Origin: Gemmobacter fulvus
GTDB lineage: Bacteria; Pseudomonadota; Alphaproteobacteria; Rhodobacterales; Rhodobacteraceae
NCBI RefSeq assembly: GCF_018798885.1
Contig: NZ_CP076361.1
Location: forward strand, 434,001-498,000
Direction: 5' to 3'
Length of the DNA: 64,000 nucleotides
Shown: positions 1 through 64,000 of the stretch, piece by piece
How positions within the stretch are numbered: the first letter of the stretch is position 1
How the letters are laid out: each line of letters begins with the position of its first letter
Notes under the pieces: model-generated
Seen by the model: only the letters and a program-made list of their open reading frames with translations
What the model was told of the DNA's origin: nothing
Database searches by the model: none
Position numbers and translations under genes: made by a program

Positions 1-1
1 A

Positions 2-1288
2 TCCGGCCAGATTCTGGCCGAGATCGAGACCGACAAGGCGACGATGGAGTTTGAAGCGGTTGATGAAGGCATCATCGGCAAGCTTCTGGTCGCGGAAGGC
101 ACCGCGAATGTGAAGGTGAACACGCCGATCGCACTGCTGGTGGAAGAGGGCGAAAGCGCCGATGCACCTGCGGCAGCGGCGGCGGCGCCTGCCCCAGCAG
201 CAGCAGCAGCTGCGGCCCCGGCGGCGGCGGCCCCCGCACCGGCGGCGGCAAAGGCCCCGGTCGAGGTTGTGTCGAAAGCATCGCCGGATTGGCCGGAAGG
301 CACCGCGATGAAAACCATGACCGTGCGCGAGGCGCTGCGCGAGGCCATGGCCGAAGAGATGCGGGCAAACCCCACGGTTTTCCTGATGGGCGAGGAAGTC
401 GGCGAATATCAGGGTGCCTACAAGATCAGCCAGGGCCTTCTGGACGAGTTCGGCGCCAAACGGGTGATCGACACGCCAATCACCGAACATGGCTTTGCCG
501 GTTTGGCAGTGGGCGCGTCCTGGGGCGGCCTGAACCCGATTGTGGAGTTCATGACCTTCAACTTCGCCATGCAGGCGATTGACCACCTGATCAACTCGGC
601 GGCGAAAACCAACTACATGTCGGGCGGCCAGATGGGCGCGCCGATCGTGTTCCGCGGGGCCAATGGCGCTGCCGCCCGCGTGGGCGCACAGCACAGCCAT
701 GATTACGCAGCGTGGTATGCGCAGATTCCGGGCCTGAAAGTGGTGATGCCCTATTCGGCAGCAGATGCGAAAGGCCTGCTGAAACAGGCGATCCGCGATC
801 CGAACCCGGTGATCTTCCTGGAAAACGAGATCCTCTATGGTCGGTCGTTCGAAGTGCCGGTGCTGGATGATTTCACCATTCCCTTCGGCAAGGCCCGCGT
901 CTGGCGCGAAGGCAGCGATGTGACCATCGTATCTTTCGGCATCGGCATGACCTATGCGCTGGAAGCGGCGGATCTGCTGGCGAAAGACGGGATTTCTGCC
1001 GAGGTGATCGACCTGCGCACCCTGCGCCCGATTGATTACGATACGGTTCTGGCCTCGGTGATGAAAACCAACCGCTGCGTGACCGTCGAGGAAGGTTTCC
1101 CCGTCGGCTCCATCGGCAACCACCTGTCCGCCACGATCATGGAGCGCGCCTTCGATTACCTCGATGCGCCGGTGATCAACTGCACGGGCAAGGATGTGCC
1201 GATGCCCTATGCGGCCAATCTTGAGAAACTCGCTCTGGTGACGACGGCGGAAGTTGTCGAAGCCGTCAAATCCGTCTGCTATCGCTGA
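2..1288 (+). CDS. pdhB: Pyruvate dehydrogenase E1 component, beta subunit (5'-truncated by window)
   Basis: Beta subunit of the thiamine-diphosphate E1 enzyme, which decarboxylates pyruvate and passes the acetyl group to lipoyl-E2. The gene begins before base 1; the frame is open from base 2. The visible part starts inside an N-terminal lipoyl domain (ETDKAT, with the lysine that carries lipoate), followed by an Ala/Pro-rich flexible linker (about residues 40-75 of the visible part) and the transketolase-like beta domain with its C-terminal swivel domain. An E1beta carrying its own lipoyl domain is typical of alphaproteobacteria. It lies 8 bp upstream of pdhC and is almost certainly co-transcribed with it; pdhA is expected just outside the window. 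The lipoyl segment is nearly identical to that of pdhC. Confidence 0.97.
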
Positions 1289-1296
1289 GGTGTGAC

Positions 1297-2607
1297 ATGG
1301 CTGTTCAAGTTCTGATGCCCGCGCTCTCGCCCACGATGGAAGAGGGCACGCTGGCAAAATGGTTGATCAAGGAAGGGGATACGGTCAAATCAGGCCAGAT
1401 CCTCGCCGAGATCGAAACCGACAAGGCAACGATGGAGTTCGAGGCCGTTGATGAAGGTGTGATCGGCAAGCTTCTGATCGCCGAGGGCACGGCGGGGGTG
1501 AAGGTCAACACACCCATCGCCCTGCTGCTGGAAGATGGCGAAAGCGCCGATGCGGCGGTGGCGGCTCCGGCCCCTGCGGCGGCAGCGGCGGCCCCGGTTG
1601 CTTCGGCCCCGGCCCCGGCGGCTGTTGCAGCGGCACCCGCTGCTGCGGCCCCCAAGGCCGAAGGCGCGCGTGTCTTCGCCTCGCCCCTCGCCCGGCGCAT
1701 CGCGGCGGAAAAAGGGCTGGATCTCAGCGCGGTCAAAGGCTCCGGCCCGCATGGCCGCATTGTGAAGGCCGATGTGGAAGGCACTGTCGCAGCCCCGAAA
1801 GTGGCAGCAGCAGCGGCCCCGGTTACCGCCCCGGCGGCAGCCCCCGCCCCGGTGGCCGCCGCCGCGGCACCGACCGGCCCGTCGACCGAGACTGTGCTGA
1901 AAATGTATGCGGATCGGGCCTTTACCGAAGTGCCGCTGGACGGGATGCGCCGGACCATCGCGGCGCGGCTGACCGAGGCAAAACAGACCATCCCGCATTT
2001 CTATCTGCGCCGCGAAGTGCAGCTGGACACGTTGATGGCCTTCCGCGAACAACTGAACAAATCGCTGGAAGGGCGCGGCGTGAAGCTGTCGGTCAATGAC
2101 TTCATCATCAAGGCCTGCGCGCTGGCGCTGCAAGCCGTGCCTGCGGCGAATGCCGTCTGGGCCGGGGACCGGATGCTGCGGCTGAAGCCTTCGGATGTGG
2201 CGGTGGCCGTGGCGATTGACGGTGGCCTGTTCACCCCGGTTCTGCGCGATGCCGACAAGAAGTCGCTGTCGGCGCTGTCGGCCGAGATGAAGGATCTGGC
2301 CACCCGCGCGAAAACCAAGAAGCTCGCCCCGCACGAATATCAGGGCGGCAGCTTCGCCATCTCGAACCTCGGCATGATGGGGATCGAGAATTTCGACGCC
2401 GTGATCAACCCGCCGCATGGGTCGATTCTGGCGGTTGGCGCGGGCATCAAGAAGCCGGTGGTCAATAAGGCGGGTGAGGTGGTCGTGGCCACGATGATGA
2501 GCATGACGCTTTCGGTGGATCACCGGGTCATCGACGGGGCCTTGGGGGCAGAATTCCTCAAGGCGATCATCGACAACCTTGAAAACCCGATGACCATGCT
2601 GGCCTGA
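1297..2607 (+). CDS. pdhC: Pyruvate dehydrogenase E2, dihydrolipoamide acetyltransferase
   Basis: E2 core of the pyruvate dehydrogenase complex, moving acetyl from lipoyl-lysine to CoA. At 436 aa it shows one lipoyl domain (residues 1-80, ETDKAT), an Ala/Pro linker, a peripheral subunit-binding domain (about 125-160, around ASPLARRIA and GPHGRI), a second Ala/Pro linker, and the C-terminal catalytic domain with the DHRVIDGA motif whose His and Asp are catalytic. The length is normal for an alphaproteobacterial E2. The ATG follows pdhB by 8 bp, and a strong terminator follows the stop. No lpd gene follows directly. Confidence 0.97.
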
Positions 2608-2627
2608 ACCGGCCTGCAGCAGAATGG

Positions 2628-2663
2628 AAAAAGGCCCCGGAGCATCTGCTCCGGGGCCTTTTT
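2628..2663 (+). terminator. Bidirectional rho-independent terminator between pdhC and cysE
   Basis: A perfect 17-bp inverted repeat with a 2-nt loop has an A5 tract on one side and a T5 tract on the other. It can stop pdhC transcripts on the plus strand and cysE transcripts on the minus strand, which converge here. Confidence 0.93.
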
Positions 2664-2682
2664 CATGGCGCTGCGCTTTGGT

Positions 2683-3492
2683 TCAGTCGCAGCCGCGGAT
2701 CACCTGATCCATCATCACGGCGGGCTGCGGACACCCCGCTTCCCCCACCACTTTGGCCGGAACGCCCGCGACGGTGGTGCAGGGCGGCACGTCTTGCAGA
2801 ACCACCGACCCCGCCGCGATTCGCGAGCAATGGCCGATATGGATATTGCCCAACACCTTCGCCCCAGCTCCGATCAGCACGCCATCACCGATCTTGGGAT
2901 GGCGGTCACCATCCTCCTTGCCGGTGCCGCCCAGCGTCACCGAATGCAGCATCGACACGTTGTCACCGACCACCGCCGTCTCGCCAATCACGATGGAATG
3001 GGCGTGGTCGATCATGATGCCCTTGCCCAGCCGCGCTGCGGGATGGATGTCGACGCCGAACACCTCGGACACACGCATCTGCACGAAATAGGCCAGATCA
3101 ATCCGGCCGCAGGTCCAGAGCCAATGGCCGATCCGATATGCCTGAACCGCCTGATATCCCTTGAAAAACAGGATCGGTTGCAGGTAGCGGTGGCAGGCGG
3201 GATCGCGGTCATAGACCGCCATCAGATCGGCCCGCGCCGATTGCCCCAGTTCGGGATCGGCCTGATAGGCCTCGTCGGCAATCTCGCGCAGGATCTGCTC
3301 GCTCATCTCGCCCGAGGCGAGTTTCAGCGAAAAGCGATAGGCCATCGCGCGTTCCATCGTCGGATGATGCAGCAGGCTGGAATGGACCAGACCGCCCAGC
3401 AAAGGCTCAACGCCAATGGCCGCAACCGCCTCGTCACAGACCCGCGACCAGACAGGATCAAGTGGCATCACCTTCTGTTTGACTTCGGGCAT
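2683..3492 (-). CDS. cysE: Serine O-acetyltransferase
   Basis: Acetylates L-serine with acetyl-CoA, the first committed step of cysteine synthesis. The 269-aa product has the N-terminal helical SATase domain (to about residue 140) and a C-terminal left-handed beta-helix of hexapeptide repeats (about 145-250), including the DIHPAARLG and IDHAHSIVIGE segments with the catalytic His-Asp environment, and ends near a GVPAKVVG turn. It shares the minus strand with the GTA cluster and is the last gene before the terminator at 2.65 kb. A cysE next to the GTA is a common arrangement in Rhodobacteraceae. Confidence 0.96.
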   Translation of the reverse strand: MPEVKQKVMPLDPVWSRVCDEAVAAIGVEPLLGGLVHSSLLHHPTMERAMAYRFSLKLASGEMSEQILREIADEAYQADPELGQSARADLMAVYDRDPACHRYLQPILFFKGYQAVQAYRIGHWLWTCGRIDLAYFVQMRVSEVFGVDIHPAARLGKGIMIDHAHSIVIGETAVVGDNVSMLHSVTLGGTGKEDGDRHPKIGDGVLIGAGAKVLGNIHIGHCSRIAAGSVVLQDVPPCTTVAGVPAKVVGEAGCPQPAVMMDQVIRGCD

Positions 3493-3551
3493 CTTCGCTC
3501 TCCGCAGATATTTCGGCTATTATAGCGCAGATACGCCGTTCTGCCAGCGGT

Positions 3552-3848
3552 TCAAGCCGGATCACGGCGCCCATACCAGTGCAGCAGACGCTGAATTGTC
3601 AGGGCGATGGCGTCCAGATAGGCCGGATCGGCCCAGCACGGCTCTTGCCGCTGCGGCAGAACGGCGGCCCGCGCCAGCAGGCTGCCATTGCCCCAGACCG
3701 GATGGGCCCGGCCAAAGCGCTTGGCATAGTGATGCGCAAAATGGGCCTCTTGCAGCATCCGGTCGACCACAGCCGGGCGTGCCGCCGCAGGGGCGGCCAG
3801 CACCACCCGTGCGGCGGCCTGAAGATCTCCGGGCAGGATGCGCCGCAT
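3552..3848 (-). CDS. Small conserved protein immediately downstream of GTA g15
   Basis: A 98-aa, Arg/Ala-rich protein of unknown biochemical role. The start at 3848 (MRRILPGDLQ) sits 5 bp below the g15 stop at 3854, so the two are transcriptionally linked. A protein of this size and character usually follows the megatron gene in Rhodobacteraceae. It has a predicted helical pattern, no signal peptide and no membrane segment. I do not recognise a catalytic motif. Longer in-frame starts would overlap g15 heavily and are less likely. Confidence 0.75.
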   Translation of the reverse strand: MRRILPGDLQAAARVVLAAPAAARPAVVDRMLQEAHFAHHYAKRFGRAHPVWGNGSLLARAAVLPQRQEPCWADPAYLDAIALTIQRLLHWYGRRDPA

Positions 3849-3853
3849 GTGGA

Positions 3854-6126
3854 TCAGAGCCCGATGGGCAGCACACGAAACGGACCATGCCCGAAGCTGG
3901 TCGATATCTGCGCCACGGCAATCGCTATGCCATCCGGCGCCCCATCCTCGGCCATCATCGCCGCGCTGTAGTGCCAGACCGGGGTCGAGACCGTGATCTC
4001 GCGCAGAATGGTCGCATCGCGCATAACGCGGACCAGATACTGTTCGCGCTCCTCGCCCAGTGGCACATCCGCACCTTCCCAACTGTCACCGTCGATCCGG
4101 GTGCGGCGGATCCAGCCGAAGCGGAGGCCGTCGCCTTCGGGCTGCATACGCAGATGGGCGGGCGCATAGGGCCGAAGGCCGACACCGGCAAAGGCGCGCA
4201 CCCGATGCACCACCGCCGGATCATCATAGCCCCGCGAGGCAAGACCCACGCGATAGTGCCGGTCCAGCCCGCGCGCCGAGGGCGCAAGCTCAAGCGGCAC
4301 AAGGGTTCTGTCCAGCAGCACGATCTGGCTGCCGATCGGCCATTCCAGTGGCTGGACGCCATCGGTGCCCAACTGGCCGCGCAGGCGCAGCGACAGCTCG
4401 TAGGTGGAAGGTCCGACCAGCGTGGCGGTGACAAACTGGAACACTTCCCAGACACCCATCACCGGATCACCGATGGCCAGCGCATTCGCCCCATTCAGCA
4501 CCGCAGCCTGCGAGGCGGAGGACAACTGGCCTGCCGTCATGCGCACCCGCAGCGGTGCCCCCCTGTCCCACAGGCCCGGTGCCACCGCTGCCAGCACTGT
4601 CTCTGTCCGCCCGACGGTGGCAGAGGCGGCAACAAGCTTGTTGAACACATATCCCGCATCCTCGGAGGCGGCCCAGACCGCAACCGTCCGGGCCAGGGCT
4701 TTGCCGCAACCGCGATATGCGGCGCATGGGGCGCTTCGTCGCCGGTCATCAACGGCAGATCCAGAAACACCGGATAGACCGGCAGCGGCGCAATGAAACT
4801 GCGAGGGGCGATGCGTTCTTCCTCATATTCGCTGGGGCGATAGATGCCCGCCTCGGTGCGGACCGCATCAACCAGCAAAGCCTCGGCCTGCTCCACCCTG
4901 TCGATGCGATAACGCTGGCCCGCATGATCAACCACATCGCCCGCCCCCAGATGGCAAAGCGAACGCGGCAGCGCGAACCGCGCCGTGTCGCGGGCGATCC
5001 GCGCTTCGGCCAGCCAGCGTTCGGCAATCGACATGCCCTCGGCGGTGGTCAGCACCAGCGGCAGATCGGATTGCGATACGCCCGGCACGGCATCACCGGG
5101 AAATTGCGCCTCGGCCTGCCGCAGCGCAAAATCGCCCTCGGCTTCGATATGGCCAATCAGCACCCGCCCGGCCATTTCCGCCTCGGCAGTCCGCGAGGTC
5201 TCGAACGCGCCGCTCAGTTCGTTGGACAGAGCGAGCATGTCATCGGTGATCCGGGCCGTAACCTGCCCGTCGCGCATCCTGAACTGCAAAACACCGTCAC
5301 GGTCCACCGCCTCGAACCCATAGGCCAGCATCAAGGCCTGCAATGCCGCGCGCGCCGTGCCGAGATCTGAGATGTGATAGCCGCGCACCACCCCATGCAG
5401 GGCCGATACATCAAAGCTGTGCAGCCCGGCCCGGTCGCAGAGCTCGGCCACAACTGCGGCCAGCGTCTGACCGCTCGCCCGGCCAGACAGCCAGTGCCCC
5501 CGGGCATAATTGTCGCCATCGGCCCAGACAGAAACCGTGTTGGGAAAGGCCGGAAATGGCCGGGCATCCCAGGCCCAGACATGCGCGCGCGCCATGTCAA
5601 TCATCCGCCCGTCATACAGGGCAGAGGCCGGGTTGTGGCGCGCATCACTCCAATATTCCCGCATGGCCCGCAGATATTGCATCTGCATCAGATCATCGCG
5701 CCGCCCGCTGGAAAACTTGGGCAAGACCGATTCCGACGATTTGGGATCGAGGAACTTGTTCGGCTGATTGGCGCCTTTGTCGATGGCGGCACAGCCATAT
5801 TCGGTAAAGCGCACAGGTTTGGAGCCGGGCACCCAAGCGGTCGCCACAGCAGAGCGCACCCCGCCAATCCGATCATGGTGCAGTTCCGACCACCAGGACC
5901 GGATATCCTTGTAACGAAACACCCAGGGCTCGCCATGGGCACCATCCTCGATGGGTTTGCGGCGTTGCAGGATTTCGGCCTCGGCACTGTCGTAATACCA
6001 GTCGAAGCCTTCGCCGCCCGCCACATTGGCCTTCAGATAGTCGAGGTTGTAAAGGCTGCCCCATGCGGCATCGGCATGGCTTTCCCCATCGCGCCAATCG
6101 GCCAGCGGCATGTAATTGTCGATGCC
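3854..6126 (-). pseudogene. GTA g15 megatron (host-specificity/baseplate) protein, C-terminal part, separated by insertion and frameshifted
   Basis: This is the C-terminal part (about 757 codons) of the very large RcGTA gp15-type protein that forms the tail tip. It resumes exactly at the 13-bp repeat (6114-6126), where the frame reads GIDNYMPLADW; the preceding half is at 21835-23467. The two halves sum to about 1300 residues, close to the usual length. A second lesion lies at about 4686-4692: the frame ending ...KPWPG shifts by one missing base before TVAVWAASEDAG, so the reading passes to the frame that ends at 3854. An isolated ATG-start ORF (6111-4537) covers the first part and another (4648-3854) the second. 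Whether the frameshift is biological or a sequencing error cannot be decided here. Confidence 0.9.
6114..6126. repeat. attL: 13-bp direct repeat at left end of integrative element
   Basis: The sequence AATTGTCGATGCC occurs here and again at 21835-21847, exactly where the two halves of g15 meet the foreign DNA. On the coding strand it reads GGCATCGACAATT (Gly-Ile-Asp-Asn). This is the expected core of a tyrosine-recombinase attachment site. The adjacent bases differ on both sides, so 13 bp is the full identity. Confidence 0.9.
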
Positions 6127-6323
6127 CAGTCAAATCGAGGCCAGATAGCACTTAAAGTGTTGTTTTATTAGTGTTTTTCGGCTTGCCATTTTGTCAGCCA
6201 GACCCGAGAAACTCAATTGAGACCCTAAATCGACAGAAATCCATTCTTCAGCTTCTTCAATGGTTTAGGTTTGCAGTCCTCCCTAGCACAATCAGGTGAA
6301 GTTCCCTTTGTGCAGGTAACAAC

Positions 6324-7043
6324 GTGCTACCCACCCTAGAAAGCATCGTGCCCGGTCTCGAAGGGGTAGAAAGCCTCAGCGAGTTTGCTGAGAAGTTTGT
6401 CAGCCTTGTTCCTTCCCGCACTTCTCAGAGGTTGGCCCTGCCGCTAGCACTTTTGGCCCGAGATGCAATTGGGAAGAAGTGGAGCGACTTGGCAACACGG
6501 CAGTCCGTTCGACGCACCCAAAGGCTTAAGATGGTGCGTGACGAAAAGAGGGCGCAGCAGGAATTACTGGAGCTTAACCGCCAGGCAGCAGCAAAAGAAC
6601 GCGAACGTCAGCGGGGGCGAGAAACCTCACGCCAACTACTTTCAACCCCCGAAGGCCGAGCAAAACACGTGGCGGCCACACGGAAGCACCACAAGGCCAA
6701 CCCCCATCGCCAGATAGCGAACAAGTTGCGGGTTCGGGTTGGCGACGCCTTGAAGAACGATGGGGCACGGAAAGGCGCGAAAACCATGGAGCTAGTCGGC
6801 TGCACGATAGAGCATCTTATGGCCCACCTGGAACGCCAGTTTCAGCCTGGCATGAGCTGGGCCAACCAAGGCTTGTGGCACATCGATCACGTTCGCCCCT
6901 GTGCATCGTTCGACCTGACGTGTCCCGATGCCCAGCGAGAGTGCTTCAATTGGAAGAACTTACAGCCCTTATGGGCCGCCGACAACTTGACCAAAAGTGA
7001 CAGACTGGACTGGACTAGTCGGGTCAACATTCCCCAAAGGTGA
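6324..7043 (+). CDS. HNH-endonuclease-like protein
   Basis: A 239-aa basic protein. The N-terminal half is helical and rich in Arg/Lys/Gln (about residues 60-150). The C-terminal part (about 165-235) has the pattern WHIDHVRPC ... FNWKNLQPLWAADNLTKSD, which resembles the HNH fold found in phage and intron endonucleases: His-Asp-His near the first strand and the Asn-Leu-Gln-Pro-Leu block before the final Asn/Lys. The start is GTG at 6324 with AGGT upstream. It is the only plus-strand gene in the left third of the element and converges on the HEPN gene (stops 1 bp apart). It could be a mobility endonuclease or a nuclease effector; the motif supports a nuclease, not a specific role. Confidence 0.6.
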   Translation: MLPTLESIVPGLEGVESLSEFAEKFVSLVPSRTSQRLALPLALLARDAIGKKWSDLATRQSVRRTQRLKMVRDEKRAQQELLELNRQAAAKERERQRGRETSRQLLSTPEGRAKHVAATRKHHKANPHRQIANKLRVRVGDALKNDGARKGAKTMELVGCTIEHLMAHLERQFQPGMSWANQGLWHIDHVRPCASFDLTCPDAQRECFNWKNLQPLWAADNLTKSDRLDWTSRVNIPQR

Positions 7044-7044
7044 A

Positions 7045-7632
7045 CTATACTGTCACCGCAAAAATCGCCCTTGCAACACGCTCAACTAAATCAAACGTAT
7101 ACTCGACCTGAGCGCGGTCAATAGGCCATCTCTGATTTGGATATGATGGGTCAATATCTGCTTCATGTGCAATTTTGTTCCGCCGATCAACAATAAGACC
7201 AAAGTTAGTCTTCAATGTCTTGGCATCCACACCAACACTTGCACCTACCTCAACCCACAACGAAACTGGACTAAACAATCGAACCGCGTCAGCCACTTTA
7301 TCAGGTTGCTGAAATGAAACATACCCATGTCGGCTGCGTATCTCCGCTTCCAGAGTAGCCGGAGTTACACCAATCATCACACCAATAGGGATTGGAAACT
7401 TATTAAAGGCATCAGTTCGATTTCTAATGGCGCCATAACACTCCAGCATACCAAGACGAGTGAGCTCATGAATAAAAAAATCAAAGGCGCTTACCGCCAT
7501 TACAATCTCTGATCTCAATATATCAGACAAATCAACGGCCGCAGTAAGTTGAGCTGACAAAGAAGCATGTAACCCATGAAGCTCCCTTGCCCTAACCATT
7601 GCCTGCTCGAAAGCGTCAAGTGCCTGCTGCAT
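7045..7632 (-). CDS. HEPN-domain protein (RiboL-PSP-HEPN type), candidate RNase effector
   Basis: A 195-aa protein, all helical by composition. Near the C-terminus (about residues 150-157) it has RRNKIAHE, an intact Rx4H motif (R151, H156) typical of HEPN RNases of the RiboL-PSP/MAE-type family. The start codon lies inside the last codons of the ParA-like gene (17-bp overlap), so the two are translationally coupled. HEPN proteins often act as RNase toxins in defence or abortive infection. The role here is inferred from the motif and the coupling to a P-loop ATPase and a reverse transcriptase. The DNA is clearly more AT-rich than the flanking chromosome. Confidence 0.65.
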   Translation of the reverse strand: MQQALDAFEQAMVRARELHGLHASLSAQLTAAVDLSDILRSEIVMAVSAFDFFIHELTRLGMLECYGAIRNRTDAFNKFPIPIGVMIGVTPATLEAEIRSRHGYVSFQQPDKVADAVRLFSPVSLWVEVGASVGVDAKTLKTNFGLIVDRRNKIAHEADIDPSYPNQRWPIDRAQVEYTFDLVERVARAIFAVTV

Positions 7633-8674
7633 TCAGCACCGCAATCACTTTGTCAGCACATTCATCGAACAAACGCAAAAAATCCTCTTGGGAACCTTGG
7701 GTGTTTTCCAAAACTTTGCCAACCTGCTTTAGTTGGTCTGGAGTTAGTTCAAAAATTGGAACTTGATGCTCTTGAGAAAACGCAATAAGTGAGTTGAAGT
7801 CGGGCATCTGCAGAATTGGAATAGATGGATCAATATTTGCCGCTGCATAAATTTCCTGAGGCAACAATAAGCCAGATTTGCTAAGGACGGGCAGAAGAGT
7901 GTCCCTCACATTACTTTCGAGCTGGTCAATCCAAGACTGAAACGCTCGTGATGGCGCCTTTGCTCTCGGCCGATACTTCTGAACGACGTAGCCGATGAAC
8001 TTAGTGCTCACGTCTGGAAAGGGGTAAGCGGCATCCTTAAGAGCTGTCGTACTAGCAGCCGCATCAGCCCAAGACTTCCACTTGGGAATAACATTTGCGA
8101 GTGATTTGACCGCCATATTGGAAAAATAATCAGGGTGCATTGGTATGATAAAGAAATCACTAATAGACAACAAATTCTGATTTAGAGCACCCAAGCTTGG
8201 ACTCATGTCAACAATAGCAATATCTATATTGTTCTCAGCGGCAGTCATTTTAAGAAGGTGATTTATGGCTCCTGGCAAGTTCCTAAGCGTAACAACTGAC
8301 CCAGATAGCTCCTGCGAAATACCAAGTGTGACTTCATATTCAGCTAAACCGATATTGCCCGGTAGCAAAAATAGGTTGTCGTTCTTGGGGATACTGACAA
8401 GGCGAACAGGGACAATAGGACTGGGCCGCGACTCAAAAGCAGGCACCAAGCCCTCTTTAATATTGAGAGGAACGCCTGCGTCCATTCCTTGTATGCTATC
8501 GCTTGTCTCAAGATCCTCAAGGCCAAGAACCATACCCGTCAAATTACATTGCGGATCACAATCGACAAGCATCACTCGCTTACCCTTTCGGGCAAGCATC
8601 CATCCAAGATTAAACGCTGTGGTCGTTTTGCTTACGCCGCCCTTGTGGTTGAAAAGGCTAAGAACCGCCACCAT
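7616..8674 (-). CDS. ParA-like deviant-Walker ATPase
   Basis: A 352-aa MinD/ParA-family ATPase. The deviant Walker A motif KGGVSKTT is at residues 11-18, switch I/Walker A' VDCDPQ is near residue 38, and switch II (VDMSPSLG) is near residue 156. No ParB-like partner or centromere-binding protein is adjacent; the gene is instead coupled to a HEPN gene by a 17-bp overlap. ATG at 8674 follows GGGAG. Lone ParA homologs beside HEPN genes may act as the regulatory or sensor half of a defence or toxin pair, but a partition role for the excised element cannot be excluded. Low-GC, foreign-looking DNA. Confidence 0.8.
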   Translation of the reverse strand: MVAVLSLFNHKGGVSKTTTAFNLGWMLARKGKRVMLVDCDPQCNLTGMVLGLEDLETSDSIQGMDAGVPLNIKEGLVPAFESRPSPIVPVRLVSIPKNDNLFLLPGNIGLAEYEVTLGISQELSGSVVTLRNLPGAINHLLKMTAAENNIDIAIVDMSPSLGALNQNLLSISDFFIIPMHPDYFSNMAVKSLANVIPKWKSWADAAASTTALKDAAYPFPDVSTKFIGYVVQKYRPRAKAPSRAFQSWIDQLESNVRDTLLPVLSKSGLLLPQEIYAAANIDPSIPILQMPDFNSLIAFSQEHQVPIFELTPDQLKQVGKVLENTQGSQEDFLRLFDECADKVIAVLNAAGT

Positions 8675-8688
8675 CGTAGTCTCCCATG

Positions 8689-8809
8689 CTTTGCCTTAAC
8701 ACTACTTTGCCTTGCTCTGCTAAGCTAGTGAAATATCGAGATGATTTCCTTGGCGCACAACAAGCAGTCAGGTGCTCGGACAGCTTTTTGCTTAAGCATG
8801 TCAGGTGCT
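8689..8809. promoter_or_regulatory. Two sets of direct repeats upstream of the ParA-like gene
   Basis: The 185-bp gap between the RT stop and the ParA start holds CTTTGCCTT twice (8689-8697 and 8705-8713, 16 bp apart) and GTCAGGTGCT twice (8767-8776 and 8800-8809, 33 bp apart). Each copy of the second set is flanked by AAGCA/TGCT so that it is partly self-complementary. The position fits operators for ParA autoregulation, or a partition-like site; which is not known. Confidence 0.45.
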
Positions 8810-8859
8810 TAGTCACCGAGACCACCCGGCAGGACTCGACCAGGGCCAAAACGATGTGC

Positions 8860-9768
8860 CTAGTTGGCGTAGCGTTGCAGCGCATCCCGTTCAGCGGCCA
8901 TGATTTCAGCCTTGGGGCGCCACGTTGGATCGACTTGGCTTGCCTCAAACAGGCGCCCGGTTAGCCGCCTTGCGACGAACAGCTTCTCGCGACCATTTGG
9001 CAGGGCATCAAAGTTTGCGAAGTCATCTGCAATCCCCTTCTGCCGCTTGTTCGGCAGCTTCATGCCTTCTTTGGTGACAGCAACCCCTGTGATGATCCTG
9101 GGCTGGCCAGGGCGGAACAGCTTGGTCTTGTGACCGTGCAGCCGATAGGACGAAAAGATCTTCCTTGCTGCATACAGGAGCCCCCTGGTCGCACCTATGC
9201 CAGTGAACACAACATCATCAACGTAGACAGTAATCACGCAACCCTTTGTGGCCGCCAGCTTGGCCAAAGCGTCGAACATGTCCTCGTAGGCAAAGTAGGA
9301 AAGGATCGGGCTGGAGCTGCTGCCAGTTGGCAAGTGACCATCTACGGTGAGCAACTTGGTCAGAATGCCAGAGACGTCTCCCGAGCAAAGCATTCGATCC
9401 AGAAAGAAGTGGTGGACTGCCTGCGATCGGACGGAGGGGTAAAACTTCCGCACATCGATCTTCACGCAGCCCGCATCCACAGAATGCCCGCTAGCGTTGG
9501 TGATGTATGACCTCCCCCTGATTGCAGAATGCAGGTAATCTGGGGTGTCAATTTTGGCCAGAAGCAAGGCTACGCGCTTGTGCACCTTGTCCAGCTTCGG
9601 CTTGGGTTCTTGGATCGGCCGACCGGTTTTCTTGTCGGTCCATCTCTTGTAGTTGTCCGTTGCTGCGCAAAGCTCGTTCAGCTCATCGAGCGTTACCCGC
9701 AACCGGTCCGCCAGCATTTGGGGACTGGTGATCTTGTAGAAAATGGACTGGTTGCGGGGGTAGCTCAT
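8860..9768 (-). CDS. Retron-type reverse transcriptase
   Basis: A 302-aa protein with the RT palm motifs in order: N-terminal YKITSPQMLADRL start, the H...IRGRSYITNASGH block (residues 80-95), KIDVRKFYPSV with catalytic D105, HLPTGSSSSP (145-154), YVDD (182-185), HGHKTKLF (211-218) and the VTG-like ITGVAV (226-231). The short length, the absence of maturase or endonuclease domains, and the N-A-x-x-H and ITG blocks place it with retron RTs rather than group II introns. Unusual details are YVDD instead of the usual YADD and a serine run in place of QGAPTSP. Start and XRE stop overlap as ATGA. It probably makes DNA from a co-encoded RNA, but that RNA is not certain here. Confidence 0.85.
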   Translation of the reverse strand: MSYPRNQSIFYKITSPQMLADRLRVTLDELNELCAATDNYKRWTDKKTGRPIQEPKPKLDKVHKRVALLLAKIDTPDYLHSAIRGRSYITNASGHSVDAGCVKIDVRKFYPSVRSQAVHHFFLDRMLCSGDVSGILTKLLTVDGHLPTGSSSSPILSYFAYEDMFDALAKLAATKGCVITVYVDDVVFTGIGATRGLLYAARKIFSSYRLHGHKTKLFRPGQPRIITGVAVTKEGMKLPNKRQKGIADDFANFDALPNGREKLFVARRLTGRLFEASQVDPTWRPKAEIMAAERDALQRYAN

Positions 9769-10073
9769 CGCTCAGACCCTCTGTAATCCGAAATTGTCGC
9801 CACCCAGTCCAGCATCTTCACTGCCTTGTCGGCGACGAACACCCTTACATTTTCGGCCTTCCCCGCCCCTTCCACCTTCTCGGCGAACAAAAGCAAGGAG
9901 GACATGGGAATGTCGAAGGCGTCGGAATACTTCTGAAGCGTGGCCATTGAGACGTTCTTGTCGCCCTTCTCGATTTCAGACACGTAGGATTTTGAAAGGC
10001 CCAAGCGCTCAGCGGCATCGACCTGTGACAGGTCATGATAGACCCTCACAAGGCGCAGGGCTTTGTTCAGCAT
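9765..10073 (-). CDS. XRE-family HTH regulator coupled to the RT
   Basis: A 102-aa protein with an N-terminal Cro/C1-type helix-turn-helix (about residues 5-58: VDAAERLGLSKSYVSEIEKG) and a short alpha-helical tail. The start at 10073 is chosen because GGAGGGAG lies 6 bp upstream; an upstream ATG at 10097 lacks a site. The stop overlaps the RT start by 4 bp (ATGA), so both are translated together. It could be the operon repressor, or the accessory HTH protein known in one class of retrons. Confidence 0.85.
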   Translation of the reverse strand: MLNKALRLVRVYHDLSQVDAAERLGLSKSYVSEIEKGDKNVSMATLQKYSDAFDIPMSSLLLFAEKVEGAGKAENVRVFVADKAVKMLDWVATISDYRGSER

Positions 10074-10097
10074 TTTCTCCCTCCAAACAATGAACAC

Positions 10098-10253
10098 CTA
10101 GGGGCCGTCGAAGAAGAACCGCGCCAGTTTCGCGATGGCATTTACCATCCAAAACGCGGCCAAGAGTATCGACCTGTTCCGAAGAACACGCCGATACCAA
10201 CGACGGACCCGTTGCCCGGTGTTCAGGGGCTTCTTGGGATCATTGGTTCCCAT
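10098..10253 (-). CDS. Small single-pass membrane protein heading the RT operon
   Basis: A 51-aa protein: a basic N-terminal half (RVRRWYRRVLRNR) followed by one hydrophobic helix (about residues 29-47). The ATG at 10253 has AGGAGG 8 bp upstream. It ends 25 bp before the XRE start. A longer in-frame reading to 10400 has no ribosome site and would run through the hairpins. Function unknown; small membrane proteins occur as effectors in several defence systems, but here that is only position-based inference. Confidence 0.6.
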   Translation of the reverse strand: MGTNDPKKPLNTGQRVRRWYRRVLRNRSILLAAFWMVNAIAKLARFFFDGP

Positions 10254-10719
10254 TTCAGCATCCTCCTGGGCATCACCACCGGACAACCCGATGGCTGTGC
10301 GCCGACCCCAAGAGGCAAAGTGGGCAAACGGTAACCCCCAGGTATCCCCGTGCCGCAACGTGCGCTGCGGCCTTAAGTCGGAAGTCGTCGCCGATCGCAT
10401 CGCTCGCGCGCGATCGCCGCTGCCCCCAAAGTGGGTAGAGACCGAAGCCTCCTCGACTGGTGAACCAGTCAGCCTGTGGCGCTATCCATCGCCTGAACAC
10501 TGTAGCCTAGATAGCAGATTCGGTCGCCAACGCAAGAAGAAAGTTCGCCTGTAGCGATTTCAGTCCGCTCATTCGATCACTTAACCACAAAATGTCGTAG
10601 CTCGGTTTGGCGTGAATGTCAGGATCACACGTTGTCTAGCCCGAAAGTGAATGAATATCAGGGCGTTAGCGCCCCGCTCAGACCCGTAGGCTCAATATGG
10701 GCTGACCGACAAGCGAAAA
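10254..10719. other. 465-bp non-coding leader of the RT operon
   Basis: No supported gene in this stretch. It holds the candidate RNA described at 10330-10505, the putative promoter around 10505-10535, and a GGGCG-CTAA-CGCCC hairpin at about 10660-10674 next to the terminator at 10720. Open frames across it have no ribosome sites and run through the hairpins. Confidence 0.6.
10330..10505 (-). ncRNA. Candidate structured RNA upstream of the RT operon
   Basis: Reading the minus strand from about 10505, three inverted repeats follow one another: GACTGG-TTCA-CCAGTC (10456-10471), a 7-bp CGATCGC/GCGATCG stem (about 10391-10415), and GCCGCA/TGCGGC (about 10352-10371). A possible promoter lies upstream (CTTGCG, 17 bp, TATCTA, near 10505-10535). 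A short CGATGG near the 5' end can pair with CCATCG near 10290. A retron msr-msd RNA would be expected near the RT, and this is the best candidate I see, but the outer pairing is only 6 bp and no branch-site sequence is convincing. Confidence 0.3.
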
Positions 10720-10738
10720 GGCCCGCCGAAGCGGGCCT
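10719..10738 (-). terminator. Rho-independent terminator after the small-gene pair 11296-10746
   Basis: On the minus strand an 8-bp GC stem (AGGCCCGC/GCGGGCCT) with a TTCG-type loop is followed by TTTTCG, 7 bp after the stop at 10746. It separates the small-gene block from the RT operon. Confidence 0.85.
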
Positions 10739-10745
10739 CTGATTG

Positions 10746-10958
10746 TCATTCGGCTGCTATGGGCCATCGCCGCTTTGGCTCTCTTGTCGTCATGACCTCC
10801 CGCAGGGAAGTCATGGTGGCCATTTCTTCCCGCAAGGCTTCTTCGAACCTTGCCCGCTTGGCCTGTCCAGCCAATGCCCTCGCCCGTCTCTTTGCAGTTT
10901 CGGACAGGGGTTCCTTCGGCCGATCCACCCTGTTCAGCAAAAGGTAGGGCAGCCTCAT
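10746..10958 (-). CDS. Small basic hypothetical protein of the element
   Basis: A 70-aa protein rich in Arg and Ala (ETAKRRARALAGQAKRARFEEALREEM), probably one long helix. The start overlaps the preceding gene's stop as ATGA (10955-10958). It is followed by a terminator. No recognised domain; a nucleic-acid-binding or packaging role is possible but unsupported. Confidence 0.6.
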   Translation of the reverse strand: MRLPYLLLNRVDRPKEPLSETAKRRARALAGQAKRARFEEALREEMATMTSLREVMTTREPKRRWPIAAE

Positions 10959-11296
10959 TCAGCAGCCTTGGCTTTGCGACGGTGGGGAACGTCCACGCCC
11001 GTTTTCCGCAGGCGGGCAGCGATGGACGCAACCGACCTTGCAGACGTGGAGGCATTGTCAAACTGGGCATGGATCAGGTTGACGATCATGTCGTAGGAAA
11101 GGGTCACGTCCATGACCAACTCAGCAACCACGCTGCCGATGGTCTCTTTCTTCTCGGCCTTCGGTTCAGGCGTGGCTTCCACTTTCTCGGTCGGGGTGGC
11201 CGCTTCGGTCAGCACCTGATCTGCATCTTGGTCAGGATCAGCGCCCGCGAGGACAGCAGACACAGCGTTCTCAAAGGTTTTCTTGGTCATGGTCAT
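10955..11296 (-). CDS. Hypothetical protein of the element
   Basis: A 113-aa protein with an acidic, Pro/Glu-rich middle (about residues 20-50) and a C-terminal helical part ending in a basic tail (AARLRKTGVDVPHRRKAKAAE). First gene of a two-gene unit with the 70-aa ORF. The second half (SYDMIVNLIHAQFDNASTSARSVASIAARLRKTG) reads like a short winged-helix or HTH segment, but I cannot name a family. Confidence 0.6.
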   Translation of the reverse strand: MTMTKKTFENAVSAVLAGADPDQDADQVLTEAATPTEKVEATPEPKAEKKETIGSVVAELVMDVTLSYDMIVNLIHAQFDNASTSARSVASIAARLRKTGVDVPHRRKAKAAE

Positions 11297-11551
11297 GGTC
11301 AGTCTCCAGGTTCCACCAGGCCACAGCGACCTGATAGAGCTATCCTGTCGCGTGGGCAGAACCTCGAACGCCCCCTAACCCACCGTTCCCGCTCACTAAA
11401 TGCTTCGACTTTCAGGCGCTCGGATCGGGCTGCCTGATAGTGCCAGGTGCACGGCCACCGAAAGCCCTGGTAACCAGGACACGAAGCCGGGGGATGATCC
11501 GGGTCGGGCCGATGTGCCGGTTCGGACAGCTTGCCACTATCAAGAACGAAG
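11297..11551. other. 255-bp non-coding stretch within the element
   Basis: I see no convincing gene. A minus-strand open frame at 11299-11562 lacks a ribosome site and reads through the terminator hairpin. The stretch probably holds the promoter for the 113-aa gene. Confidence 0.5.
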
Positions 11552-11581
11552 AAGACCGGCACCCTGTGAGACGCCGGTCTT
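11552..11581 (-). terminator. Hairpin after the 59-aa gene
   Basis: A perfect 9-bp inverted repeat (AAGACCGGC/GCCGGTCTT, 12-nt loop) lies 22 bp past the stop at 11603. The tail on the minus strand is only moderately T-rich (TCTTCTTCG), so it is a probable rather than a certain terminator. Confidence 0.6.
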
Positions 11582-11602
11582 TGGGATCATAGCCGGGGAA
11601 GC

Positions 11603-11782
11603 CTAGTGCTTGCGCAACCCCTGCTTGCAGATAACGCTGGCAACCACGCGCTCATTCTTGAAGCCGCTGAGGTCAGCATACCGTTTACAGTCAGCCTGGG
11701 GCTCCAACTTCATCCAGAACCGCAGGCGCTCGGTGCAGGTCTTGAAACGGGCGTTGATGATGTCGATTTGATCCTGGCTCAT
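11603..11782 (-). CDS. 59-aa hypothetical protein coupled to the 98-aa gene
   Basis: Begins MSQDQIDIINARFK and ends KQGLRKH. Start and upstream stop overlap as ATGA (11779-11782), which argues it is translated. The region CTERLRFWMKLEPQADCKRYADLSGF is strongly charged and helical. It is short and easily missed by automated gene calls. Function unknown. Confidence 0.55.
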   Translation of the reverse strand: MSQDQIDIINARFKTCTERLRFWMKLEPQADCKRYADLSGFKNERVVASVICKQGLRKH

Positions 11783-12075
11783 GCCACAACTCCCTTCATT
11801 CGCAGGATGGGATAGGCGTCTTGATTATAGGTCAGGTTGTGCTGCCGTTCCACGCACACCCGAGCGATAGCGTTGTGCATGTCCCACCCATTTTCCTCAA
11901 GAATGCACAAAAGCGTCTTGATGTCATTCTTCTTCAACCCGGTAAGGGAATTGATGGCCCCGGCGTTGGTGGTGCCCATGGCAAGGGCTGCAATGGCCAC
12001 CTTTTCAACGTCGGTGAGGTAGCATCCAGACTTCTTGTCGCTGAGCGGGATGACCCCGACAGATTTGACTTCCAT
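11779..12075 (-). CDS. 98-aa hypothetical protein of the element
   Basis: Starts MEVKSVGVIPLSDKK. Residues about 20-60 (TDVEKVAIAALAMGTTNAGAINSLTGLKKNDIKTLL) look like a helix-turn-helix of the MarR/DprA-winged type, followed by two further helices. It is transcribed divergently from the ribbon-helix-helix gene at 12190, so the 114-bp gap probably holds both promoters. It may be a regulator of the element; the family was not identified. Confidence 0.6.
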   Translation of the reverse strand: MEVKSVGVIPLSDKKSGCYLTDVEKVAIAALAMGTTNAGAINSLTGLKKNDIKTLLCILEENGWDMHNAIARVCVERQHNLTYNQDAYPILRMKGVVA

Positions 12076-12189
12076 AGTCTCTCCATGTATTCAGTAATTG
12101 TGATCGTTTTCCTGTCTAGTCACCTTATAAGGGGCGATGTCACAATCTCTAGAGACTGGATCGGCCGGGCGCAAGCGAAATATATAGGT

Positions 12190-12534
12190 ATGGCACAAAT
12201 TCTCATGAAAAAGTTGAACGTGGCTCTTCCCGACGAGATGGTTGATGCGTTGACCAAGCACGCAGAGGAGCGTGGCAAGACGATCAGTGACGCCGTGCGG
12301 GACCTACTGGCCTCGGCGCTGACGATCCGCCCGCATCGGACAATCGGGGAAGTTGCGATGGAGGCCATCCGGGCCGGCGCGACCAACCAGCAGACCTTGG
12401 CCCACGTGCACAAGCTCTTTCCCGACAGCAACGCCTCTGCGGCATCGATCGCGTGGTATCGAATGACCTTGAGGAAGGAGGGGGAAGCCGTGCCCACCGA
12501 TCGAGAGGCAAAGCTTGCGGCAAAGTGGCCCTGA
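12190..12534 (+). CDS. Ribbon-helix-helix (CopG-like) DNA-binding protein
   Basis: A 114-aa protein. Residues 7-45 (KLNVALPDEMVDALTKHAEERGKTISDAVRDLL) form a typical ribbon-helix-helix: a beta strand with alternating hydrophobics, then two helices. The remaining part (HRTIGEVAMEAIRAGATNQQTLAHVHKLFPDSNASAASIAWYRMTLR) is helical and resembles a short winged domain. ATG at 12190; a second ATG at 12205 is possible. It is one of two plus-strand genes in the element, divergent from the 98-aa gene, and a candidate transcriptional switch. Confidence 0.7.
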   Translation: MAQILMKKLNVALPDEMVDALTKHAEERGKTISDAVRDLLASALTIRPHRTIGEVAMEAIRAGATNQQTLAHVHKLFPDSNASAASIAWYRMTLRKEGEAVPTDREAKLAAKWP

Positions 12535-13085
12535 AAACTGGTGGCAAACGGGCCCGGTTCGGACCTCGTGCCAGAGAGTTCTGGTCAACACCCTGGCCCG
12601 GAAACATTAAACTTCCATCATCACAGGACTGATAATCCTATGACGCCGAAAAGCAGAAAGGCGCCAGGTTTGACCCTGACGCCTTCGCCTTTACCCGCAC
12701 AGCCCATGCGCAACACCTGAACGCCAGGCCACACGGGAAGATGGTCCTGGACGCGACGAACCTGCAACGCCGCGCCCAGGTATCCCGACGACCATGGCGC
12801 TTGACAACCAGGAGCCGGGAATTTGCGGACGGGCTGGATGACAACCCGCCCCGAGGACACACCCTTACTGGCAATGCCGAGGGGCCTCTATCCGTCCACC
12901 CGCCGCTGAAAAGGAGGCGAGATACCCCACGGCAGATGGACGTGTCCAAATTGGTGGAGACGACCGAATTCCCGCCAGGCCAACCGGCCGTCTCCATGGT
13001 CCGCACCCGCCTCCACGGAGAGAAGCGGGGGAACCTACAACAACGCCACTTTCTGGAGGTGGGCGGCGTTGCTGATGCGAATTTC
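12535..13085. other. 551-bp stretch without a supported gene
   Basis: Neither strand has a frame with a good start, ribosome site and plausible protein. A 7-bp inverted repeat (CAACGCC 13041-13047, GGCGTTG 13065-13071) lies just past the stop of the 83-aa gene and may be a weak terminator. The rest may be a remnant of a decayed gene. Confidence 0.5.
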
Positions 13086-13337
13086 TCAGTCGAGCACGGG
13101 GGCGCTTTCCACGAAACGAGCCGCTTCCTCCCGGTGGGTCAACAGCGACTTGCCGATGGCGTCCACCGAGGTCACATGCTCATAGGCGTCAAAGTAGCTG
13201 ACACCAGTCTCCGCAGCGTGGTCCTTGGCCATCTGGTCCAGAAGGCCATCAGCATCCTTGACCAGGGAGTGCGCCCGTTTGCGGACGTCCTGTTCGCCTG
13301 CGTGCTTGGCAATAAGCGCTTCAAGTTTGTCGTTCAT
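13086..13337 (-). CDS. 83-aa hypothetical protein
   Basis: Starts MNDKLEALIAKHAGEQDVRKRAHSL at 13337 with AAAGGA upstream; a longer frame to 13472 overlaps the previous gene and lacks a site. Charged, helical protein with an HVTSVDAIGKSLLTHREEA C-terminal part. It ends the small-gene block of the element. No domain recognised. Confidence 0.6.
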   Translation of the reverse strand: MNDKLEALIAKHAGEQDVRKRAHSLVKDADGLLDQMAKDHAAETGVSYFDAYEHVTSVDAIGKSLLTHREEAARFVESAPVLD

Positions 13338-13351
13338 GGTGGATTGTCCTT

Positions 13352-13948
13352 TCAACCGAGGGGATCGGGCTCGCCCAGCCGGGCAGCCAAATCGTAATTT
13401 GCGGGGCGAGACATATCGCTCAGCCCGTTGTTGGAACCCTGGCCCGTCATGCGACCACCAGTCAGCTTCCACAATGCAGGCGCCTTGTCCCGGATCGACC
13501 GCTTGAGACCCAAGGCCATCATGCCGTAGGACGCGCGGTTCCGGTCGCCCTCACCCAACTGGCGGTCCAGGCTGGCGATCTTGGCGCTGATTTCCTGAAA
13601 GCTGACCAGGCTTGCGTCCGCGTCGGCCAGAGCGGCATCGACCTCAAGGGAAGCTTCATGCCGAAGGGCGAGAAGTTCTTCGCGTTCAGCGACCATGATT
13701 GCAGCCTGGCGGGCACGTTCGGCAGCTTGTTCGCGGGCCAAGTCCTCCTGGAGAACACCGTGCGCCGCCTCTGCGCGGATCAACTCAATCGTCTCGGCCT
13801 GGAGGGACTGGACCAGGGAGTCGAATTTCTCGGGGTCACTGACGGCAAGGCGACGTTCGTCCTGGGTAAGAGGACGTGGCTGCCGGTTGCGGGCAACAAA
13901 GGCCGCGACCTTGGGCGCAAGTTCTGCGATCTTCTCGGCAATGTTCAT
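13352..13948 (-). CDS. 198-aa coiled-coil hypothetical protein
   Basis: Rich in Glu/Ala/Arg over about residues 45-135 (AETIELIRAEAAHGVLQEDLAREQAAERAR), giving a long predicted coiled coil, then a Gly-rich C-terminus. It could be a scaffold-like or structural-interference protein; proteins of this type occur in satellites, but I see no diagnostic motif. It sits 14 bp upstream of the 83-aa gene. Confidence 0.65.
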   Translation of the reverse strand: MNIAEKIAELAPKVAAFVARNRQPRPLTQDERRLAVSDPEKFDSLVQSLQAETIELIRAEAAHGVLQEDLAREQAAERARQAAIMVAEREELLALRHEASLEVDAALADADASLVSFQEISAKIASLDRQLGEGDRNRASYGMMALGLKRSIRDKAPALWKLTGGRMTGQGSNNGLSDMSRPANYDLAARLGEPDPLG

Positions 13949-13977
13949 GTGGCTTTCTCCGTGTTGCAGTCAACATG

Positions 13978-14283
13978 TCATGCTGCCTGGCTAGCGCGGA
14001 CCAGCAAATGATACTCATCTGGCAGGGTGATATAGCGGGACACGCGGGCTTCATCGGTCGAAAGCAGAGACCGATACCAACGCAGCATACCGCCGGAGTA
14101 GCGATGGCCCGTCCGTTCCTTTAGCACCTCGCCAATGATCCCAAGCGCACCAACTGGCAGCTTCAACTGCTGGGCCTCAACCATTGTCCATACAAGGAGC
14201 GACAAGCCGTTTGCAGCCACTTGATTGGTGACGCTGAGGTCTGCGCGGTCGGCTGCTTTGTTCACCAGGTCACGTAAGGTCAT
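13978..14283 (-). CDS. 101-aa hypothetical protein
   Basis: Start overlaps the previous stop as ATGA (14280-14283). Sequence MTLRDLVNKAADRADLS, then a hydrophobic stretch (GLSLLVWTMVEAQQLKLPVGALGII) and a C-terminal GHRYSGGMLRWYRSLLSTDEARVSRYI. Possible small helical regulator; family not recognised. Part of the coupled block with the TerS-like gene. Confidence 0.6.
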   Translation of the reverse strand: MTLRDLVNKAADRADLSVTNQVAANGLSLLVWTMVEAQQLKLPVGALGIIGEVLKERTGHRYSGGMLRWYRSLLSTDEARVSRYITLPDEYHLLVRASQAA

Positions 14284-14600
14284 TGCGTGCCACCTTCGTA
14301 ATAGGCAGATTTCCTGATGTGGGCCGCCAGTTGTTCGCGCAATTCAGGCTTGAGGCCAGGCATCCTGGCAGCTTCTTCTGCCGACTGGTCCCGCACCAGT
14401 TTTGACACCCAAGGCACCGGGTGGCTGCCACTCTCGAAGTGGGTGCCTTCCATCTCCCCGTTCATCTCCGCAAGGACGCCGCCTGGCGAGTAGATGTGGC
14501 CAAGGGTAATACGGGCTGTGATGTGGCCGTCGGCGACTTGGCGTTGGCCAATCCCACTGGGAAGAACATAGGTCGTGACCACGTGGAGCGTTTCAGCCAT
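14280..14600 (-). CDS. 106-aa hypothetical protein
   Basis: Starts MAETLHVVTTYVLPSGIGQRQ; the N-terminal half is beta-rich, the C-terminal half helical (PELREQLAAHIRKSAYYEGG). Its start lies within the last codons of the TerS-like gene (14593-14600 overlap), and its stop overlaps the next start, so the block from 15078 to 13978 is translationally coupled. Function unknown. Confidence 0.6.
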   Translation of the reverse strand: MAETLHVVTTYVLPSGIGQRQVADGHITARITLGHIYSPGGVLAEMNGEMEGTHFESGSHPVPWVSKLVRDQSAEEAARMPGLKPELREQLAAHIRKSAYYEGGTQ

Positions 14601-15078
14601 CTTCGGTATCTCCTGGAATTACGAGCCTGGGCCGTGGCGGCAATTCGGTGCCCACATTATTGTTGATCTGGATGGCTGCCATTGGTGCGGCCTTGTCGGC
14701 AGAGGGGATCATCTTCTCAATGAGCTTGGTCATGACGGCTGAATTGGAATGGACCAGGCGTTTGACGCGTACGGGTTGGAAGTCGTCGTTCAGCATCAAT
14801 TCCCCGGTGTCCGGGTCCTTGGCGTCCACTTCAACGACCTGGCCACAGGCCACCAAGGCACGGTCCATCAGGACGTGGCGAAGGCGATCCATTGCAGCTT
14901 CGTCGATCATGGCCCACAATTCGGCGAACGCCGGGTCGCGGGTCCGTTCCAGATAGATCGCAGACGATGCAGCCCCAGACGCAAGAATGGCCTCGGCTGT
15001 CATGCCCGTCTCAGTCAGCACCTGCAAAAAGGTCCGCTTCTGGTCGGGTGTGGGAGAGGCGATAAGTTCCTGCTGCAT
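14593..15078 (-). CDS. TerS-like protein 1 (small terminase-like)
   Basis: A 161-aa protein: an N-terminal helix-turn-helix (VLTETGMTAEAILASGAASSAIYLERTRD, about residues 20-48), an oligomerisation-type helix pair (FAELWAMIDEAAMDRLRHVLMDRALV), a beta segment (GELMLNDDFQPVRVKRL), then VHSNSAVMTKLIEKMIPSADK, similar to the 'xxYSDTLLMFLLKARRP' end of phage small terminases. It shares the same order with the neighbouring 106-aa gene (15318-15638), so the two are paralogs. A TerS without a large terminase beside it is typical of satellites that redirect a helper's packaging. Family call rests on architecture only. Confidence 0.5.
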   Translation of the reverse strand: MQQELIASPTPDQKRTFLQVLTETGMTAEAILASGAASSAIYLERTRDPAFAELWAMIDEAAMDRLRHVLMDRALVACGQVVEVDAKDPDTGELMLNDDFQPVRVKRLVHSNSAVMTKLIEKMIPSADKAAPMAAIQINNNVGTELPPRPRLVIPGDTEDG

Positions 15079-15317
15079 GAAGTTTTATTTCGGGCCTGGG
15101 TTTTTGCCAACGTTCAACTGTCTGATAACGAAGGGGAAAACAGGCCCTTTTCGGGGGCGTGTAATCTCTGATCCTACGTCGCCAGCATGTCGCAGACGGC
15201 GACCAGTGCTAACCAGCAAATGACCGGCTGACGTTTACACGGTCAGACTGACACCAGGACACTCCCCTGGCTCGACGTGCTCGTGCCAGGGGCTTCGGTG
15301 GTCGTTCGGCAGGTGCT
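15079..15317. other. 239-bp gap with two strong hairpins between the TerS-like paralogs
   Basis: Holds an 8-bp perfect inverted repeat CCCCTGGC/GCCAGGGG (15264-15271, 15285-15292) and a 6-bp GTCGCC/GGCGAC pair (15178-15183, 15198-15203). Neither has a clear T-tract. A packaging site or a small RNA near terS would be expected in a satellite, but nothing here proves it. Confidence 0.4.
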
Positions 15318-15638
15318 TTACAGCTTCGGCTTTCGATAGCCCCCAGATGCAGCCCTGAGAAACTGGCGCCTGGTGATGGGGATCGGCTCGAACCTGTTGT
15401 CTAGGATCAGCTCACCCTTTTCATCCCGCAACCACATTTCCACTGTGTGATTGCGCATGATGGGCAAGCCATTCCTCACGGCGTCAAACTGATCGCGGAA
15501 GGCAGAGTTGTTCTGGGCCCTCACATAGACCGAACCCCTTGCCACACCTACCGCCTTCGCTGCATCCGAGACTGACTGCCCTGCTGCAACGCGACGGAGC
15601 AATTCAGCCCACTTGTGGTCAGGGTATTCAAAGCCCAT
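15318..15638 (-). CDS. TerS-like protein 2 (paralog of TerS-like protein 1)
   Basis: A 106-aa protein: helix-turn-helix (WAELLRRVAAGQSVSDAAKAVGVARGSVYVRAQN, about residues 11-44), then FRDQFDAVRNGLPIMRNHTVEMWLRD and GELILDNRFEPIPITRR. The block GEL-I/M-L-D/N-x-x-F-x-P matches that of TerS-like protein 1, and the helix order is the same; it lacks the C-terminal tail. It overlaps the 80-aa gene by 11 bp. Small terminases recognise packaging sites with this kind of HTH. It could equally be a small regulator. Confidence 0.45.
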   Translation of the reverse strand: MGFEYPDHKWAELLRRVAAGQSVSDAAKAVGVARGSVYVRAQNNSAFRDQFDAVRNGLPIMRNHTVEMWLRDEKGELILDNRFEPIPITRRQFLRAASGGYRKPKL

Positions 15639-15870
15639 CGCTCGCGTCCAATGTGATGTTGATGTCCCCTAAGGCTTCTGTGAGGGTGCGCAAATACATG
15701 GCGATTTCATCACCCGCCGCTGCGTTCACATAGGCTGCAATAAGAGTGGCGCGGGCAGCCGGTGGGTATTCGGGAAACCACTCCTCCACAAAGGTCTTGG
15801 CTTCCAGAATCCAGGTGTTGGCAGTCATTCCGGCCTGCTTCATCAGAAGATTGGTTTCAGGTATTATCAT
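15628..15870 (-). CDS. 80-aa hypothetical protein
   Basis: Starts MIIPETNLLMKQAGMTANTWI; acidic and helical (FVEEWFPEYPPAARATLIAAYVNAAAGDEIAMYLRTLTEALGDI). It overlaps the TerS-like gene 2 start by 11 bp and forms its operon head after the origin-like repeats. No recognised domain. Confidence 0.6.
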   Translation of the reverse strand: MIIPETNLLMKQAGMTANTWILEAKTFVEEWFPEYPPAARATLIAAYVNAAAGDEIAMYLRTLTEALGDINITLDASDGL

Positions 15871-16481
15871 TTATCTCGGACTCCATTTTTCCAATGGACT
15901 TGGCCATTCCAAGCCATGCCGATAAAATGACGCTCAATGCTGAAAATTGACACCGTCATTTCTAGCGGCAATCCTCCAATAACCCATAGCTGCCAATTGC
16001 TGAGGCCAAGTCAAGACTCCCAGTCTAAACACTGATCTGACCGATCCGGCCTAAATCGACTCGGTCTTATAATCGTTTTTGTATTTACCACTTATTGCCT
16101 TATGACTTAAGCGAGTAATTCGCTTATTTTATTATTTAAGACTTATGATTTATGCCAGATCAGTCAGATCAAAAAGCCAATAGGACAACTGGGAAAATCA
16201 TCCTTTTCGGACTGATCCGGCTGATCTGACCTGTTTTCAGAGGGTCACGATTTTGCACCCCGCAACTTCAGGCCAGATCAGCCAGATCGGCCACCCGCTC
16301 GCTCGGCCCTTGCCGTCCCCTTGCTTTCTAGTCGGATCAGCCAGATCAGCGGGCCCCGCCATACGCAGCGCCGCGTCACCCCTTGGTTTTCGGCCAGATC
16401 AGCCGGATCAACGGGAAGCAAGAAAAAGGCAGGACCGAAGCCCTGCCCTACGCGATCTCCGCCAATCAGCCAGCCAGCCTG
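15871..16481. other. 611-bp intergenic region with origin-like iterons and AT-rich segment
   Basis: No gene supported. It contains the iteron array described at 16031-16412 and, at about 16050-16160, an AT-rich stretch including a TAAGCGA-gtaat-TCGCTTA inverted repeat (16108-16126). The layout is that of a replication origin beside its primase/helicase gene. Confidence 0.8.
16031..16412. repeat. Iteron array (candidate replication origin)
   Basis: A core related to GATCAGCCRGATC occurs at 16158-16170, 16276-16288, 16335-16347 and 16397-16409 in one orientation, and inverted at 16034-16046 and 16214-16226. Consecutive cores from 16158 lie 56, 62, 59 and 62 bp apart, close to six helical turns; the first copy is two such steps away. 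Every copy carries two GATC sites 5 bp apart. The array is next to the replicase gene and an AT-rich segment, which fits an origin bound by that replicase. Confidence 0.8.
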
Positions 16482-19019
16482 TCAGTCAAACGGCCCTTTC
16501 CAGGCAAGACCACGGATCGAAGGCACCTGTTCGCCGTTGATCCGAGGCTTGGTGGTCACCACGTCCGGGTAGTTGTCATAGAGTTGGCTGAAGAAGTGGT
16601 CGTAGTGGACAGCTACCGTGGTGCTGAACCCTTCCAGCCACGTTTCGAAAGCCATGAAGACCTCATCCTTTGGAAGCACGCTGTTCGCATCCACCACCAT
16701 CTGGTCTTCGACAAAGGTCTTCGTGGGCATCGTCCTGACCCGCACATTCTTGAACAGGGGTGCCGCCGACCTTGGCTGGACAAACGACCCACGCTTCTTG
16801 AGGCGGTCCAGCCCGTCCAGCGCCCAGTTCAGAATGCCCGCCATTTCTGCCTTGAGCTTCATCGGCAGGAGCTTGTCTTCACGCCCAAGATAGGAGTTGG
16901 GATATTGCAGCAGCAGCATACGACCAGCCACAGCCCCAGCGCTATCATTGAACCGGGGCAACAGATTGGATGCAAACACAAGGCGAGCGGGCAGCACCTT
17001 GTCCACCACCTTCTCATTCTTGCGATTGACGGGCACCTTATCGCCACCAACGATCTTGAGGATTTGGCTGACCAGGCGGCTCATGGTCTTGGTGTTCGAG
17101 TTACGAAAATCCCCGAACGTAATGACCTGGGCGTCTTCATACAGTTCCAGCCCGAAAGTATCGGTGAAGCTGTCTTCCTCCGCCCCCTTGCAGTTGCCAT
17201 CACCCAGCAGCATGGAAAGGGTCGTCAGCAGCGTGCTTTTTCCCGACCTAGTGGGCCCCATCACATATAGAAACTTCTGCTGGGAAATGTCCTGGGTCAG
17301 GCAATACCCCAGATACTCTTGAAGAAGCTCGATTGCCTCGGTGTCACGGACGCCAACGTTGGGCCCTTGCTCCGGGGTGAACCACTGGTCAACAGCCCGA
17401 AGCCAGGTCGGGCAAGTTGCATCGGCGTCATAGTGGACAGCCGAGACGTTCACGTTGACGAACATGGGAGTGGCGGGAAGCAATCGACGGGTGGGCAGGT
17501 GCAGAAGGCCATTGCTGACGGGCATCAAAACCGAGGGCAACGGCAGAGTGGCGCTGCCCGAGTAGTTCCATGCAGGCAACTCTTTCGGTCCTGCACTGTG
17601 CGCCATTGCAGCCTTTTTGACGTTCGTCACCAAGGCAGCGTTTTCCTCGATGATCTTCAAACCAGTGCCGGCGATGTATTTGCGCCCGTGAAGAAACTTC
17701 CAGATTTCGCCTTCGATGTGTTCATCGCCAGGAGGGAGCACAGCGTAGCAGCCCTTCTGCTTGTCGTATTCAAGCCAGCGGCCTTGAACCCGCAGCAGCT
17801 TGTAGGGCTGGGCATTCAGAAAAGCCTGGGCCAAAACGGTGATATTCTTGCTGGCGAGAGGGGCTTCCTGATCTGCGTTCCCAGAGAACACGTCGTTGGC
17901 GATCATCTTGTCCAACTCGGACGTTTCAAAGTCCAGCAGAGCAAAGTCACTGGCAGCCCGGACCTTCACAATCCAGGCTTCAACGTCCGCCTTGTGACCC
18001 GGCAGGCAGTATTGCAGCGCGAGCTTGGCCAAGGTGCCGAAGGTTACGGGGGTGCCGTCATACTGGCCGAACCCACACCAACGGTCCTGGATTTCTGCAT
18101 CAGCATCAACCCAGCCTTCAAGTTCGGCCAGCACATCAATGTCACCACTGGCAGCGAAGTGGGCGGCCATCAGGAACATCACCCAGTCCAGATAGTCGCC
18201 ATGTCCCGAGGGGATGGACACCCACGGCAGCAGTTCGGCAATCTGTCCGGCATCGATCCTCGTCCGGGCATCTTCCCTGGAGCCATCTGTGGCCCTCCGG
18301 GCGCGCTCGGACCAGTCCTGGTTAGTTCGGCTACGCCCGATACGCTCCGAGAGCCCAGGAGCCAATTCTGGAAGCGCCTTGAAGTCTCCGAAGGCATCCT
18401 GCACGGCCACGTAATGCCGCCCCGTATCGGGATGAATTGAACCGGGCGCCACAACCTGACGGCCAAGCGATTTGTATTCGATGCCCGGATATTCGGGCAG
18501 GCTGTCCTTGACCGAAAGCGTGGCGGGCTTGGCCATGTAGATGTGATACCCACCGCTCCCAGTTTCCACCCTCGGATAGTCTGCCAGGTCCATGCTGCAA
18601 TCGTCCAACAGGCGTTCGAGCGGGTTGCCCTTGGAGGTCAAGGTGTGCTCGACCCAACTGGCGCCCATTAGGGCTTTGGTGGCAGCGGTCGGTTTGCCGT
18701 TCTTGTCCAGCGTGGCTTTGATTTCCGCCTCTTTCAGGCGTTCCTTGGCCTCGTCGGTCAGACCAAAGTTGCGGGGATCAACGTCAACAACAAGCTGGGT
18801 TGCCGTAAGACGGACACCCAGGTTGCGGCCATGCTTTTCAGCTTCGGCCAGGACCTCAGCATTGCTGTAGAGCTTGGTGGTCCATTTGTTGTCGAGCGGG
18901 CGTTTTCCAGCCTGCTTCCTCTTGCCCTTGACGGATACCATTGCATCATATCGATGAAGTGGGATCAGAGAAAAGCCCGCATCGGACACAATACGGCTGT
19001 CATCATAATTCGGTTTCAT
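16482..19019 (-). CDS. Prim-Pol/SF3 helicase replicase (P4-alpha-like)
   Basis: An 845-aa protein. The N-terminus is an archaeo-eukaryotic-type Prim-Pol domain (DVD at 79-81, GSGGYHIY at 154-161, APGSIHPDTGRHY at 191-203). The C-terminal part is an SF3 helicase (D5/P4 type): Walker A GPTRSGKST at 588-596, a Walker B-like VITFGDF near 650, and downstream motifs to the end. It initiates and unwinds replication of the excised element, probably at the iterons. A primase-helicase of this type is a standard replicase of P4-like and PICI-like satellites. It starts 6 bp after the 104-aa gene. Confidence 0.9.
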   Translation of the reverse strand: MKPNYDDSRIVSDAGFSLIPLHRYDAMVSVKGKRKQAGKRPLDNKWTTKLYSNAEVLAEAEKHGRNLGVRLTATQLVVDVDPRNFGLTDEAKERLKEAEIKATLDKNGKPTAATKALMGASWVEHTLTSKGNPLERLLDDCSMDLADYPRVETGSGGYHIYMAKPATLSVKDSLPEYPGIEYKSLGRQVVAPGSIHPDTGRHYVAVQDAFGDFKALPELAPGLSERIGRSRTNQDWSERARRATDGSREDARTRIDAGQIAELLPWVSIPSGHGDYLDWVMFLMAAHFAASGDIDVLAELEGWVDADAEIQDRWCGFGQYDGTPVTFGTLAKLALQYCLPGHKADVEAWIVKVRAASDFALLDFETSELDKMIANDVFSGNADQEAPLASKNITVLAQAFLNAQPYKLLRVQGRWLEYDKQKGCYAVLPPGDEHIEGEIWKFLHGRKYIAGTGLKIIEENAALVTNVKKAAMAHSAGPKELPAWNYSGSATLPLPSVLMPVSNGLLHLPTRRLLPATPMFVNVNVSAVHYDADATCPTWLRAVDQWFTPEQGPNVGVRDTEAIELLQEYLGYCLTQDISQQKFLYVMGPTRSGKSTLLTTLSMLLGDGNCKGAEEDSFTDTFGLELYEDAQVITFGDFRNSNTKTMSRLVSQILKIVGGDKVPVNRKNEKVVDKVLPARLVFASNLLPRFNDSAGAVAGRMLLLQYPNSYLGREDKLLPMKLKAEMAGILNWALDGLDRLKKRGSFVQPRSAAPLFKNVRVRTMPTKTFVEDQMVVDANSVLPKDEVFMAFETWLEGFSTTVAVHYDHFFSQLYDNYPDVVTTKPRINGEQVPSIRGLAWKGPFD

Positions 19020-19025
19020 TGCTGA

Positions 19026-19340
19026 TTACTCCCCGGCGCCGGGAAGTGCAGCTTTGTCAGCCACGAGCTTGTCAAGTGCCACCAAGGCGGCCGGGCGATG
19101 TGCCACCAGCCATTCCTTGAATTGCTCAACGGGTGTGTAGTTGCGGGAAAGCCGGATCGTGCGGCCTGTGAAGGCAACGACGTCTGCCGGATGGCGAGTG
19201 CCAATCGGCATGTTCAGATTGCGACGATTGTGGCGCAACGTGGTGTGGGTAACACCCAGCACGACAGAGATTTCCTCGTCGGTGAGGTGGGTTTGGTAAA
19301 ACGATGGCGTAAAGACAGCGCCACTGATGCTATTATCCAT
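19026..19340 (-). CDS. 104-aa HTH-like hypothetical protein
   Basis: Start at 19340 (MDNSISGAVF) is chosen because AGGAG lies 8 bp upstream; an earlier in-frame start at 19385 lacks a site. Residues about 20-45 (HLTDEEISVVLGVTHTTLRHNRRNLNMP) resemble a helix-turn-helix. It is followed within 6 bp by the replicase gene, so it is likely a regulator or accessory factor for replication. Family not identified. Confidence 0.6.
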   Translation of the reverse strand: MDNSISGAVFTPSFYQTHLTDEEISVVLGVTHTTLRHNRRNLNMPIGTRHPADVVAFTGRTIRLSRNYTPVEQFKEWLVAHRPAALVALDKLVADKAALPGAGE

Positions 19341-19498
19341 AGCATGTGCTCCTATGTCAGAGTGGGATTTGCACTGTCTATACAAGGGCGTTGGGACTGG
19401 TCGGGTCCTGACGCCCTAAATCGTTTCGTAGCGTCAGCTTACACTGACAGGCCACCTCCCTTAAACCAACAAACGCAGCCTTTAGCCGAACACTGGCC

Positions 19499-19927
19499 TC
19501 ACATCATGGCACGTTCAAATTCAGCGTCGCTGATGGGTCGAGGACGGCGCTTCTCGGAAACGAGCACAAGGCCCAGGGCGTCGGGCATGATGTAGCTGTC
19601 GGGGTATGGATGCGGCCACTGCCCCTTCTCAACTTCCTTTTCGAGCTTGGCCAGCAGGTAGCGCTCAAAGGCAGCTTGGCCTGGCCGCCGCAGCAAGCGC
19701 ATCAGCATGAGAACCTGGTCACAGCTATAGGTCCTCGGACGGGGTTTGATGTGCTGGGTGTCAAGCCCGCGATCATCGATGATGGTTGCCCGGTCCAGCT
19801 TGTCCTTGGTGATACCAAGCACGCTCGCAATCTTGGTCGCCCGAACAAGTGTGCTGGGCATATCGGACGCGAACGAGCGAGGTCGAATTGCCGGTTTCCA
19901 AGTGACCGGCACGAGCATATATTCCAT
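19499..19927 (-). CDS. 142-aa hypothetical protein, first gene of the replication block
   Basis: Start at 19927 (MEYMLVPVTWKPA) with AGGAGG 10 bp upstream; a longer frame to 19984 has no site. Contains an HTH-like segment (TLVRATKIASVLGITKDKLDRATII, about residues 25-50) and SCDQVLMLMRLLRRPGQ. It ends 158 bp before the 104-aa gene start and may be a replication regulator. Not assigned to a family. Confidence 0.6.
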   Translation of the reverse strand: MEYMLVPVTWKPAIRPRSFASDMPSTLVRATKIASVLGITKDKLDRATIIDDRGLDTQHIKPRPRTYSCDQVLMLMRLLRRPGQAAFERYLLAKLEKEVEKGQWPHPYPDSYIMPDALGLVLVSEKRRPRPISDAEFERAMM

Positions 19928-20228
19928 GATGTAGCTGCCTCCTATGGCGCTGCGTTTCGTTGAGACTGACCTAGCAATCAGCATCTTCTATGTGGCCATC
20001 GGGTTCCCGCCCGGTGGCCACGACTCACTTTGCCACACTGGTCAAACCCCCGACAACCAACACTTGCAGCCCCAAACGACGGTTCGGTGCCCAGGCACCT
20101 TGCGACAGTGTGTCGGCATGTGCCGAAGACCCTGTTTGCTGAGCGGATTGGCCCAGGCGATCGCATAGAAAAGCCCCCGAGAGCGTTGTGGCTCACGGGG
20201 GCTTTTTGCTTTGTGGACGGTGGGTCGA
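19928..20228. other. 301-bp regulatory gap upstream of the replication block
   Basis: Contains the int-xis terminator (20169-20206) and, closer to the 142-aa gene, a GTGGCCA/TGGCCAC inverted repeat (19992-19998, 20015-20021) with a GC-rich inner stem that has no T-tract and may be an operator or leader hairpin. No gene is supported. Confidence 0.6.
20169..20206 (-). terminator. Rho-independent terminator after the excisionase
   Basis: An 11-bp stem (AAAAGCCCCCG/CGGGGGCTTTT) with T-runs on both strands lies 23 bp past the excisionase stop and can work in both directions. Confidence 0.9.
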
Positions 20229-20465
20229 TCAGGCGAGAGGTTTCTGGCGCCGGGCTTCCATCCATTCCCGAAGATCAGCCACAGCATACATCACCTTGCG
20301 CCCTACGCGAACGAAGGCAGGGCCGGTTGCCTGTGATCGCCACACCTCAAGTGTGTTCGGCTGCAAACCCAGGAATGAGGCAGCAGCATCGTTGTCGAGA
20401 TACTCACGGGCACCCTGGGCAAGCATGGCTTCGATCCTGTCCAGCCGCTCTATGATTTCCTGCAT
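20229..20465 (-). CDS. AlpA/excisionase-type DNA-binding protein
   Basis: A 78-aa protein. Residues 20-70 (REYLDNDAAASFLGLQPNTLEVWRSQATGPAFVRVGRKVMYAVADLREWMEARR) form the winged-helix/MerR-like excisionase fold, with the typical GRKVMY wing and DLREWM helix. The ATG follows AAAGGA. It lies directly downstream of int on the same strand. It is expected to steer the integrase toward excision; AlpA relatives can also activate transcription. Confidence 0.75.
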   Translation of the reverse strand: MQEIIERLDRIEAMLAQGAREYLDNDAAASFLGLQPNTLEVWRSQATGPAFVRVGRKVMYAVADLREWMEARRQKPLA

Positions 20466-20525
20466 TGTCTTTTCCTTTCAGTATCATAGAGCGATTATGG
20501 AGGCATGGAGGGACGGGGCAAACCC

Positions 20526-21674
20526 TCAAACTGGGACGGGCTTGCCCCTGAACGAAAGCAGCTTCTCTGCCACCTTTTCCTGGCACTCACGAAGGTGGCC
20601 AGTCAGGTGAGCACGGGTCACATACCGAAAAGAGACGGTAGGGTTGCTGTGATCCAAAAGCAGGGTGACGGACTGGAAGTCTAGGCCACACTCGAAGGCC
20701 CACGTCCTATAGTTGTGGCGAAGGGCATGAGGCTGATACGGAAAGCCACGGTCTGACCTGAGCACTGACACATGGCCCGAGCGGGTGGTGGTGGCCGGGA
20801 ACATGAAGGGCGAGGCCAGGGGCTTGGTGTAGGCACGGAGCGCCTCCAATTCCTGGATCAGGAACCGAGGCAGCGGGCACTTGAAGACCCGCCCTGCCTT
20901 GGTGCGGGGCACGGTCAACACCCCATCTTCATCAAGCCAATCCCATCGGGCAGTGCGGGCGTTGCCAGACCGAAGCCCCGTAAAGAGCATCAGCATGAAG
21001 CAGCCTCGCGCCACCTGATCGTCCAGGGTGTCGAGCGATCGCCAAAGGGCGGGCATCTGTTCAGCGCTGACAGCCCAGTTACGGCTTTCCTCTTTGTTGA
21101 ACCTCACGGCCAGCGACACGGGGTTGGGCGGAAGGTCATGGTCCCGCATCGTGTCATTGTAGAGAAGGCGAAGCATCCTGAGGCTGGTATTGGCAGCATA
21201 TGGCCCATTCTTGCGGGTCATTTTCTCGTGCAAGTTCCTGCAAAGCGCCCTGTCGATCGAAGACATTGGCAGCTTCATGATGGACCTGAACGGGCCTTCG
21301 GTGTGCCTGCGGTAGTCAGCGAGCGTGGAGGGCTGGAGGTCATTCTTCCTTGCTTCCAGGTATCGGTCCAGGGCTTGCTGGACGGTGGGCACTGCGGACT
21401 TGGGGCGCCTTGGATCATCCCCACGGGCAAGAGCTTGCCGAAGCTCAATGGCCTTCTGCCTAGCAGTCTTGAGGGACATTTCCTCCACCCTGCCAATAGT
21501 CAGGGTGACGTAAAGCCCGCTGCCATCGTTGATGCGGCCCACGAGCTTCCAAGACGATGATTTCGAGCCCACGACAATGCGAAGGCCCGAGACTTCTTCA
21601 TCATAAATCAGGGTGCCAGGGGGGCTTGTCTCAGCCAAGTTGGTAGCCAGTGATTGCGTGAGTTTGGTTGCCAA
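20526..21674 (-). CDS. Tyrosine integrase of the element
   Basis: A 382-aa site-specific recombinase of the P4-integrase type. It has a short N-terminal arm-binding region (about 20-60), a core-binding domain (95-195) and a catalytic domain with R235 (GLRSG), H316/R319 (HALRH), H342 (LLDHS) and Y351, all present. The start is TTG at 21674, preferred because GGAGG lies 7 bp upstream. It is 160 bp inside the right attachment repeat, as expected for an integrase next to attR. It most likely recombines the 13-bp repeats, inserting the element into g15. Confidence 0.93.
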   Translation of the reverse strand: MATKLTQSLATNLAETSPPGTLIYDEEVSGLRIVVGSKSSSWKLVGRINDGSGLYVTLTIGRVEEMSLKTARQKAIELRQALARGDDPRRPKSAVPTVQQALDRYLEARKNDLQPSTLADYRRHTEGPFRSIMKLPMSSIDRALCRNLHEKMTRKNGPYAANTSLRMLRLLYNDTMRDHDLPPNPVSLAVRFNKEESRNWAVSAEQMPALWRSLDTLDDQVARGCFMLMLFTGLRSGNARTARWDWLDEDGVLTVPRTKAGRVFKCPLPRFLIQELEALRAYTKPLASPFMFPATTTRSGHVSVLRSDRGFPYQPHALRHNYRTWAFECGLDFQSVTLLLDHSNPTVSFRYVTRAHLTGHLRECQEKVAEKLLSFRGKPVPV

Positions 21675-21763
21675 TATTCATCCTCCAGTTGTGAAACGAG
21701 ACCGAGTTTCAGACCCTATGCAAAGCACAGCTAGACAAAGCTCGATCAGGCTAGATGAAGGGA

Positions 21764-23467
21764 TTATGACCTGAAAACAGGGACTTGGGGACCATGATTA
21801 GAGCGGGTAAAGCTCAGCAAAACGGACGACAAGCAATTGTCGATGCCGACAAAGTCGATGTCGGGGTCAGCCCAGAGTGGGTCCAGATGGAAATACACAT
21901 TGCCATCCGCATGATAGCCGAAATACTCGGACCAATCGGCGGCATAGCTGATCTTGACCTCGGGCCCAAGGATCGCGCGCACCTCGGTCAGCAATTGCCG
22001 CAACGCCGCCACTGCCGGAAAGCTGTCGCCAGCGCCGCGGATCTGCGTCAAGGCCCGCATTTCCGAGCCGATGCAGAAGGCGTCAACGCCACCCGCTGCG
22101 GCGCAAAGATGCGCGTAATGCAGGATGAACCGGCGATAGCGCCAGTCTTCCGGGCCGGAATAGCTGATCTGCCCCGCCTCGACGGTGAAATCCCCGGGCT
22201 GTGCCGTGCCGAAAAACGCCGCGACCTCGGCGGCGGCCGCCGCCGTGCGATCCGTGCTGTCCGCCTGCCCCGGCGCCGCATCCAGCGTGATGCGCCCGCG
22301 CCAAGGCAAGACCGGCTGATCCGGCGCGCCTGTCCAAGGGTCCGGCAGGTCATTGCCCGCCAGTTGTTCCATCAGGATGAACGGATAGAACATCACCTCT
22401 TGCCCCGCAGCCCGCAGCGCCGTGATGGCCTCGATCACCGAGGCATCCGCCGGGGTGCCGCCATAGACAGATTTGCCTTCGACGCGCGCCACTTCCTCGG
22501 CGGCATCGCGCCCGATGCCGCCCGCCCGCCAGATCATGCCTTTGCCTTCCAGCGCGCGCTGTTCGACCTTCGGTTTGACCTGACAACTGCCACAGCGCAG
22601 ATCGTCACCGAACCACGACACCACCAGCGACACTGATCCGCAATGCGGCAGTTCTTCGCGCAATTGTTCCAGTGCTGTAGAGAAATCCGGCTTTCCTGAC
22701 GGAGAGTTCACATTGGCAGAGCGCACAGCCGCATCGCCTTCGGAATAATGCACCGGAGTCGTCGCCAGCGCATATTCCCCCGTGCCGGGGATCAGCGCCA
22801 CGGCACGGACAGCGCGTTGCAGATCGGTCATCGCATCGGCCGCCGGGCTTTGCGCGGGGCGGATCACCTCGAATGACAGTTGCGGTACCCGATTTCCGAA
22901 AGGGGCCAGATCCAGATCCTCGATCACCACATAGGCAATTCCGCGATAGGCGGGGGCCAAACCCGCCCCCTCCACCGCCTCGATCTTCGGATCTGGCAGT
23001 TGGTCGTCATCACCATGATAGACCCGCAGATTGACCGAGCTTGGCGCGATTTCCACCCCATCGGCCCAGATCCGCCCAACACTGGCAATCCGCCCCGCAC
23101 AAAGCGCGACCGCAAGGCTGACGGAATAGGAATAGGTCGTGGTGCGCGGGCTTGGCGCGCCTTTGCCGCCGCCCGTGCTGGCCGCCGTTTCCATGAACCG
23201 CGTGGCCCAGATCACCTGCCCCGCCACACGGATCCTGCCAAACACCTGCGCCACTGCCGCCCCTTCCGAGGCGCCCATCAGGCGGAACCGCTCTACCCGG
23301 CCAATCTCCACCGCATCGGATCCGGCACCGATCAGCTTCTGGTCGATGATCCGGCCCAGGGTGGCCCCGGCGGCCCGCCCGATGACAGCCCCCGACAGGC
23401 CAAGGATCGTGCCGCCAAAGCCCGATCCGATGGCGGCTCCGGCCGCAGACAGCAGTATCGTCGCCAT
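21764..23467 (-). pseudogene. GTA g15 megatron, N-terminal part, interrupted by the element
   Basis: The native part runs from ATG at 23467, right after g14's stop, to 21835 (about 544 codons). It is a typical GTA gp15 start (MATILLSAAGAAIGSGFGG, then a Gly/Ala-rich membrane-like segment) and leads into the beta-rich tail-tip domains with DIDFVGIDN. After the 13-bp repeat the frame continues 24 codons into the element and stops at 21764. The remainder of the gene is at 3854-6126. The tail-tip protein is needed for GTA attachment in R. capsulatus, so the split should abolish functional particles unless the element excises. Confidence 0.93.
21835..21847. repeat. attR: 13-bp direct repeat at right end of integrative element
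   Basis: Identical to the repeat at 6114-6126 (AATTGTCGATGCC). It lies inside g15, 160 bp from the integrase start. Joining the flanks through one copy restores GIDNYMPLADW in frame. Confidence 0.9.
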
Positions 23468-23911
23468 TCAACGCGCTCCTTCAGGAAAAGCAAACCGCGC
23501 CACGATCCGGCGCGCCCAGGGCCCGGACAGCGGGCTTTCGATGACCCCATGCCCGGTATAGGCATGGATAAACGAGGCCTCCGCCCCGATGCGTCCGGCA
23601 ATACCCAGATGCTTCGCCACGCTGCCCTGCCGCATCCGAAACAGCAGCACATCCCCCGGTGCCGCCGCACGACCGGGCTTTGGCCGCAGCCAGCGGGTCG
23701 CCGCGGCCAACAGCAGCTCTTCGCCCGAGGGTTCTGCCCAATCCTGGGTATAAGCGGGCACAGCCTCCGGCTCGGCGCCATGCACCGCCCGCCAGACCCC
23801 GCGCAACAGGCCCAGACAATCGCTGCCTGCGCCCTTGGTCGAACATTGATGCTGATAAGGCGTGCCGATCCAGCCCCGCGCCTCTGCCACGATCCGCGCG
23901 CCATTGGTCAT
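23468..23911 (-). CDS. GTA g14, NlpC/P60-family cell-wall peptidase
   Basis: A 147-aa peptidase of the tail tip. Catalytic Cys in SDCLGL (about residue 31) and His in AKHLGI (about 101), the usual arrangement for NlpC/P60. It is expected to cut peptidoglycan as the GTA tail passes the wall. It overlaps g13 by 4 bp (ATGA) and abuts g15. Standard length. Confidence 0.93.
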   Translation of the reverse strand: MTNGARIVAEARGWIGTPYQHQCSTKGAGSDCLGLLRGVWRAVHGAEPEAVPAYTQDWAEPSGEELLLAAATRWLRPKPGRAAAPGDVLLFRMRQGSVAKHLGIAGRIGAEASFIHAYTGHGVIESPLSGPWARRIVARFAFPEGAR

Positions 23912-24801
23912 CCGCGCAGCCTCCCGCCATCATTGACAGTGGACGAGGATGGGAACGAGGTCAGCCAATCTTCACCCGGAATATGCGGAAAGCCCCGGAA
24001 GTTGATGAAATTGGCGAACTTTGTCCGGCAGGTCTCTGCCCGTTTGTCGCAGCCCGCCTCAAGCCGCAGCATGTCACCCTCTGCGATATCGGCGGCGAGG
24101 CTTTGCCACAGCTCGATCTCGCGCGTGCCATCGGCCAGCAGGCGGTCACGCTTGATAAAGGCTCTCAGCCCCGCCGCGTCCCCGCTTTGCACAATCAGGC
24201 GGCCCCGCTCGAACCAGCGGTCATCGAACCCGATGAACCGGGCAAAGCGGAACACCTGCCGCTGATCCACGTGCTCGACTGCACGTTTCAGCACATAGCC
24301 CGGCGTTTCCAGATCGAAGCCGCAGGACACGTCGCCCAGCAAAGCCGAACAGTTGCGCTGATAGACGCGCCCCTGCGGCTGATTCAACCGCTCGGCAAGC
24401 CCGCGCAATTCGGCCTCGAACGCACCTGCGCCGCGCGTGATCTCGCCCAGGGATCCACGAAACTGCAACACCCGCTGCGACAGGTCTGCCCAATTCACCA
24501 GCCAGGCAAAAACCTCTGCCCCGTCATAGCGCCCGGCCAGAATATCCGCCTCTGTCACCGCCGCATCGGACAGCGCGCCCAGCGCCTGCGAGTTGTCGAC
24601 CGAAAGCCCGGTAGATTGCTGCACAGCGCGGGCGGTCAGCCCGCTGTCCGCCTTGAACCGGATCCCCTCGAACGAAAAGGCGCGGTCGTGATCGGTAAAG
24701 CCCAGCGTGACGCCATCACTGCGCCGCAAGGCCCATGCCCGACATACCGTGGTCGCACCCGTGGCCAGATGCGCATAAAGCCCGGTCGGATCCGCCGTCA
24801 T
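23908..24801 (-). CDS. GTA g13, tail hub protein (DUF2163 family)
   Basis: A 297-aa hub protein. Cysteines at CSALLGDVSCGF, and a C-terminal CDKRAETCRTKFANFINFRGFP, match the GTA hub that carries an iron-sulfur cluster in R. capsulatus. It overlaps g12 by 4 bp (ATGA). Intact, normal length. Confidence 0.92.
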   Translation of the reverse strand: MTADPTGLYAHLATGATTVCRAWALRRSDGVTLGFTDHDRAFSFEGIRFKADSGLTARAVQQSTGLSVDNSQALGALSDAAVTEADILAGRYDGAEVFAWLVNWADLSQRVLQFRGSLGEITRGAGAFEAELRGLAERLNQPQGRVYQRNCSALLGDVSCGFDLETPGYVLKRAVEHVDQRQVFRFARFIGFDDRWFERGRLIVQSGDAAGLRAFIKRDRLLADGTREIELWQSLAADIAEGDMLRLEAGCDKRAETCRTKFANFINFRGFPHIPGEDWLTSFPSSSTVNDGGRLRG

Positions 24802-25430
24802 ACCCGCACCTCCACCACCGGCACATTCGGCACATCCCCCGCCTGAAACGAGGCCACAGAGGTCTGGATCCGGTCGGTATCAAAACGCACCGCCACATCG
24901 AATTCAAACCCGGCGCTGATCACCACACCAGTATCCGGGGGCGTTTCAAAGGTGATCAGGCCGCGCGTGGGATCGACGCTGAATTCCAGTCCCTCCATCT
25001 TCAGATCGCGGTCCACGGCCACCACCACACTGCCCGCGACAGGTTTCAGGATCGGGCGCAGATAGGTTTCCGCACCCGAGCGATAGGTCTTGCACAGGTG
25101 GAACTGCACCGTCTTGCCATCGCCCGCGCCGATGATCTGATCAAAGGCCGACACCACGCGTGAGGCTTTGCCCGATTTGTAATCGGACCAGTCTTTCCAG
25201 CGAAAGCCGAACATCTGGCCGCGCCGCGCCTCGAAAAACGCGATCAGCGCCTCTACATCATCCAGTGACCGCAGGCCCACGCCCGCGTCATAGCGACGAC
25301 GCGAGTGTTCCCAGGGGGTGTTGCGCTCTTCGAACCCATTGGCCAGCGTCACGATTTCCGTGCGCCGCTCTGGCCCGCCAACCGAGCCGAAGCTCAGATT
25401 GGCCGGAAACCGAACCTCGTGAAATGCCAT
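24798..25430 (-). CDS. GTA g12, distal tail protein (DUF2460 family)
   Basis: A 210-aa protein starting MAFHEVRFPANLSFGS, with the conserved NTPWEHSRRRYDAG and FGFRWKDWSDYKSG segments of the GTA distal-tail family. It lies between g11 and g13 and overlaps g13 by ATGA. Builds the collar between tail tube and hub. Confidence 0.93.
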   Translation of the reverse strand: MAFHEVRFPANLSFGSVGGPERRTEIVTLANGFEERNTPWEHSRRRYDAGVGLRSLDDVEALIAFFEARRGQMFGFRWKDWSDYKSGKASRVVSAFDQIIGAGDGKTVQFHLCKTYRSGAETYLRPILKPVAGSVVVAVDRDLKMEGLEFSVDPTRGLITFETPPDTGVVISAGFEFDVAVRFDTDRIQTSVASFQAGDVPNVPVVEVRV

Positions 25431-25439
25431 GTTCCGCCC

Positions 25440-26093
25440 TTACCTGTTGCGTTGCCCGCGCGACAGCGCGCGCGCGGCCTGTGCCGCGATCTGCGCCTGA
25501 CTGCGCTGAAATCCCTGCACATCGGGTGTGGCGATATTCATCACCACCGTGACGGGCCGCCCACCGCCCGCCATCTGCACGCCCAGACGGCCATCCGCCC
25601 CGCGCGACAGTGGCATGATCGCCTCCGGCCCGGCCTCGCCCATCAACCCGCGCCCACCGCGCATCGGAAACTGTGTGGGCGCGGTCACCACGCCCCCCTT
25701 GGCAAAGGGCATCACCCGGCCCTGACTGAACGAGCCGCCCTTTTCGAACGGCATCATGCCTCCGATCAGCCCATTCAGACCCTGCGCGATCAGCCCGCCA
25801 AAGGCATTCTGCACCGGCTTCATCGCGACGCTATAGGCCGTGTCCAGCATGGTCTTCGCCACACCGCGCAGCGCATCCGACAATTTGAGGCCATCAAACA
25901 CCACGCCGTCAAAGGCCCGCCGCAGCCCGCCGCCAATCCCGTTGGACAGCTGGTTCACTTCGCGCCCAGTATAAAGCAGGCTGTCCCGCATCCGCGCAAG
26001 TTCGCCCTCAAAGGCCCCGACCATGGCGGTGGCGCCCCCCAGCGTCGCTTCAAGCGCGGCCACCTGATCTTCCAGCGTTTCGATATCCGCCAT
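25440..26093 (-). CDS. GTA g11, tape measure protein
   Basis: A 217-aa protein, short like other GTA tape measures, which fits the short GTA tail. N-terminal coiled-coil part (about 1-40), central Gly-rich segment with GLIAQGLNGLIGGM, and repeated PFEKGG/PFAKGG motifs near residues 115-135. Sets tail length and is injected. Lies 9 bp upstream of g12. Confidence 0.92.
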   Translation of the reverse strand: MADIETLEDQVAALEATLGGATAMVGAFEGELARMRDSLLYTGREVNQLSNGIGGGLRRAFDGVVFDGLKLSDALRGVAKTMLDTAYSVAMKPVQNAFGGLIAQGLNGLIGGMMPFEKGGSFSQGRVMPFAKGGVVTAPTQFPMRGGRGLMGEAGPEAIMPLSRGADGRLGVQMAGGGRPVTVVMNIATPDVQGFQRSQAQIAAQAARALSRGQRNR

Positions 26094-26096
26094 CGC

Positions 26097-26288
26097 CTAC
26101 CCTTTCCTCGCATCGGGAAACGCCGCCGCCAGTTCGTCCAGCCGCGCCCGCGTCAACGGGGGGGCGGCGCTTTCCGCCCCCAGCATGATTTTCAGCTCGA
26201 TCGGGCTCAGCCGCCAGAACTCGGTCGGGGTCAGGCCCAGCCCGCACAGGCCCGCCCGCATCAGACCGGGCCAGTCGATGCCGCTCAT
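26097..26288 (-). CDS. GTA g10.1, tail assembly chaperone partner
   Basis: A 63-aa protein (MSGIDWPGLMRAGLCGLGLTPTEFWRLSP) of the short 'phage tail assembly chaperone' type found after g10. It overlaps g10 by 4 bp (ATGA at 26285-26288) and ends 3 bp before g11. Confidence 0.9.
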   Translation of the reverse strand: MSGIDWPGLMRAGLCGLGLTPTEFWRLSPIELKIMLGAESAAPPLTRARLDELAAAFPDARKG

Positions 26289-26605
26289 CCCGCCCCCGGC
26301 AAGGCAAAGGCACGCGCCAGAAGCTCTGCCGCCGCCCGCGCTGCCTCGACCGGGCCGCCCGCGATCTCCACCGTGCGCAGATCCGCTGCCGTGCCCTGCC
26401 AGCCGCCGCCGCGCAGCCCCGCCACGATCAGCGCCAGCACATCCCGCGTGGAAAACCGCCCCCCTTCAAAACGCTCCACCAGATCGAGCAGCGATCCGGC
26501 CTCCAGCGCCGCCTCCAGTTCGGCCAGCGCCCCCAGCGTCAGCTTTGCGACATGCCGCTGGCCATCCAGCACCAGTGCCACTTCCCCCGCCCAAGGATTT
26601 GCCAT
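26285..26605 (-). CDS. GTA g10, tail assembly chaperone
   Basis: A 106-aa protein (MANPWAGEVALVLDGQRHVAKLTLGALAELE) of the GTA gp10 family, involved in tail assembly. It starts one base after g9 stops and overlaps g10.1. Confidence 0.9.
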   Translation of the reverse strand: MANPWAGEVALVLDGQRHVAKLTLGALAELEAALEAGSLLDLVERFEGGRFSTRDVLALIVAGLRGGGWQGTAADLRTVEIAGGPVEAARAAAELLARAFALPGAG

Positions 26606-26606
26606 G

Positions 26607-27020
26607 TCAGAGCGCCGTAAAGGTCAGCACCCCGGCCGAGGCGAGCGACAATTCATAGGTGGCCTCGCCATTGTGGCTGCCCGCATATTCGATCGAGGTG
26701 ATCTGGAACGGCCCCTCCACCACACCGAAATCGGGGATGATCACCTGAAAATTCGGCACCTCGCCGTCAAAGAAGATCTGACGCGCGCGTTCATCGGTAT
26801 TGGCATCGCGAAACACGCCCGATCCCGAAATCGCGGCCGAGCGCACGCCCGCCCCGGCCAGAAGTTCGCGCCAGCCGCCCTGGCTTTCCAGGCTGGTCAC
26901 ATCCACGGTTTCCGCGTTGAAACTGATGCGCGAGGCCCGCAGCCCGGCGATGGTTTCAAATTGCAGGCTTCCGTTCACGTCAATCTTGATCAGCAGATCC
27001 TTGCCGTTTTGCACAGCCAT
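26607..27020 (-). CDS. GTA g9, major tail tube protein
   Basis: A 137-aa beta-rich protein (MAVQNGKDLLIKIDVNGS...RISFNAETVDVTSLESQGGWRELLAGAGVRSAAISGSG) of the phage tail-tube family. ATG follows GGAGACTGACC. Intact. Confidence 0.94.
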   Translation of the reverse strand: MAVQNGKDLLIKIDVNGSLQFETIAGLRASRISFNAETVDVTSLESQGGWRELLAGAGVRSAAISGSGVFRDANTDERARQIFFDGEVPNFQVIIPDFGVVEGPFQITSIEYAGSHNGEATYELSLASAGVLTFTAL

Positions 27021-27081
27021 GGTCAGTCTCCGATATTGAAAGTTGAACCCGGCTCATCGGCGCGACAAGCCAATGGCGCAG

Positions 27082-27474
27082 TCAGTCCTCCACCCGTGCC
27101 GCAAAGCGCAGGTCGATCCGCCGCAGCGCGCCCGCCTCCAGCCGCCGCGCCCGCGCCTTCTGGAAAGCCAGCCCGACCAACCGGCCCCGGCTCAGCGTCA
27201 GCACGGCATCCACCAGCGCATCCGAGATCTGCACCGCAATCTCTTTCGCCGCCAGAAAGCCGCTGCTGTCACTTATCACGCTGACGATGAACCGATGCTC
27301 AGCGCCGCCACCGCTTTTGTCGCTGGCATCCCGCGCCTCTTCCGGCCCGATCAGCACGAATGTGCCCGCCCCCCCGCCGGGCGGCACCGCATCATGCACC
27401 GCCACCCCCGGAAGCTGCGCCACCAGCCGCTGATACACCGCCGCCTGCAAGGCGGCTGCCACGCCATAACTCAT
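27082..27474 (-). CDS. GTA g8, tail terminator (DUF3168 family)
   Basis: A 130-aa protein with start at 27474 (MSYGVAAALQAAVYQRLVAQLPG), overlapping g7's stop by ATGA. A longer frame upstream would overlap g7 entirely and is not used. The motif ...FVLIGPEEARD and SDSSGFLAAKEIAV are typical of this family. Confidence 0.93.
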   Translation of the reverse strand: MSYGVAAALQAAVYQRLVAQLPGVAVHDAVPPGGGAGTFVLIGPEEARDASDKSGGGAEHRFIVSVISDSSGFLAAKEIAVQISDALVDAVLTLSRGRLVGLAFQKARARRLEAGALRRIDLRFAARVED

Positions 27475-27809
27475 GTCGGCACCTCCTCCCGGGCAAAGCA
27501 GGTCAGAAACCGGCCCGCCGTGTCCTGTTCCGTCACCGCCAGAATAGTAAAGACGCGAGCGCCCTCGCGGAACCGCTGCCCCGGTGCCGGGCGCGAGGCC
27601 GCACCCTGCGCTGCCGCCCGCACCGTGATCCGGTAGGGCACGGCGGCCAGCGTCACCTCCTGCCCGGCCATATTGCGCCCGCTGCCCGCCACCACCGCCG
27701 CCCAGAGCGTGCCCAGCGCCACCCAGCTTTCGCCAAAGCCACCCAGACCATCCGCCACGCGCTGCACCGCCTCCAGCACCAGCGGGCGCGTCAGATGCGG
27801 CGCGCTCAT
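27471..27809 (-). CDS. GTA g7, head-tail stopper/joining protein
   Basis: A 112-aa protein of the head-tail joining family (MSAPHLTRPLVLEAVQRVADGLGGF...YRITVRAAAQG). It overlaps g6 and g8 by 4 bp each (ATGA), showing translational coupling across the head-tail block. Confidence 0.92.
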   Translation of the reverse strand: MSAPHLTRPLVLEAVQRVADGLGGFGESWVALGTLWAAVVAGSGRNMAGQEVTLAAVPYRITVRAAAQGAASRPAPGQRFREGARVFTILAVTEQDTAGRFLTCFAREEVPT

Positions 27810-28405
27810 GCCGCGCCCCCGCCGAGCACCCGCACATTGCGCCAGCGTTCGATCAGCATCTGCACCGCCATCGGCAAACCGCCTTCCCGCGCGCCTGCCT
27901 CGTGGCGATGTTCATAGAATTCCGCCGCCAGCAGAAACACCGCCTGTGCCAGATCGGCAGGCACCGCCGCCCAGGCCGCGCCAAACCCCGCCTCGAACAG
28001 CACCTCCACCTGCCCGTCGACCGGAACCGCAGGCAGCAGCGTGCCCACCGCCACCAGCTTCGGGCGATGCCGGTCCTGCACCAGCCGATAGCGCGCTGCC
28101 GCAAGCACCGTGCCCGCGCCCTGCGCATCCAGCAGCGTCACACTGTTGACCACAGTCACCGGGGCCACCGGCAAGGCCTGCCCGGCAGCATCGCGCCAAG
28201 TCTCCAGCACCAGCTTGAAGTTGCGGCTGATCAGCGCCTTGCCGATCCGCCCTTCAATCGCCGCCATCGCCGCACGCAGACAGCTTTCCACCAGCCCATC
28301 CTGCATTGCACCATCGGCAAAGCCGGTGCCCAGCCGCAAATGATCCTTCAGCGCCTGAACCGGCAGGGCCGCGCCCGGCACCGGGGTCAGCTCAATCAAC
28401 ATCAT
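27806..28405 (-). CDS. GTA g6, head-tail adaptor protein
   Basis: A 199-aa protein of the GTA adaptor family. The start at 28405 (MMLIELTPVPG) is chosen because AGGAG lies 7 bp upstream; an ATG two codons earlier is too close to that site. Downstream of the capsid gene after a 139-bp gap. Confidence 0.92.
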   Translation of the reverse strand: MMLIELTPVPGAALPVQALKDHLRLGTGFADGAMQDGLVESCLRAAMAAIEGRIGKALISRNFKLVLETWRDAAGQALPVAPVTVVNSVTLLDAQGAGTVLAAARYRLVQDRHRPKLVAVGTLLPAVPVDGQVEVLFEAGFGAAWAAVPADLAQAVFLLAAEFYEHRHEAGAREGGLPMAVQMLIERWRNVRVLGGGAA

Positions 28406-28544
28406 GTCCATGCTCCTTTGCCCCCAGCGGCAGGTTCGGACGCGCGCCCCGCACCACTCGGACGGAGGGGGGAGCAGCTAGAAGGCGCGTCACAGGCGCG
28501 CGTCCACAGGCCCGGCCATCACAGCCGGGCCATCTGGCAACCGG

Positions 28545-29741
28545 TCAGGACACCGCGATCTTCAGCAGCTTGATCGCGGCAAAATCGGTGATGTCGCCCC
28601 CCACACGCTTGCTGGCATAGAACAGCACATGCGGCTTGGCCGAGAAGGGGTCACGCAGCACCCGCAGATCCGGGCGTTCGGCAATCGTGTAGCCCGACTG
28701 GAAATCCCCGAACGCAATCGGATAGGTATTGGCCGCGATGTCGGGCATGTCCTCGCAGACCAGCACCGGATAGCCCATCAGCCGCGCAGGCTCGCCCGCC
28801 GCCAGCCCGTCCGACCACATGAACCGCCCGTCGGCGTCCTTCATCTTGCGCACCGCGCCCGCCGTCTTGGAATTCATCACGAAGGTGCCATTGGCGCGGT
28901 AATCCGCGCCCAGCGCATAGACCAGCGAGATGATGCAATCCGCCGCATTGGTGGTGGCAAAATCCGCCGCCGCCCCGGTGGGGATGTAGCCGAGGCTGCC
29001 CCAGGTCCAGCTGGCATTGGCCACCTTGGCGGGCAGCAGGATGCCCTTGGGCTTGTCTACCCCGTCACCATTGATGAAGGCCGCCGATTCCGCGCGGATG
29101 AACCGCGTGGCAATCTTGCCCGCCAGCCAGCCTTCCACGTCAAAGGCGCTGTCATCCAGCAGGCGCTGGCTCGCCTTCGGCATGGCCGACAGCTCGTGCA
29201 GCTTGATCGAGATCCGCTCCACCGTCGGCGTCGCGGTTTCGCTCTGTGCCCCGGATTCCGTGGCCCAGCCCGAACCAACCTCGCTGCGGTCGATCAGCAC
29301 ATCAAAGCTCGAGGCCTCCACCTGCACCACATTGCCGATGGCCCGCAGCGACGAGGTGGAGATCAGCATCGACCGGATCGTATCCGAGGTTTTCGGATCC
29401 ACCAGATAGCCGCCATCCGCCGCCACTGCCGTCGACATGGCCTTGCCTTCCAGCACCAGCCCGCGCAGCCCGTCATCATCGCCCGACCGCAGATAGGCGT
29501 CAAACGCCTTCACATGCGGCACATCCCCCTCGGCCTGTGCCGAAAGTGCGGGGCGCCCGTAGGTCATGGTTTTCCGATCCAGCATGGTCAGTCGCTCTTC
29601 CTGTTGTTGCAACGCAGATTTCATCTCGCCCTGAAAGCCTTTGAGTTCTTTCAGGAACCCCGTCATGGCGGCGGCAACCTCCGCCCCCGGATTCAGGCCA
29701 TTGGGCATGACGCCGCCGGCCCGAGCCTCTGTCTCGGTCAT
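28545..29741 (-). CDS. GTA g5, HK97-fold major capsid protein
   Basis: A 398-aa protein with an N-terminal scaffold-like part (to about residue 95, LKGFQGEMKSALQQQEERL) that the protease removes, then the HK97 capsid fold, with the typical ESAAFINGDGVDKPKGILL segment. GAGGAAAG precedes the ATG. Intact, normal length. Confidence 0.95.
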   Translation of the reverse strand: MTETEARAGGVMPNGLNPGAEVAAAMTGFLKELKGFQGEMKSALQQQEERLTMLDRKTMTYGRPALSAQAEGDVPHVKAFDAYLRSGDDDGLRGLVLEGKAMSTAVAADGGYLVDPKTSDTIRSMLISTSSLRAIGNVVQVEASSFDVLIDRSEVGSGWATESGAQSETATPTVERISIKLHELSAMPKASQRLLDDSAFDVEGWLAGKIATRFIRAESAAFINGDGVDKPKGILLPAKVANASWTWGSLGYIPTGAAADFATTNAADCIISLVYALGADYRANGTFVMNSKTAGAVRKMKDADGRFMWSDGLAAGEPARLMGYPVLVCEDMPDIAANTYPIAFGDFQSGYTIAERPDLRVLRDPFSAKPHVLFYASKRVGGDITDFAAIKLLKIAVS

Positions 29742-29777
29742 GTCGATCTTTCCTCTGAATGTGGTCGTGAAAGCCGC

Positions 29778-30359
29778 CTAGCGGTCGGCCAGATCCCGGC
29801 GCGCATCCTCAAAGATCTGCGCCAGCGAACGCCAGGTCTCTGCCGCGGGGTCATCGCCCTTGGCTGCCACCCGCGCGTCAGGCAGCATCGGAAATGTCAC
29901 CAGAGACACTTCCCACAGCTCGAGTTCCGTCAGGGTCCGCTGCCCCTTTGCCCCGCGATCCGCCCGCAGCGTGCGATAGCCGATGGACAGCCCGTCAATC
30001 GCACCCGCCCCCAGCAGCGCCACCGCCTCGCGGCCCCGCGCCACCTCGGTCAGGATCCGCCCCTTGACCCAAAGCCCGGTCGCATCCTCGCGCACCTCGT
30101 CCCAGACACCGATCGGCTGCGACGGATCATGCTGCCACAGCATCTTGACCCGCCGCCCCGATGCGCCCAGCGCCGCGAGGCTGGCCTCATAGGCACCGCG
30201 CTGCACCACATCGCCGCCCTGATCGCGTTTGCCAAACAGGCTGGCATATCCCTGCACCAGCTGCCCTTCGGTCACACTCAGCCCCGAGGCCGCATCCCCG
30301 CCCAGCGCCATGAACTTGCGTTCCGGTGCCCCGAACAGATCCATATATCCCATGTTCAC
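29778..30359 (-). CDS. GTA g4, prohead protease (HK97-type, U35)
   Basis: A 193-aa serine protease: catalytic His in KMLWQHD (about 75) and Ser in GAIDGLSIGY (about 122). It matures the capsid. It overlaps g3.5 by ATGA and lies 36 bp before g5. Confidence 0.93.
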   Translation of the reverse strand: MNMGYMDLFGAPERKFMALGGDAASGLSVTEGQLVQGYASLFGKRDQGGDVVQRGAYEASLAALGASGRRVKMLWQHDPSQPIGVWDEVREDATGLWVKGRILTEVARGREAVALLGAGAIDGLSIGYRTLRADRGAKGQRTLTELELWEVSLVTFPMLPDARVAAKGDDPAAETWRSLAQIFEDARRDLADR

Positions 30360-30604
30360 CTCATCGCCGCCGTCAGAAGCGCCTCTGCCCCCTGCGCCAG
30401 CAGGAAAGCCGCCACGCCGTAAACCCCCAACCAGATGCGTTTCTCCAGCCGCTCCAGCGTGCCTTCGATCTGCACCAGCCGATATTCCAGCCCGCTCCAG
30501 CGTTCTTCCGCGACCCGTTCGTTGGCCTCGATCCGCGCCGCCGCCGCGTCAAAACTGTCATACAGGAACCGTGATCCGCCCGAGCTTTTCGGTCGGATGC
30601 TCAT
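30356..30604 (-). CDS. GTA g3.5, small membrane-associated protein
   Basis: An 82-aa protein with start at 30604 (MSIRPKSSGG), overlapping g3's stop by ATGA. It has a coiled-coil-like middle (IEANERVAEERWSGLEYRLVQIEGTLERLEKR) and one hydrophobic C-terminal segment (LGVYGVAAFLLAQGAEALL). The role in GTA assembly is not well defined. Confidence 0.85.
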   Translation of the reverse strand: MSIRPKSSGGSRFLYDSFDAAAARIEANERVAEERWSGLEYRLVQIEGTLERLEKRIWLGVYGVAAFLLAQGAEALLTAAMR

Positions 30605-31776
30605 TCCTCCTCCGAAAGCCTCGGCAGGCCCAGCAGCACGCGCTTTTCGGCCTGCGTCAGAAACTCTGCCGCGCCCACCCGTGCCCATTGCTGATCCCGC
30701 TCTGCCGCCAGCGCCGGCACCTGATCCAGATCGGGTTTCAGCTCCACCGCCTCACCGCTGAACCCGGTCAGCCAATGCGACACCGCCGCCATCACCTTGG
30801 CCACCAGCGGCAGCACCGTCAGACGGTAAAACGCCCGGTTCGCCTCCTGGTAATTGGCATAGGTGGCGTCGCCCTGAATCCCGATCAGCATCGGTGGCAC
30901 GCCGAATGCGATGGCAATATCGCGCGCCGCCGCCTCCTTGGTTTTCTGAAACTCCATGTCCGACGGGCTGAAGCCCATCGGCTTCCAGTCCAGACCACCT
31001 TCCAGCAGCATCGGCCGCCCGGCATTGCGCGCGCCCTGATGGTTCGCCTCGATCTCGCCCACCAGCCGGTCATACTGATCCGCCGACAGGCTCGCCTGCC
31101 CATCCGGCCCCTTGTAGACAATGGCCCCCGAGGGCCGCGCGGCATTGTCCAGCAACGCCTTGCTCCAGGCACTCGCCGCCATATGCACATCCAGCGCCAC
31201 CGCCGCCGCCTGCAAGGGCGAGAACCCATAGTGATCGTCCGTCGGATGGAAGTTGCGGATATGGCAGACAGGCTGCACCGCACCCATCATGTCAAAGCGA
31301 TGTTTGCGCCCGCCGACGCTATAATCATAGGCCACCGGCCAGCCATCCGCCCCCGGCACCAGCGACATCCGGTCACTGCGCAGGACATGCAGCTCGCCCG
31401 GCAACCGGTCCGCCCCCGGCACCGCCTCCAGATAGGCATTGCCGCTCAGCAGCAGCTGCGCATAGACCGCCTCGAACAGATCGGCCCGCCCCTGCGCCGC
31501 ATTGGGCCGCCGGATCAGATCCAGCACCGGGTGCAGATCATAGCGCCGCTCTGCATCTTGCAAGATCAACGGCAAGGCCGCCGCCGCCTCGGAAATCAGC
31601 TTCACCGCGCGGAATCCGATAGGATTGCCCTGAAAGCCGTTGCGCATCAGGCTCGCCCCGTCGCGCGGGCTCCACGCCACCCGCCCCGAGGTGCCAAAGG
31701 CCACCACCCGCCCGGTGGCCGAGGCCTTGCTTTCCGGCACCACCGGGGCCGCCCGTCGCAGAAAATCAAACACCAT
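30601..31776 (-). CDS. GTA g3, portal protein
   Basis: A 391-aa portal (HK97-like) protein. The start at 31776 (MVFDFLRRAAP) is preferred because GGGAG precedes it and other GTA portals start in the same way; longer frames up to 31854 lack a site. The FQGNPIGFRAVKLISEAAAALP and GVPPMLIGIQGD segments are typical. Intact. Confidence 0.94.
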   Translation of the reverse strand: MVFDFLRRAAPVVPESKASATGRVVAFGTSGRVAWSPRDGASLMRNGFQGNPIGFRAVKLISEAAAALPLILQDAERRYDLHPVLDLIRRPNAAQGRADLFEAVYAQLLLSGNAYLEAVPGADRLPGELHVLRSDRMSLVPGADGWPVAYDYSVGGRKHRFDMMGAVQPVCHIRNFHPTDDHYGFSPLQAAAVALDVHMAASAWSKALLDNAARPSGAIVYKGPDGQASLSADQYDRLVGEIEANHQGARNAGRPMLLEGGLDWKPMGFSPSDMEFQKTKEAAARDIAIAFGVPPMLIGIQGDATYANYQEANRAFYRLTVLPLVAKVMAAVSHWLTGFSGEAVELKPDLDQVPALAAERDQQWARVGAAEFLTQAEKRVLLGLPRLSEEE

Positions 31777-31882
31777 GCCGCCCGTCTCCCTGATCGCAGA
31801 CATGCGCCCGCCCTGCCATGCCTGCGCACGACCCCGGCAGCACCTGCCCTTCAACCTGATCCAAATATCCCGCCCAGGGCGG

Positions 31883-33226
31883 TTACAGCCGCCGCACCTG
31901 CGGGTTCCGATAGCTTTGCGCCGGGTCGATCATCAACTCGGTCAAGGCCCAGACCAAAGCATCCACCCGGTCGGGCGAGCCTTTGCCCTCGTATCCCCGC
32001 GCCGTCATCCGGCACATCTGATCCTCCAGCCCCGCCAGACCGCGCAGGTGGCTGACCCGCCCCTGTTCATACAACGCCGCCACCGGCTCGGCCCGGGCAA
32101 CCTTGCCCTTGCTCGCCCGCACCGCGCGGTAAGGCACCAGCGGATCCACCTGCCGGATCACCGATTGCACCAGATCACCGCCCTGATTGACCTCGGCCAC
32201 CAGACGCTCTGCCCCATGCCGCGCCATCGCGGCAATCGCCGCCCGCGCCCAGGCATCGGGCGAGGCCCCCTGCACGCTGGCATCCTCCAGCACCACCGCG
32301 CGCCAGTCCTGCACCGGCCCTTCGGTAAGCGCGCCGACCACGATGATCCCGCATTCATCCGATCCACCATGGCCCGTCACCGGCGGATCCACCGCCACCA
32401 CGATCCGGCTCAGCTTCGGCACCCGGTCGATCCGCCCGCGTTCCAGCATCGCCGTGGTCCAGAGCGCGCCCTCCGCATCCTCGATCAGCACGCCATCCAG
32501 TTCCTGTCGGCCTTGCCGCGTGCCGCCATAGCGCGCCTGCACCTCCTCCAGAAAGCTCGCGGCCAGATGCGCCCGGTTGGCATCGGTCGGCGCATGGGTC
32601 ACCACCGAGGACGGGTTGTTCAGAATGGCCTTCAGCACCGCCACATTCCGTGGCGTGGTTGTCACCACCTGACGCGGATTCTCGCCCAGCCGCAGTGCGA
32701 ATTGCAGCTGATCCCAGGTCTCCTCGGCCTTCTTCCACTTCGCCAGTTCATCCACCCAGGCGGCATCGAATTGCGGCCCGCGCAGGGATTCCGGCTCATG
32801 CGCCGAAAACACCTGCGCCACCGCCCCATTCGGCCAGACCAGCCTGCGCCGCCCGGCCTCCCACTCCGGGCGGCGGTCCGGGGGCGAACAGGCCAGAATG
32901 CCGCTGTCCCCGAACACCATCACTTCGCGCACCTGGTCAATCGTCTCGCCAACCAGCGCAACCCGTCTGGCGCGACCGGGATCTGCCGGGCGCGGGCCTT
33001 CCACCTCCGCCCGCACCCATTCCGCCCCGGCGCGGGTCTTTCCCGCACCGCGTCCGCCCATGATGACCCAGGTTTTCCAGGCCCCTTCGGGCGGCAGTTG
33101 ATGCGGCAATGCCCAGAATTCGAACATCCAGGGCAGCGCCAGCAAGGCCTGATCGCTCAGCCCTCCCAGAAAATCATCCACCACTTCCGGCGTCACGGAG
33201 GCGAGCCAGCCTGCGCCCGATCTCAT
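31883..33226 (-). CDS. GTA g2, large terminase subunit
   Basis: A 447-aa ATPase and nuclease that pumps DNA into the capsid. It shows a Walker A (GGRGAGKTRAG, about residue 53), a Walker B-like AAWVDELAKW, a coupling segment (VTTTPRN) and a C-terminal RNase H-type nuclease (VVAVDPPVTG). The start at 33226 (MRSGAGWLASV) overlaps g1 by 53 bp; a GTG at 33196 would reduce the overlap and cannot be excluded. Intact and of normal length. Confidence 0.93.
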   Translation of the reverse strand: MRSGAGWLASVTPEVVDDFLGGLSDQALLALPWMFEFWALPHQLPPEGAWKTWVIMGGRGAGKTRAGAEWVRAEVEGPRPADPGRARRVALVGETIDQVREVMVFGDSGILACSPPDRRPEWEAGRRRLVWPNGAVAQVFSAHEPESLRGPQFDAAWVDELAKWKKAEETWDQLQFALRLGENPRQVVTTTPRNVAVLKAILNNPSSVVTHAPTDANRAHLAASFLEEVQARYGGTRQGRQELDGVLIEDAEGALWTTAMLERGRIDRVPKLSRIVVAVDPPVTGHGGSDECGIIVVGALTEGPVQDWRAVVLEDASVQGASPDAWARAAIAAMARHGAERLVAEVNQGGDLVQSVIRQVDPLVPYRAVRASKGKVARAEPVAALYEQGRVSHLRGLAGLEDQMCRMTARGYEGKGSPDRVDALVWALTELMIDPAQSYRNPQVRRL

Positions 33227-33506
33227 CCCGCGCCGCGGCGAAATCCAGCTCTCCGGCCTGGCCTCCAACGACCCCGGCAACCTGCTTGCGGAGTTTGTCA
33301 ACGCGTGTCCTCTCATCCATGACCAACTGGAAGGCCGCGCGCAGATCCTTGACAGCCTGAACCGCTGCCTTGACCTCGCCCAACTCGCCGTCCCGCAGCT
33401 TTTGCGTGGCCTGAACCAGCTCCAGCGCGACCTCCCGATACAAATCTTCCGATGCCTTCAGCAAAGCTTCCGGCCCCGTATCTCCCCCGGAGAATTCCAT
33501 TCCCAT
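33174..33506 (-). CDS. GTA g1, small terminase-like protein
   Basis: A 110-aa protein of the GTA gp1 family: a helical coiled-coil part (about 15-75: EALLKASEDLYREVALELVQATQKLRDGELGEVKAAVQAVKDL) and a Gly-rich tail. First gene of the GTA transcript. The second Met (residue 3) is another possible start. Confidence 0.9.
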   Translation of the reverse strand: MGMEFSGGDTGPEALLKASEDLYREVALELVQATQKLRDGELGEVKAAVQAVKDLRAAFQLVMDERTRVDKLRKQVAGVVGGQAGELDFAAARDEIGRRLARLRDAGSGG

Positions 33507-33547
33507 CCTGCTGCCGCCCGCCTCTCATGCCTCCGCACGAGTGAAAC

Positions 33548-33586
33548 AAAAAAGCGACGGGCCCGGGTTTCCCCTTCTCCGTCGCT
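33548..33586 (-). promoter_or_regulatory. Terminator-like hairpin in the GTA leader (possible attenuator)
   Basis: On the minus strand, AGCGACGG/CCGTCGCT (33579-33586 and 33553-33560) is followed by a T6 tract (33548-33553). It lies between the putative GTA promoter (33613-33641) and g1 (33506), 42 bp before the g1 start. Because mltG already has its own terminator at 33728-33758, this second one can only act on GTA transcripts or readthrough, so it may be an attenuator. Confidence 0.6.
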
Positions 33587-33612
33587 CGTCCGTTTCTTCT
33601 AGCATGGGCCAA

Positions 33613-33641
33613 TCTTTGGACCATCTTGCCGCAAATGTCAA
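33613..33641 (-). promoter_or_regulatory. Candidate GTA cluster promoter
   Basis: Minus strand: a consensus TTGACA (33636-33641), 17-bp spacer, and weak -10 CAAAGA (33613-33618). It precedes the hairpin and g1. A weak -10 fits an activator-dependent GTA promoter, but no activator site is identifiable from sequence alone. Confidence 0.4.
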
Positions 33642-33727
33642 ATAGTTTTTTTATTTTCAATATCTTAACGATGCGTACGTTGCTCCGGCCCGCAACGCAA
33701 CACCAAGGCGCAAGCCCGCATCAAAAC

Positions 33728-33758
33728 AAAAAGGGGGCAGGCTTTCGCCTCCCCCCTC
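33728..33758 (-). terminator. Rho-independent terminator after mltG
   Basis: GC-rich stem with one mismatch and a GAAA loop (minus strand GGGGGAGGC/GCCTGCCCCC), followed by TTTTTGTTTT, 27 bp past the mltG stop. Confidence 0.9.
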
Positions 33759-33784
33759 TGTCATCCGCAATACGCGCGCAGGTC

Positions 33785-34960
33785 TTACTGACCCTGCACC
33801 CCGCCGCCTTCGGTTCCCTGCTGCGCCTCGATGGCCCGCCAGCGTGCAACATTCTCGTTATGCTCGGCCAGCGTCTTTGCAAACGCATGGCCGCCGCTGC
33901 CATCTGCCACAAAGAACAGATATTCGGTCACATCCGGGTTCAGCGCCGCCTCGATGCTCAACCGCCCCGGATTGGCAATCGGTGTCGGCGGCAATCCCTG
34001 AATGACATAAGTATTCCAGGGCGTTGCGCGCCGAAGTTCGCTCTGACGCAAGCCGCGCCCCAGCACACCTTCGCCCTTGGTCACACCATAGATCACCGTC
34101 GGGTCCGTTTGCAGCCGCATCCCGGCGCGCAGACGGTTGATGAACACACTCGCCACCTGTTTGCGTTCTGCCGCGATGCCGGTTTCCTTCTCGACGATCG
34201 AGGCCATGATCAGCGCCTCTTCCGGCGTGTCATAGGGCAGGCCCTCCACGCGCGAGGCCCAGAGATCGGCCAGAATACGGGTCTGCTTGTCCTGCATGGC
34301 AGTCAGCAAGGCCGCCCGCGCGCCGCCCTTCTCAACCTCATAGCCATCCGGTGCGAGGCTGCCTTCCGGCGGCACGGCATCCACCGCGCCCTCCAGAAAA
34401 TCGGCGCGTTTCAGGCTTTCCACCACCATCCAGCTGGTCACGCCCTCGGCCAGCGTCACCTGCCAGCGCAGATCGCCGGCAAGTGTCGCATCGACATAGG
34501 GCTGGGGGGCCGCTTCCGCCGCCGGATCGAACTTCACCACCTCGACATAGCGGTTCGTCGCCGGATCCAGCTCGCGCAGCACGATTTCCGCCTTGGCCAC
34601 GCCAATCCGGTAATTGACCTCGCGCCCGCAGGTCGATGCGCCCCCGGCCGTCAGCACATCCAGCACCTGAACCATCGACGCGCCTTCCGGCACCAGATAG
34701 GAGCCGAATTTCAGCCCCTGCCCCTTGCCCGAATAATCGGCCCCGATGCGGAAGATCCGCGCATCCGACACCGCCCCCTGCGCCTCAAGCGTACGGCTGA
34801 CTTCGCTCAGCGATGCGCCCTTCTCCACCTTGACGCAGATCGCCTCGGTCAAGGGCCCCGGTCCGTTGAACTCCTGCCGCCCCCAGGCCAGCAGCCCGGC
34901 CAGCGCCACCAGCAGCACAATGAACAGCGTCAGCGCGTTCGAGGCGATGGAGCGCCACAT
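33785..34960 (-). CDS. mltG: Endolytic murein transglycosylase
   Basis: A 391-aa YceG/MltG-family membrane enzyme that cuts nascent glycan strands and helps end peptidoglycan chains. It has an N-terminal membrane anchor (about residues 8-26, ALTLFIVLLVALAGLLAWG), the LysM-like part, and the catalytic Glu in ASIVEKETG (about residue 259), then NRLRAGMRLQTDPTVIYG. ATG overlaps the fabF stop by one base. It is last in the fabF-mltG pair, as usual in alphaproteobacteria. Confidence 0.95.
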   Translation of the reverse strand: MWRSIASNALTLFIVLLVALAGLLAWGRQEFNGPGPLTEAICVKVEKGASLSEVSRTLEAQGAVSDARIFRIGADYSGKGQGLKFGSYLVPEGASMVQVLDVLTAGGASTCGREVNYRIGVAKAEIVLRELDPATNRYVEVVKFDPAAEAAPQPYVDATLAGDLRWQVTLAEGVTSWMVVESLKRADFLEGAVDAVPPEGSLAPDGYEVEKGGARAALLTAMQDKQTRILADLWASRVEGLPYDTPEEALIMASIVEKETGIAAERKQVASVFINRLRAGMRLQTDPTVIYGVTKGEGVLGRGLRQSELRRATPWNTYVIQGLPPTPIANPGRLSIEAALNPDVTEYLFFVADGSGGHAFAKTLAEHNENVARWRAIEAQQGTEGGGVQGQ

Positions 34961-36222
34961 CAGTCGCGCACCCGGCCCAGCACCAGCGAGGCATTGGTGC
35001 CGCCAAAGCCAAAGCTGTTGGACAGCGCAATGTCGATCTTGCGTTTGCGCGCGGCATTCGGGGCCAGATCCAGTTTCGGGGCCACCGCCGGATTGTCGAG
35101 GTTGATCGTCGGCGGGGCCACCTGATCGCGGATCGCCAGCACGCAGAAGATCGCCTCAACCGCGCCCGCAGCCCCCAACAGATGCCCGATGCTCGATTTG
35201 GTCGACGACATGGTCGCCGCCGCCGCCGCATCGCCCATCAGCCGCTCCACCGCGCCCAGCTCGATGGTATCCGCCATGGTCGAGGTGCCATGCGCATTGA
35301 TGTAATCCACCTGATCCGGCGTGATCCCGGCCCGTTTCAGCGCCGCCTGCATCGACCGGAAGCCGCCATCGCCATCCTCGCTCGGCGCGGTGATGTGATA
35401 GGCGTCCCCCGACAGGCCATAGCCCAGCACTTCGGCATAGATCTTTGCGCCGCGCGCCTTGGCATGTTCGTATTCTTCCAGCACCACGACACCGGCCCCC
35501 TCGCCCATGACAAAGCCGTCACGGTCGGCATCATAGGGACGGCTGGCCTTGGCCGGATCATCGGCGCGTTTGGTCGACAGCGCCTTGCAGGCATTGAACC
35601 CGGCAATGCCGATCTCGGAAATCGGGCTTTCCGCGCCGCCTGCGATCATCACATCGGCATCGCCCCACTGGATCAGCCGCGCCGCATCGCCGATGGCATG
35701 GGCGCCGGTGGAACAGGCGGTCACGACGGCATGGTTCGGCCCCTTGAAGCCGAAGCGGATCGAAACCTGCCCCGAAATCAGGTTGATCAGCGCGCCCGGA
35801 ATGAAGAACGGGCTGACCCGCTTCGGACCTTTTTCCTTGATCAGAACCGCGGTTTCGGCAATCGACGACAACCCGCCAATGCCCGAGCCGATCATCACGC
35901 CGGTGCGCAACCGGCCTTCTTCGTCCTGCGGCTCCCATCCCGCATCGCGCACCGCCTGCACTGCCGCCGCCATGCCGTAAAGTATGAAATCATCCACCTT
36001 GCGGCGGTCCTTCGGCTCCATCCAGTCGTCGGGATTGAAGGTGCCGTCGGACCCGTCGCCCTGCGGAATCTCGCAGGCATATTGCGTCACGACGTTCGAG
36101 GCGTCAAAGCGCGTGATCGGCCCCGCCCCCGACTGCCCGTCCAGCAGACGCTTCCAGGTCTCCTCCACACCACAAGCCAGCGGCGTGACCATTCCAAGAC
36201 CCGTGACAACAACGCGACGCAT
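34960..36222 (-). CDS. fabF: 3-oxoacyl-ACP synthase II
   Basis: A 420-aa condensing enzyme for fatty acid elongation. Cys-His-His triad visible: TACSTGAHA (about 167), NAHGTSTMADT (about 308) and SSIGHLLGAAG (about 345). The start at 36222 (ATG, 7 bp after AAGGA) is preferred over a TTG two codons upstream. Followed by mltG with a 1-bp overlap; acpP lies 195 bp upstream. Confidence 0.96.
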   Translation of the reverse strand: MRRVVVTGLGMVTPLACGVEETWKRLLDGQSGAGPITRFDASNVVTQYACEIPQGDGSDGTFNPDDWMEPKDRRKVDDFILYGMAAAVQAVRDAGWEPQDEEGRLRTGVMIGSGIGGLSSIAETAVLIKEKGPKRVSPFFIPGALINLISGQVSIRFGFKGPNHAVVTACSTGAHAIGDAARLIQWGDADVMIAGGAESPISEIGIAGFNACKALSTKRADDPAKASRPYDADRDGFVMGEGAGVVVLEEYEHAKARGAKIYAEVLGYGLSGDAYHITAPSEDGDGGFRSMQAALKRAGITPDQVDYINAHGTSTMADTIELGAVERLMGDAAAAATMSSTKSSIGHLLGAAGAVEAIFCVLAIRDQVAPPTINLDNPAVAPKLDLAPNAARKRKIDIALSNSFGFGGTNASLVLGRVRD

Positions 36223-36366
36223 CGGCAATTCCTTCGTTCCGCGACCCAGAGCCGGGCCCTATCCGCCCGCTGTGATACACGCCCGGTTTCCCTTAAGCAA
36301 CAATCGCCCCGCATCGGTGGCGCGCATCTGCCGGATGCCTGTGCAAACAGGCCGTCGGCGCAATGC

Positions 36367-36396
36367 AAAAGGCGCCCCGCTCAGGGGGCGCCTTTT
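36367..36396 (-). terminator. Rho-independent terminator after acpP
   Basis: Inverted repeat AAAAGGCGCCCC/GGGGCGCCTTTT with T-runs, 22 bp past the acpP stop; works in both directions. Confidence 0.9.
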
Positions 36397-36417
36397 CCAA
36401 CAGGTCACGCAGAAGGA

Positions 36418-36651
36418 TCAGACTGCGCCGGAGATGAACTTCACCGCATCCCCGAAGGTCTGGATGGTTTCTGCAGCGTCATCCGGGATCTCGATGCCGA
36501 ATTCTTCTTCGAAGGCCATCACCAGCTCGACGGTGTCGAGGCTGTCCGCGCCCAGGTCGTCGATGAACGAGGCATTCTCGGTCACCTTGTCCTCTTCGAC
36601 GCCGAGATGCTCGACGACGATCTTCTTCACGCGATCAGCGATGTCGCTCAT
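36418..36651 (-). CDS. acpP: Acyl carrier protein
   Basis: A 77-aa acidic protein with the DSLD motif ([19 protein letters not shown], Ser about residue 37), where 4'-phosphopantetheine is attached. GAGGAAG precedes the ATG. It carries growing fatty acids between the Fab enzymes encoded around it. Confidence 0.98.
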
Positions 36652-36833
36652 GTCACTTCCTCATATCGTTGCGGGGTGGCCCCCGGTCTGGTGTCCCTGC
36701 CAGGGGTGGCCCCTGGCGATTTCCCCCGCATTGCGGCAGGGAACCGGCCCCTTGCGGCACCGGCAGTTCCGTTCGCGGCTATAGCAAGCGGGCAAAGGCT
36801 TGGCAAACGCTTTAAATACCCGCCCCGCCGGCG

Positions 36834-37571
36834 TTACAGCATCGCCATACCGCCATTCACATGCAGCGTCGTGCCCGTCACATAGCCGGCTTCCGGGCTG
36901 GCCAGATACAGCACCGCCGCCGCGATCTCCGAGGCCTCGCCCATGCGCCCGGCCGGAACCTGCGTCAGGATGCGGCCCTTCTGCTCATCATTCAGCTTGT
37001 CGGTCATCGCCGTGGTGATGAAGCCCGGTGCCACACAGTTCACCGTGATTCCCCGGCTGGCCACCTCGGCGGCAAGGCTTTTCGACATGCCGACCATGCC
37101 CGCCTTCGACGCCGCGTAATTGCCCTGCCCCGGATTGCCGGTGGCCCCGACGATGGACGAGATATTGACGATCCGCCCCCATCGCGCCTTCATCATGCCG
37201 CGCAGCACGCCCCGGCACAGCCGGAAGGTCGAGGTCAGATTGACCTCCAGCACCGACAGCCACTCGTCATCCGACATGCGCATGAACAGATTGTCGCGCG
37301 TGATGCCCGCATTGTTCACCAGCACATCCACCGATCCCATCGCCGCAATCGCCGCCTTGGGCAGCGCCTCGACGCTTTCGGCATTGCCCAGATCACAGGT
37401 CAGCACATGCACGCGGTCGCCCAACTCTGCCGCCAGCGCCTCCAACGGGGCCAGCCGCGTGCCCGACAGGGTCACCGTGGCCCCCGCGCCATGCAGCACG
37501 CGCGCAATCTCGCCGCCAATGCCGCCTGACGCCCCGGTGACCAGTGCCGTCTTGCCGCTCAGATCAAACAT
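36834..37571 (-). CDS. fabG: 3-oxoacyl-ACP reductase
   Basis: A 245-aa short-chain dehydrogenase using NADPH. It shows the GASGGIG cofactor motif, NNAG, and the Ser-Tyr-Lys triad with YAASKAG (Tyr about 151). It reduces 3-ketoacyl-ACP in fatty acid synthesis. Between fabD and acpP, the usual order. Confidence 0.96.
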   Translation of the reverse strand: MFDLSGKTALVTGASGGIGGEIARVLHGAGATVTLSGTRLAPLEALAAELGDRVHVLTCDLGNAESVEALPKAAIAAMGSVDVLVNNAGITRDNLFMRMSDDEWLSVLEVNLTSTFRLCRGVLRGMMKARWGRIVNISSIVGATGNPGQGNYAASKAGMVGMSKSLAAEVASRGITVNCVAPGFITTAMTDKLNDEQKGRILTQVPAGRMGEASEIAAAVLYLASPEAGYVTGTTLHVNGGMAML

Positions 37572-37675
37572 CCCAAATTCCTTTCCCGCGCCGGAACCCC
37601 GTTCCGGCCTTCATCCTGATCCAGACACCCGCAGAGGCGCGCGGGCAAACACCCCGGCCCCCGCGCGGGCGTCCA

Positions 37676-38605
37676 TCATCCCTTTGCCGCGATCACATCC
37701 TCGGGCGTGCCGATGGCGCGTGTGGTGGCGTCCTTGGCAATCCGCTTGATCATGCCCGACAGCGCCTTGCCCGCCCCGATTTCCCAGAACTCGGTCACGC
37801 CCGCGCCCGCCATCCACAACACGCTTTCACGCCAGCGGACCGAGCCTGTCACCTGCGCCACCAGCAGATCACGGATGCGGTCCGGCTCAGTCACCGCTTC
37901 GGCCCGAACATTGACCACCACCGGCACCACCGGCTTTTCCACCACCACGGCGGCCAGCGCCTCGGCCATCACATGCGCGGCTGGCTGCATCAGCGCGCAA
38001 TGGAACGGGGCGCTGACCGGCAGCAGCAGCGCCCGTTTCGCGCCGCGCGCCTTGGCAATCTCCAAAGCCCGCTCCACAGCGGCCTTGTGGCCGGAGACCA
38101 CGACCTGCGCCGGATCATTGTCATTCGCGGCCTGACAGACTTCGTCCTGCGCGGCCTCGGCGGCCACCGCCGTCGCCGCCTCGAAATCGAGGCCCAGCAG
38201 CGCGGCCATCGCGCCCACGCCCACCGGCACCGCTTCCTGCATCGCCCGGCCGCGGATGCGCAGCAGACGCGCCGTATCCGAAAGGCCCAGCGCACCCGCA
38301 GCACAGAGGGCCGAGTATTCGCCCAGGCTGTGCCCGGCCACGAACGATGCGCTTTCGATGCCGATGCCTTCGCTCTCCAGCGCCCGCAGCGCCGCGATCG
38401 AGGTCGCCATCAACGCGGGCTGCGCGTTCTGCGTCAGCGTCAGCTCGGCAATATCGCCGTCCCAGATCAGGGCGGACAGCTTTTCGCCCAGCGCCTCATC
38501 CACCTCGTCAAACACGGCTTTCGCCGCCGGATAGGCCTCGGCCAGGGCCCGGCCCATCCCGATGGTCTGCGCTCCCTGTCCGGGAAATACGAATGCGCGG
38601 CTCAT
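37676..38605 (-). CDS. fabD: Malonyl-CoA:ACP transacylase
   Basis: A 309-aa enzyme that loads malonyl onto ACP. Catalytic Ser in GHSLGEYSA (about 92) and His in APFHCALM (about 200) are visible. GAAGGAG precedes the ATG. First gene of the fabD-fabG-acpP-fabF block. Confidence 0.96.
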   Translation of the reverse strand: MSRAFVFPGQGAQTIGMGRALAEAYPAAKAVFDEVDEALGEKLSALIWDGDIAELTLTQNAQPALMATSIAALRALESEGIGIESASFVAGHSLGEYSALCAAGALGLSDTARLLRIRGRAMQEAVPVGVGAMAALLGLDFEAATAVAAEAAQDEVCQAANDNDPAQVVVSGHKAAVERALEIAKARGAKRALLLPVSAPFHCALMQPAAHVMAEALAAVVVEKPVVPVVVNVRAEAVTEPDRIRDLLVAQVTGSVRWRESVLWMAGAGVTEFWEIGAGKALSGMIKRIAKDATTRAIGTPEDVIAAKG

Positions 38606-38808
38606 GTACTCTCCTTCACGGCCTTCTCATCCAAACGTCACACAAGACTGGCAACACTCACGGTCACTGGCAATCGCCATGACGTTTGGACGTCTGTCTG
38701 TTTTGCCGGGTTTGCGGCCCCGGTGCCCCTGCGGACCTGCCGCAAATCGCCCCGCAGGTCTACATGAGTCTCACCAAAGGTGCCACTCCCTGCCGGTTGC
38801 GCGGCCCG

Positions 38809-41115
38809 TCACAGCAGCAGGATATCGAAATTGTCGATCCCCGCCGCCGCGACGAACTTGTAGCTGATCTCGATGCCATACGGCGCGGTGAATGACACCG
38901 GCACTTCGCGCACTTCCGGGCGGCTGCCGCTATAGATGTTGCAGATCAACTGCTTGGCCCCACCGCCATTGCCATCCGCATCATACCACAGGGCCCCGTT
39001 GTCTGCGTCATACAGGATGAAGTCATTCCCATCGCGCGCCTCGCTGCCCAGCACGAAATTGCCGCGTGCAATGGCCCGGCCGCTGTCGCCGGTCAGGCTG
39101 GTGAACACCGATCTGTCCAGCATGATGAAATCACGGCTGTCAAAATCGGCGATCAGATCCGCATCTTCGCGCCCGGCGGCGGTATCGAAGACAAACCTGT
39201 CCTCGGAGGGCGCGGTCAGATCCACCAGCCGCCCATCCACAAAATCGAAATCGGTATCTCCGCTCAGCGTGTCGCGGCCCAGACCGCCCGAGAGCATGTC
39301 CAGCCCGCGCCCGCCCATGACCAGATCATTGCCCGATCCACCGTCGATCACATCCGCGCCCTTGCCGCCAAACAACTCGTCAAGGCCGCCAAGGCCATTG
39401 ATCGTATCATCGCCGCCTTCGCCGTCGATCACCTGCCGCGCGCTGCGCTGGGTGGTGGATCCGGTCAGCTGATTGTCGGCCTCATTGCCGAACAGCAGGA
39501 TCGGCAGACCGAAGCCGAGGTATTCGCCGCCGATCTTGGCGATGACAGTGGCGTTTTCGATATTGGCCTCAAGCGTATATTCCCGCGCGCTGACGATCAC
39601 CCGGTCAATACCGCCTGCGGTGCCGTTCAGCTCTACACAGCGGTCATAGCTGTCAAACGGATCCAGCGGATAGGGTGCCTGATTGACATAATAGAGGTCG
39701 TCGCCGTCGCCGCCGGTCATCGTGTCGCCACCGGCGCCCCCGTCCAGCGTATCGCCCTCGCTGCCGCCCGACAGCACATCATCCGCAGCCCCGCCGAACA
39801 GAACGTCGCGGCCCGAGTCGCCATGCAGGGTATCGGCCGCCGCCGCCCCCCCCAGCGTATCGGCCCCGGTGCCGCCGAACAGCAGATCGGCATCCGCGCC
39901 GCCCGCCACCCCGTCATTGCCCGAGCCGCCAAACAACGCGTCGCCGCCGCTGCCGCCCAGCAGGCTGTCGTCGCCCTGCTCGCCGAACAGCGTATCCGCG
40001 CCGCCGCCACCGTTCATCGTGTCATCGCCCAAGGCCATCGCCGCGATATTGCCCATCGCGCCAAAGCTGACCGACTGTCCGATATCGGTGCGGTTGAAGG
40101 TGAACATGGCAGCGGTCAGGCCGGTCACGGTATCCAGGTCGATCCGGGTGCTGCCCCAGTTCATGCCGCGCCCGCCCGAGGGGGCCACCGCCGCCATGGC
40201 CAGCACGGTGTCCATCTCGCCGATGCCGAAATTGAAGGTCGACAGGCCCGCCCCGCCCAGATTGGACACATCCACCTTGTCGCCCTGCACCAGCGCGAAA
40301 TCGCGCCAGGTTTCGGTGCCATGCCCGGCCCCGGTCAGCGCATCATGGCTCAGCTTCACCCGGTCGGCCCCAAGGCCGCCAAGGATCGTGTCATTGCCCG
40401 TTCCGGCCACGATCTCATCCGCGCCGCTGCCGCCGTTGATGGTATCCGCCCCGGCATCGCCAAACAGCGTGTCATTGCCCGATCCGCCAAACACCATGTC
40501 ATTCCCGCTGCCGCCCAGCACGGTATCCTTGCCCTGCTCGCCGAACAGCGTGTCATTGCCCGCCTCGCCATCGACAAAATCATGGCCCCCGGACAGCGCG
40601 AGGATGCTGTTGCCGCTGCCAAGGGTAAAGACATCCGCCGTAGTCGACTGGTTGAACACGAAGTTGGAACTGCCCAGATCCGCGATATTGCTCACGCCCT
40701 CCAGCGACAGCCGCGAGGTGCCCCACTGGATTTCGACATAGGTGCCGCCGGAGGTGAACACATAAAACATCATGGCCTTGATCGTCTCGATCTCGCCAAT
40801 ACCGATGGCCCCGCCGCTGCTTGATCCCTGTCCGGTGTCCGAAACGTCGATCCGGTCCAGCTCTGCGGCGTCAAAGTCGATCCAGCGGTCGGCGCCGAAA
40901 CCTGTGCCATTGAAGGCGTCATGTTCCAGGATCACCCGATCCGCCCCGCCACCGCCAAAGATCTGGTCAAACCCCGTGCCCGCAAGAATGACATCTGTCA
41001 GCTCTGCGCCAAACAGCGTGTCGTTGCCATCAAGCCCGGCAAGGCTATTGGTCTCGCCCGCCACGCCCCGCAGCACGCGCCCGATACCGTCGGCCTCATC
41101 CGTGATCACCGCCAT
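38809..41115 (-). CDS. RTX-type calcium-binding repeat protein
   Basis: A 768-aa protein with many GGxGxDxLF/Y nonapeptide repeats in two or three blocks (about residues 150-300, 360-480 and 580-640), which fold into calcium-binding beta-rolls, and an acidic, Asp-rich composition. The start at 41115 (MAVITDEADG) has AGGAC upstream; an earlier frame start at 41163 has no good site. No signal peptide and no type I secretion genes adjacent, so it is probably secreted by a transporter encoded elsewhere. No enzymatic domain is recognised. Confidence 0.85.
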   Translation of the reverse strand: MAVITDEADGIGRVLRGVAGETNSLAGLDGNDTLFGAELTDVILAGTGFDQIFGGGGADRVILEHDAFNGTGFGADRWIDFDAAELDRIDVSDTGQGSSSGGAIGIGEIETIKAMMFYVFTSGGTYVEIQWGTSRLSLEGVSNIADLGSSNFVFNQSTTADVFTLGSGNSILALSGGHDFVDGEAGNDTLFGEQGKDTVLGGSGNDMVFGGSGNDTLFGDAGADTINGGSGADEIVAGTGNDTILGGLGADRVKLSHDALTGAGHGTETWRDFALVQGDKVDVSNLGGAGLSTFNFGIGEMDTVLAMAAVAPSGGRGMNWGSTRIDLDTVTGLTAAMFTFNRTDIGQSVSFGAMGNIAAMALGDDTMNGGGGADTLFGEQGDDSLLGGSGGDALFGGSGNDGVAGGADADLLFGGTGADTLGGAAAADTLHGDSGRDVLFGGAADDVLSGGSEGDTLDGGAGGDTMTGGDGDDLYYVNQAPYPLDPFDSYDRCVELNGTAGGIDRVIVSAREYTLEANIENATVIAKIGGEYLGFGLPILLFGNEADNQLTGSTTQRSARQVIDGEGGDDTINGLGGLDELFGGKGADVIDGGSGNDLVMGGRGLDMLSGGLGRDTLSGDTDFDFVDGRLVDLTAPSEDRFVFDTAAGREDADLIADFDSRDFIMLDRSVFTSLTGDSGRAIARGNFVLGSEARDGNDFILYDADNGALWYDADGNGGGAKQLICNIYSGSRPEVREVPVSFTAPYGIEISYKFVAAAGIDNFDILLL

Positions 41116-41493
41116 CGTCCTGCACTCCGATTCTAGAGACTGGAAACCGCGCATCGGCAGCACCGGGCCATATCGGATGGCGGATCTGCCTGAAAAACAG
41201 TCACCCTGAAAACCTGTCCAGAGTTCCTTGTGGCCGACGCTGCGTCAAGCCTGCGCAGCGGGCAAAATCGGCTACAAAAACAAGACTTATGCAGATCTCG
41301 CGCGATCCGGCCCGCCACCAGACACCCCTGCGCTGAAAACCGGGCACCGCCACGCAGGGCCCGACACATGGAATGTGATCGGCTGGCGCAGTTGACAGTT
41401 CCATGACGGCCCCCCAGATATGGGAACCAAAGGGGGAGGCGAGGGCTGCCGATGAGCGGGGCCGATGCCTTCCTGCCAGACAAGGACACGCGA
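41116..41493. other. 378-bp divergent region between RTX gene and lon
   Basis: Contains the lon promoter (41392-41420) and presumably the RTX gene promoter. No gene is supported. Confidence 0.6.
41392..41420 (+). promoter_or_regulatory. Candidate lon promoter (heat-shock-like)
   Basis: TTGACA (41392-41397), 17-bp spacer, then CAGATA preceded by CCCCC (41415-41420), 74 bp before the lon ATG. The C-run before the -10 resembles RpoH-type promoters, as expected for lon, but only by eye. Confidence 0.4.
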
Positions 41494-43902
41494 ATGAGCG
41501 AACAACATTCCCCCAGCTACCCTGTCCTGCCGCTGCGCGATATTGTGGTGTTTCCGCATATGATCGTGCCGCTGTTCGTAGGACGCGAGAAATCGGTCCG
41601 GGCGCTGGAAGAGGTGATGGCAGAAGATCGTCAGATCCTGCTGTCATCGCAGATCGACCCCACGGTGGATGATCCTCAGGCGGATGGCATCTATCGCGCG
41701 GGTGTGCTGGCCAATGTGCTGCAATTGCTGAAACTGCCCGATGGCACCGTCAAGGTGCTGGTCGAAGGCAAGGCGCGGGTGAAGATCACCGAATTCCTGC
41801 CCAATGACAGTTTCTTTGAGGCGCGGGCCGAGGTGCTGGACGAAACCCCGGGCGATCAGGCCGTGGTGGATGCCCTGCTGCGGGGCGTCGCCGAAGAGTT
41901 CGAGCGTTACGCCAAGATCAAGAAGAACATCCCCGAAGAGGCGCTGGCCGCCGTTTCGGACACGCGCGAACCGGCGCGGCTGGCCGATCTGGTGGCCGGG
42001 CATCTGGGCATTGACGTGGCGCTGAAACAGGCGCTGCTGGAAACGCTGGATGTGGCCGAGCGGCTGGAAAAGGTCTACGGCCACATGCAGGGCGAAATGT
42101 CCGTGCTTCAGGTCGAAAAGAAGATCAAGTCCCGCGTGAAAACGCAGATGGAGCGCACCCAGCGCGAATATTACCTGAATGAGCAGATGAAGGCCATTCA
42201 GAAGGAGCTGGGTGACGGCGAGGACGGCCAGAACGAGCTGAACGAGCTGGAAGAACGCATCCGCAAGACCGATCTGTCGAAAGAGGCGCGCGAAAAGGCG
42301 GAAGGCGAGCTGAAAAAGCTCAAATCCATGAGCCCGATGAGCGCCGAGGCAACGGTCGTGCGCAACTATCTCGACTGGCTGCTGGGCGTGCCATGGGGCG
42401 TCAAATCGCGCACCAAGAAAGATCTGGCCGCCGCACAGAAGGTTCTGGACGCCGATCACTATGGTCTGGAAAAAGTCAAGGAACGCATCGTCGAATATCT
42501 GGCGGTGCAGGCACGCTCGGCCAAGATGAAAGGTCCGATCCTCTGCCTCGTCGGCCCCCCCGGCGTGGGTAAAACCTCGCTTGGCCGGTCGGTCGCCAAG
42601 GCCACCGGGCGAGAATTCATCCGCATCAGCCTCGGCGGCGTGCGCGACGAATCGGAAATCCGGGGCCACCGCCGCACCTATATCGGCTCCATGCCCGGCA
42701 AGATCATTCAGGCGCTGAAAAAGGCGAAAACCACCAATCCGCTGATCCTGCTCGATGAGATCGACAAGATGGGCCAGGATTTCCGGGGAGACCCGGCCAG
42801 CGCCATGCTGGAGGTGCTGGACCCGGAACAGAACGCGACCTTCGTCGACCACTATCTTGAAGTGGAATACGATCTGTCGAACGTGATGTTCCTGACCACC
42901 GCCAACAGCTACAACATGCCTGGCCCGTTGCTGGACCGGATGGAGATCATTTCTCTGGCCGGCTACACCGAGGACGAAAAGCGCGAGATCGCCAAGGGTC
43001 ACCTGATCCAGAAGCAGATCACCAACCACGCGCTGAAAAAAGGCGAGTTCACGATCAGCGACGACGCGCTGCTGGAAATGATCCGCACCTATACCCGCGA
43101 AGCGGGCGTGCGGAATCTGGAACGCGAGATTGCGAAACTCGCCCGCAAGGCGGTGACCGAGATCGTCAAGGGCAAGACCAAATCGGTCGAGATCGGCCCG
43201 GAGCAGCTTGAGGATTACCTCGGCGTGAAGCGCTACCGCTATGGCCTTGCCGAAGCGACCGATCAGGTCGGTGTGGTGACGGGTCTGGCCTGGACCAGCG
43301 TCGGCGGCGATCTGTTGCAGATCGAAGCGTTGAAACTGCCGGGCAAGGGCCGGATGAAGACCACCGGCAAGCTGGGCGATGTGATGAAGGAATCCATCGA
43401 GGCGGCGTCGAGCTATGTGCGGTCCATCAGCCCCGACATCGGGGTGAAACCGCCCAAGTTCGAGGCGATCGACATCCACGTCCACGTCCCCGACGGGGCC
43501 ACGCCGAAAGACGGGCCTTCGGCCGGTCTGGCGATGGTGACGGCGATTGTCTCGGTGCTGACCGGCATCCCGGTGCGCAAGGACATTGCGATGACTGGCG
43601 AAGTGACGCTGCGCGGCAATGCCAGCGCCATCGGCGGCCTGAAAGAGAAACTTCTGGCGGCCCTGCGCGGCGGCATCAAGACGGTGCTGATCCCGCAGGA
43701 AAACGAGAAGGATCTGGCCGAGATCCCCGAGAATGTGAAGCAGGGCTTGCAGATCATTCCGGTGTCGCATGTGCGCGAGGTTCTGAAACTGGCTCTGGTG
43801 CGCGCACCCGAGCCGGTGGAATGGGACGAAGCCGCCGAAGAGGCCGCTGCGGCGGCACGCAAGGCGGGCACCGACGGGCAGGCAGGCCAGACCGCACACT
43901 GA
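41494..43902 (+). CDS. lon: ATP-dependent Lon protease
   Basis: An 802-aa AAA+ serine protease degrading misfolded and regulatory proteins. N-terminal substrate domain (1-310), AAA+ domain with [11 protein letters not shown] (about 356) and Walker B ILLDEIDK (about 420), and C-terminal protease domain with the catalytic Ser in DGPSAGLAM (about 678) and a downstream Lys. Start at 41494 with AAGGA upstream; a longer frame is not used. Normal length. Confidence 0.97.
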
Positions 43903-43925
43903 GCGGTTGCCACCGGATACAGCAG

Positions 43926-43951
43926 AAGGGCGCGGTCTCCGCGCCCTTTTT
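43926..43951 (+). terminator. Rho-independent terminator after lon
   Basis: AAGGGCGCGG/CCGCGCCCTT stem with T5 tail, 23 bp past the lon stop. Confidence 0.93.
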
Positions 43952-44045
43952 CTTATGCAAAGCGGCCCTTTGACGACAAAGCTGTAGTTTCTTGTTCAGA
44001 ATTTCTGGCATAGTGTTGTCGCAGAATGAGAAACAATAGGGACAG

Positions 44046-44525
44046 ATGATGGCCACCAAACCTGCGGATGCCAAGGCTGCAACATCCAAGGCACGCGCGT
44101 CGCGCAGCCCTGCCACCAAAACCGCCAGCAAGACACCGGGCCGCCCCGTCGCCCCCAAGGCAGAGGCCCCGCTGGTCGATACGGCCATCGCCTCGGCCGC
44201 GCCGGATCTGACGGTCAAGGCCACGGCAGATGTGATGAAGCTGAAAACCCTGCTGGACGAGGTCGTGAAAGCAACCGGCGGCAAGAAGAAGGGTGTCAAA
44301 GAGATTGTCGAGGCAACGCTGGCCGCGCTTGGTGCCGCGCTGTCCAAGGGGCATGACCTGAATCTGCCGCCGCTGGGCAAGGCCAAGGTCGGGCGTCAGA
44401 AAAGCAATGCCAGCAATGACGGTGAAATGCTGGTCATCAAGCTGAAGCGCGGCGGCACAAAACAGCCCGGTAAGAATTCTGTGAAAAAAGATGTCACAGA
44501 GGGGCTTGCAGAGGCCGAAGAGTAA
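44046..44525 (+). CDS. HU-like DNA-binding protein with a long basic N-terminal tail
   Basis: A 159-aa nucleoid protein. The C-terminal part (about residues 55-150) follows the HU/IHF pattern (MKLKTLLDEVVKATGGKKKGVKEIVEATLAALGAALSKGHDLNLPPLGKAKVGRQK). The first 50 residues are Ala/Lys/Pro/Thr-rich and basic, resembling a histone H1-like tail. Start could also be the second ATG at 44049. It may compact DNA or bend promoters; the tail should strengthen non-specific DNA binding. It precedes tRNA-Val by 20 bp. Confidence 0.85.
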   Translation: MMATKPADAKAATSKARASRSPATKTASKTPGRPVAPKAEAPLVDTAIASAAPDLTVKATADVMKLKTLLDEVVKATGGKKKGVKEIVEATLAALGAALSKGHDLNLPPLGKAKVGRQKSNASNDGEMLVIKLKRGGTKQPGKNSVKKDVTEGLAEAEE

Positions 44526-44544
44526 AGTTAGAACCCGCGCCAAC

Positions 44545-44619
44545 GGGTGATTAGCTCAGTGGTAGAGCGCTTCGTTCACATCGAAGATGTCAGGAGTTCA
44601 AATCTCTTATCACCCACCA
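44545..44619 (+). tRNA. tRNA-Val (anticodon CAC)
   Basis: Complete cloverleaf: acceptor GGGTGAT/ATCACCC, D-arm GCTCAGTGGTAGAGC, anticodon arm CTTCG-TTCACAT-CGAAG giving CAC, T-loop TTCAAAT and encoded CCA. The T-stem contains a G-T pair. Located after the HU-like gene and before a terminator. Confidence 0.96.
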
Positions 44620-44661
44620 TCATACTGCCGCAGGGTCCGTTAAACCCACCGGCGCACGGAC

Positions 44662-44696
44662 AAAAGGCCGCTCCCCATCCGGGTGAGCGGCCTTTT
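44662..44696 (+). terminator. Rho-independent terminator after tRNA-Val
   Basis: AAAAGGCCGCTC/GAGCGGCCTTTT inverted repeat, 43 bp after the tRNA. Confidence 0.93.
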
Positions 44697-44822
44697 CCTT
44701 TGGCCCCCCCACACACAGTTGCGTGAAGCGGCGCTGCGCCGATGCACAGGCCCTGTGCAGGCGCTGCAAGTTCCGGCACAGAGCCGAACCTGCTACTCTG
44801 CACCGCAGCAAAAGGAGCCGAC

Positions 44823-46040
44823 ATGCCCGCAACCAACACCTCCACCGCTTATGGCGGCATTGCGCGAAGCCTGCACTGGCTGACGGCGCTGCTGATCCTT
44901 TCCGCCATCGGCCTTGGGCTTTATGCCGAAAGCCTGCCCTATGACAGCTCTGCCGCCCTCGCCCAGAAGGCGCAGATCTTTTCGCTGCACAAGACCATCG
45001 GCATCGCCGCCTTCTTTGTCGCTGCCGCGCGAATCCTCTGGGCGCTGAGCCAGCCGCGCCCCGCGCCGCTGCATCCTGATCGTCGGCTGGAAACGCTGGC
45101 GGCGGAAACCGTGCATTGGGCGCTCTATATCTCCATGCTGGCGGTGCCGCTGTCCGGCTGGGTGCATCATGCTGCCGTCGACGGATTCGCGCCAATCCTC
45201 TGGCCGTTCGGGCAGAACCTGCCGCTGGTGCCGAAATCCGAAGCCCTGGCCGCTGGTGCCACCACGCTGCACTGGCTGTTCGGCAAGCTGCTGATCGGTT
45301 CGATTCTGCTGCATGTTGCAGGGGCGTTGAAACATGCGCTGATCGACCGCGATGGCACCCTGGCCCGCATGACCAAAGGCACCCCCTCCGGCGGGCGGGC
45401 GCATCATCCGCGCGGCCCGATCTTTGCCGCGCTGGCGCTGTATGCGGCGGGCACGGCGACGGCGCTGTCGCTGACCGCCGCCCCGACGCCAAGCCCCGCG
45501 CCGCAGGCCGTGGCCGAAACCCCTGCCCCGACCACGCCCGCAACCGGCGGCAACTGGCAGGTGGTGAATGGCACATTGGGCTTTAGCGTCAAACAGATGG
45601 GCGCGGATGTCGCGGGCAGCTTCCCCGACTGGCAGGCCGAGATCACCTTTGCCGAATCCCCCACCGATGGCCGCCACGGCCGCGTGCGCGTGACCATCGA
45701 CACCACCAGCCTGACGCTGGGGGCTGTCACCGATCAGGCCAAAGAGGCCGAGTTCTTTGACGTGGCCCAGCACAAACAGGCGGTGTTCGAGGCCGAGATC
45801 CTGCCCGCCGCCGCCGGGGCCACCGGCTATGTCGCGCAGGGCAGCCTGACGCTGCGTGGGGTGACGGTGCCGCTGTCGCTGCCCTTCACGCTGGATCTGC
45901 AAGGCGACAGCGCCACCATGCAGGGCAGCGCCACTCTGGACCGCCGCGACTTTGGCATGGGGGCCTCGTATAGCGATGAAAGCAGCGTCGGCTTTGGCGT
46001 GACGGTGACTGTCACCCTGACCGCCACCCGCAAGGGCTGA
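44823..46040 (+). CDS. Cytochrome b561-YceI fusion protein
   Basis: A 405-aa protein. The N-terminal half (about 1-185) is a four-helix b561 (CybB-like) membrane domain with haem-ligand histidines (for example ARSLHWLTA, LHKTIGIA, TLHWLFGK, LHVAGALKH). A Pro/Ala linker follows (about 215-235), then a YceI domain (about 238-405, NWQVVNGTLGFSVKQMGADVAGSF and YSDESSVGFGVTVT) of the lipocalin type that binds polyprenoids or quinone-like lipids. Start at 44823 with AAGGAG upstream. The fusion suggests electron transfer to or from a quinone or isoprenoid bound in the periplasm; inference only. Confidence 0.92.
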   Translation: MPATNTSTAYGGIARSLHWLTALLILSAIGLGLYAESLPYDSSAALAQKAQIFSLHKTIGIAAFFVAAARILWALSQPRPAPLHPDRRLETLAAETVHWALYISMLAVPLSGWVHHAAVDGFAPILWPFGQNLPLVPKSEALAAGATTLHWLFGKLLIGSILLHVAGALKHALIDRDGTLARMTKGTPSGGRAHHPRGPIFAALALYAAGTATALSLTAAPTPSPAPQAVAETPAPTTPATGGNWQVVNGTLGFSVKQMGADVAGSFPDWQAEITFAESPTDGRHGRVRVTIDTTSLTLGAVTDQAKEAEFFDVAQHKQAVFEAEILPAAAGATGYVAQGSLTLRGVTVPLSLPFTLDLQGDSATMQGSATLDRRDFGMGASYSDESSVGFGVTVTVTLTATRKG

Positions 46041-46153
46041 GACCGCAGACCGCATGGAATTGCCGCCCGATTTGATCAAAATCGGGCGGCTCCCCTTGCC
46101 CTCCCCCGCGCCAGCGCCTAGCCTCCCCCGACCCGGAAAGGCGCGCGCATCCC

Positions 46154-47020
46154 ATGCCCCAGACAGATACGAAACGCGGCATCCTGTTGATGCTGACGGC
46201 GATTGCCATCTTCACCACGATGGATGCGCTGGCCAAAACCCTTGTGGCCATCTACCCGACGCTGCAAGTGGTCTGGGCGCGCTATACAGGGCAGAGCGTG
46301 ATCGTGGCGCTGGTGTTCCTGCCCCGGCTGGGCAGCCTGCTGCGCACCCGCTATCCGGGGCTGCAAACGCTGCGCTCGCTGTTCCAGTTCGGAGCCACCG
46401 CGTTTTTCTTCTTCAGCCTTGGCCATATCGGTCTGGCCGAGGCCACCGCGATCACCGACATCAACCCTGTGCTGATCACCCTGGGGGCTGCGGTGTTTCT
46501 GGGCGAAAAGCTGGGGCCCCGACGCATCTTCGGCGTGCTGGCAGCCCTCGCCGGGGCGCTGATCATCATCCGGCCCGGTGCGGGCGTGTTTCAGCCCGCC
46601 GCCCTGCTGCCGCTGTGCTGCGCCATCTGTTATGCGGGCTATGCCATCTTCACCCGCCGCGTCGGCCATGATGAACATCCCTCGACCTCGCTGCTCTATT
46701 CGGCGCTGTTCGGCACGCTTGTCACCTCGGTCCTGCTGCCGTTCAGCTGGCAACCGATCGCCACGGCGCATATCGCGGGGTTTGTTGCCATCGGCGCCTT
46801 GGGGGCCTTGGCGCAGTTCTTCCTGATCCGCGCCTTTACCGTGGCCGAGGCCTCGGCCATCGCACCTTTCGGCTATGTCGGCATCGTGTTTGCGACCGGC
46901 TGGGGCATCCTGCTGTTTGACGAATGGCCCGACGCCTACACCCTGCTCGGTGCCCTTGTGATCGCGGGGGCCGGTGTCTATGTCTGGCAACGCGAAACGC
47001 GGGCCAACCGCGCCAGATGA
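46154..47020 (+). CDS. EamA-family (DMT) transporter
   Basis: A 288-aa inner-membrane protein with ten predicted hydrophobic helices and two EamA repeats (residues about 10-140 and 150-280). AAAGG lies 12 bp before the ATG. Substrate unknown. It is followed after 7 bp by the acyltransferase, so they are likely co-transcribed. Confidence 0.9.
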   Translation: MPQTDTKRGILLMLTAIAIFTTMDALAKTLVAIYPTLQVVWARYTGQSVIVALVFLPRLGSLLRTRYPGLQTLRSLFQFGATAFFFFSLGHIGLAEATAITDINPVLITLGAAVFLGEKLGPRRIFGVLAALAGALIIIRPGAGVFQPAALLPLCCAICYAGYAIFTRRVGHDEHPSTSLLYSALFGTLVTSVLLPFSWQPIATAHIAGFVAIGALGALAQFFLIRAFTVAEASAIAPFGYVGIVFATGWGILLFDEWPDAYTLLGALVIAGAGVYVWQRETRANRAR

Positions 47021-47027
47021 GAGATCC

Positions 47028-47909
47028 ATGGCCACTTCCCCAGACCATCTGCCGGCCAGTCCGGCGCATTGGCTGCAAAACCTCGTTCTGCGCGGGCTGA
47101 TCGGCGGGCTGCTGCTGCTGCCCTATCGCTGGCGTGTGCCGCTCTGTGGCTGGATCTTTGCGCGGGTCATCGCCCCTCTGGCAGGTTACAACCGCCGCAT
47201 CCGCGACAATCTGGCGCTGATCTTCCCCGAGATGCCCGCCGCCGAGGTGCGGCGCATGGTGCGCGCTGTGCCCGACAATGTGGGCCGCACCATCATCGAA
47301 CTGTATTCCGGCGCGGCCTTCACCGCCCGCGCCAAGGCGGCACCGATCCACGGCCCCGGTCTGGCCGCGCTGGAACAGGCCCGCGCGACAGGCCGCCCGG
47401 TGCTGCTGGTGACCGGCCATTTCGGCAATTACGATGCCAGCCGCGCGGCGCTGATTGCGCGGGGCTTTGCGGTGGGCGGCCTCTATCGCCCGATGACCAA
47501 CCGCTATTTCAATGCCCATTACGTTGCCGCGATTTCAGGCATCGGCGAGCCGCTGTTTGCGCGCGGTCGGCAGGGCATGGCGGGCATGATCCGCTTTCTG
47601 CGCGGTGGCGGCATGTTGGGCATCGTGCAGGATCAGCATATGAAACACGCGCCCAAGCTGCGCTTTTTCGGCCATCCTGCCAAGACCGCGCTGTCGGCTG
47701 CGGAACTCGCGCTGAAATATGACGCGCTGCTGGTTCCCACATATGCGATCCGGCAAGAGAACGGGCTGGATTTCGACATTCTGGTCGATGCACCGATCCC
47801 GCACAGCACCGCCGAGGCGATGACGCAAGCGCTGAACGACCATCTGGAGGCGCATGTGCGCCAGCATCTCGATCAGTGGTTCTGGATCCACAAACGCTGG
47901 AAAGACTAG
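47028..47909 (+). CDS. Lysophospholipid/lipid A acyltransferase (LpxL/HtrB family)
   Basis: A 293-aa membrane-bound acyltransferase. The HxxxxD-type motif GHFGNYD (about residue 125), the FAVGGLYRPMTN block and GIVQDQHMKHA segment match this family. Start at 47028 (MATSPDHLPASP); an in-frame earlier start at 46974 lies inside the transporter and is not used. It likely adds the secondary acyl chain to lipid A. Its stop lies close to the convergent DUF1223 gene. Confidence 0.9.
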   Translation: MATSPDHLPASPAHWLQNLVLRGLIGGLLLLPYRWRVPLCGWIFARVIAPLAGYNRRIRDNLALIFPEMPAAEVRRMVRAVPDNVGRTIIELYSGAAFTARAKAAPIHGPGLAALEQARATGRPVLLVTGHFGNYDASRAALIARGFAVGGLYRPMTNRYFNAHYVAAISGIGEPLFARGRQGMAGMIRFLRGGGMLGIVQDQHMKHAPKLRFFGHPAKTALSAAELALKYDALLVPTYAIRQENGLDFDILVDAPIPHSTAEAMTQALNDHLEAHVRQHLDQWFWIHKRWKD

Positions 47910-47918
47910 GCTCCCGCC

Positions 47919-48617
47919 TCAGTCGACCCGCGCGGCCGCCACGATCTCTGCCGGGCCTTCGCGTTGCAGGATCACCACCGCAGGCTCCTGCCCCGCCATC
48001 GCCGCGTCAATGTCCAACGGCGGATGCCCGGCCCATTCGCCCAGCTTTTCCCAACTGGTGACGATGTTGCGATAGGTCACGCTGCGCCCGGCGTTTTCGC
48101 CATGCGTGATCTCGACCGTTGCTTCCTTGCGATAGCGCACAAGCTGCACCCGAAGCGGCATACCGATGCCTTCGGCAGATTCGGCGCGGATGTGCAGGGT
48201 ATCGCCCTCGCGCTGCACCTGAAGCTGCACCGGCTCCAGCGATTGCCGCGCCGCCGTGATCGCCGCTGCCACCGCCTCGGGATCATTCCCTTCGACCCGC
48301 GCGCCGCCATCGACGATCATCTGCGGCGTATAGATCGTGCGGCTGCCCGCCGCGCGGGCATAGGCCTTCTGCCGCGCGGTATAAGAGGGGCTGGCAAACC
48401 GATCCTCCCAGCCGATGTAATCCCAATAGTCCACATGCAGCGCCAGCGGGATCAGGCTCGGATCATCGGCCAGTGTTGCAAAAAATTCATCCGCAGGCGG
48501 GCAGGACGAACAGCCCTGCGAGGTGTAGAGTTCCACCACCACCGGCCCCTGTTGTGCCGCTGCCATTGCGGCAAAACCGATCCATAGGCCGCAAGCGGCG
48601 CTGATTGCCTGACGCAT
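47919..48617 (-). CDS. DUF1223 thioredoxin-like exported protein
   Basis: A 232-aa protein with an N-terminal signal peptide (MRQAISAACGLWIGFAAMAAA) and a thioredoxin-like domain with CSSC in LYTSQGCSSCPPAD (about residue 36). Start at 48617; longer frames lack sites. Predicted periplasmic; DUF1223 proteins are of unknown reaction. Convergent with the acyltransferase and divergent from acnA. Confidence 0.9.
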   Translation of the reverse strand: MRQAISAACGLWIGFAAMAAAQQGPVVVELYTSQGCSSCPPADEFFATLADDPSLIPLALHVDYWDYIGWEDRFASPSYTARQKAYARAAGSRTIYTPQMIVDGGARVEGNDPEAVAAAITAARQSLEPVQLQVQREGDTLHIRAESAEGIGMPLRVQLVRYRKEATVEITHGENAGRSVTYRNIVTSWEKLGEWAGHPPLDIDAAMAGQEPAVVILQREGPAEIVAAARVD

Positions 48618-48918
48618 GGTGGCGTTCCCGATCCCAGTTGATCCCTCGCTTCTAGTCAAACAGGCGCTTTTCTGCCAATCAAGGTTTTGCGAGAGGCCGC
48701 GCACATGCCGTGAAGCGCGGCAGGATGGCCACAGGCAGCTGCCAAAGTGGCGACAAGATGCCAACACCGCCGCGCCCTGAAATCTGCACTGGATTTTCGG
48801 CATACAATTGCATACAAACCTGTTCGACTCCCTTGCGCGATGTGCCGCGATGCGGCATGACAAGGGGGAAGATCCGAATACCGAGCCCATTTCCCGAGCC
48901 AAAGCCAGGAGGCGACAG
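48618..48918. other. 301-bp divergent region upstream of acnA
   Basis: No gene. It carries GCATACAA twice (48800-48807 and 48810-48817) spaced 10 bp, one helical turn, a possible operator for acnA. Nothing else recognised. Confidence 0.4.
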
Positions 48919-51606
<2,688 letters not shown>

Positions 51607-51623
51607 TCAGGTCTGAGCAGTGG

Positions 51624-51655
51624 AAAAGGCCCCGGAGTAATCCGGGGCCTTTTTG
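51624..51655 (+). terminator. Rho-independent terminator after acnA
   Basis: AAAAGGCCCCGG/CCGGGGCCTTTT stem followed by a T-run, 17 bp after the stop. Confidence 0.93.
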
Positions 51656-51672
51656 TTGGTGGGGGCGTCAGG

Positions 51673-51936
51673 ATGGCATGGCAGCCGATGTCAGCTTTGT
51701 GGGATGAAGCAGATGTTGACCTCACAGGCATCCGCCATCAAGATACGGCGATCTGGCGCGCATGGCAGGTGATTATGAACTTTGAAGTCCTTCGCGGAGA
51801 ACTCGAGAACGCGAAACGGGCGAGCCTGAGGGAAGTCTGGATTTGTCCCTCAGGATGGCAGGCTGTCCTAGTTGAAGACGCGACAGGAGCCTGCTGGAGA
51901 CTCGACTATCCCAATAGTGAAAATCATGGAGGTTGA
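51673..51936 (+). CDS. Short hypothetical ORF cut by the IS element
   Basis: An 87-aa open frame (MAWQPMSALWDEADVD...) whose stop codon is supplied by the left end of the IS (its last TGA begins the IS at 51934). No recognised domain. It may be a fragment of a gene cut by the insertion; no continuation is evident right of the IS. Could also be spurious; it has a weak ribosome site. Confidence 0.3.
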   Translation: MAWQPMSALWDEADVDLTGIRHQDTAIWRAWQVIMNFEVLRGELENAKRASLREVWICPSGWQAVLVEDATGACWRLDYPNSENHGG

Positions 51937-51997
51937 CGTTGCCCCCTCCGCCTAATCCAGTTTGAGGTAGACTCTGGCCCAACTGAAAGGACCAGAG

Positions 51998-52264
51998 ATG
52001 AAGCGCAGCAGGTTCACCGAAGATCAGATCATCGGCATTCTGAAGGAGCACGAGGCCGTGATTTCCGTCGCCGATCTGTGCCGCAAGCATGGCGTCAGTG
52101 ATGCGACGGTCTACAAGTGGAAAGCCAAGTATGGCGGTATGGATGTGATCGAGGCCAAGCGGCTGAAGGGTCTCGAGGACGAAAACGCCCGGCTGAAGCG
52201 GTTGCTGGCGGATGCGATGCTCGACAATGCCGCGCTGAAGGATCTCCTGGGAAAAAAGTGGTGA
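51998..52264 (+). CDS. IS3 transposase OrfA
   Basis: An 88-aa protein with a HTH ([42 protein letters not shown]) and a leucine-rich helix. It ends at GGAAAAAAGTGGTGA; the A6G run at 52252-52258 is the likely -1 frameshift site that makes the OrfAB fusion. Confidence 0.93.
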
Positions 52265-53187
52265 CGCCCGCCGCAAAGCGACAAGCGGTCGCGCATCTGG
52301 TGGCAGATCACGGGATGAGCGAGCGGCGGGCGTGTCGGGTGATCGGTTGTTGCCGGATGACCATGCGCTACGAGGCGATCCGTCAGGATGACCCGGTGCT
52401 GCGTGAGCGGCTGAAAGAACTGGCGCGGGTGCGCCGCCGGTTCGGCTATCGGCGGCTGCATGTGTTCTTGCGGCGCGAGGGGCATGAGGTGAACCACAAG
52501 CGTCTGTTCCGCATCTACCGCGAGGAGCGGCTGCACGTGCGTCGCCGCGGTGGGCGCAAGCGGGCGATAGGGACGCGAGCCCCAATGACGCTGCCGCTGA
52601 TGCCGAACCAGCGCTGGTCGCTCGACCTCGTCTCCGACCAACTGACCGACGGCCGCCGCTTCCGCGTGCTGACCGTTGTGGATGACTGCACGCGGGAGTG
52701 CCTTGCCCTGATCGCCGACACGTCTTTATCTGGCGCAAGGGTAGCGCGGGAGTTGGCGACCCTGTTCGAGGCCCGCGGCAAGCCGATCACGGTGGTCAGC
52801 GACAACGGGACCGAGTTTACGTCGAACGCCATCCTGACCTTCGCTGACAACCGCAAGATCGACTGGCACTACATCGCGCCCGGCAAGCCGACCCAGAACG
52901 CCTTCATCGAGAGCTTCAACGGTCGCCTGAGAGACGAGCTTTTGAACGAGACCCTGTTCCCGTCCCTGAACCACGCCCGCGCCATGCTCGCCGTCTGGCG
53001 CAAGGACTACAACACCGAACGCCCGCATTCACGCCTTGGCTGGCAGACGCCTGCCGAGTTCGCCCAAACCTTCACCCCGCAACGGGGCCAGACGCTGCGC
53101 AACCCGCAAAGCTCCGCGCCAGCCCCCGTTGCCCAACCCGACCAAAACAGCCAAACTCAAACTCGGAGTCTCGCTCACGCTGGATAA
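52117..53187 (+). CDS. IS3 transposase OrfB (DDE), -1 frame, translated as OrfAB
   Basis: Open frame in the -1 phase relative to OrfA. The catalytic DDE residues are present: [16 protein letters not shown] and [10 protein letters not shown]. The functional start is not a normal initiation codon at 52117; the active protein is the frameshift fusion from the A6G site near 52252. Confidence 0.92.
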
Positions 53188-53334
53188 AAGTCGGGGGCAA
53201 CGTCACACCGCATCCCGTCAGGTGTCATTTTGTTTCGCGCGCTGCAACGGGCTGTTTCCCGCCATCTGCGCAGCCGTTATGTTCGCGTTAAGTTCTCCGT
53301 CCGCATGGTGCCCTCAGTCAAGATGGAGCCCGCC

Positions 53335-53460
53335 ATGCCCTTTCCCAACCTCGTCACGCAGGCCGAGCTGTCGGCCCACCCGCGCGACTGGCCGCCGAGT
53401 CTGCCCTGGGCAGAGTTGGCGCTGATGCTGCTGTTGGGCAGCCTGCTGGCACTTGGGTAG
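53335..53460 (+). CDS. Small membrane-type hypothetical protein
   Basis: A 41-aa frame (MPFPNLVTQAELSAHPRDWPPSLPWAELALMLLLGSLLALG) with GGAG 7 bp before the ATG and a hydrophobic end. It converges on ccmG with one base between. Weak support; could be chance. Confidence 0.35.
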   Translation: MPFPNLVTQAELSAHPRDWPPSLPWAELALMLLLGSLLALG

Positions 53461-53461
53461 G

Positions 53462-53989
53462 TTATTGCGCGGCCTTGGCCATGGCCGGGCGGATCAGCCG
53501 CTCCAGTTCCTGCGCGGTGATCGGCCCGGCAAAGCGCAGCACCACCTTGCCCGCGCCGTCGATCACAAAAGTCTCGGGCACGCCATACAGGCCCCAGTCC
53601 AGCGCCATCCGGCCCGCATCGGCCCCGATCGTCGCATAGGGATTGCCCAGCTCTGCCAGAAACGCCTCAGCCTTCACCGGGTCATCCTTGTAGTTCACGC
53701 CATGGATCACCACACCTTCGGCGCGCAGCGCCTCCAGTTGCGGATGTTCGGCGCGGCAGGGTGCGCACCAGCTCGCCCAGAAGTTCACCAGCTTGACGCC
53801 AGGGGCCGTCAGCGCCGCGGCATCGAACACCGGCAGATCGCCCAGCGGCACCACCTGCACCGCCGGGGCGGCGCGGCCGATCATCGCCGAGGGCAGCGCC
53901 TCGGGATCTTCGCGCTGCATCCCCAGCCAGAACATCGCTGCCAGCGCCGCAAAGGCCACCGGCGGCACAAACATCAAGGCTTTAGCCAT
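53462..53989 (-). CDS. ccmG: Cytochrome c biogenesis thiol:disulfide interchange protein
   Basis: A 175-aa periplasmic thioredoxin-like protein with CAPC in WASWCAPCRAE (about residue 76), anchored by an N-terminal membrane helix. It reduces apocytochrome c cysteines for haem attachment. It overlaps ccmD by 8 bp and is last in the ccm block. Confidence 0.95.
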   Translation of the reverse strand: MAKALMFVPPVAFAALAAMFWLGMQREDPEALPSAMIGRAAPAVQVVPLGDLPVFDAAALTAPGVKLVNFWASWCAPCRAEHPQLEALRAEGVVIHGVNYKDDPVKAEAFLAELGNPYATIGADAGRMALDWGLYGVPETFVIDGAGKVVLRFAGPITAQELERLIRPAMAKAAQ

Positions 53990-54143
53990 CCTGCTTCCCC
54001 TGCCGCATTTCCACCTCGTGCAGTGCGCGCTTCACCCGCGCCGCCCGCCACAGCGACAGGCCCACCACCGCCAGCAGCAACAGCATCGTCACCGCATAAG
54101 AGGACAGCACGACCCCCGCATATTTGCCCAGCTCCGGCATCAT
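53982..54143 (-). CDS. ccmD: Haem exporter CcmD
   Basis: A 53-aa small membrane protein (MMPELGKYAGVVLSSYAVTMLLLLAVVGLSLW). It overlaps ccmC's stop (ATGA) and ccmG's start. A longer frame to 54521 is a shadow. Holds the CcmC-holoCcmE complex with CcmAB. Confidence 0.85.
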   Translation of the reverse strand: MMPELGKYAGVVLSSYAVTMLLLLAVVGLSLWRAARVKRALHEVEMRQGKQDG

Positions 54144-54868
54144 GCCAGTCTCTCCCGCGCCAACAACACCGCCAGCCGCCGCGCGCGGATCTCTGTCACC
54201 GTGCGCAACAGCACCAGCGCCACGAACAGCGCCACAAACCCGGCAAGGCACAACAGCAGCGGATACCAATAGACATCCGACACGTTCTCTTCCTTGTCGA
54301 GCGACAGCGACGCCCCCTGATGCAGCCCCTGATTCCAGAAATTCACCGCATAGCGGCTGAGCAGCGCAAAGACTGATCCCACGATACACAACAGCCCTGT
54401 CAGATCGGCGGCGGTATCGGGGTTCTCCACCGCCTGCCACAGCGCGATATAACCCAGATAGAACAGGAACAGGATCAGGAACGAGGTCAGCCGCGGATCC
54501 CATTCCCACCAGGTGCCCCACATCGGCTGGCCCCAGAAGGCCCCCGTCATCAGCGCGATCAGCGTGAACACCATGCCCACCGGCGCTGCCGCCTTGGCCG
54601 CAAGCGCGCTGACATGATGGCGGCGCACCAGCCAGATCAGGCTGGCCACCAGCATCATCACCCAGGCATTGATCGCCATCATCGCGGCGGGCACATGGAT
54701 ATAGATGATCTTGACCGTCGAGCCTTGCTTGTAATCATCCGGCGTGAAGAAAAAGCCCCAGATCAGACCGGTTCCCAGCGTCAGCACCGCAAGGGCGGCC
54801 ACGAACGGCAGCAGCCGCGCGGCGGTCTGCATGAACTTCTTCGGATTGGCATATTCCCACAGCGACAT
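54140..54868 (-). CDS. ccmC: Haem exporter/handling protein CcmC
   Basis: A 242-aa membrane protein with the WWEWDPRLT tryptophan-rich motif (about residue 117) that binds haem. Several TM helices. It transfers haem to CcmE. Upstream GAGGATCC. Confidence 0.96.
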   Translation of the reverse strand: MSLWEYANPKKFMQTAARLLPFVAALAVLTLGTGLIWGFFFTPDDYKQGSTVKIIYIHVPAAMMAINAWVMMLVASLIWLVRRHHVSALAAKAAAPVGMVFTLIALMTGAFWGQPMWGTWWEWDPRLTSFLILFLFYLGYIALWQAVENPDTAADLTGLLCIVGSVFALLSRYAVNFWNQGLHQGASLSLDKEENVSDVYWYPLLLCLAGFVALFVALVLLRTVTEIRARRLAVLLARERLA

Positions 54869-54919
54869 GGATCCTCGCTAAATCCCGGTTGAACGAACGG
54901 CAAGCGGCAAGTCGCGCCC

Positions 54920-55576
54920 TCACCGCAGATTGATGCGCAGCGCCAGCGCCGAGGCAAAGGGCAGCAGCGCCGCCGCCCCCAGCGTGATCCCGGCCAGCAA
55001 CAGCAGTGGCGCCTCGACCGCCTGCCCCGCCGCGCCGCGCTTGACCACCTCGGCACCAAAGATCAGCGTCGGCACATAAAGCGGCAGCACCAGCAGCGAC
55101 AGGAGCAGGCCGCCACGCTTCAGCCCCACGGTCAGCGCCGCCCCGAAGGTGCCGATCACCGACAGCGCAGGCGTGCCAAGCGCCAGCGACAGCAGCAACC
55201 AGCCAAACCCCGCCCCCGGCAGATGCAGCAGCACCGCCAGCAAGGGCGCGGCAAGCGTCAACGGCAGCCCTGTCACCAGCCAATGCGCCAGCGACTTGAC
55301 CGCCACCACCCCCTCCAGCGGGATCGGCGCGGTGGCCAGCAGATCGAGCGAGCCATCCTCGTAATCCAGCGCGAAAATCCGGTCGAGGCTCAGCAGACAG
55401 GCCAGCAGCGCGCCAAGCCACAGGATGCCCGGCGCGATCTTCGCCAAGGTGCCGCCCTCGGGGCCCACACCCAGCGGCACCAGCACCGCCACCAGCAGGA
55501 AAAATGCAAGGCCAAGGCCAAAGCCGCCGCCCGCCCGCATTGCCAGACGCAGATCCCGGACCAGCAGGGCAATCAT
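54920..55576 (-). CDS. ccmB: Haem exporter CcmB
   Basis: A 218-aa ABC-permease of the CcmAB complex, with six hydrophobic segments. Overlaps ccmA by 4 bp (ATGA). Confidence 0.95.
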
Positions 55577-56196
55577 GCAAAGGCCTCGTCAAAGCCACGC
55601 GCCGCCTGCACCCGCCCTGTGGCACGGAACGACGTAAGGTCCAGCACCTCGGCCTCGGCCAGCCCGAGGTCGATATGCGTGGCGATCAGCGCCGCCCCCC
55701 CCGCCGCAAGATGGCCGCGCACCAGATCGGAAAACAGCGCAGCCGAAGCGGCGTCGAGGCTGACCGTCGGCTCATCCAGCATCCAGATCGGCCGACCGCT
55801 GACCAAGAGCCGCGCCAGCCCCAGCCGCCGCTTCTGCCCGGCCGACAGATTGGCCGCCGCCCGGTCGCGCAGGGCAGTCAGGTTCATCTGCACCAGCGCG
55901 GTCTCAACCCGGTCGGTGCCATAGATGGCGGCCCAGAAGCCCAGATTCTCGGCCACGCTCAGCGTGGCCTTCAGCCCATCCGCATGGGCGGCATAGGCAA
56001 TGCTGTCCGGCGGCACCGCAACTCGGCCCTGCACCGCAGGCTGCAATCCCGCCAGAGTGCGCAACAAGGTGGTCTTGCCGATGCCATTCGGCCCACGCAA
56101 CACCAGCGCGCGCCCGGCGCGCAGGGTGAAACCCACGCCCTCCAGCACGGTCAGCCCGCCGCGCGCACAAGCCAGATCGGTGACGACATATTCCAT
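55573..56196 (-). CDS. ccmA: Haem exporter ATP-binding protein CcmA
   Basis: A 207-aa ABC ATPase: Walker [13 protein letters not shown] (about 35), signature [12 protein letters not shown] (about 127), and Walker B WMLDEPTV (about 147). It drives release of holoCcmE. It is the first gene of the ccm block. Confidence 0.95.
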
Positions 56197-56367
56197 GCGC
56201 CCTGCCTATCCGATTGCGAAAGCGCCGCAAAGCGAAAGCCGCCCTCTGCGACAAAGGGACAAGACGCGCCCTCATCACACGCGCCCCCCTGCAACTTGCA
56301 TTTTGCAAAAATACTCACAGCCACGACGGTCATCCCGACATCCCGCCGGGCAAAGGCGCAGGCGCGC

Positions 56368-56721
56368 TCAGACCGGCAGAACCGCCAGCGCGATGCGCCG
56401 ACCCTCGCTCAGCAGCACGTTATAAGTGCGGCAGGCAGCGGGAGAAGACATGACCTCCACCCCGATATCCGCCGCTTCCAGCGTGCTGCGGAAGGGCAGC
56501 GGCGCATGGGCGATCTCGGCGCCCATGCCCAGAAACAACACGTCGATCCGCCCGGCCAGCGCCAGGATCGGGTCGGCATCCGCCAGCCCGCCCCAGCCAC
56601 CTGCCGCCCAGGGGGTGATTAGGCAGGGCCCATGCAGCACCGTGCCACCGATGCGGAAAAAGCCGGGGCCATAGCCCTCGACCGGCTGGGCTTCCGCATA
56701 AGTGATCTCGGTCAATTGCAT
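56368..56721 (-). CDS. Mth938-like domain protein (NDUFAF3 relative)
   Basis: A 117-aa protein (MQLTEITYAEAQPVEGYGPGFFRIGGTVLHG) of the Mth938 fold, related to mitochondrial complex I factor NDUFAF3/AAMDC. Start at 56721 with GAGGAG 8 bp upstream; an earlier frame to 56802 runs into secF. It lies 10 bp past the secF stop and is probably co-transcribed. Role in bacteria unknown. Confidence 0.85.
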   Translation of the reverse strand: MQLTEITYAEAQPVEGYGPGFFRIGGTVLHGPCLITPWAAGGWGGLADADPILALAGRIDVLFLGMGAEIAHAPLPFRSTLEAADIGVEVMSSPAACRTYNVLLSEGRRIALAVLPV

Positions 56722-56731
56722 GGCGCGCTCC

Positions 56732-57712
56732 TCAGGCGTCGATATTGGCGAATTCGTGATCCGGCTTCGCGCCTTCTTTCTTCGGCTTGTCGCTGCGATC
56801 AAGGCCCAGCATCAGCACGATGTTCTTGGCTACATAGAGCGTCGAATAACAGCCGATGAACACCCCGAACAACATGGCGAACACAAACCCGCGGATCACA
56901 TCGCCGCCAAAGATCAACAGCGCGGTCAGCGCAATCGCCGTGGTCGTCGCCGTCATGATGGTGCGCGACAGCGTTTCATTCGTGGTCAGGTTCATCAGGT
57001 CGCGCAGCGGCATTGCCTTGTATTTCAACAGGTTCTCGCGAAGCCTGTCGAAAATCACCACCGTGTCGTTCACCGAATAGCCCAGAATGGTCAGCAGTGC
57101 TGCCACGATGGTCAGATCGAATTTCAGCTGGAACACCGAAAACACGCCGACCGTCACGATCACGTCATGCACCAGGGCCGCCACGGTGCCGATGGCGAAC
57201 TGCCATTCAAAGCGCAGCCAGATATAGATCCAGATCCCGGCAGAGCCGGTCAGAACCGCGATCAACGCCGACCAGATCAGCTCGGACGAGACTTTCGGCC
57301 CCACCGATTCCACCGACGGAAAGGTGATCGCCGGGTCGACGGCGCGCAGGGCGGTTTCCATCGTCTCGATCACCTCGGGCGTCACCGCCTCGCTGCCCTC
57401 CTGCGGCGAGATGCGCAGCATCGCCACATGCTGATCGGCGCGGAACGAGGGGTCGAACACTTCGGTGATCGACACTTCACCAAGGTCAAGGCCTTCCAGC
57501 GCCTGCCGGTATTCCCCGACATCCACCGCCTGCGTGCTTTCGGTGCGGATCGTGGTGCCGCCCTTGAAGTCGATGCCGAAGTTCAACCCCAGCACGGCGA
57601 CGGACAGCAGCGACAGCACCACCAACACGACCGACGTGCCGAAGGTGATGTATTGCCATTTGAAGAAGTCGATATTGGTTTTGGTCGGAACCAGTTTCAG
57701 ACGAAACGCCAT
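56732..57712 (-). CDS. secF: Protein translocase subunit SecF
   Basis: A 326-aa membrane protein; it works with SecD to use the proton force to complete export. FGIDFKGGT after the first helix (about residue 45), and five further TM helices in the second half. The start at 57712 has GAGGAGG upstream; the longer frame to 57781 is not used. Confidence 0.96.
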   Translation of the reverse strand: MAFRLKLVPTKTNIDFFKWQYITFGTSVVLVVLSLLSVAVLGLNFGIDFKGGTTIRTESTQAVDVGEYRQALEGLDLGEVSITEVFDPSFRADQHVAMLRISPQEGSEAVTPEVIETMETALRAVDPAITFPSVESVGPKVSSELIWSALIAVLTGSAGIWIYIWLRFEWQFAIGTVAALVHDVIVTVGVFSVFQLKFDLTIVAALLTILGYSVNDTVVIFDRLRENLLKYKAMPLRDLMNLTTNETLSRTIMTATTTAIALTALLIFGGDVIRGFVFAMLFGVFIGCYSTLYVAKNIVLMLGLDRSDKPKKEGAKPDHEFANIDA

Positions 57713-57725
57713 TGCCCGCTCCTCC

Positions 57726-59393
57726 TCACACGATGATCGTCCGGGGGCGACGCCACCGGATATAGAGATTGACGATGGCACGCGTGACGTAAACGGCGGT
57801 GAACATCGAGGTGATGATCCCCACCCCGGTCGTCACCGCAAAGCCCCGCACCGGGCCCGCCCCGATCACGAACATGATGATGGCGGTAATCATGCCGGTG
57901 ACGTTGCTGTCCATGATCGCAGACAGCGCCTTGCCGAACCCGATGTCAATCGCCGCACCGGGCGACCGCCCCTCACGCAATTCTTCGCGGACCCGTTCAT
58001 AGATCAGCACATTGGCATCCACCGCCATGCCCATGGTCAGCACGATCCCCGCGATGCCGGGCAGCGTCAGCGTTGCCCCGATGATCGACAGGATGGCAAA
58101 GATCAGCGCGATGTTGATGCCCAGAGCCAGTACCGAGAACATGCCAAACAGCCCGTAGCTGGCAATCATGTAAAGCGCGACAAGCCCCGCCCCTACGATG
58201 GCCGCCATCTGGCCCGCATCAATGCTGTCCTGCCCCAGTTCCGGGCCGATGGTGCGCTCTTCCAGAAAGGTCATCTCGGCGGGCAGCGCGCCTGCGCGCA
58301 GCAGCACGGCGAGTTCGGTGCTTTCCTCGACAGTGAAACTGCCGGTGATGATGCCACGCCCGCCGGGAATATGGCTCTGGATCACCGGGGCCGAAATCAC
58401 CTCGCTGTCCAGCACGATGGCAAAGGGTTTGCCGATGTTGTTGGCGGTATAATCGCCAAACTTGCGGGCGCCGGTGGCATCGAACTGAAACTCCACTGCG
58501 GGCGTGCCGTTCTGGTCGAAGGCGGGCTGCGCATTGGTCAGCTCTTCGCCGGTCACCACCGGGGTCTGCTCCACCACGTAATAGGTATTGGCCTCGTTCA
58601 TCGCGGGCAGCAGCAGATTGCGCGGGCCGGGCGTGGCCCCTGCATCCGCCGTGCGGCTGACAACCGGGTGGAAGGTCAGCTTGGCCGTGGTGCCGATCAG
58701 CGATTTCAGTTCCGCCGCCGATCCGATGCCCGGCACCTGAATCAGGATGCGGTCCTCGCCCTGACGCTGGATCGTCGGTTCGCGGGTGCCCACCTCATCC
58801 ACCCGGCGGCGGATGATCTCAAGGCTTTGCTGGATGGTGCGCTGATCCGTCGCCACCCGTTCGGCGGGCGACAGTTGCACCACGATGTCACTGCCTTCGG
58901 CGCTGACATCAATATCATTGGAGCCGATGCCGGTCAGGCTGACAACCGGGGTCGCCAGCGCGCGCACCTTTTCCAGCGCGACCGCCATACCTGCGGGATT
59001 GGAGATGGTGACGCGCAGCACCCCGTCGACCGAGGGCTGACGCCGCACATTGCCGACCTGATCGCGCACATCGCGCAGGCTGTCGCGCACTTCGGGCCAC
59101 ATCGCATCAATGCGGGCGGCATAGACATCCGCCACCTTCACCTCGGCCAGCAGATGCGCCCCGCCGCGCAGATCGAGCCCCAGCGGCACCAGAGACGAGG
59201 GCAGCCAGTCGGGCCAGAGATCCAGCGCCGCCTGCTGTTCCGGCAGCACGGTGCCGCCAGCGGCTTCCACCGCGGCGGCAGCGTCATTGTGTCTTTCGAC
59301 CCGCTCGTAGAACAGGTTCGGCGCGGCGAAAGCCAACCCGAGAAGCACAAGCCCCCAGATCAGCAGGCTTTTCCACAGCGGGGTCTGCGTCAT
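57726..59393 (-). CDS. secD: Protein translocase subunit SecD
   Basis: A 555-aa membrane protein with the first helix at residues 6-25, a large periplasmic domain, LGLDLRGGAHLL (about 73) and six TM helices. It lies 14 bp upstream of secF; yajC precedes it. Confidence 0.96.
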   Translation of the reverse strand: MTQTPLWKSLLIWGLVLLGLAFAAPNLFYERVERHNDAAAAVEAAGGTVLPEQQAALDLWPDWLPSSLVPLGLDLRGGAHLLAEVKVADVYAARIDAMWPEVRDSLRDVRDQVGNVRRQPSVDGVLRVTISNPAGMAVALEKVRALATPVVSLTGIGSNDIDVSAEGSDIVVQLSPAERVATDQRTIQQSLEIIRRRVDEVGTREPTIQRQGEDRILIQVPGIGSAAELKSLIGTTAKLTFHPVVSRTADAGATPGPRNLLLPAMNEANTYYVVEQTPVVTGEELTNAQPAFDQNGTPAVEFQFDATGARKFGDYTANNIGKPFAIVLDSEVISAPVIQSHIPGGRGIITGSFTVEESTELAVLLRAGALPAEMTFLEERTIGPELGQDSIDAGQMAAIVGAGLVALYMIASYGLFGMFSVLALGINIALIFAILSIIGATLTLPGIAGIVLTMGMAVDANVLIYERVREELREGRSPGAAIDIGFGKALSAIMDSNVTGMITAIIMFVIGAGPVRGFAVTTGVGIITSMFTAVYVTRAIVNLYIRWRRPRTIIV

Positions 59394-59428
59394 GTCGACA
59401 TTCCGTCATTCGGAGTAGGGGGCCGCGC

Positions 59429-59758
59429 TCAGGCGGTGGCGGGCTCGGTCTTGCTCATGACCTGGGCGATGGTGCTGCGCGGGGTGCGCACTTTCACACC
59501 TTCGGCAATCTCCACCTCGAGGATGCCATCCTCATGCACCTTGACCACCTTGCCGAGGATGCCGCCCTGCGTCAGCACCTGATCGCCCCGGCGCAGCTGC
59601 TCGACCATGGCTTTATGCTCTTTCACCTTTTTCTGCTGCGGACGGATCAGCAGGAAATACATGATGGCAAAAATCAGGATCAGCGGCACGAAGCTGGTGA
59701 AGGCGCTGGCGGCGCCACCGGCACCGGCAGCCTGAGCGAAGGCGGGAGTTGCGAACAT
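59429..59758 (-). CDS. yajC: Preprotein translocase subunit YajC
   Basis: A 109-aa single-pass membrane protein (FVPLILIFAIMYFLLIRPQQKKVKEHKAMVEQLRRGD) with a C-terminal cytoplasmic domain. GAGGATACC precedes the ATG. First of yajC-secD-secF. Confidence 0.96.
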   Translation of the reverse strand: MFATPAFAQAAGAGGAASAFTSFVPLILIFAIMYFLLIRPQQKKVKEHKAMVEQLRRGDQVLTQGGILGKVVKVHEDGILEVEIAEGVKVRTPRSTIAQVMSKTEPATA

Positions 59759-60024
59759 GGGGTATCCTCTTTCGTCGTCTTGGCACCGGGAACCCCGGCA
59801 ATTTGGTGGCGCACCCTATCTGCGGGCCTGCATGATGGCAAGGCAGAGGGCCCGCAGCTTGCGCTGCAGATAGGGGCGCGGATGTGGCGTACCAAGGGGC
59901 AAAGCGCAAATCCCCTGCCCTTTGGGCCATGTTCGCGGGCGCAAGGCCCGTGCTGCGCGCCTTTTCCCTTCACCCCGCCCCCCTGATGTTGCATATGAAG
60001 GCACCTGCAACCAAAGGTGAGATC

Positions 60025-61317
60025 ATGCACGACATCCGCGCCATCCGCGAAAACCCAGCCGCTTTCGATGCCGCTCTGGCACGCCGGGGCCTGTCGTCGA
60101 TGGCGTCAGAGGTGTTGGCCGTGGACGAGGCACGCCGCGCCCGCATCCTTGCCGCAGAAACCGCGCAGGCCGCCCAGAATGCCGCCTCCAAACAGGTGGG
60201 CGCTGCCAAGGCCAAGGGCGATGACGCCGAATTTGAACGGCTGCGCGCGCTGGTGGCCGAAAAGAAGGCCGAGATTGCCGCGCTGACCGCTGAGGCCGAT
60301 GCCGAAGATGTGAAGCTGCGCGACCTGCTGCTGCGCATCCCGAATCTGCCGCTGGACACGGTGCCCGATGGCAAGGACGAGGCCGATAACGTCGAGATCC
60401 GCCGCTGGGGCACGCCGCGTGCCTTCGACTTTGCGCCGAAGGAACATTTCGACATTGCGGGTGTGCAGCCCGGCATGGATTTCGCCACCGCCGCCAAACT
60501 GTCGGGGTCGCGATTCGTGGTGCTGCGCGGGGCGGTGATCCGGGTGCATCGCGCTCTGGCGCAGTTCATGCTGGACACCCATATCACCGACCATGGCCTG
60601 ACCGAGACCTGGACCCCGGTTCTGGTCAAGGAAGAGGCAATGTATGGCACCAACCAATTGCCGAAATTCGCGGAAGACAGCTATCAGACCACCAATGGCT
60701 GGTGGCTGGTGCCGACCTCCGAGGTGACGCTGACCAATACCGTCGCCGGGGATCTGCTCGACGAAGGCCAGCTTCCGATCCGCATGACCGCACATACCCA
60801 GTGCTTCCGCTCCGAAGCCGGGTCGGCGGGGCGCGATACCACCGGCATGTTGCGCCAGCACCAGTTCGAAAAGGTGGAAATGGTGTCGATCACCACGCCC
60901 GAGACCAGCCTTGCCGAACATGACCGCATGACCAAATGCGCCGAAGCGATCCTTGAAAAGCTCGGCCTGCCCTATCGCACCGTGGTTCTGTGCAGCGGCG
61001 ACATGGGGTTCGGCGCCACCAAGACGCATGACCTCGAGGTCTGGCTGCCGGGCCAGAACACCTACCGCGAGATCAGCTCCGTTTCGGTCTGTGGCGATTT
61101 TCAGGCCCGCCGGATGAACGCGCGCTTCCGCCCGGCGGGCGGGGGCAAGCCCGAGTTCGTGCATACGCTCAACGGCTCCGGCCTTGCGGTGGGGCGCTGC
61201 CTGATCGCGGTGCTGGAAAACGGCCAGCAGGCCGACGGCTCGGTCGATCTGCCCGCCGCGCTGCACCCCTATCTGGGCGGCAAGACCCGGATCAGCGCCA
61301 CCGGCACCATGGAATGA
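60025..61317 (+). CDS. serS: Seryl-tRNA synthetase
   Basis: A 430-aa class II aminoacyl-tRNA synthetase. An N-terminal coiled-coil arm (about residues 30-105) binds tRNA-Ser, and the catalytic domain has motif 2 [25 protein letters not shown] and motif 3 [19 protein letters not shown] at 60025 ([11 protein letters not shown]) with AAAGGTGA upstream; an earlier frame is not used. Confidence 0.97.
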
Positions 61318-61320
61318 ACG

Positions 61321-61345
61321 AAAGGGGCCGCAAGGCCCCTTTTTC
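61321..61345 (+). terminator. Rho-independent terminator after serS
   Basis: AAAGGGGCC/GGCCCCTTT stem with GCAA loop and T5 tail, directly after the stop. Confidence 0.93.
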
Positions 61346-61375
61346 TTTCCGTATCAAGATCTTGTCGGACGACCT

Positions 61376-61981
61376 TCAGCCGCCCAGAATGACCTTCACG
61401 TAATTCTTGGTTTCAGCATAGGGCGGGATGCCACTGTGTTTTTCCACCGCCTGCGGACCGGCGTTATAGGCGGCCAGCGCCAGACGCCAGCTGCCGAATT
61501 TGTTATACATCATAGACAGATAGCGCGCGCCGCCCTCAAGATTCTGATGCGGGTCGTTGATGTCCACCCGCAGCAGCTTTGCGGTGCCGGGCATCAGCTG
61601 CGCCAGCCCGGTCGCGCCCTTGGGCGACACCGCCCCCGCGTTCCAGCCGCTTTCCTGCTGCACCAGCCGCAGGAACAGATCTTCGGGCACGCCATGTTTG
61701 CGCGCCATGGACTTGGCGACCTCCAGAAACTCGCCCTTGTAACGCCCGCGATAGCGCGGGGCCGAGACGGCGCTGGCCTCTTCGATCATGGGCGGTTTTG
61801 GCATCAGCCGGGTCGAGCCGGAATATTGCTTGGCCAACCGGCCATCCAGCAGCGAGGTTTGCGATTTGAACAGCAAGGACCGCGATTTGCTGGACCCGGA
61901 CAGCTTGAGCCCTTCGGCCCCTGCGCTGCCCACCGTGGCCAAACCGGCCAACAGAGTGATGAAAACAACCGTGCGACGCAT
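61376..61981 (-). CDS. Soluble lytic transglycosylase (SLT family)
   Basis: A 201-aa exported enzyme with a signal-like N-terminus ([22 protein letters not shown]) and the SLT domain (about 90-195) with catalytic Glu in [27 protein letters not shown] and YNAGP. Cuts peptidoglycan glycan chains. Start at 61981 with AAGGGTGG; longer frames have no site. Confidence 0.93.
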
Positions 61982-62058
61982 CCGCCACCCTTTGGAAAAT
62001 CCACAAGCCGCGACTATACGGATTTCAGGCTCTTTCGCCAGAGCCTTTCGCCACCGGC

Positions 62059-62628
62059 TCAACCGGCCTCGGCGGTCGGTTCCTTGGCGGCTGCGGGTAT
62101 CGGCGGCTTCTCGCCCATCAGCGGCGCGCGGAGCAGATCCTCGATCAGAAGCGAGACCAGTTGCCCTCGGCCGCTGACCCCGGCCTTGCGATAGATCGCG
62201 TTCAGATGCGTCTTGACCGTCGCCTCGGCCGAGCCACGGAACACCGCGATTTCGGCAATCGCATAGCCCTTGATGGTGAAGGCCGCGATGTCCTGCTCCG
62301 ATGGCGTCAGCTTCCACTCGCGGAAATAACCCTCCATCACCTCGTTCAACGCGCCGGCGGCCACGCTCATCTGACGCTCCAGATGCGCCTGTTTGCGAAG
62401 AAGGCGCATCAAATAGCGGATTTCAAACGCAATTCCCAGAATGATGCCCAGCGTCGCCCCAATCTCTGGCAGGATATGCCCGTCATGCAGCGTGTCCCAT
62501 CCGGCGATGCGGACATCCTCGATTACATCCGCCACGAAAAACAGCACACAGGCGCATTGGAACAGGATCAGCGCGGTCAGCCCGATCTGGCGGCGATCGG
62601 GCTTGGGTGTGGCGGGGGGCTGGGTCAT
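62059..62628 (-). CDS. Membrane-anchored LuxR-type HTH regulator
   Basis: A 189-aa protein with two hydrophobic helices at residues 15-40 and 50-70, then a coiled part and a C-terminal LuxR/GerE-type HTH ([49 protein letters not shown]). It lies 12 bp past the cytochrome b gene stop and on the same strand, so it may sense membrane or redox state of that system. Target genes unknown. Confidence 0.85.
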
Positions 62629-62640
62629 CTCGGCTCCGGC

Positions 62641-63168
62641 TCAATCCTCGGGAAGGGTCTTGTAGCCTGTCACCATGGATCGGGGAAGGTTGATCCCGAG
62701 CCGACGCGATTCAAACACCACCGCCGCGATATGCAGAACAACCGAGGCTTCGGCCCAGAGCACGGCGGCTTCGTGCAGTTCCTCGACCCATTCGATGCCG
62801 AAAAACGCAAGCGTGGTCATCATATACCCCGAGATGCCGATCACCAGCAGCGTCGCCAGCAGGTTGTAGATCATCAGCGCGCCCAGCGGCGAATGGCCCG
62901 CATGGGCATGGCGGCGCCCGGTGGCCATTTCGGCCAATTGGCCGACAGCGGCGGCGGGATCGGGCGGAAAGTCACTGAACCGGGCATGGCGGCTGCCGAA
63001 CAGGCCCCAGACCACGCGCGCGATCACCAGCGCCAGCACGGTATATCCGACATAGCGGTGCAGCGACGATTCGTCCTCGGTGAAAAAGGCATTGGCGGTA
63101 AAGGCCGCAACCAGCGACCAGTGAAACAGGCGCACGAAGGCGTCCCAGACAAATATGGTGCGGCGCAT
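62641..63168 (-). CDS. Cytochrome b561-type protein
   Basis: A 175-aa membrane protein of the cytochrome b/b6 (Ni-Fe hydrogenase-type b) family; four TM helices with His ligands (RLFHWSLV, LHRYVGYT, ELHEAAVL, VLHIAAVVF). It lies downstream of the PepSY gene and upstream of the LuxR-type gene; the three are likely one transcript. Confidence 0.9.
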   Translation of the reverse strand: MRRTIFVWDAFVRLFHWSLVAAFTANAFFTEDESSLHRYVGYTVLALVIARVVWGLFGSRHARFSDFPPDPAAAVGQLAEMATGRRHAHAGHSPLGALMIYNLLATLLVIGISGYMMTTLAFFGIEWVEELHEAAVLWAEASVVLHIAAVVFESRRLGINLPRSMVTGYKTLPED

Positions 63169-63239
63169 GGCGACATCCTGACAAAAGCGGGCTGAAACAG
63201 AGGGGACGCACCCGGCCCGAAGGCCGGGTGCTGTGCGGC

Positions 63240-63488
63240 TTATTCGGTTTTCGACTTCACGATTTTCAGCTGCGCGTCGAGATAGAGTTCGTAGGTCTTG
63301 CCGTCTTTCACGGCGTAGACCTCGATCATGCCGTCTTCGCTGTCGATCTTGCGGACCTCATAGCCCTGCGCGGTCATCTCTGCCGTCACCTTGTCTTTCA
63401 GCGCGGCGTCGATGTTGTCGCCCGAGGCGAAGGCCAGCGGGGCCGACAGGGCAAGGAAAGCAACGGTGAGGAGGGAAAGCGATTTCAT
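63240..63488 (-). CDS. PepSY-domain exported protein
   Basis: An 82-aa protein with a signal peptide (MKSLSLLTVAFLALSAPLAFA) and a PepSY domain (VTAEMTAQGYEVRKIDSEDGMIEVYAVKDGKTYELYLDAQL). Start at 63488 with AGGA 8 bp upstream. Small PepSY proteins often partner cytochrome b561-type proteins. Confidence 0.9.
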   Translation of the reverse strand: MKSLSLLTVAFLALSAPLAFASGDNIDAALKDKVTAEMTAQGYEVRKIDSEDGMIEVYAVKDGKTYELYLDAQLKIVKSKTE

Positions 63489-63725
63489 CGGGAACATCCT
63501 TTTCGGAGGGTTGCCCGCCATCCGGTTGCGGCGGGATAAGCCGGATATGCCGCCCTGCCCGGCCTGCCACCATCGGCGCAAAGGCGCAGATGACCGCTCT
63601 AGCCCCGCAGTTGCAGACGCGTCGGGGCCGTTGCCCGCGCGCTCTGCCCCCGGTATAGGTGCGGTCAATCATCGTTTTGCCAAAAGCGGGCGCGCCTTGC
63701 CTGCAAACAAGAATCGGGGGCATCC

Positions 63726-64000
63726 ATGGCGGGTTCGGTCAACAAGGTCATCATCGTCGGCAATCTGGGGCGTGACCCGGAAGTGCGCAGCTTTCAGAAT
63801 GGCGGCAAGGTGGTGAACCTGCGCATCGCCACCTCGGAAACCTGGCGCGACCGCAATTCGGGCGAGCGCAAGGAGCGCACCGAATGGCATTCCGTCGCCA
63901 TCTTTTCGGAACCGCTGGCCAAGATCGCCGAACAATATCTGCGCAAAGGTTCCAAGGTCTATATCGAGGGCGCGCTGGAAACGCGGAAATGGCAGGATCA
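63726..64000 (+). CDS. ssb: Single-stranded DNA-binding protein (3'-truncated by window)
   Basis: OB-fold start [60 protein letters not shown], the typical SSB N-terminus. The C-terminal tail lies outside the window. Binds ssDNA in replication and repair. Confidence 0.97.

Follow-up and report, generated by a model that had tools for sequence, protein, structure and literature searches.

The closest described counterparts of the element reported here are the helper-embedded PICIs (HE-PICI; Tommasini et al. 2023, PMC10111431), satellites that lie inside, and disrupt, a phage late gene. In the parts of that account drawn on here, the insertions fall at 14 sites, in genes equivalent to nine late genes of lambda; integrase subclades track these sites, and the genes for integrase, HTH regulator and primase share the orientation of the late gene. 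The attachment sites share a 10-bp identity block and no replacement coding sequence is described; one member, 11capE, has a capsid gene and, at its far end, HEPN and DUF262 genes. Our element likewise disrupts its target, carries the same three genes in the direction of that target, has HEPN cargo, and belongs to a group whose integrase subclades follow their sites; like the HE-PICI, it lacks a replacement for the interrupted sequence. It differs in its hosts, which are Rhodobacterales, in its target (the "megatron" gene, g15, of a GTA), in an identity block of 13 bp, in the lack of a capsid gene among the proteins scanned, and in a regulator that matches HTH_17 and no AlpA family.

A more distant parallel is provided by the pneumococcus prophages that insert in the DNA-uptake genes comYC and ssbB (PMC12637031), which are also a site-specific shut-off of DNA exchange. 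As described in the portion of that work used here, they block DNA uptake by the carrier, while the element in g15 should block particle production; the comparison concerns sites and effects. GTA genes are reported to be widely conserved in the Rhodobacterales (PMC9836097, cited for this point only), and we found no published description in the literature of a satellite embedded in a GTA.

Insertion site in g15

The window, a 64,000-nucleotide stretch of the Gemmobacter fulvus genome, contains an element of 15.7 kb inside the baseplate gene g15. Exact copies of a 13-bp direct repeat, AATTGTCGATGCC, bound the element at 6114-6126 (the distal, attL-type attachment site) and 21835-21847 (the integrase-side, attR-type site), and neither strand of the window holds a further copy. 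Fusing the flanks at the repeat gives ...DFVGIDNYMPLADW..., which matches the uninterrupted g15 of relatives, confirming the predicted precise insertion; the interruption falls between GIDN and Y. Eight base pairs, ATCGACAA in the g15 sense, are common to all eight attL and attR sequences compared. The 21-bp attB is matched at 19-21 of 21 positions in eight g15 genes from other members of the genus and is weaker further out, with a best 21-mer of 15-20/21 in ten family g15 loci that were chosen for weak matches, one of which had its best 21-mer off the site. In 1-kb steps, GC content is 0.458-0.616 at 7001-21000, compared with 0.617-0.694 in the flanks (1-6000 and 22001-41000).

The 5' part of g15 (21764-23467, minus strand) consists of about 544 g15 codons ending in GIDN, followed by only 23 element-encoded residues, which are unlike g15 and do not replace the lost sequence. 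The 3' part, from YMPLADW (3854-6113, minus strand), is split into two frames by a frameshift near 4680 in this assembly. The original prediction that excision would restore the g15 frame thus holds locally, at the site, but not for full-length g15, and the distal frameshift speaks against reversible switching in this genome. The g15 sequence is present once in this genome. Among ten other members of the genus, six have an open g15 frame of 1295-1299 aa. Also in the genus, one member has a deletion spanning portal to g15, one has several frame changes, and two have shorter frames.

The rest of an RcGTA-type cluster occupies 23468-33660 (minus strand), as recognized by Pfam and by comparison with four genomes; we take its genes to be g14 to g1, with numbers assigned from their order. 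The cluster has the g1-g15 order (g8 left out) with terminase, portal, protease, capsid, a short TMP and baseplate genes; g1 was called from coordinates only and was matched only in G298 among the compared genomes. The other hosts compared also have the rest of the GTA cluster. According to the g15 domain map, as far as the published material used here covers it (PMC7296036), the central and fibre-binding domains are lost when the protein is cut short near codon 544. The inserted element should therefore disable GTA baseplates, which supports the earlier proposal that the GTA is off while the element is integrated.

Core genes of the element

A tyrosine integrase (20526-21674, minus strand; PF00589, PF13356) is oriented with g15, its start separated by about 90 bp from the end of the truncated g15 ORF; a scan for sigma-70-type promoters listed nothing between the two. 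Beyond it are an excisionase-like HTH_17 protein (20229-20465, minus; PF12728; phrog_66, E 1.1e-6), a protein with no Pfam or PHROGs match (19499-19984, minus; 48% identical in the element of genome G296), a small protein (19026-19385, minus) that is 35% identical in an IMG/VR element and was not found in the G296 element, and a Prim-Pol/SF3-type helicase replicase (16482-19019, minus; PF09250, PF19263, PF08706; phrog_1156) with Prim-Pol and DUF5906/D5_N domains. The replicase had matches in 206 records from phages and 8 from plasmids, with no match covering 80% of it. A cluster of iterons at 16033-16410 is a putative replication origin: all six matches to the iteron pattern, which was derived from the tested repeats themselves, lie in this interval, against 0.28 expected, and none of 100 shuffles reached six.

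The integrase, excisionase, replicase and iterons that had been proposed from the sequence are thus all recognizable. No convincing match to a virion structural family (Pfam, PHROGs) was found among 20 element proteins, a selection from 31 translated ORFs, in agreement with the predicted lack of virion genes. By its integrase, regulator and replicase, and by the lack of virion structural genes among these 20 proteins, the element resembles phage satellites in general.

The proposed TerS-like genes fared unequally. The protein at 14593-15078 (minus strand) is assigned by a single profile, phrog_4044 (E 6.9e-7), and has homologues in the G296 and G266 elements, while the HTH protein at 15318-15638 (minus; PF02796, E 1.2e-5) is only weakly TerS-like (phrog_4044, E 0.036; Sf6_terminase, E 0.012). 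The TerS-like protein had no match in the phage collection; its AlphaFold model (pLDDT 47.6) was too poor for a fold search, and its Linocin_M18 hit (E 0.081) was treated as noise. Four small core proteins (14280-14600, 13978-14283, 13352-13948 and 13086-13472, together 13086-14600, minus strand) and two more (11779-12075 and 10955-11296, within 10955-12075, minus strand) keep their order in the G296 element. Twelve of the 14 non-cargo proteins of the window are matched there, with order kept and with different cargo.

Recurrence and possible modes of life

Related sequence interrupts g15 at the identical codon in three more genomes: G393 (the same as G296), G012, and, as a remnant, G295; two of these, G295 and G296, are MAGs. 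In these other assemblies, g15 is joined at this codon to related integrases, with identities of 98%, 78% and, over 54 residues in G012, 80%, which rules out an assembly chimera, and chance is excluded because insertions at the identical codon occur elsewhere. Both halves of g15 are open in G393 and G012. The integrase match in G012 consists of the 54 residues at a contig end, so that the core of that element is unseen; a search of the G012 genome did not turn up the core protein 13352-13948. G295 has a deletion remnant of the element, and its 5' g15 part has changed frame.

A census of g15 gave a match in 328 of 394 family genomes, by which the element is rare (at least 3 of 394), and a search of a class sample with the integrase profile found it in one of 385 genomes, the window's own. 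We re-examined g15 in 19 genomes. Three are split at the site of the element; in three the match breaks at query position 49-58, three have gaps within one open frame, four give a single long match and four give partial matches. One further g15 is divergent and shortened, and another runs into unrelated sequence that, judged by eye, resembles a transposase.

A relative also breaks a (pro)phage megatron gene, again at the identical codon, in two IMG/VR contigs, both of which end inside the element. These contigs differ at one of 11,415 bases and represent one phage-embedded population. Their phage flank is 77-82% identical in nucleotide sequence, over five stretches, to a prophage (G300:C5) with a GpA-type terminase, portal, capsid and an 820-aa TMP. 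The IMG/VR contig itself encodes a TMP of 813 aa, whereas the presumed g11 of the GTA has 217 aa. With its prophage-like flank, this relative occupies a phage late gene as the HE-PICI do, whereas the broken locus in the window is a GTA.

In an integrase tree, the four megatron-site integrases tested form one clade (support 100/99), and its nearest outgroups include a tRNA-Leu user and a tRNA-Asn user. The grouping that joins the tRNA users with the integrase of G344 has weak support (82/63), and a tRNA scan of 30 integrase loci found two tRNA-Thr genes. The tree suggests that an integrase that used tRNA genes most likely gave rise to the one now specific for the conserved codon stretch GIDN/YMP of the megatron gene, probably an example of a move from tRNA targets to late phage genes. 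The integrase of 11capE, the sole HE-PICI representative in the tree, is very distant: a branch of about 3 separates it from all 19 other rows, and a branch so long makes its placement itself unsure; the integrase of our element does not group with it. The integrase had no match in phages and matched two plasmid records, one with 54% identity across 52% of the query and one with 29% across 84%. As a single-protein query it matched no viral contigs, and its profile matched two, those in IMG/VR. Between the window and G295, the integrase-excisionase end is 95.2% identical in nucleotide sequence, compared with 73.1% for the g15 flank, 78.2% for cysE and 81.7% for the capsid gene, from which we conclude that the element moved horizontally.

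The interrupted gene and int are co-directional in all five cases seen, and integrase, regulator and primase are all on the g15 strand in the window, G393 and IMG/VR. Taken together, the comparisons show exact and recurrent insertion, a single integrase clade, horizontal transfer, a core order conserved in two elements, cargo that differs between elements, and co-direction of g15 and int. We consider it probable that this is a satellite-like Rhodobacterales lineage with tropism for the megatron gene that operates much as the HE-PICI do, with a very distant integrase. Because phages and the GTA, which is a domesticated prophage, have the megatron gene in common, either can house the element, and the lineage probably exploits a weak point shared by phages and the particles tamed from them. 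While the element is integrated, the GTA baseplate presumably could not form. Transcription of the late or GTA operon would read through truncated g15 into int, integrase and excisionase would then excise the element, Prim-Pol would start its replication at the iterons, and the TerS-like protein might steer it into the capsids of a true helper phage. A phage is the likelier helper since the integrase lineage also breaks a (pro)phage megatron gene; no helper was identified in the window's genome, and a G300:C5-like prophage is a candidate type. An element in a GTA may be stranded there and degenerate together with g15; G295, and possibly the window, is an example. One mobile lineage thus hits a single codon in a GTA baseplate gene and in a phage gene, which blurs the line between phage and GTA as far as this parasite is concerned, and provides a testable case of regulated gene integrity acting on a GTA.

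We are doubtful that the GTA itself gates the satellite, with operon firing causing read-through into int, excision, restoration of g15 and replication of the element. If it does, host GTA output would be governed by a mobile element that uses one conserved codon in phages and GTA alike, and GTA and phage would be interchangeable "helpers" for one satellite lineage.

GTA-making cells lyse. Loss of the GTA could therefore be neutral or good for a lineage, and the integrase might simply target a common, conserved and dispensable gene, for an element that neither excises under regulation nor makes use of phage or GTA. The abundance of g15 in the family and the conservation of attB in the genus agree with such a safe harbour, as do the frameshift in the window and the remnant and 5' frame change in G295, which fit one-way insertion and decay. 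We nonetheless regard it as unlikely, given that the same integrase clade occurs at the identical codon of a phage megatron gene, that g15 and int share one direction in the five cases, that G393 and G012 keep both g15 halves open, and that the element moves between hosts.

Active lysogeny, in which excision would restore GTA production as a switch that benefits the host, had also been suggested. The precise site, the otherwise present GTA cluster in the hosts compared, and the open halves in G393 and G012, where it would be possible, are compatible with this; the distal frameshift in the window's genome, the rare and patchy occurrence, and a horizontal mobility and defence-type cargo more parasite-like than expected of a domesticated switch make it improbable. 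The further suggestion that the element parasitizes the GTA, its TerS-like protein moving it in GTA particles, draws on the presence of that gene and on the location in the GTA cluster, but is unsupported and very improbable, as the inserted DNA interrupts the baseplate gene of the very particles that it would use, the element has 15.7 kb compared with a GTA cargo given as about 5 to 15 kb (PMC9632790, for this figure), the TerS-like protein did not align with the ORF taken as GTA g1 from coordinates only, and GTA packaging is described, in the passages used here, as random (PMC7947584).

Cargo genes

The element brings defence genes, including a type VI retron, into a GTA locus. PADLOC searches covered 10 of the 20 element proteins. 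The retron reverse transcriptase (8860-9768, minus strand; RT_VI, 265 bits; PF00078) is accompanied by a type VI HTH protein (9765-10097, minus; HTH_VI, 115 bits), the protein pair expected of retron type VI. Upstream of these genes, a strongly structured transcript region at 10098-10600 (minus strand) is a candidate msr-msd RNA, with a fold z-score of -4.25 (none of 100 shuffles was as stable) and no Rfam match. As in type VI retrons (PADLOC RT_VI/HTH_VI), the RT and HTH matches are strong, and the candidate structured RNA lies upstream; the difference is that here the retron is only cargo in an element, known from its genes and a predicted RNA fold.

The remaining cargo consists of a ParA-type ATPase (7616-8674, minus strand; PF13614, phrog_164), a HEPN protein whose gene overlaps that of ParA (7045-7632, minus; PF18735, phrog_13503), and an endonuclease-VII-like protein (6324-7043, plus; phrog_1035, E 7.2e-8, and phrog_28061). 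The type VI retron, the ParA-HEPN pair and the endonuclease-VII-like gene were all absent from the original prediction.

Insertions at one codon of g15

The position originally predicted for the element, precisely within g15, is real, and the observation is stronger than reported because it recurs in other genomes and extends to a phage. The host locus is a minus-strand cluster of RcGTA type, whose genes have Pfam matches to terminase, portal, prohead protease, capsid, tail tube, DUF2460, hub, and NlpC/P60 families; they are numbered here by their order. The proteins compared between g2 and g14 (n = 13; g8, with a stop within the coordinates used, was excluded) each had a single match in the comparison genomes G298, G393, G012, and G295, while g1, an ORF called from coordinates only, was matched in G298 alone among these four. 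The 13-mer AATTGTCGATGCC occurs twice in the window, at 6114 and 21835, a spacing of 15,721 bp. The first part of g15 (21764-23467, minus strand) ends in GIDN followed by 23 element-encoded residues. The second part, on the same strand, starts with YMPLADW, loses its frame near 4680, and resumes in another frame to 3854.

The sequence ATCGACAA (g15 sense) is common to all eight attL and attR sequences compared and sits within the imperfect palindrome GGCATCGACAATTACATGCC. The att 21-mer is matched at 19-21 of 21 positions in g15 genes of the genus (n = 8), at 20 and 21 in two divergent paralogues, at 15-18 in eight phages, and at 15-20 in ten family loci chosen because they matched weakly, one of which matched off site.

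Same-codon insertions, for which a search of other family g15 genes was proposed with the original prediction, occur in G393 and G012, with a remnant in G295. A scan of genome contigs gave two integrase relatives, 98% and 78% identical, both adjoining g15. In JAPUEK010000001.1 (the MAG G296, taken as G393), a 15.4-kb element begins after GIDN and stops before YMPL. Twelve of the 14 non-cargo window proteins match this element in conserved order, the replicase by its N-terminal part only; no match was obtained for any of the window's five cargo proteins. In WRPH01000022.1 (the MAG G295), only the integrase and HTH_17 protein are left of the element, g15 resumes about 38 residues later, and matches to the 5' part of g15 are split between two frames; this insertion is a decayed remnant.

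A 224-aa g15 query spanning the site was matched in 328 of the 394 genomes of the family. Among 19 of these genomes, the window's own, G393, and others picked by eye because their matches looked weak or split, three (the window, G393, and G012) were split exactly at the site, a lower bound of at least 3 of 394, with secondary g15 copies of other genomes left out. The g15 halves of G012 lie on two contigs, both of which end within the element. On these, 54 integrase residues are 80% identical to the window's, and the distal end is 77% identical over 97 bp. At 1e-70 the integrase profile matched six of the 394 family genomes and, in a class-wide draw, one of 385, the window's own.

A phage-embedded relative and the history of the integrase

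The integrase profile also matched two IMG/VR contigs (integrase 71% identical), which have 11,415 bp in common with one mismatch and therefore represent one population in two samples. In both, megatron sequence (...FIGID) precedes the integrase, and the codon is that of the g15 insertions. Judged by its genes, the flank is not a GTA. Its g12-g15-like genes share 42-53% identity with those of the window, it has an 813-aa TMP (phrog_8462) and a lysozyme, and five stretches have 77-82% nucleotide identity to a prophage (G300:C5) with GpA-type terminase, portal, capsid, and replication-O genes. Sequence resembling g15 is present in 63 phage-collection records. G300 has three more megatron-type genes of 1335 aa each, on contigs C5, C4, and C7 (L109, L113, L114); the copy that we examined belongs to a prophage combining lambda-type head genes with a GTA-like tail tip.

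The two closest integrases found beyond these are 54% and 49% identical. Their sites are tRNA-Leu (37-bp repeat) and tRNA-Asn (45-bp repeat), and the tRNA-Asn element is only 3.4 kb. A related element at tRNA-Leu in G266 (L031 6000-20000) has a similar set of integrase, HTH_17, Prim-Pol, and TerS-like genes, together with a HEPN-like gene, the protein of which scores slightly under the Pfam cut-off; it represents a branch of this satellite family that uses a tRNA site. A tree of 20 rows placed the four megatron-site integrases in one clade (100/99), within which the three GTA-site integrases grouped (99/95). The tRNA-site integrases and that of G344 were joined with weak support (82/63), and the integrase of 11capE, a helper-embedded PICI (HE-PICI), was an outlying long branch. 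From the megatron-site clade and the outlying 11capE integrase, megatron tropism appears to have arisen separately from that of HE-PICIs. In the titles, abstract openings, and passages of the open-access PMC literature, we found no satellite or integrative element described within a GTA gene, and in the HE-PICI paper (PMC10111431) "gene transfer agent" has no occurrences and "GTA" is absent as a whole word.

Between attR and the HTH_17 stop, the window is 95.2% identical to G295, against 73.1% for the adjacent g15, 78.2% for cysE, and 81.7% for capsid. This contrast means that the element moved between host lineages and entered the same site.

Predicted consequences for the GTA

Together, these comparisons show a site-specific, mobile lineage that targets late genes. 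The domain map in PMC7296036 places the peripheral domain of g15 at 230-744, the central at 745-984, and the fibre-binding at 985-1304. On this map a product truncated at about residue 544 would lack the tail-attaching domain, and therefore no working baseplate would be expected. It had been proposed that excision restores the g15 frame, with active lysogeny as a possible result. Excision would bring the frame together at the insertion point, but in this assembly an apparent frameshift near 4680, either a mutation or an assembly error, damages the distal fragment, so no full-length product would result, and active lysogeny is weakened for this genome. In another member of the genus (G299:C19, L057 4484-7975), the GTA cluster is shrunk by deletion, and the portal gene directly abuts the C-terminal part of g15.

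Gene order suggests that late-operon transcripts of the GTA or phage would continue into int, some 90 bp further on. A consensus scan of the gap between truncated g15 and int listed no sigma-70-type promoter, and its stem-loops are weak only, made by the att palindrome itself. Because GTA packaging, as understood in PMC7947584, is not element-specific, carriage by a true phage is more likely. Insertions into the GTA may serve as landing pads or as traps.

Element content and variable cargo

From the integrase end, the minus strand encodes the integrase, the HTH_17 protein, two uncharacterised proteins, the Prim-Pol/SF3 replicase with iterons, one uncharacterised protein, an HTH protein, a TerS-like protein, and six small core proteins. 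At the far end are a type VI retron, ParA, and HEPN (minus) and an endonuclease-VII-like gene (plus). The 20 element proteins scanned gave no convincing match to a virion structural family, in agreement with the earlier description of an element without virion genes.

The retron (8860-10600) matches HTH_VI at 115 bits and RT_VI at 265 bits, and the 503 nt upstream of its HTH gene have a fold more stable than 100 of 100 shuffles (z -4.25). The overlapping ParA ATPase and HEPN genes (7045-8674) adjoin it; PADLOC gave only weak PDC-M28B matches for ParA and none for the HEPN protein. Cargo varies between related elements. That of G393 (L042 5301-9137) comprises AAA-domain, GNAT-domain, and HTH-ASCH proteins, and the first peptide at the G012 distal end resembles, by eye only, the start of a cytosine methyltransferase. 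The HE-PICI 11capE has HEPN and DUF262 genes at its end (L115 18537-20253), a position resembling that of the defence-type cargo in the window element.
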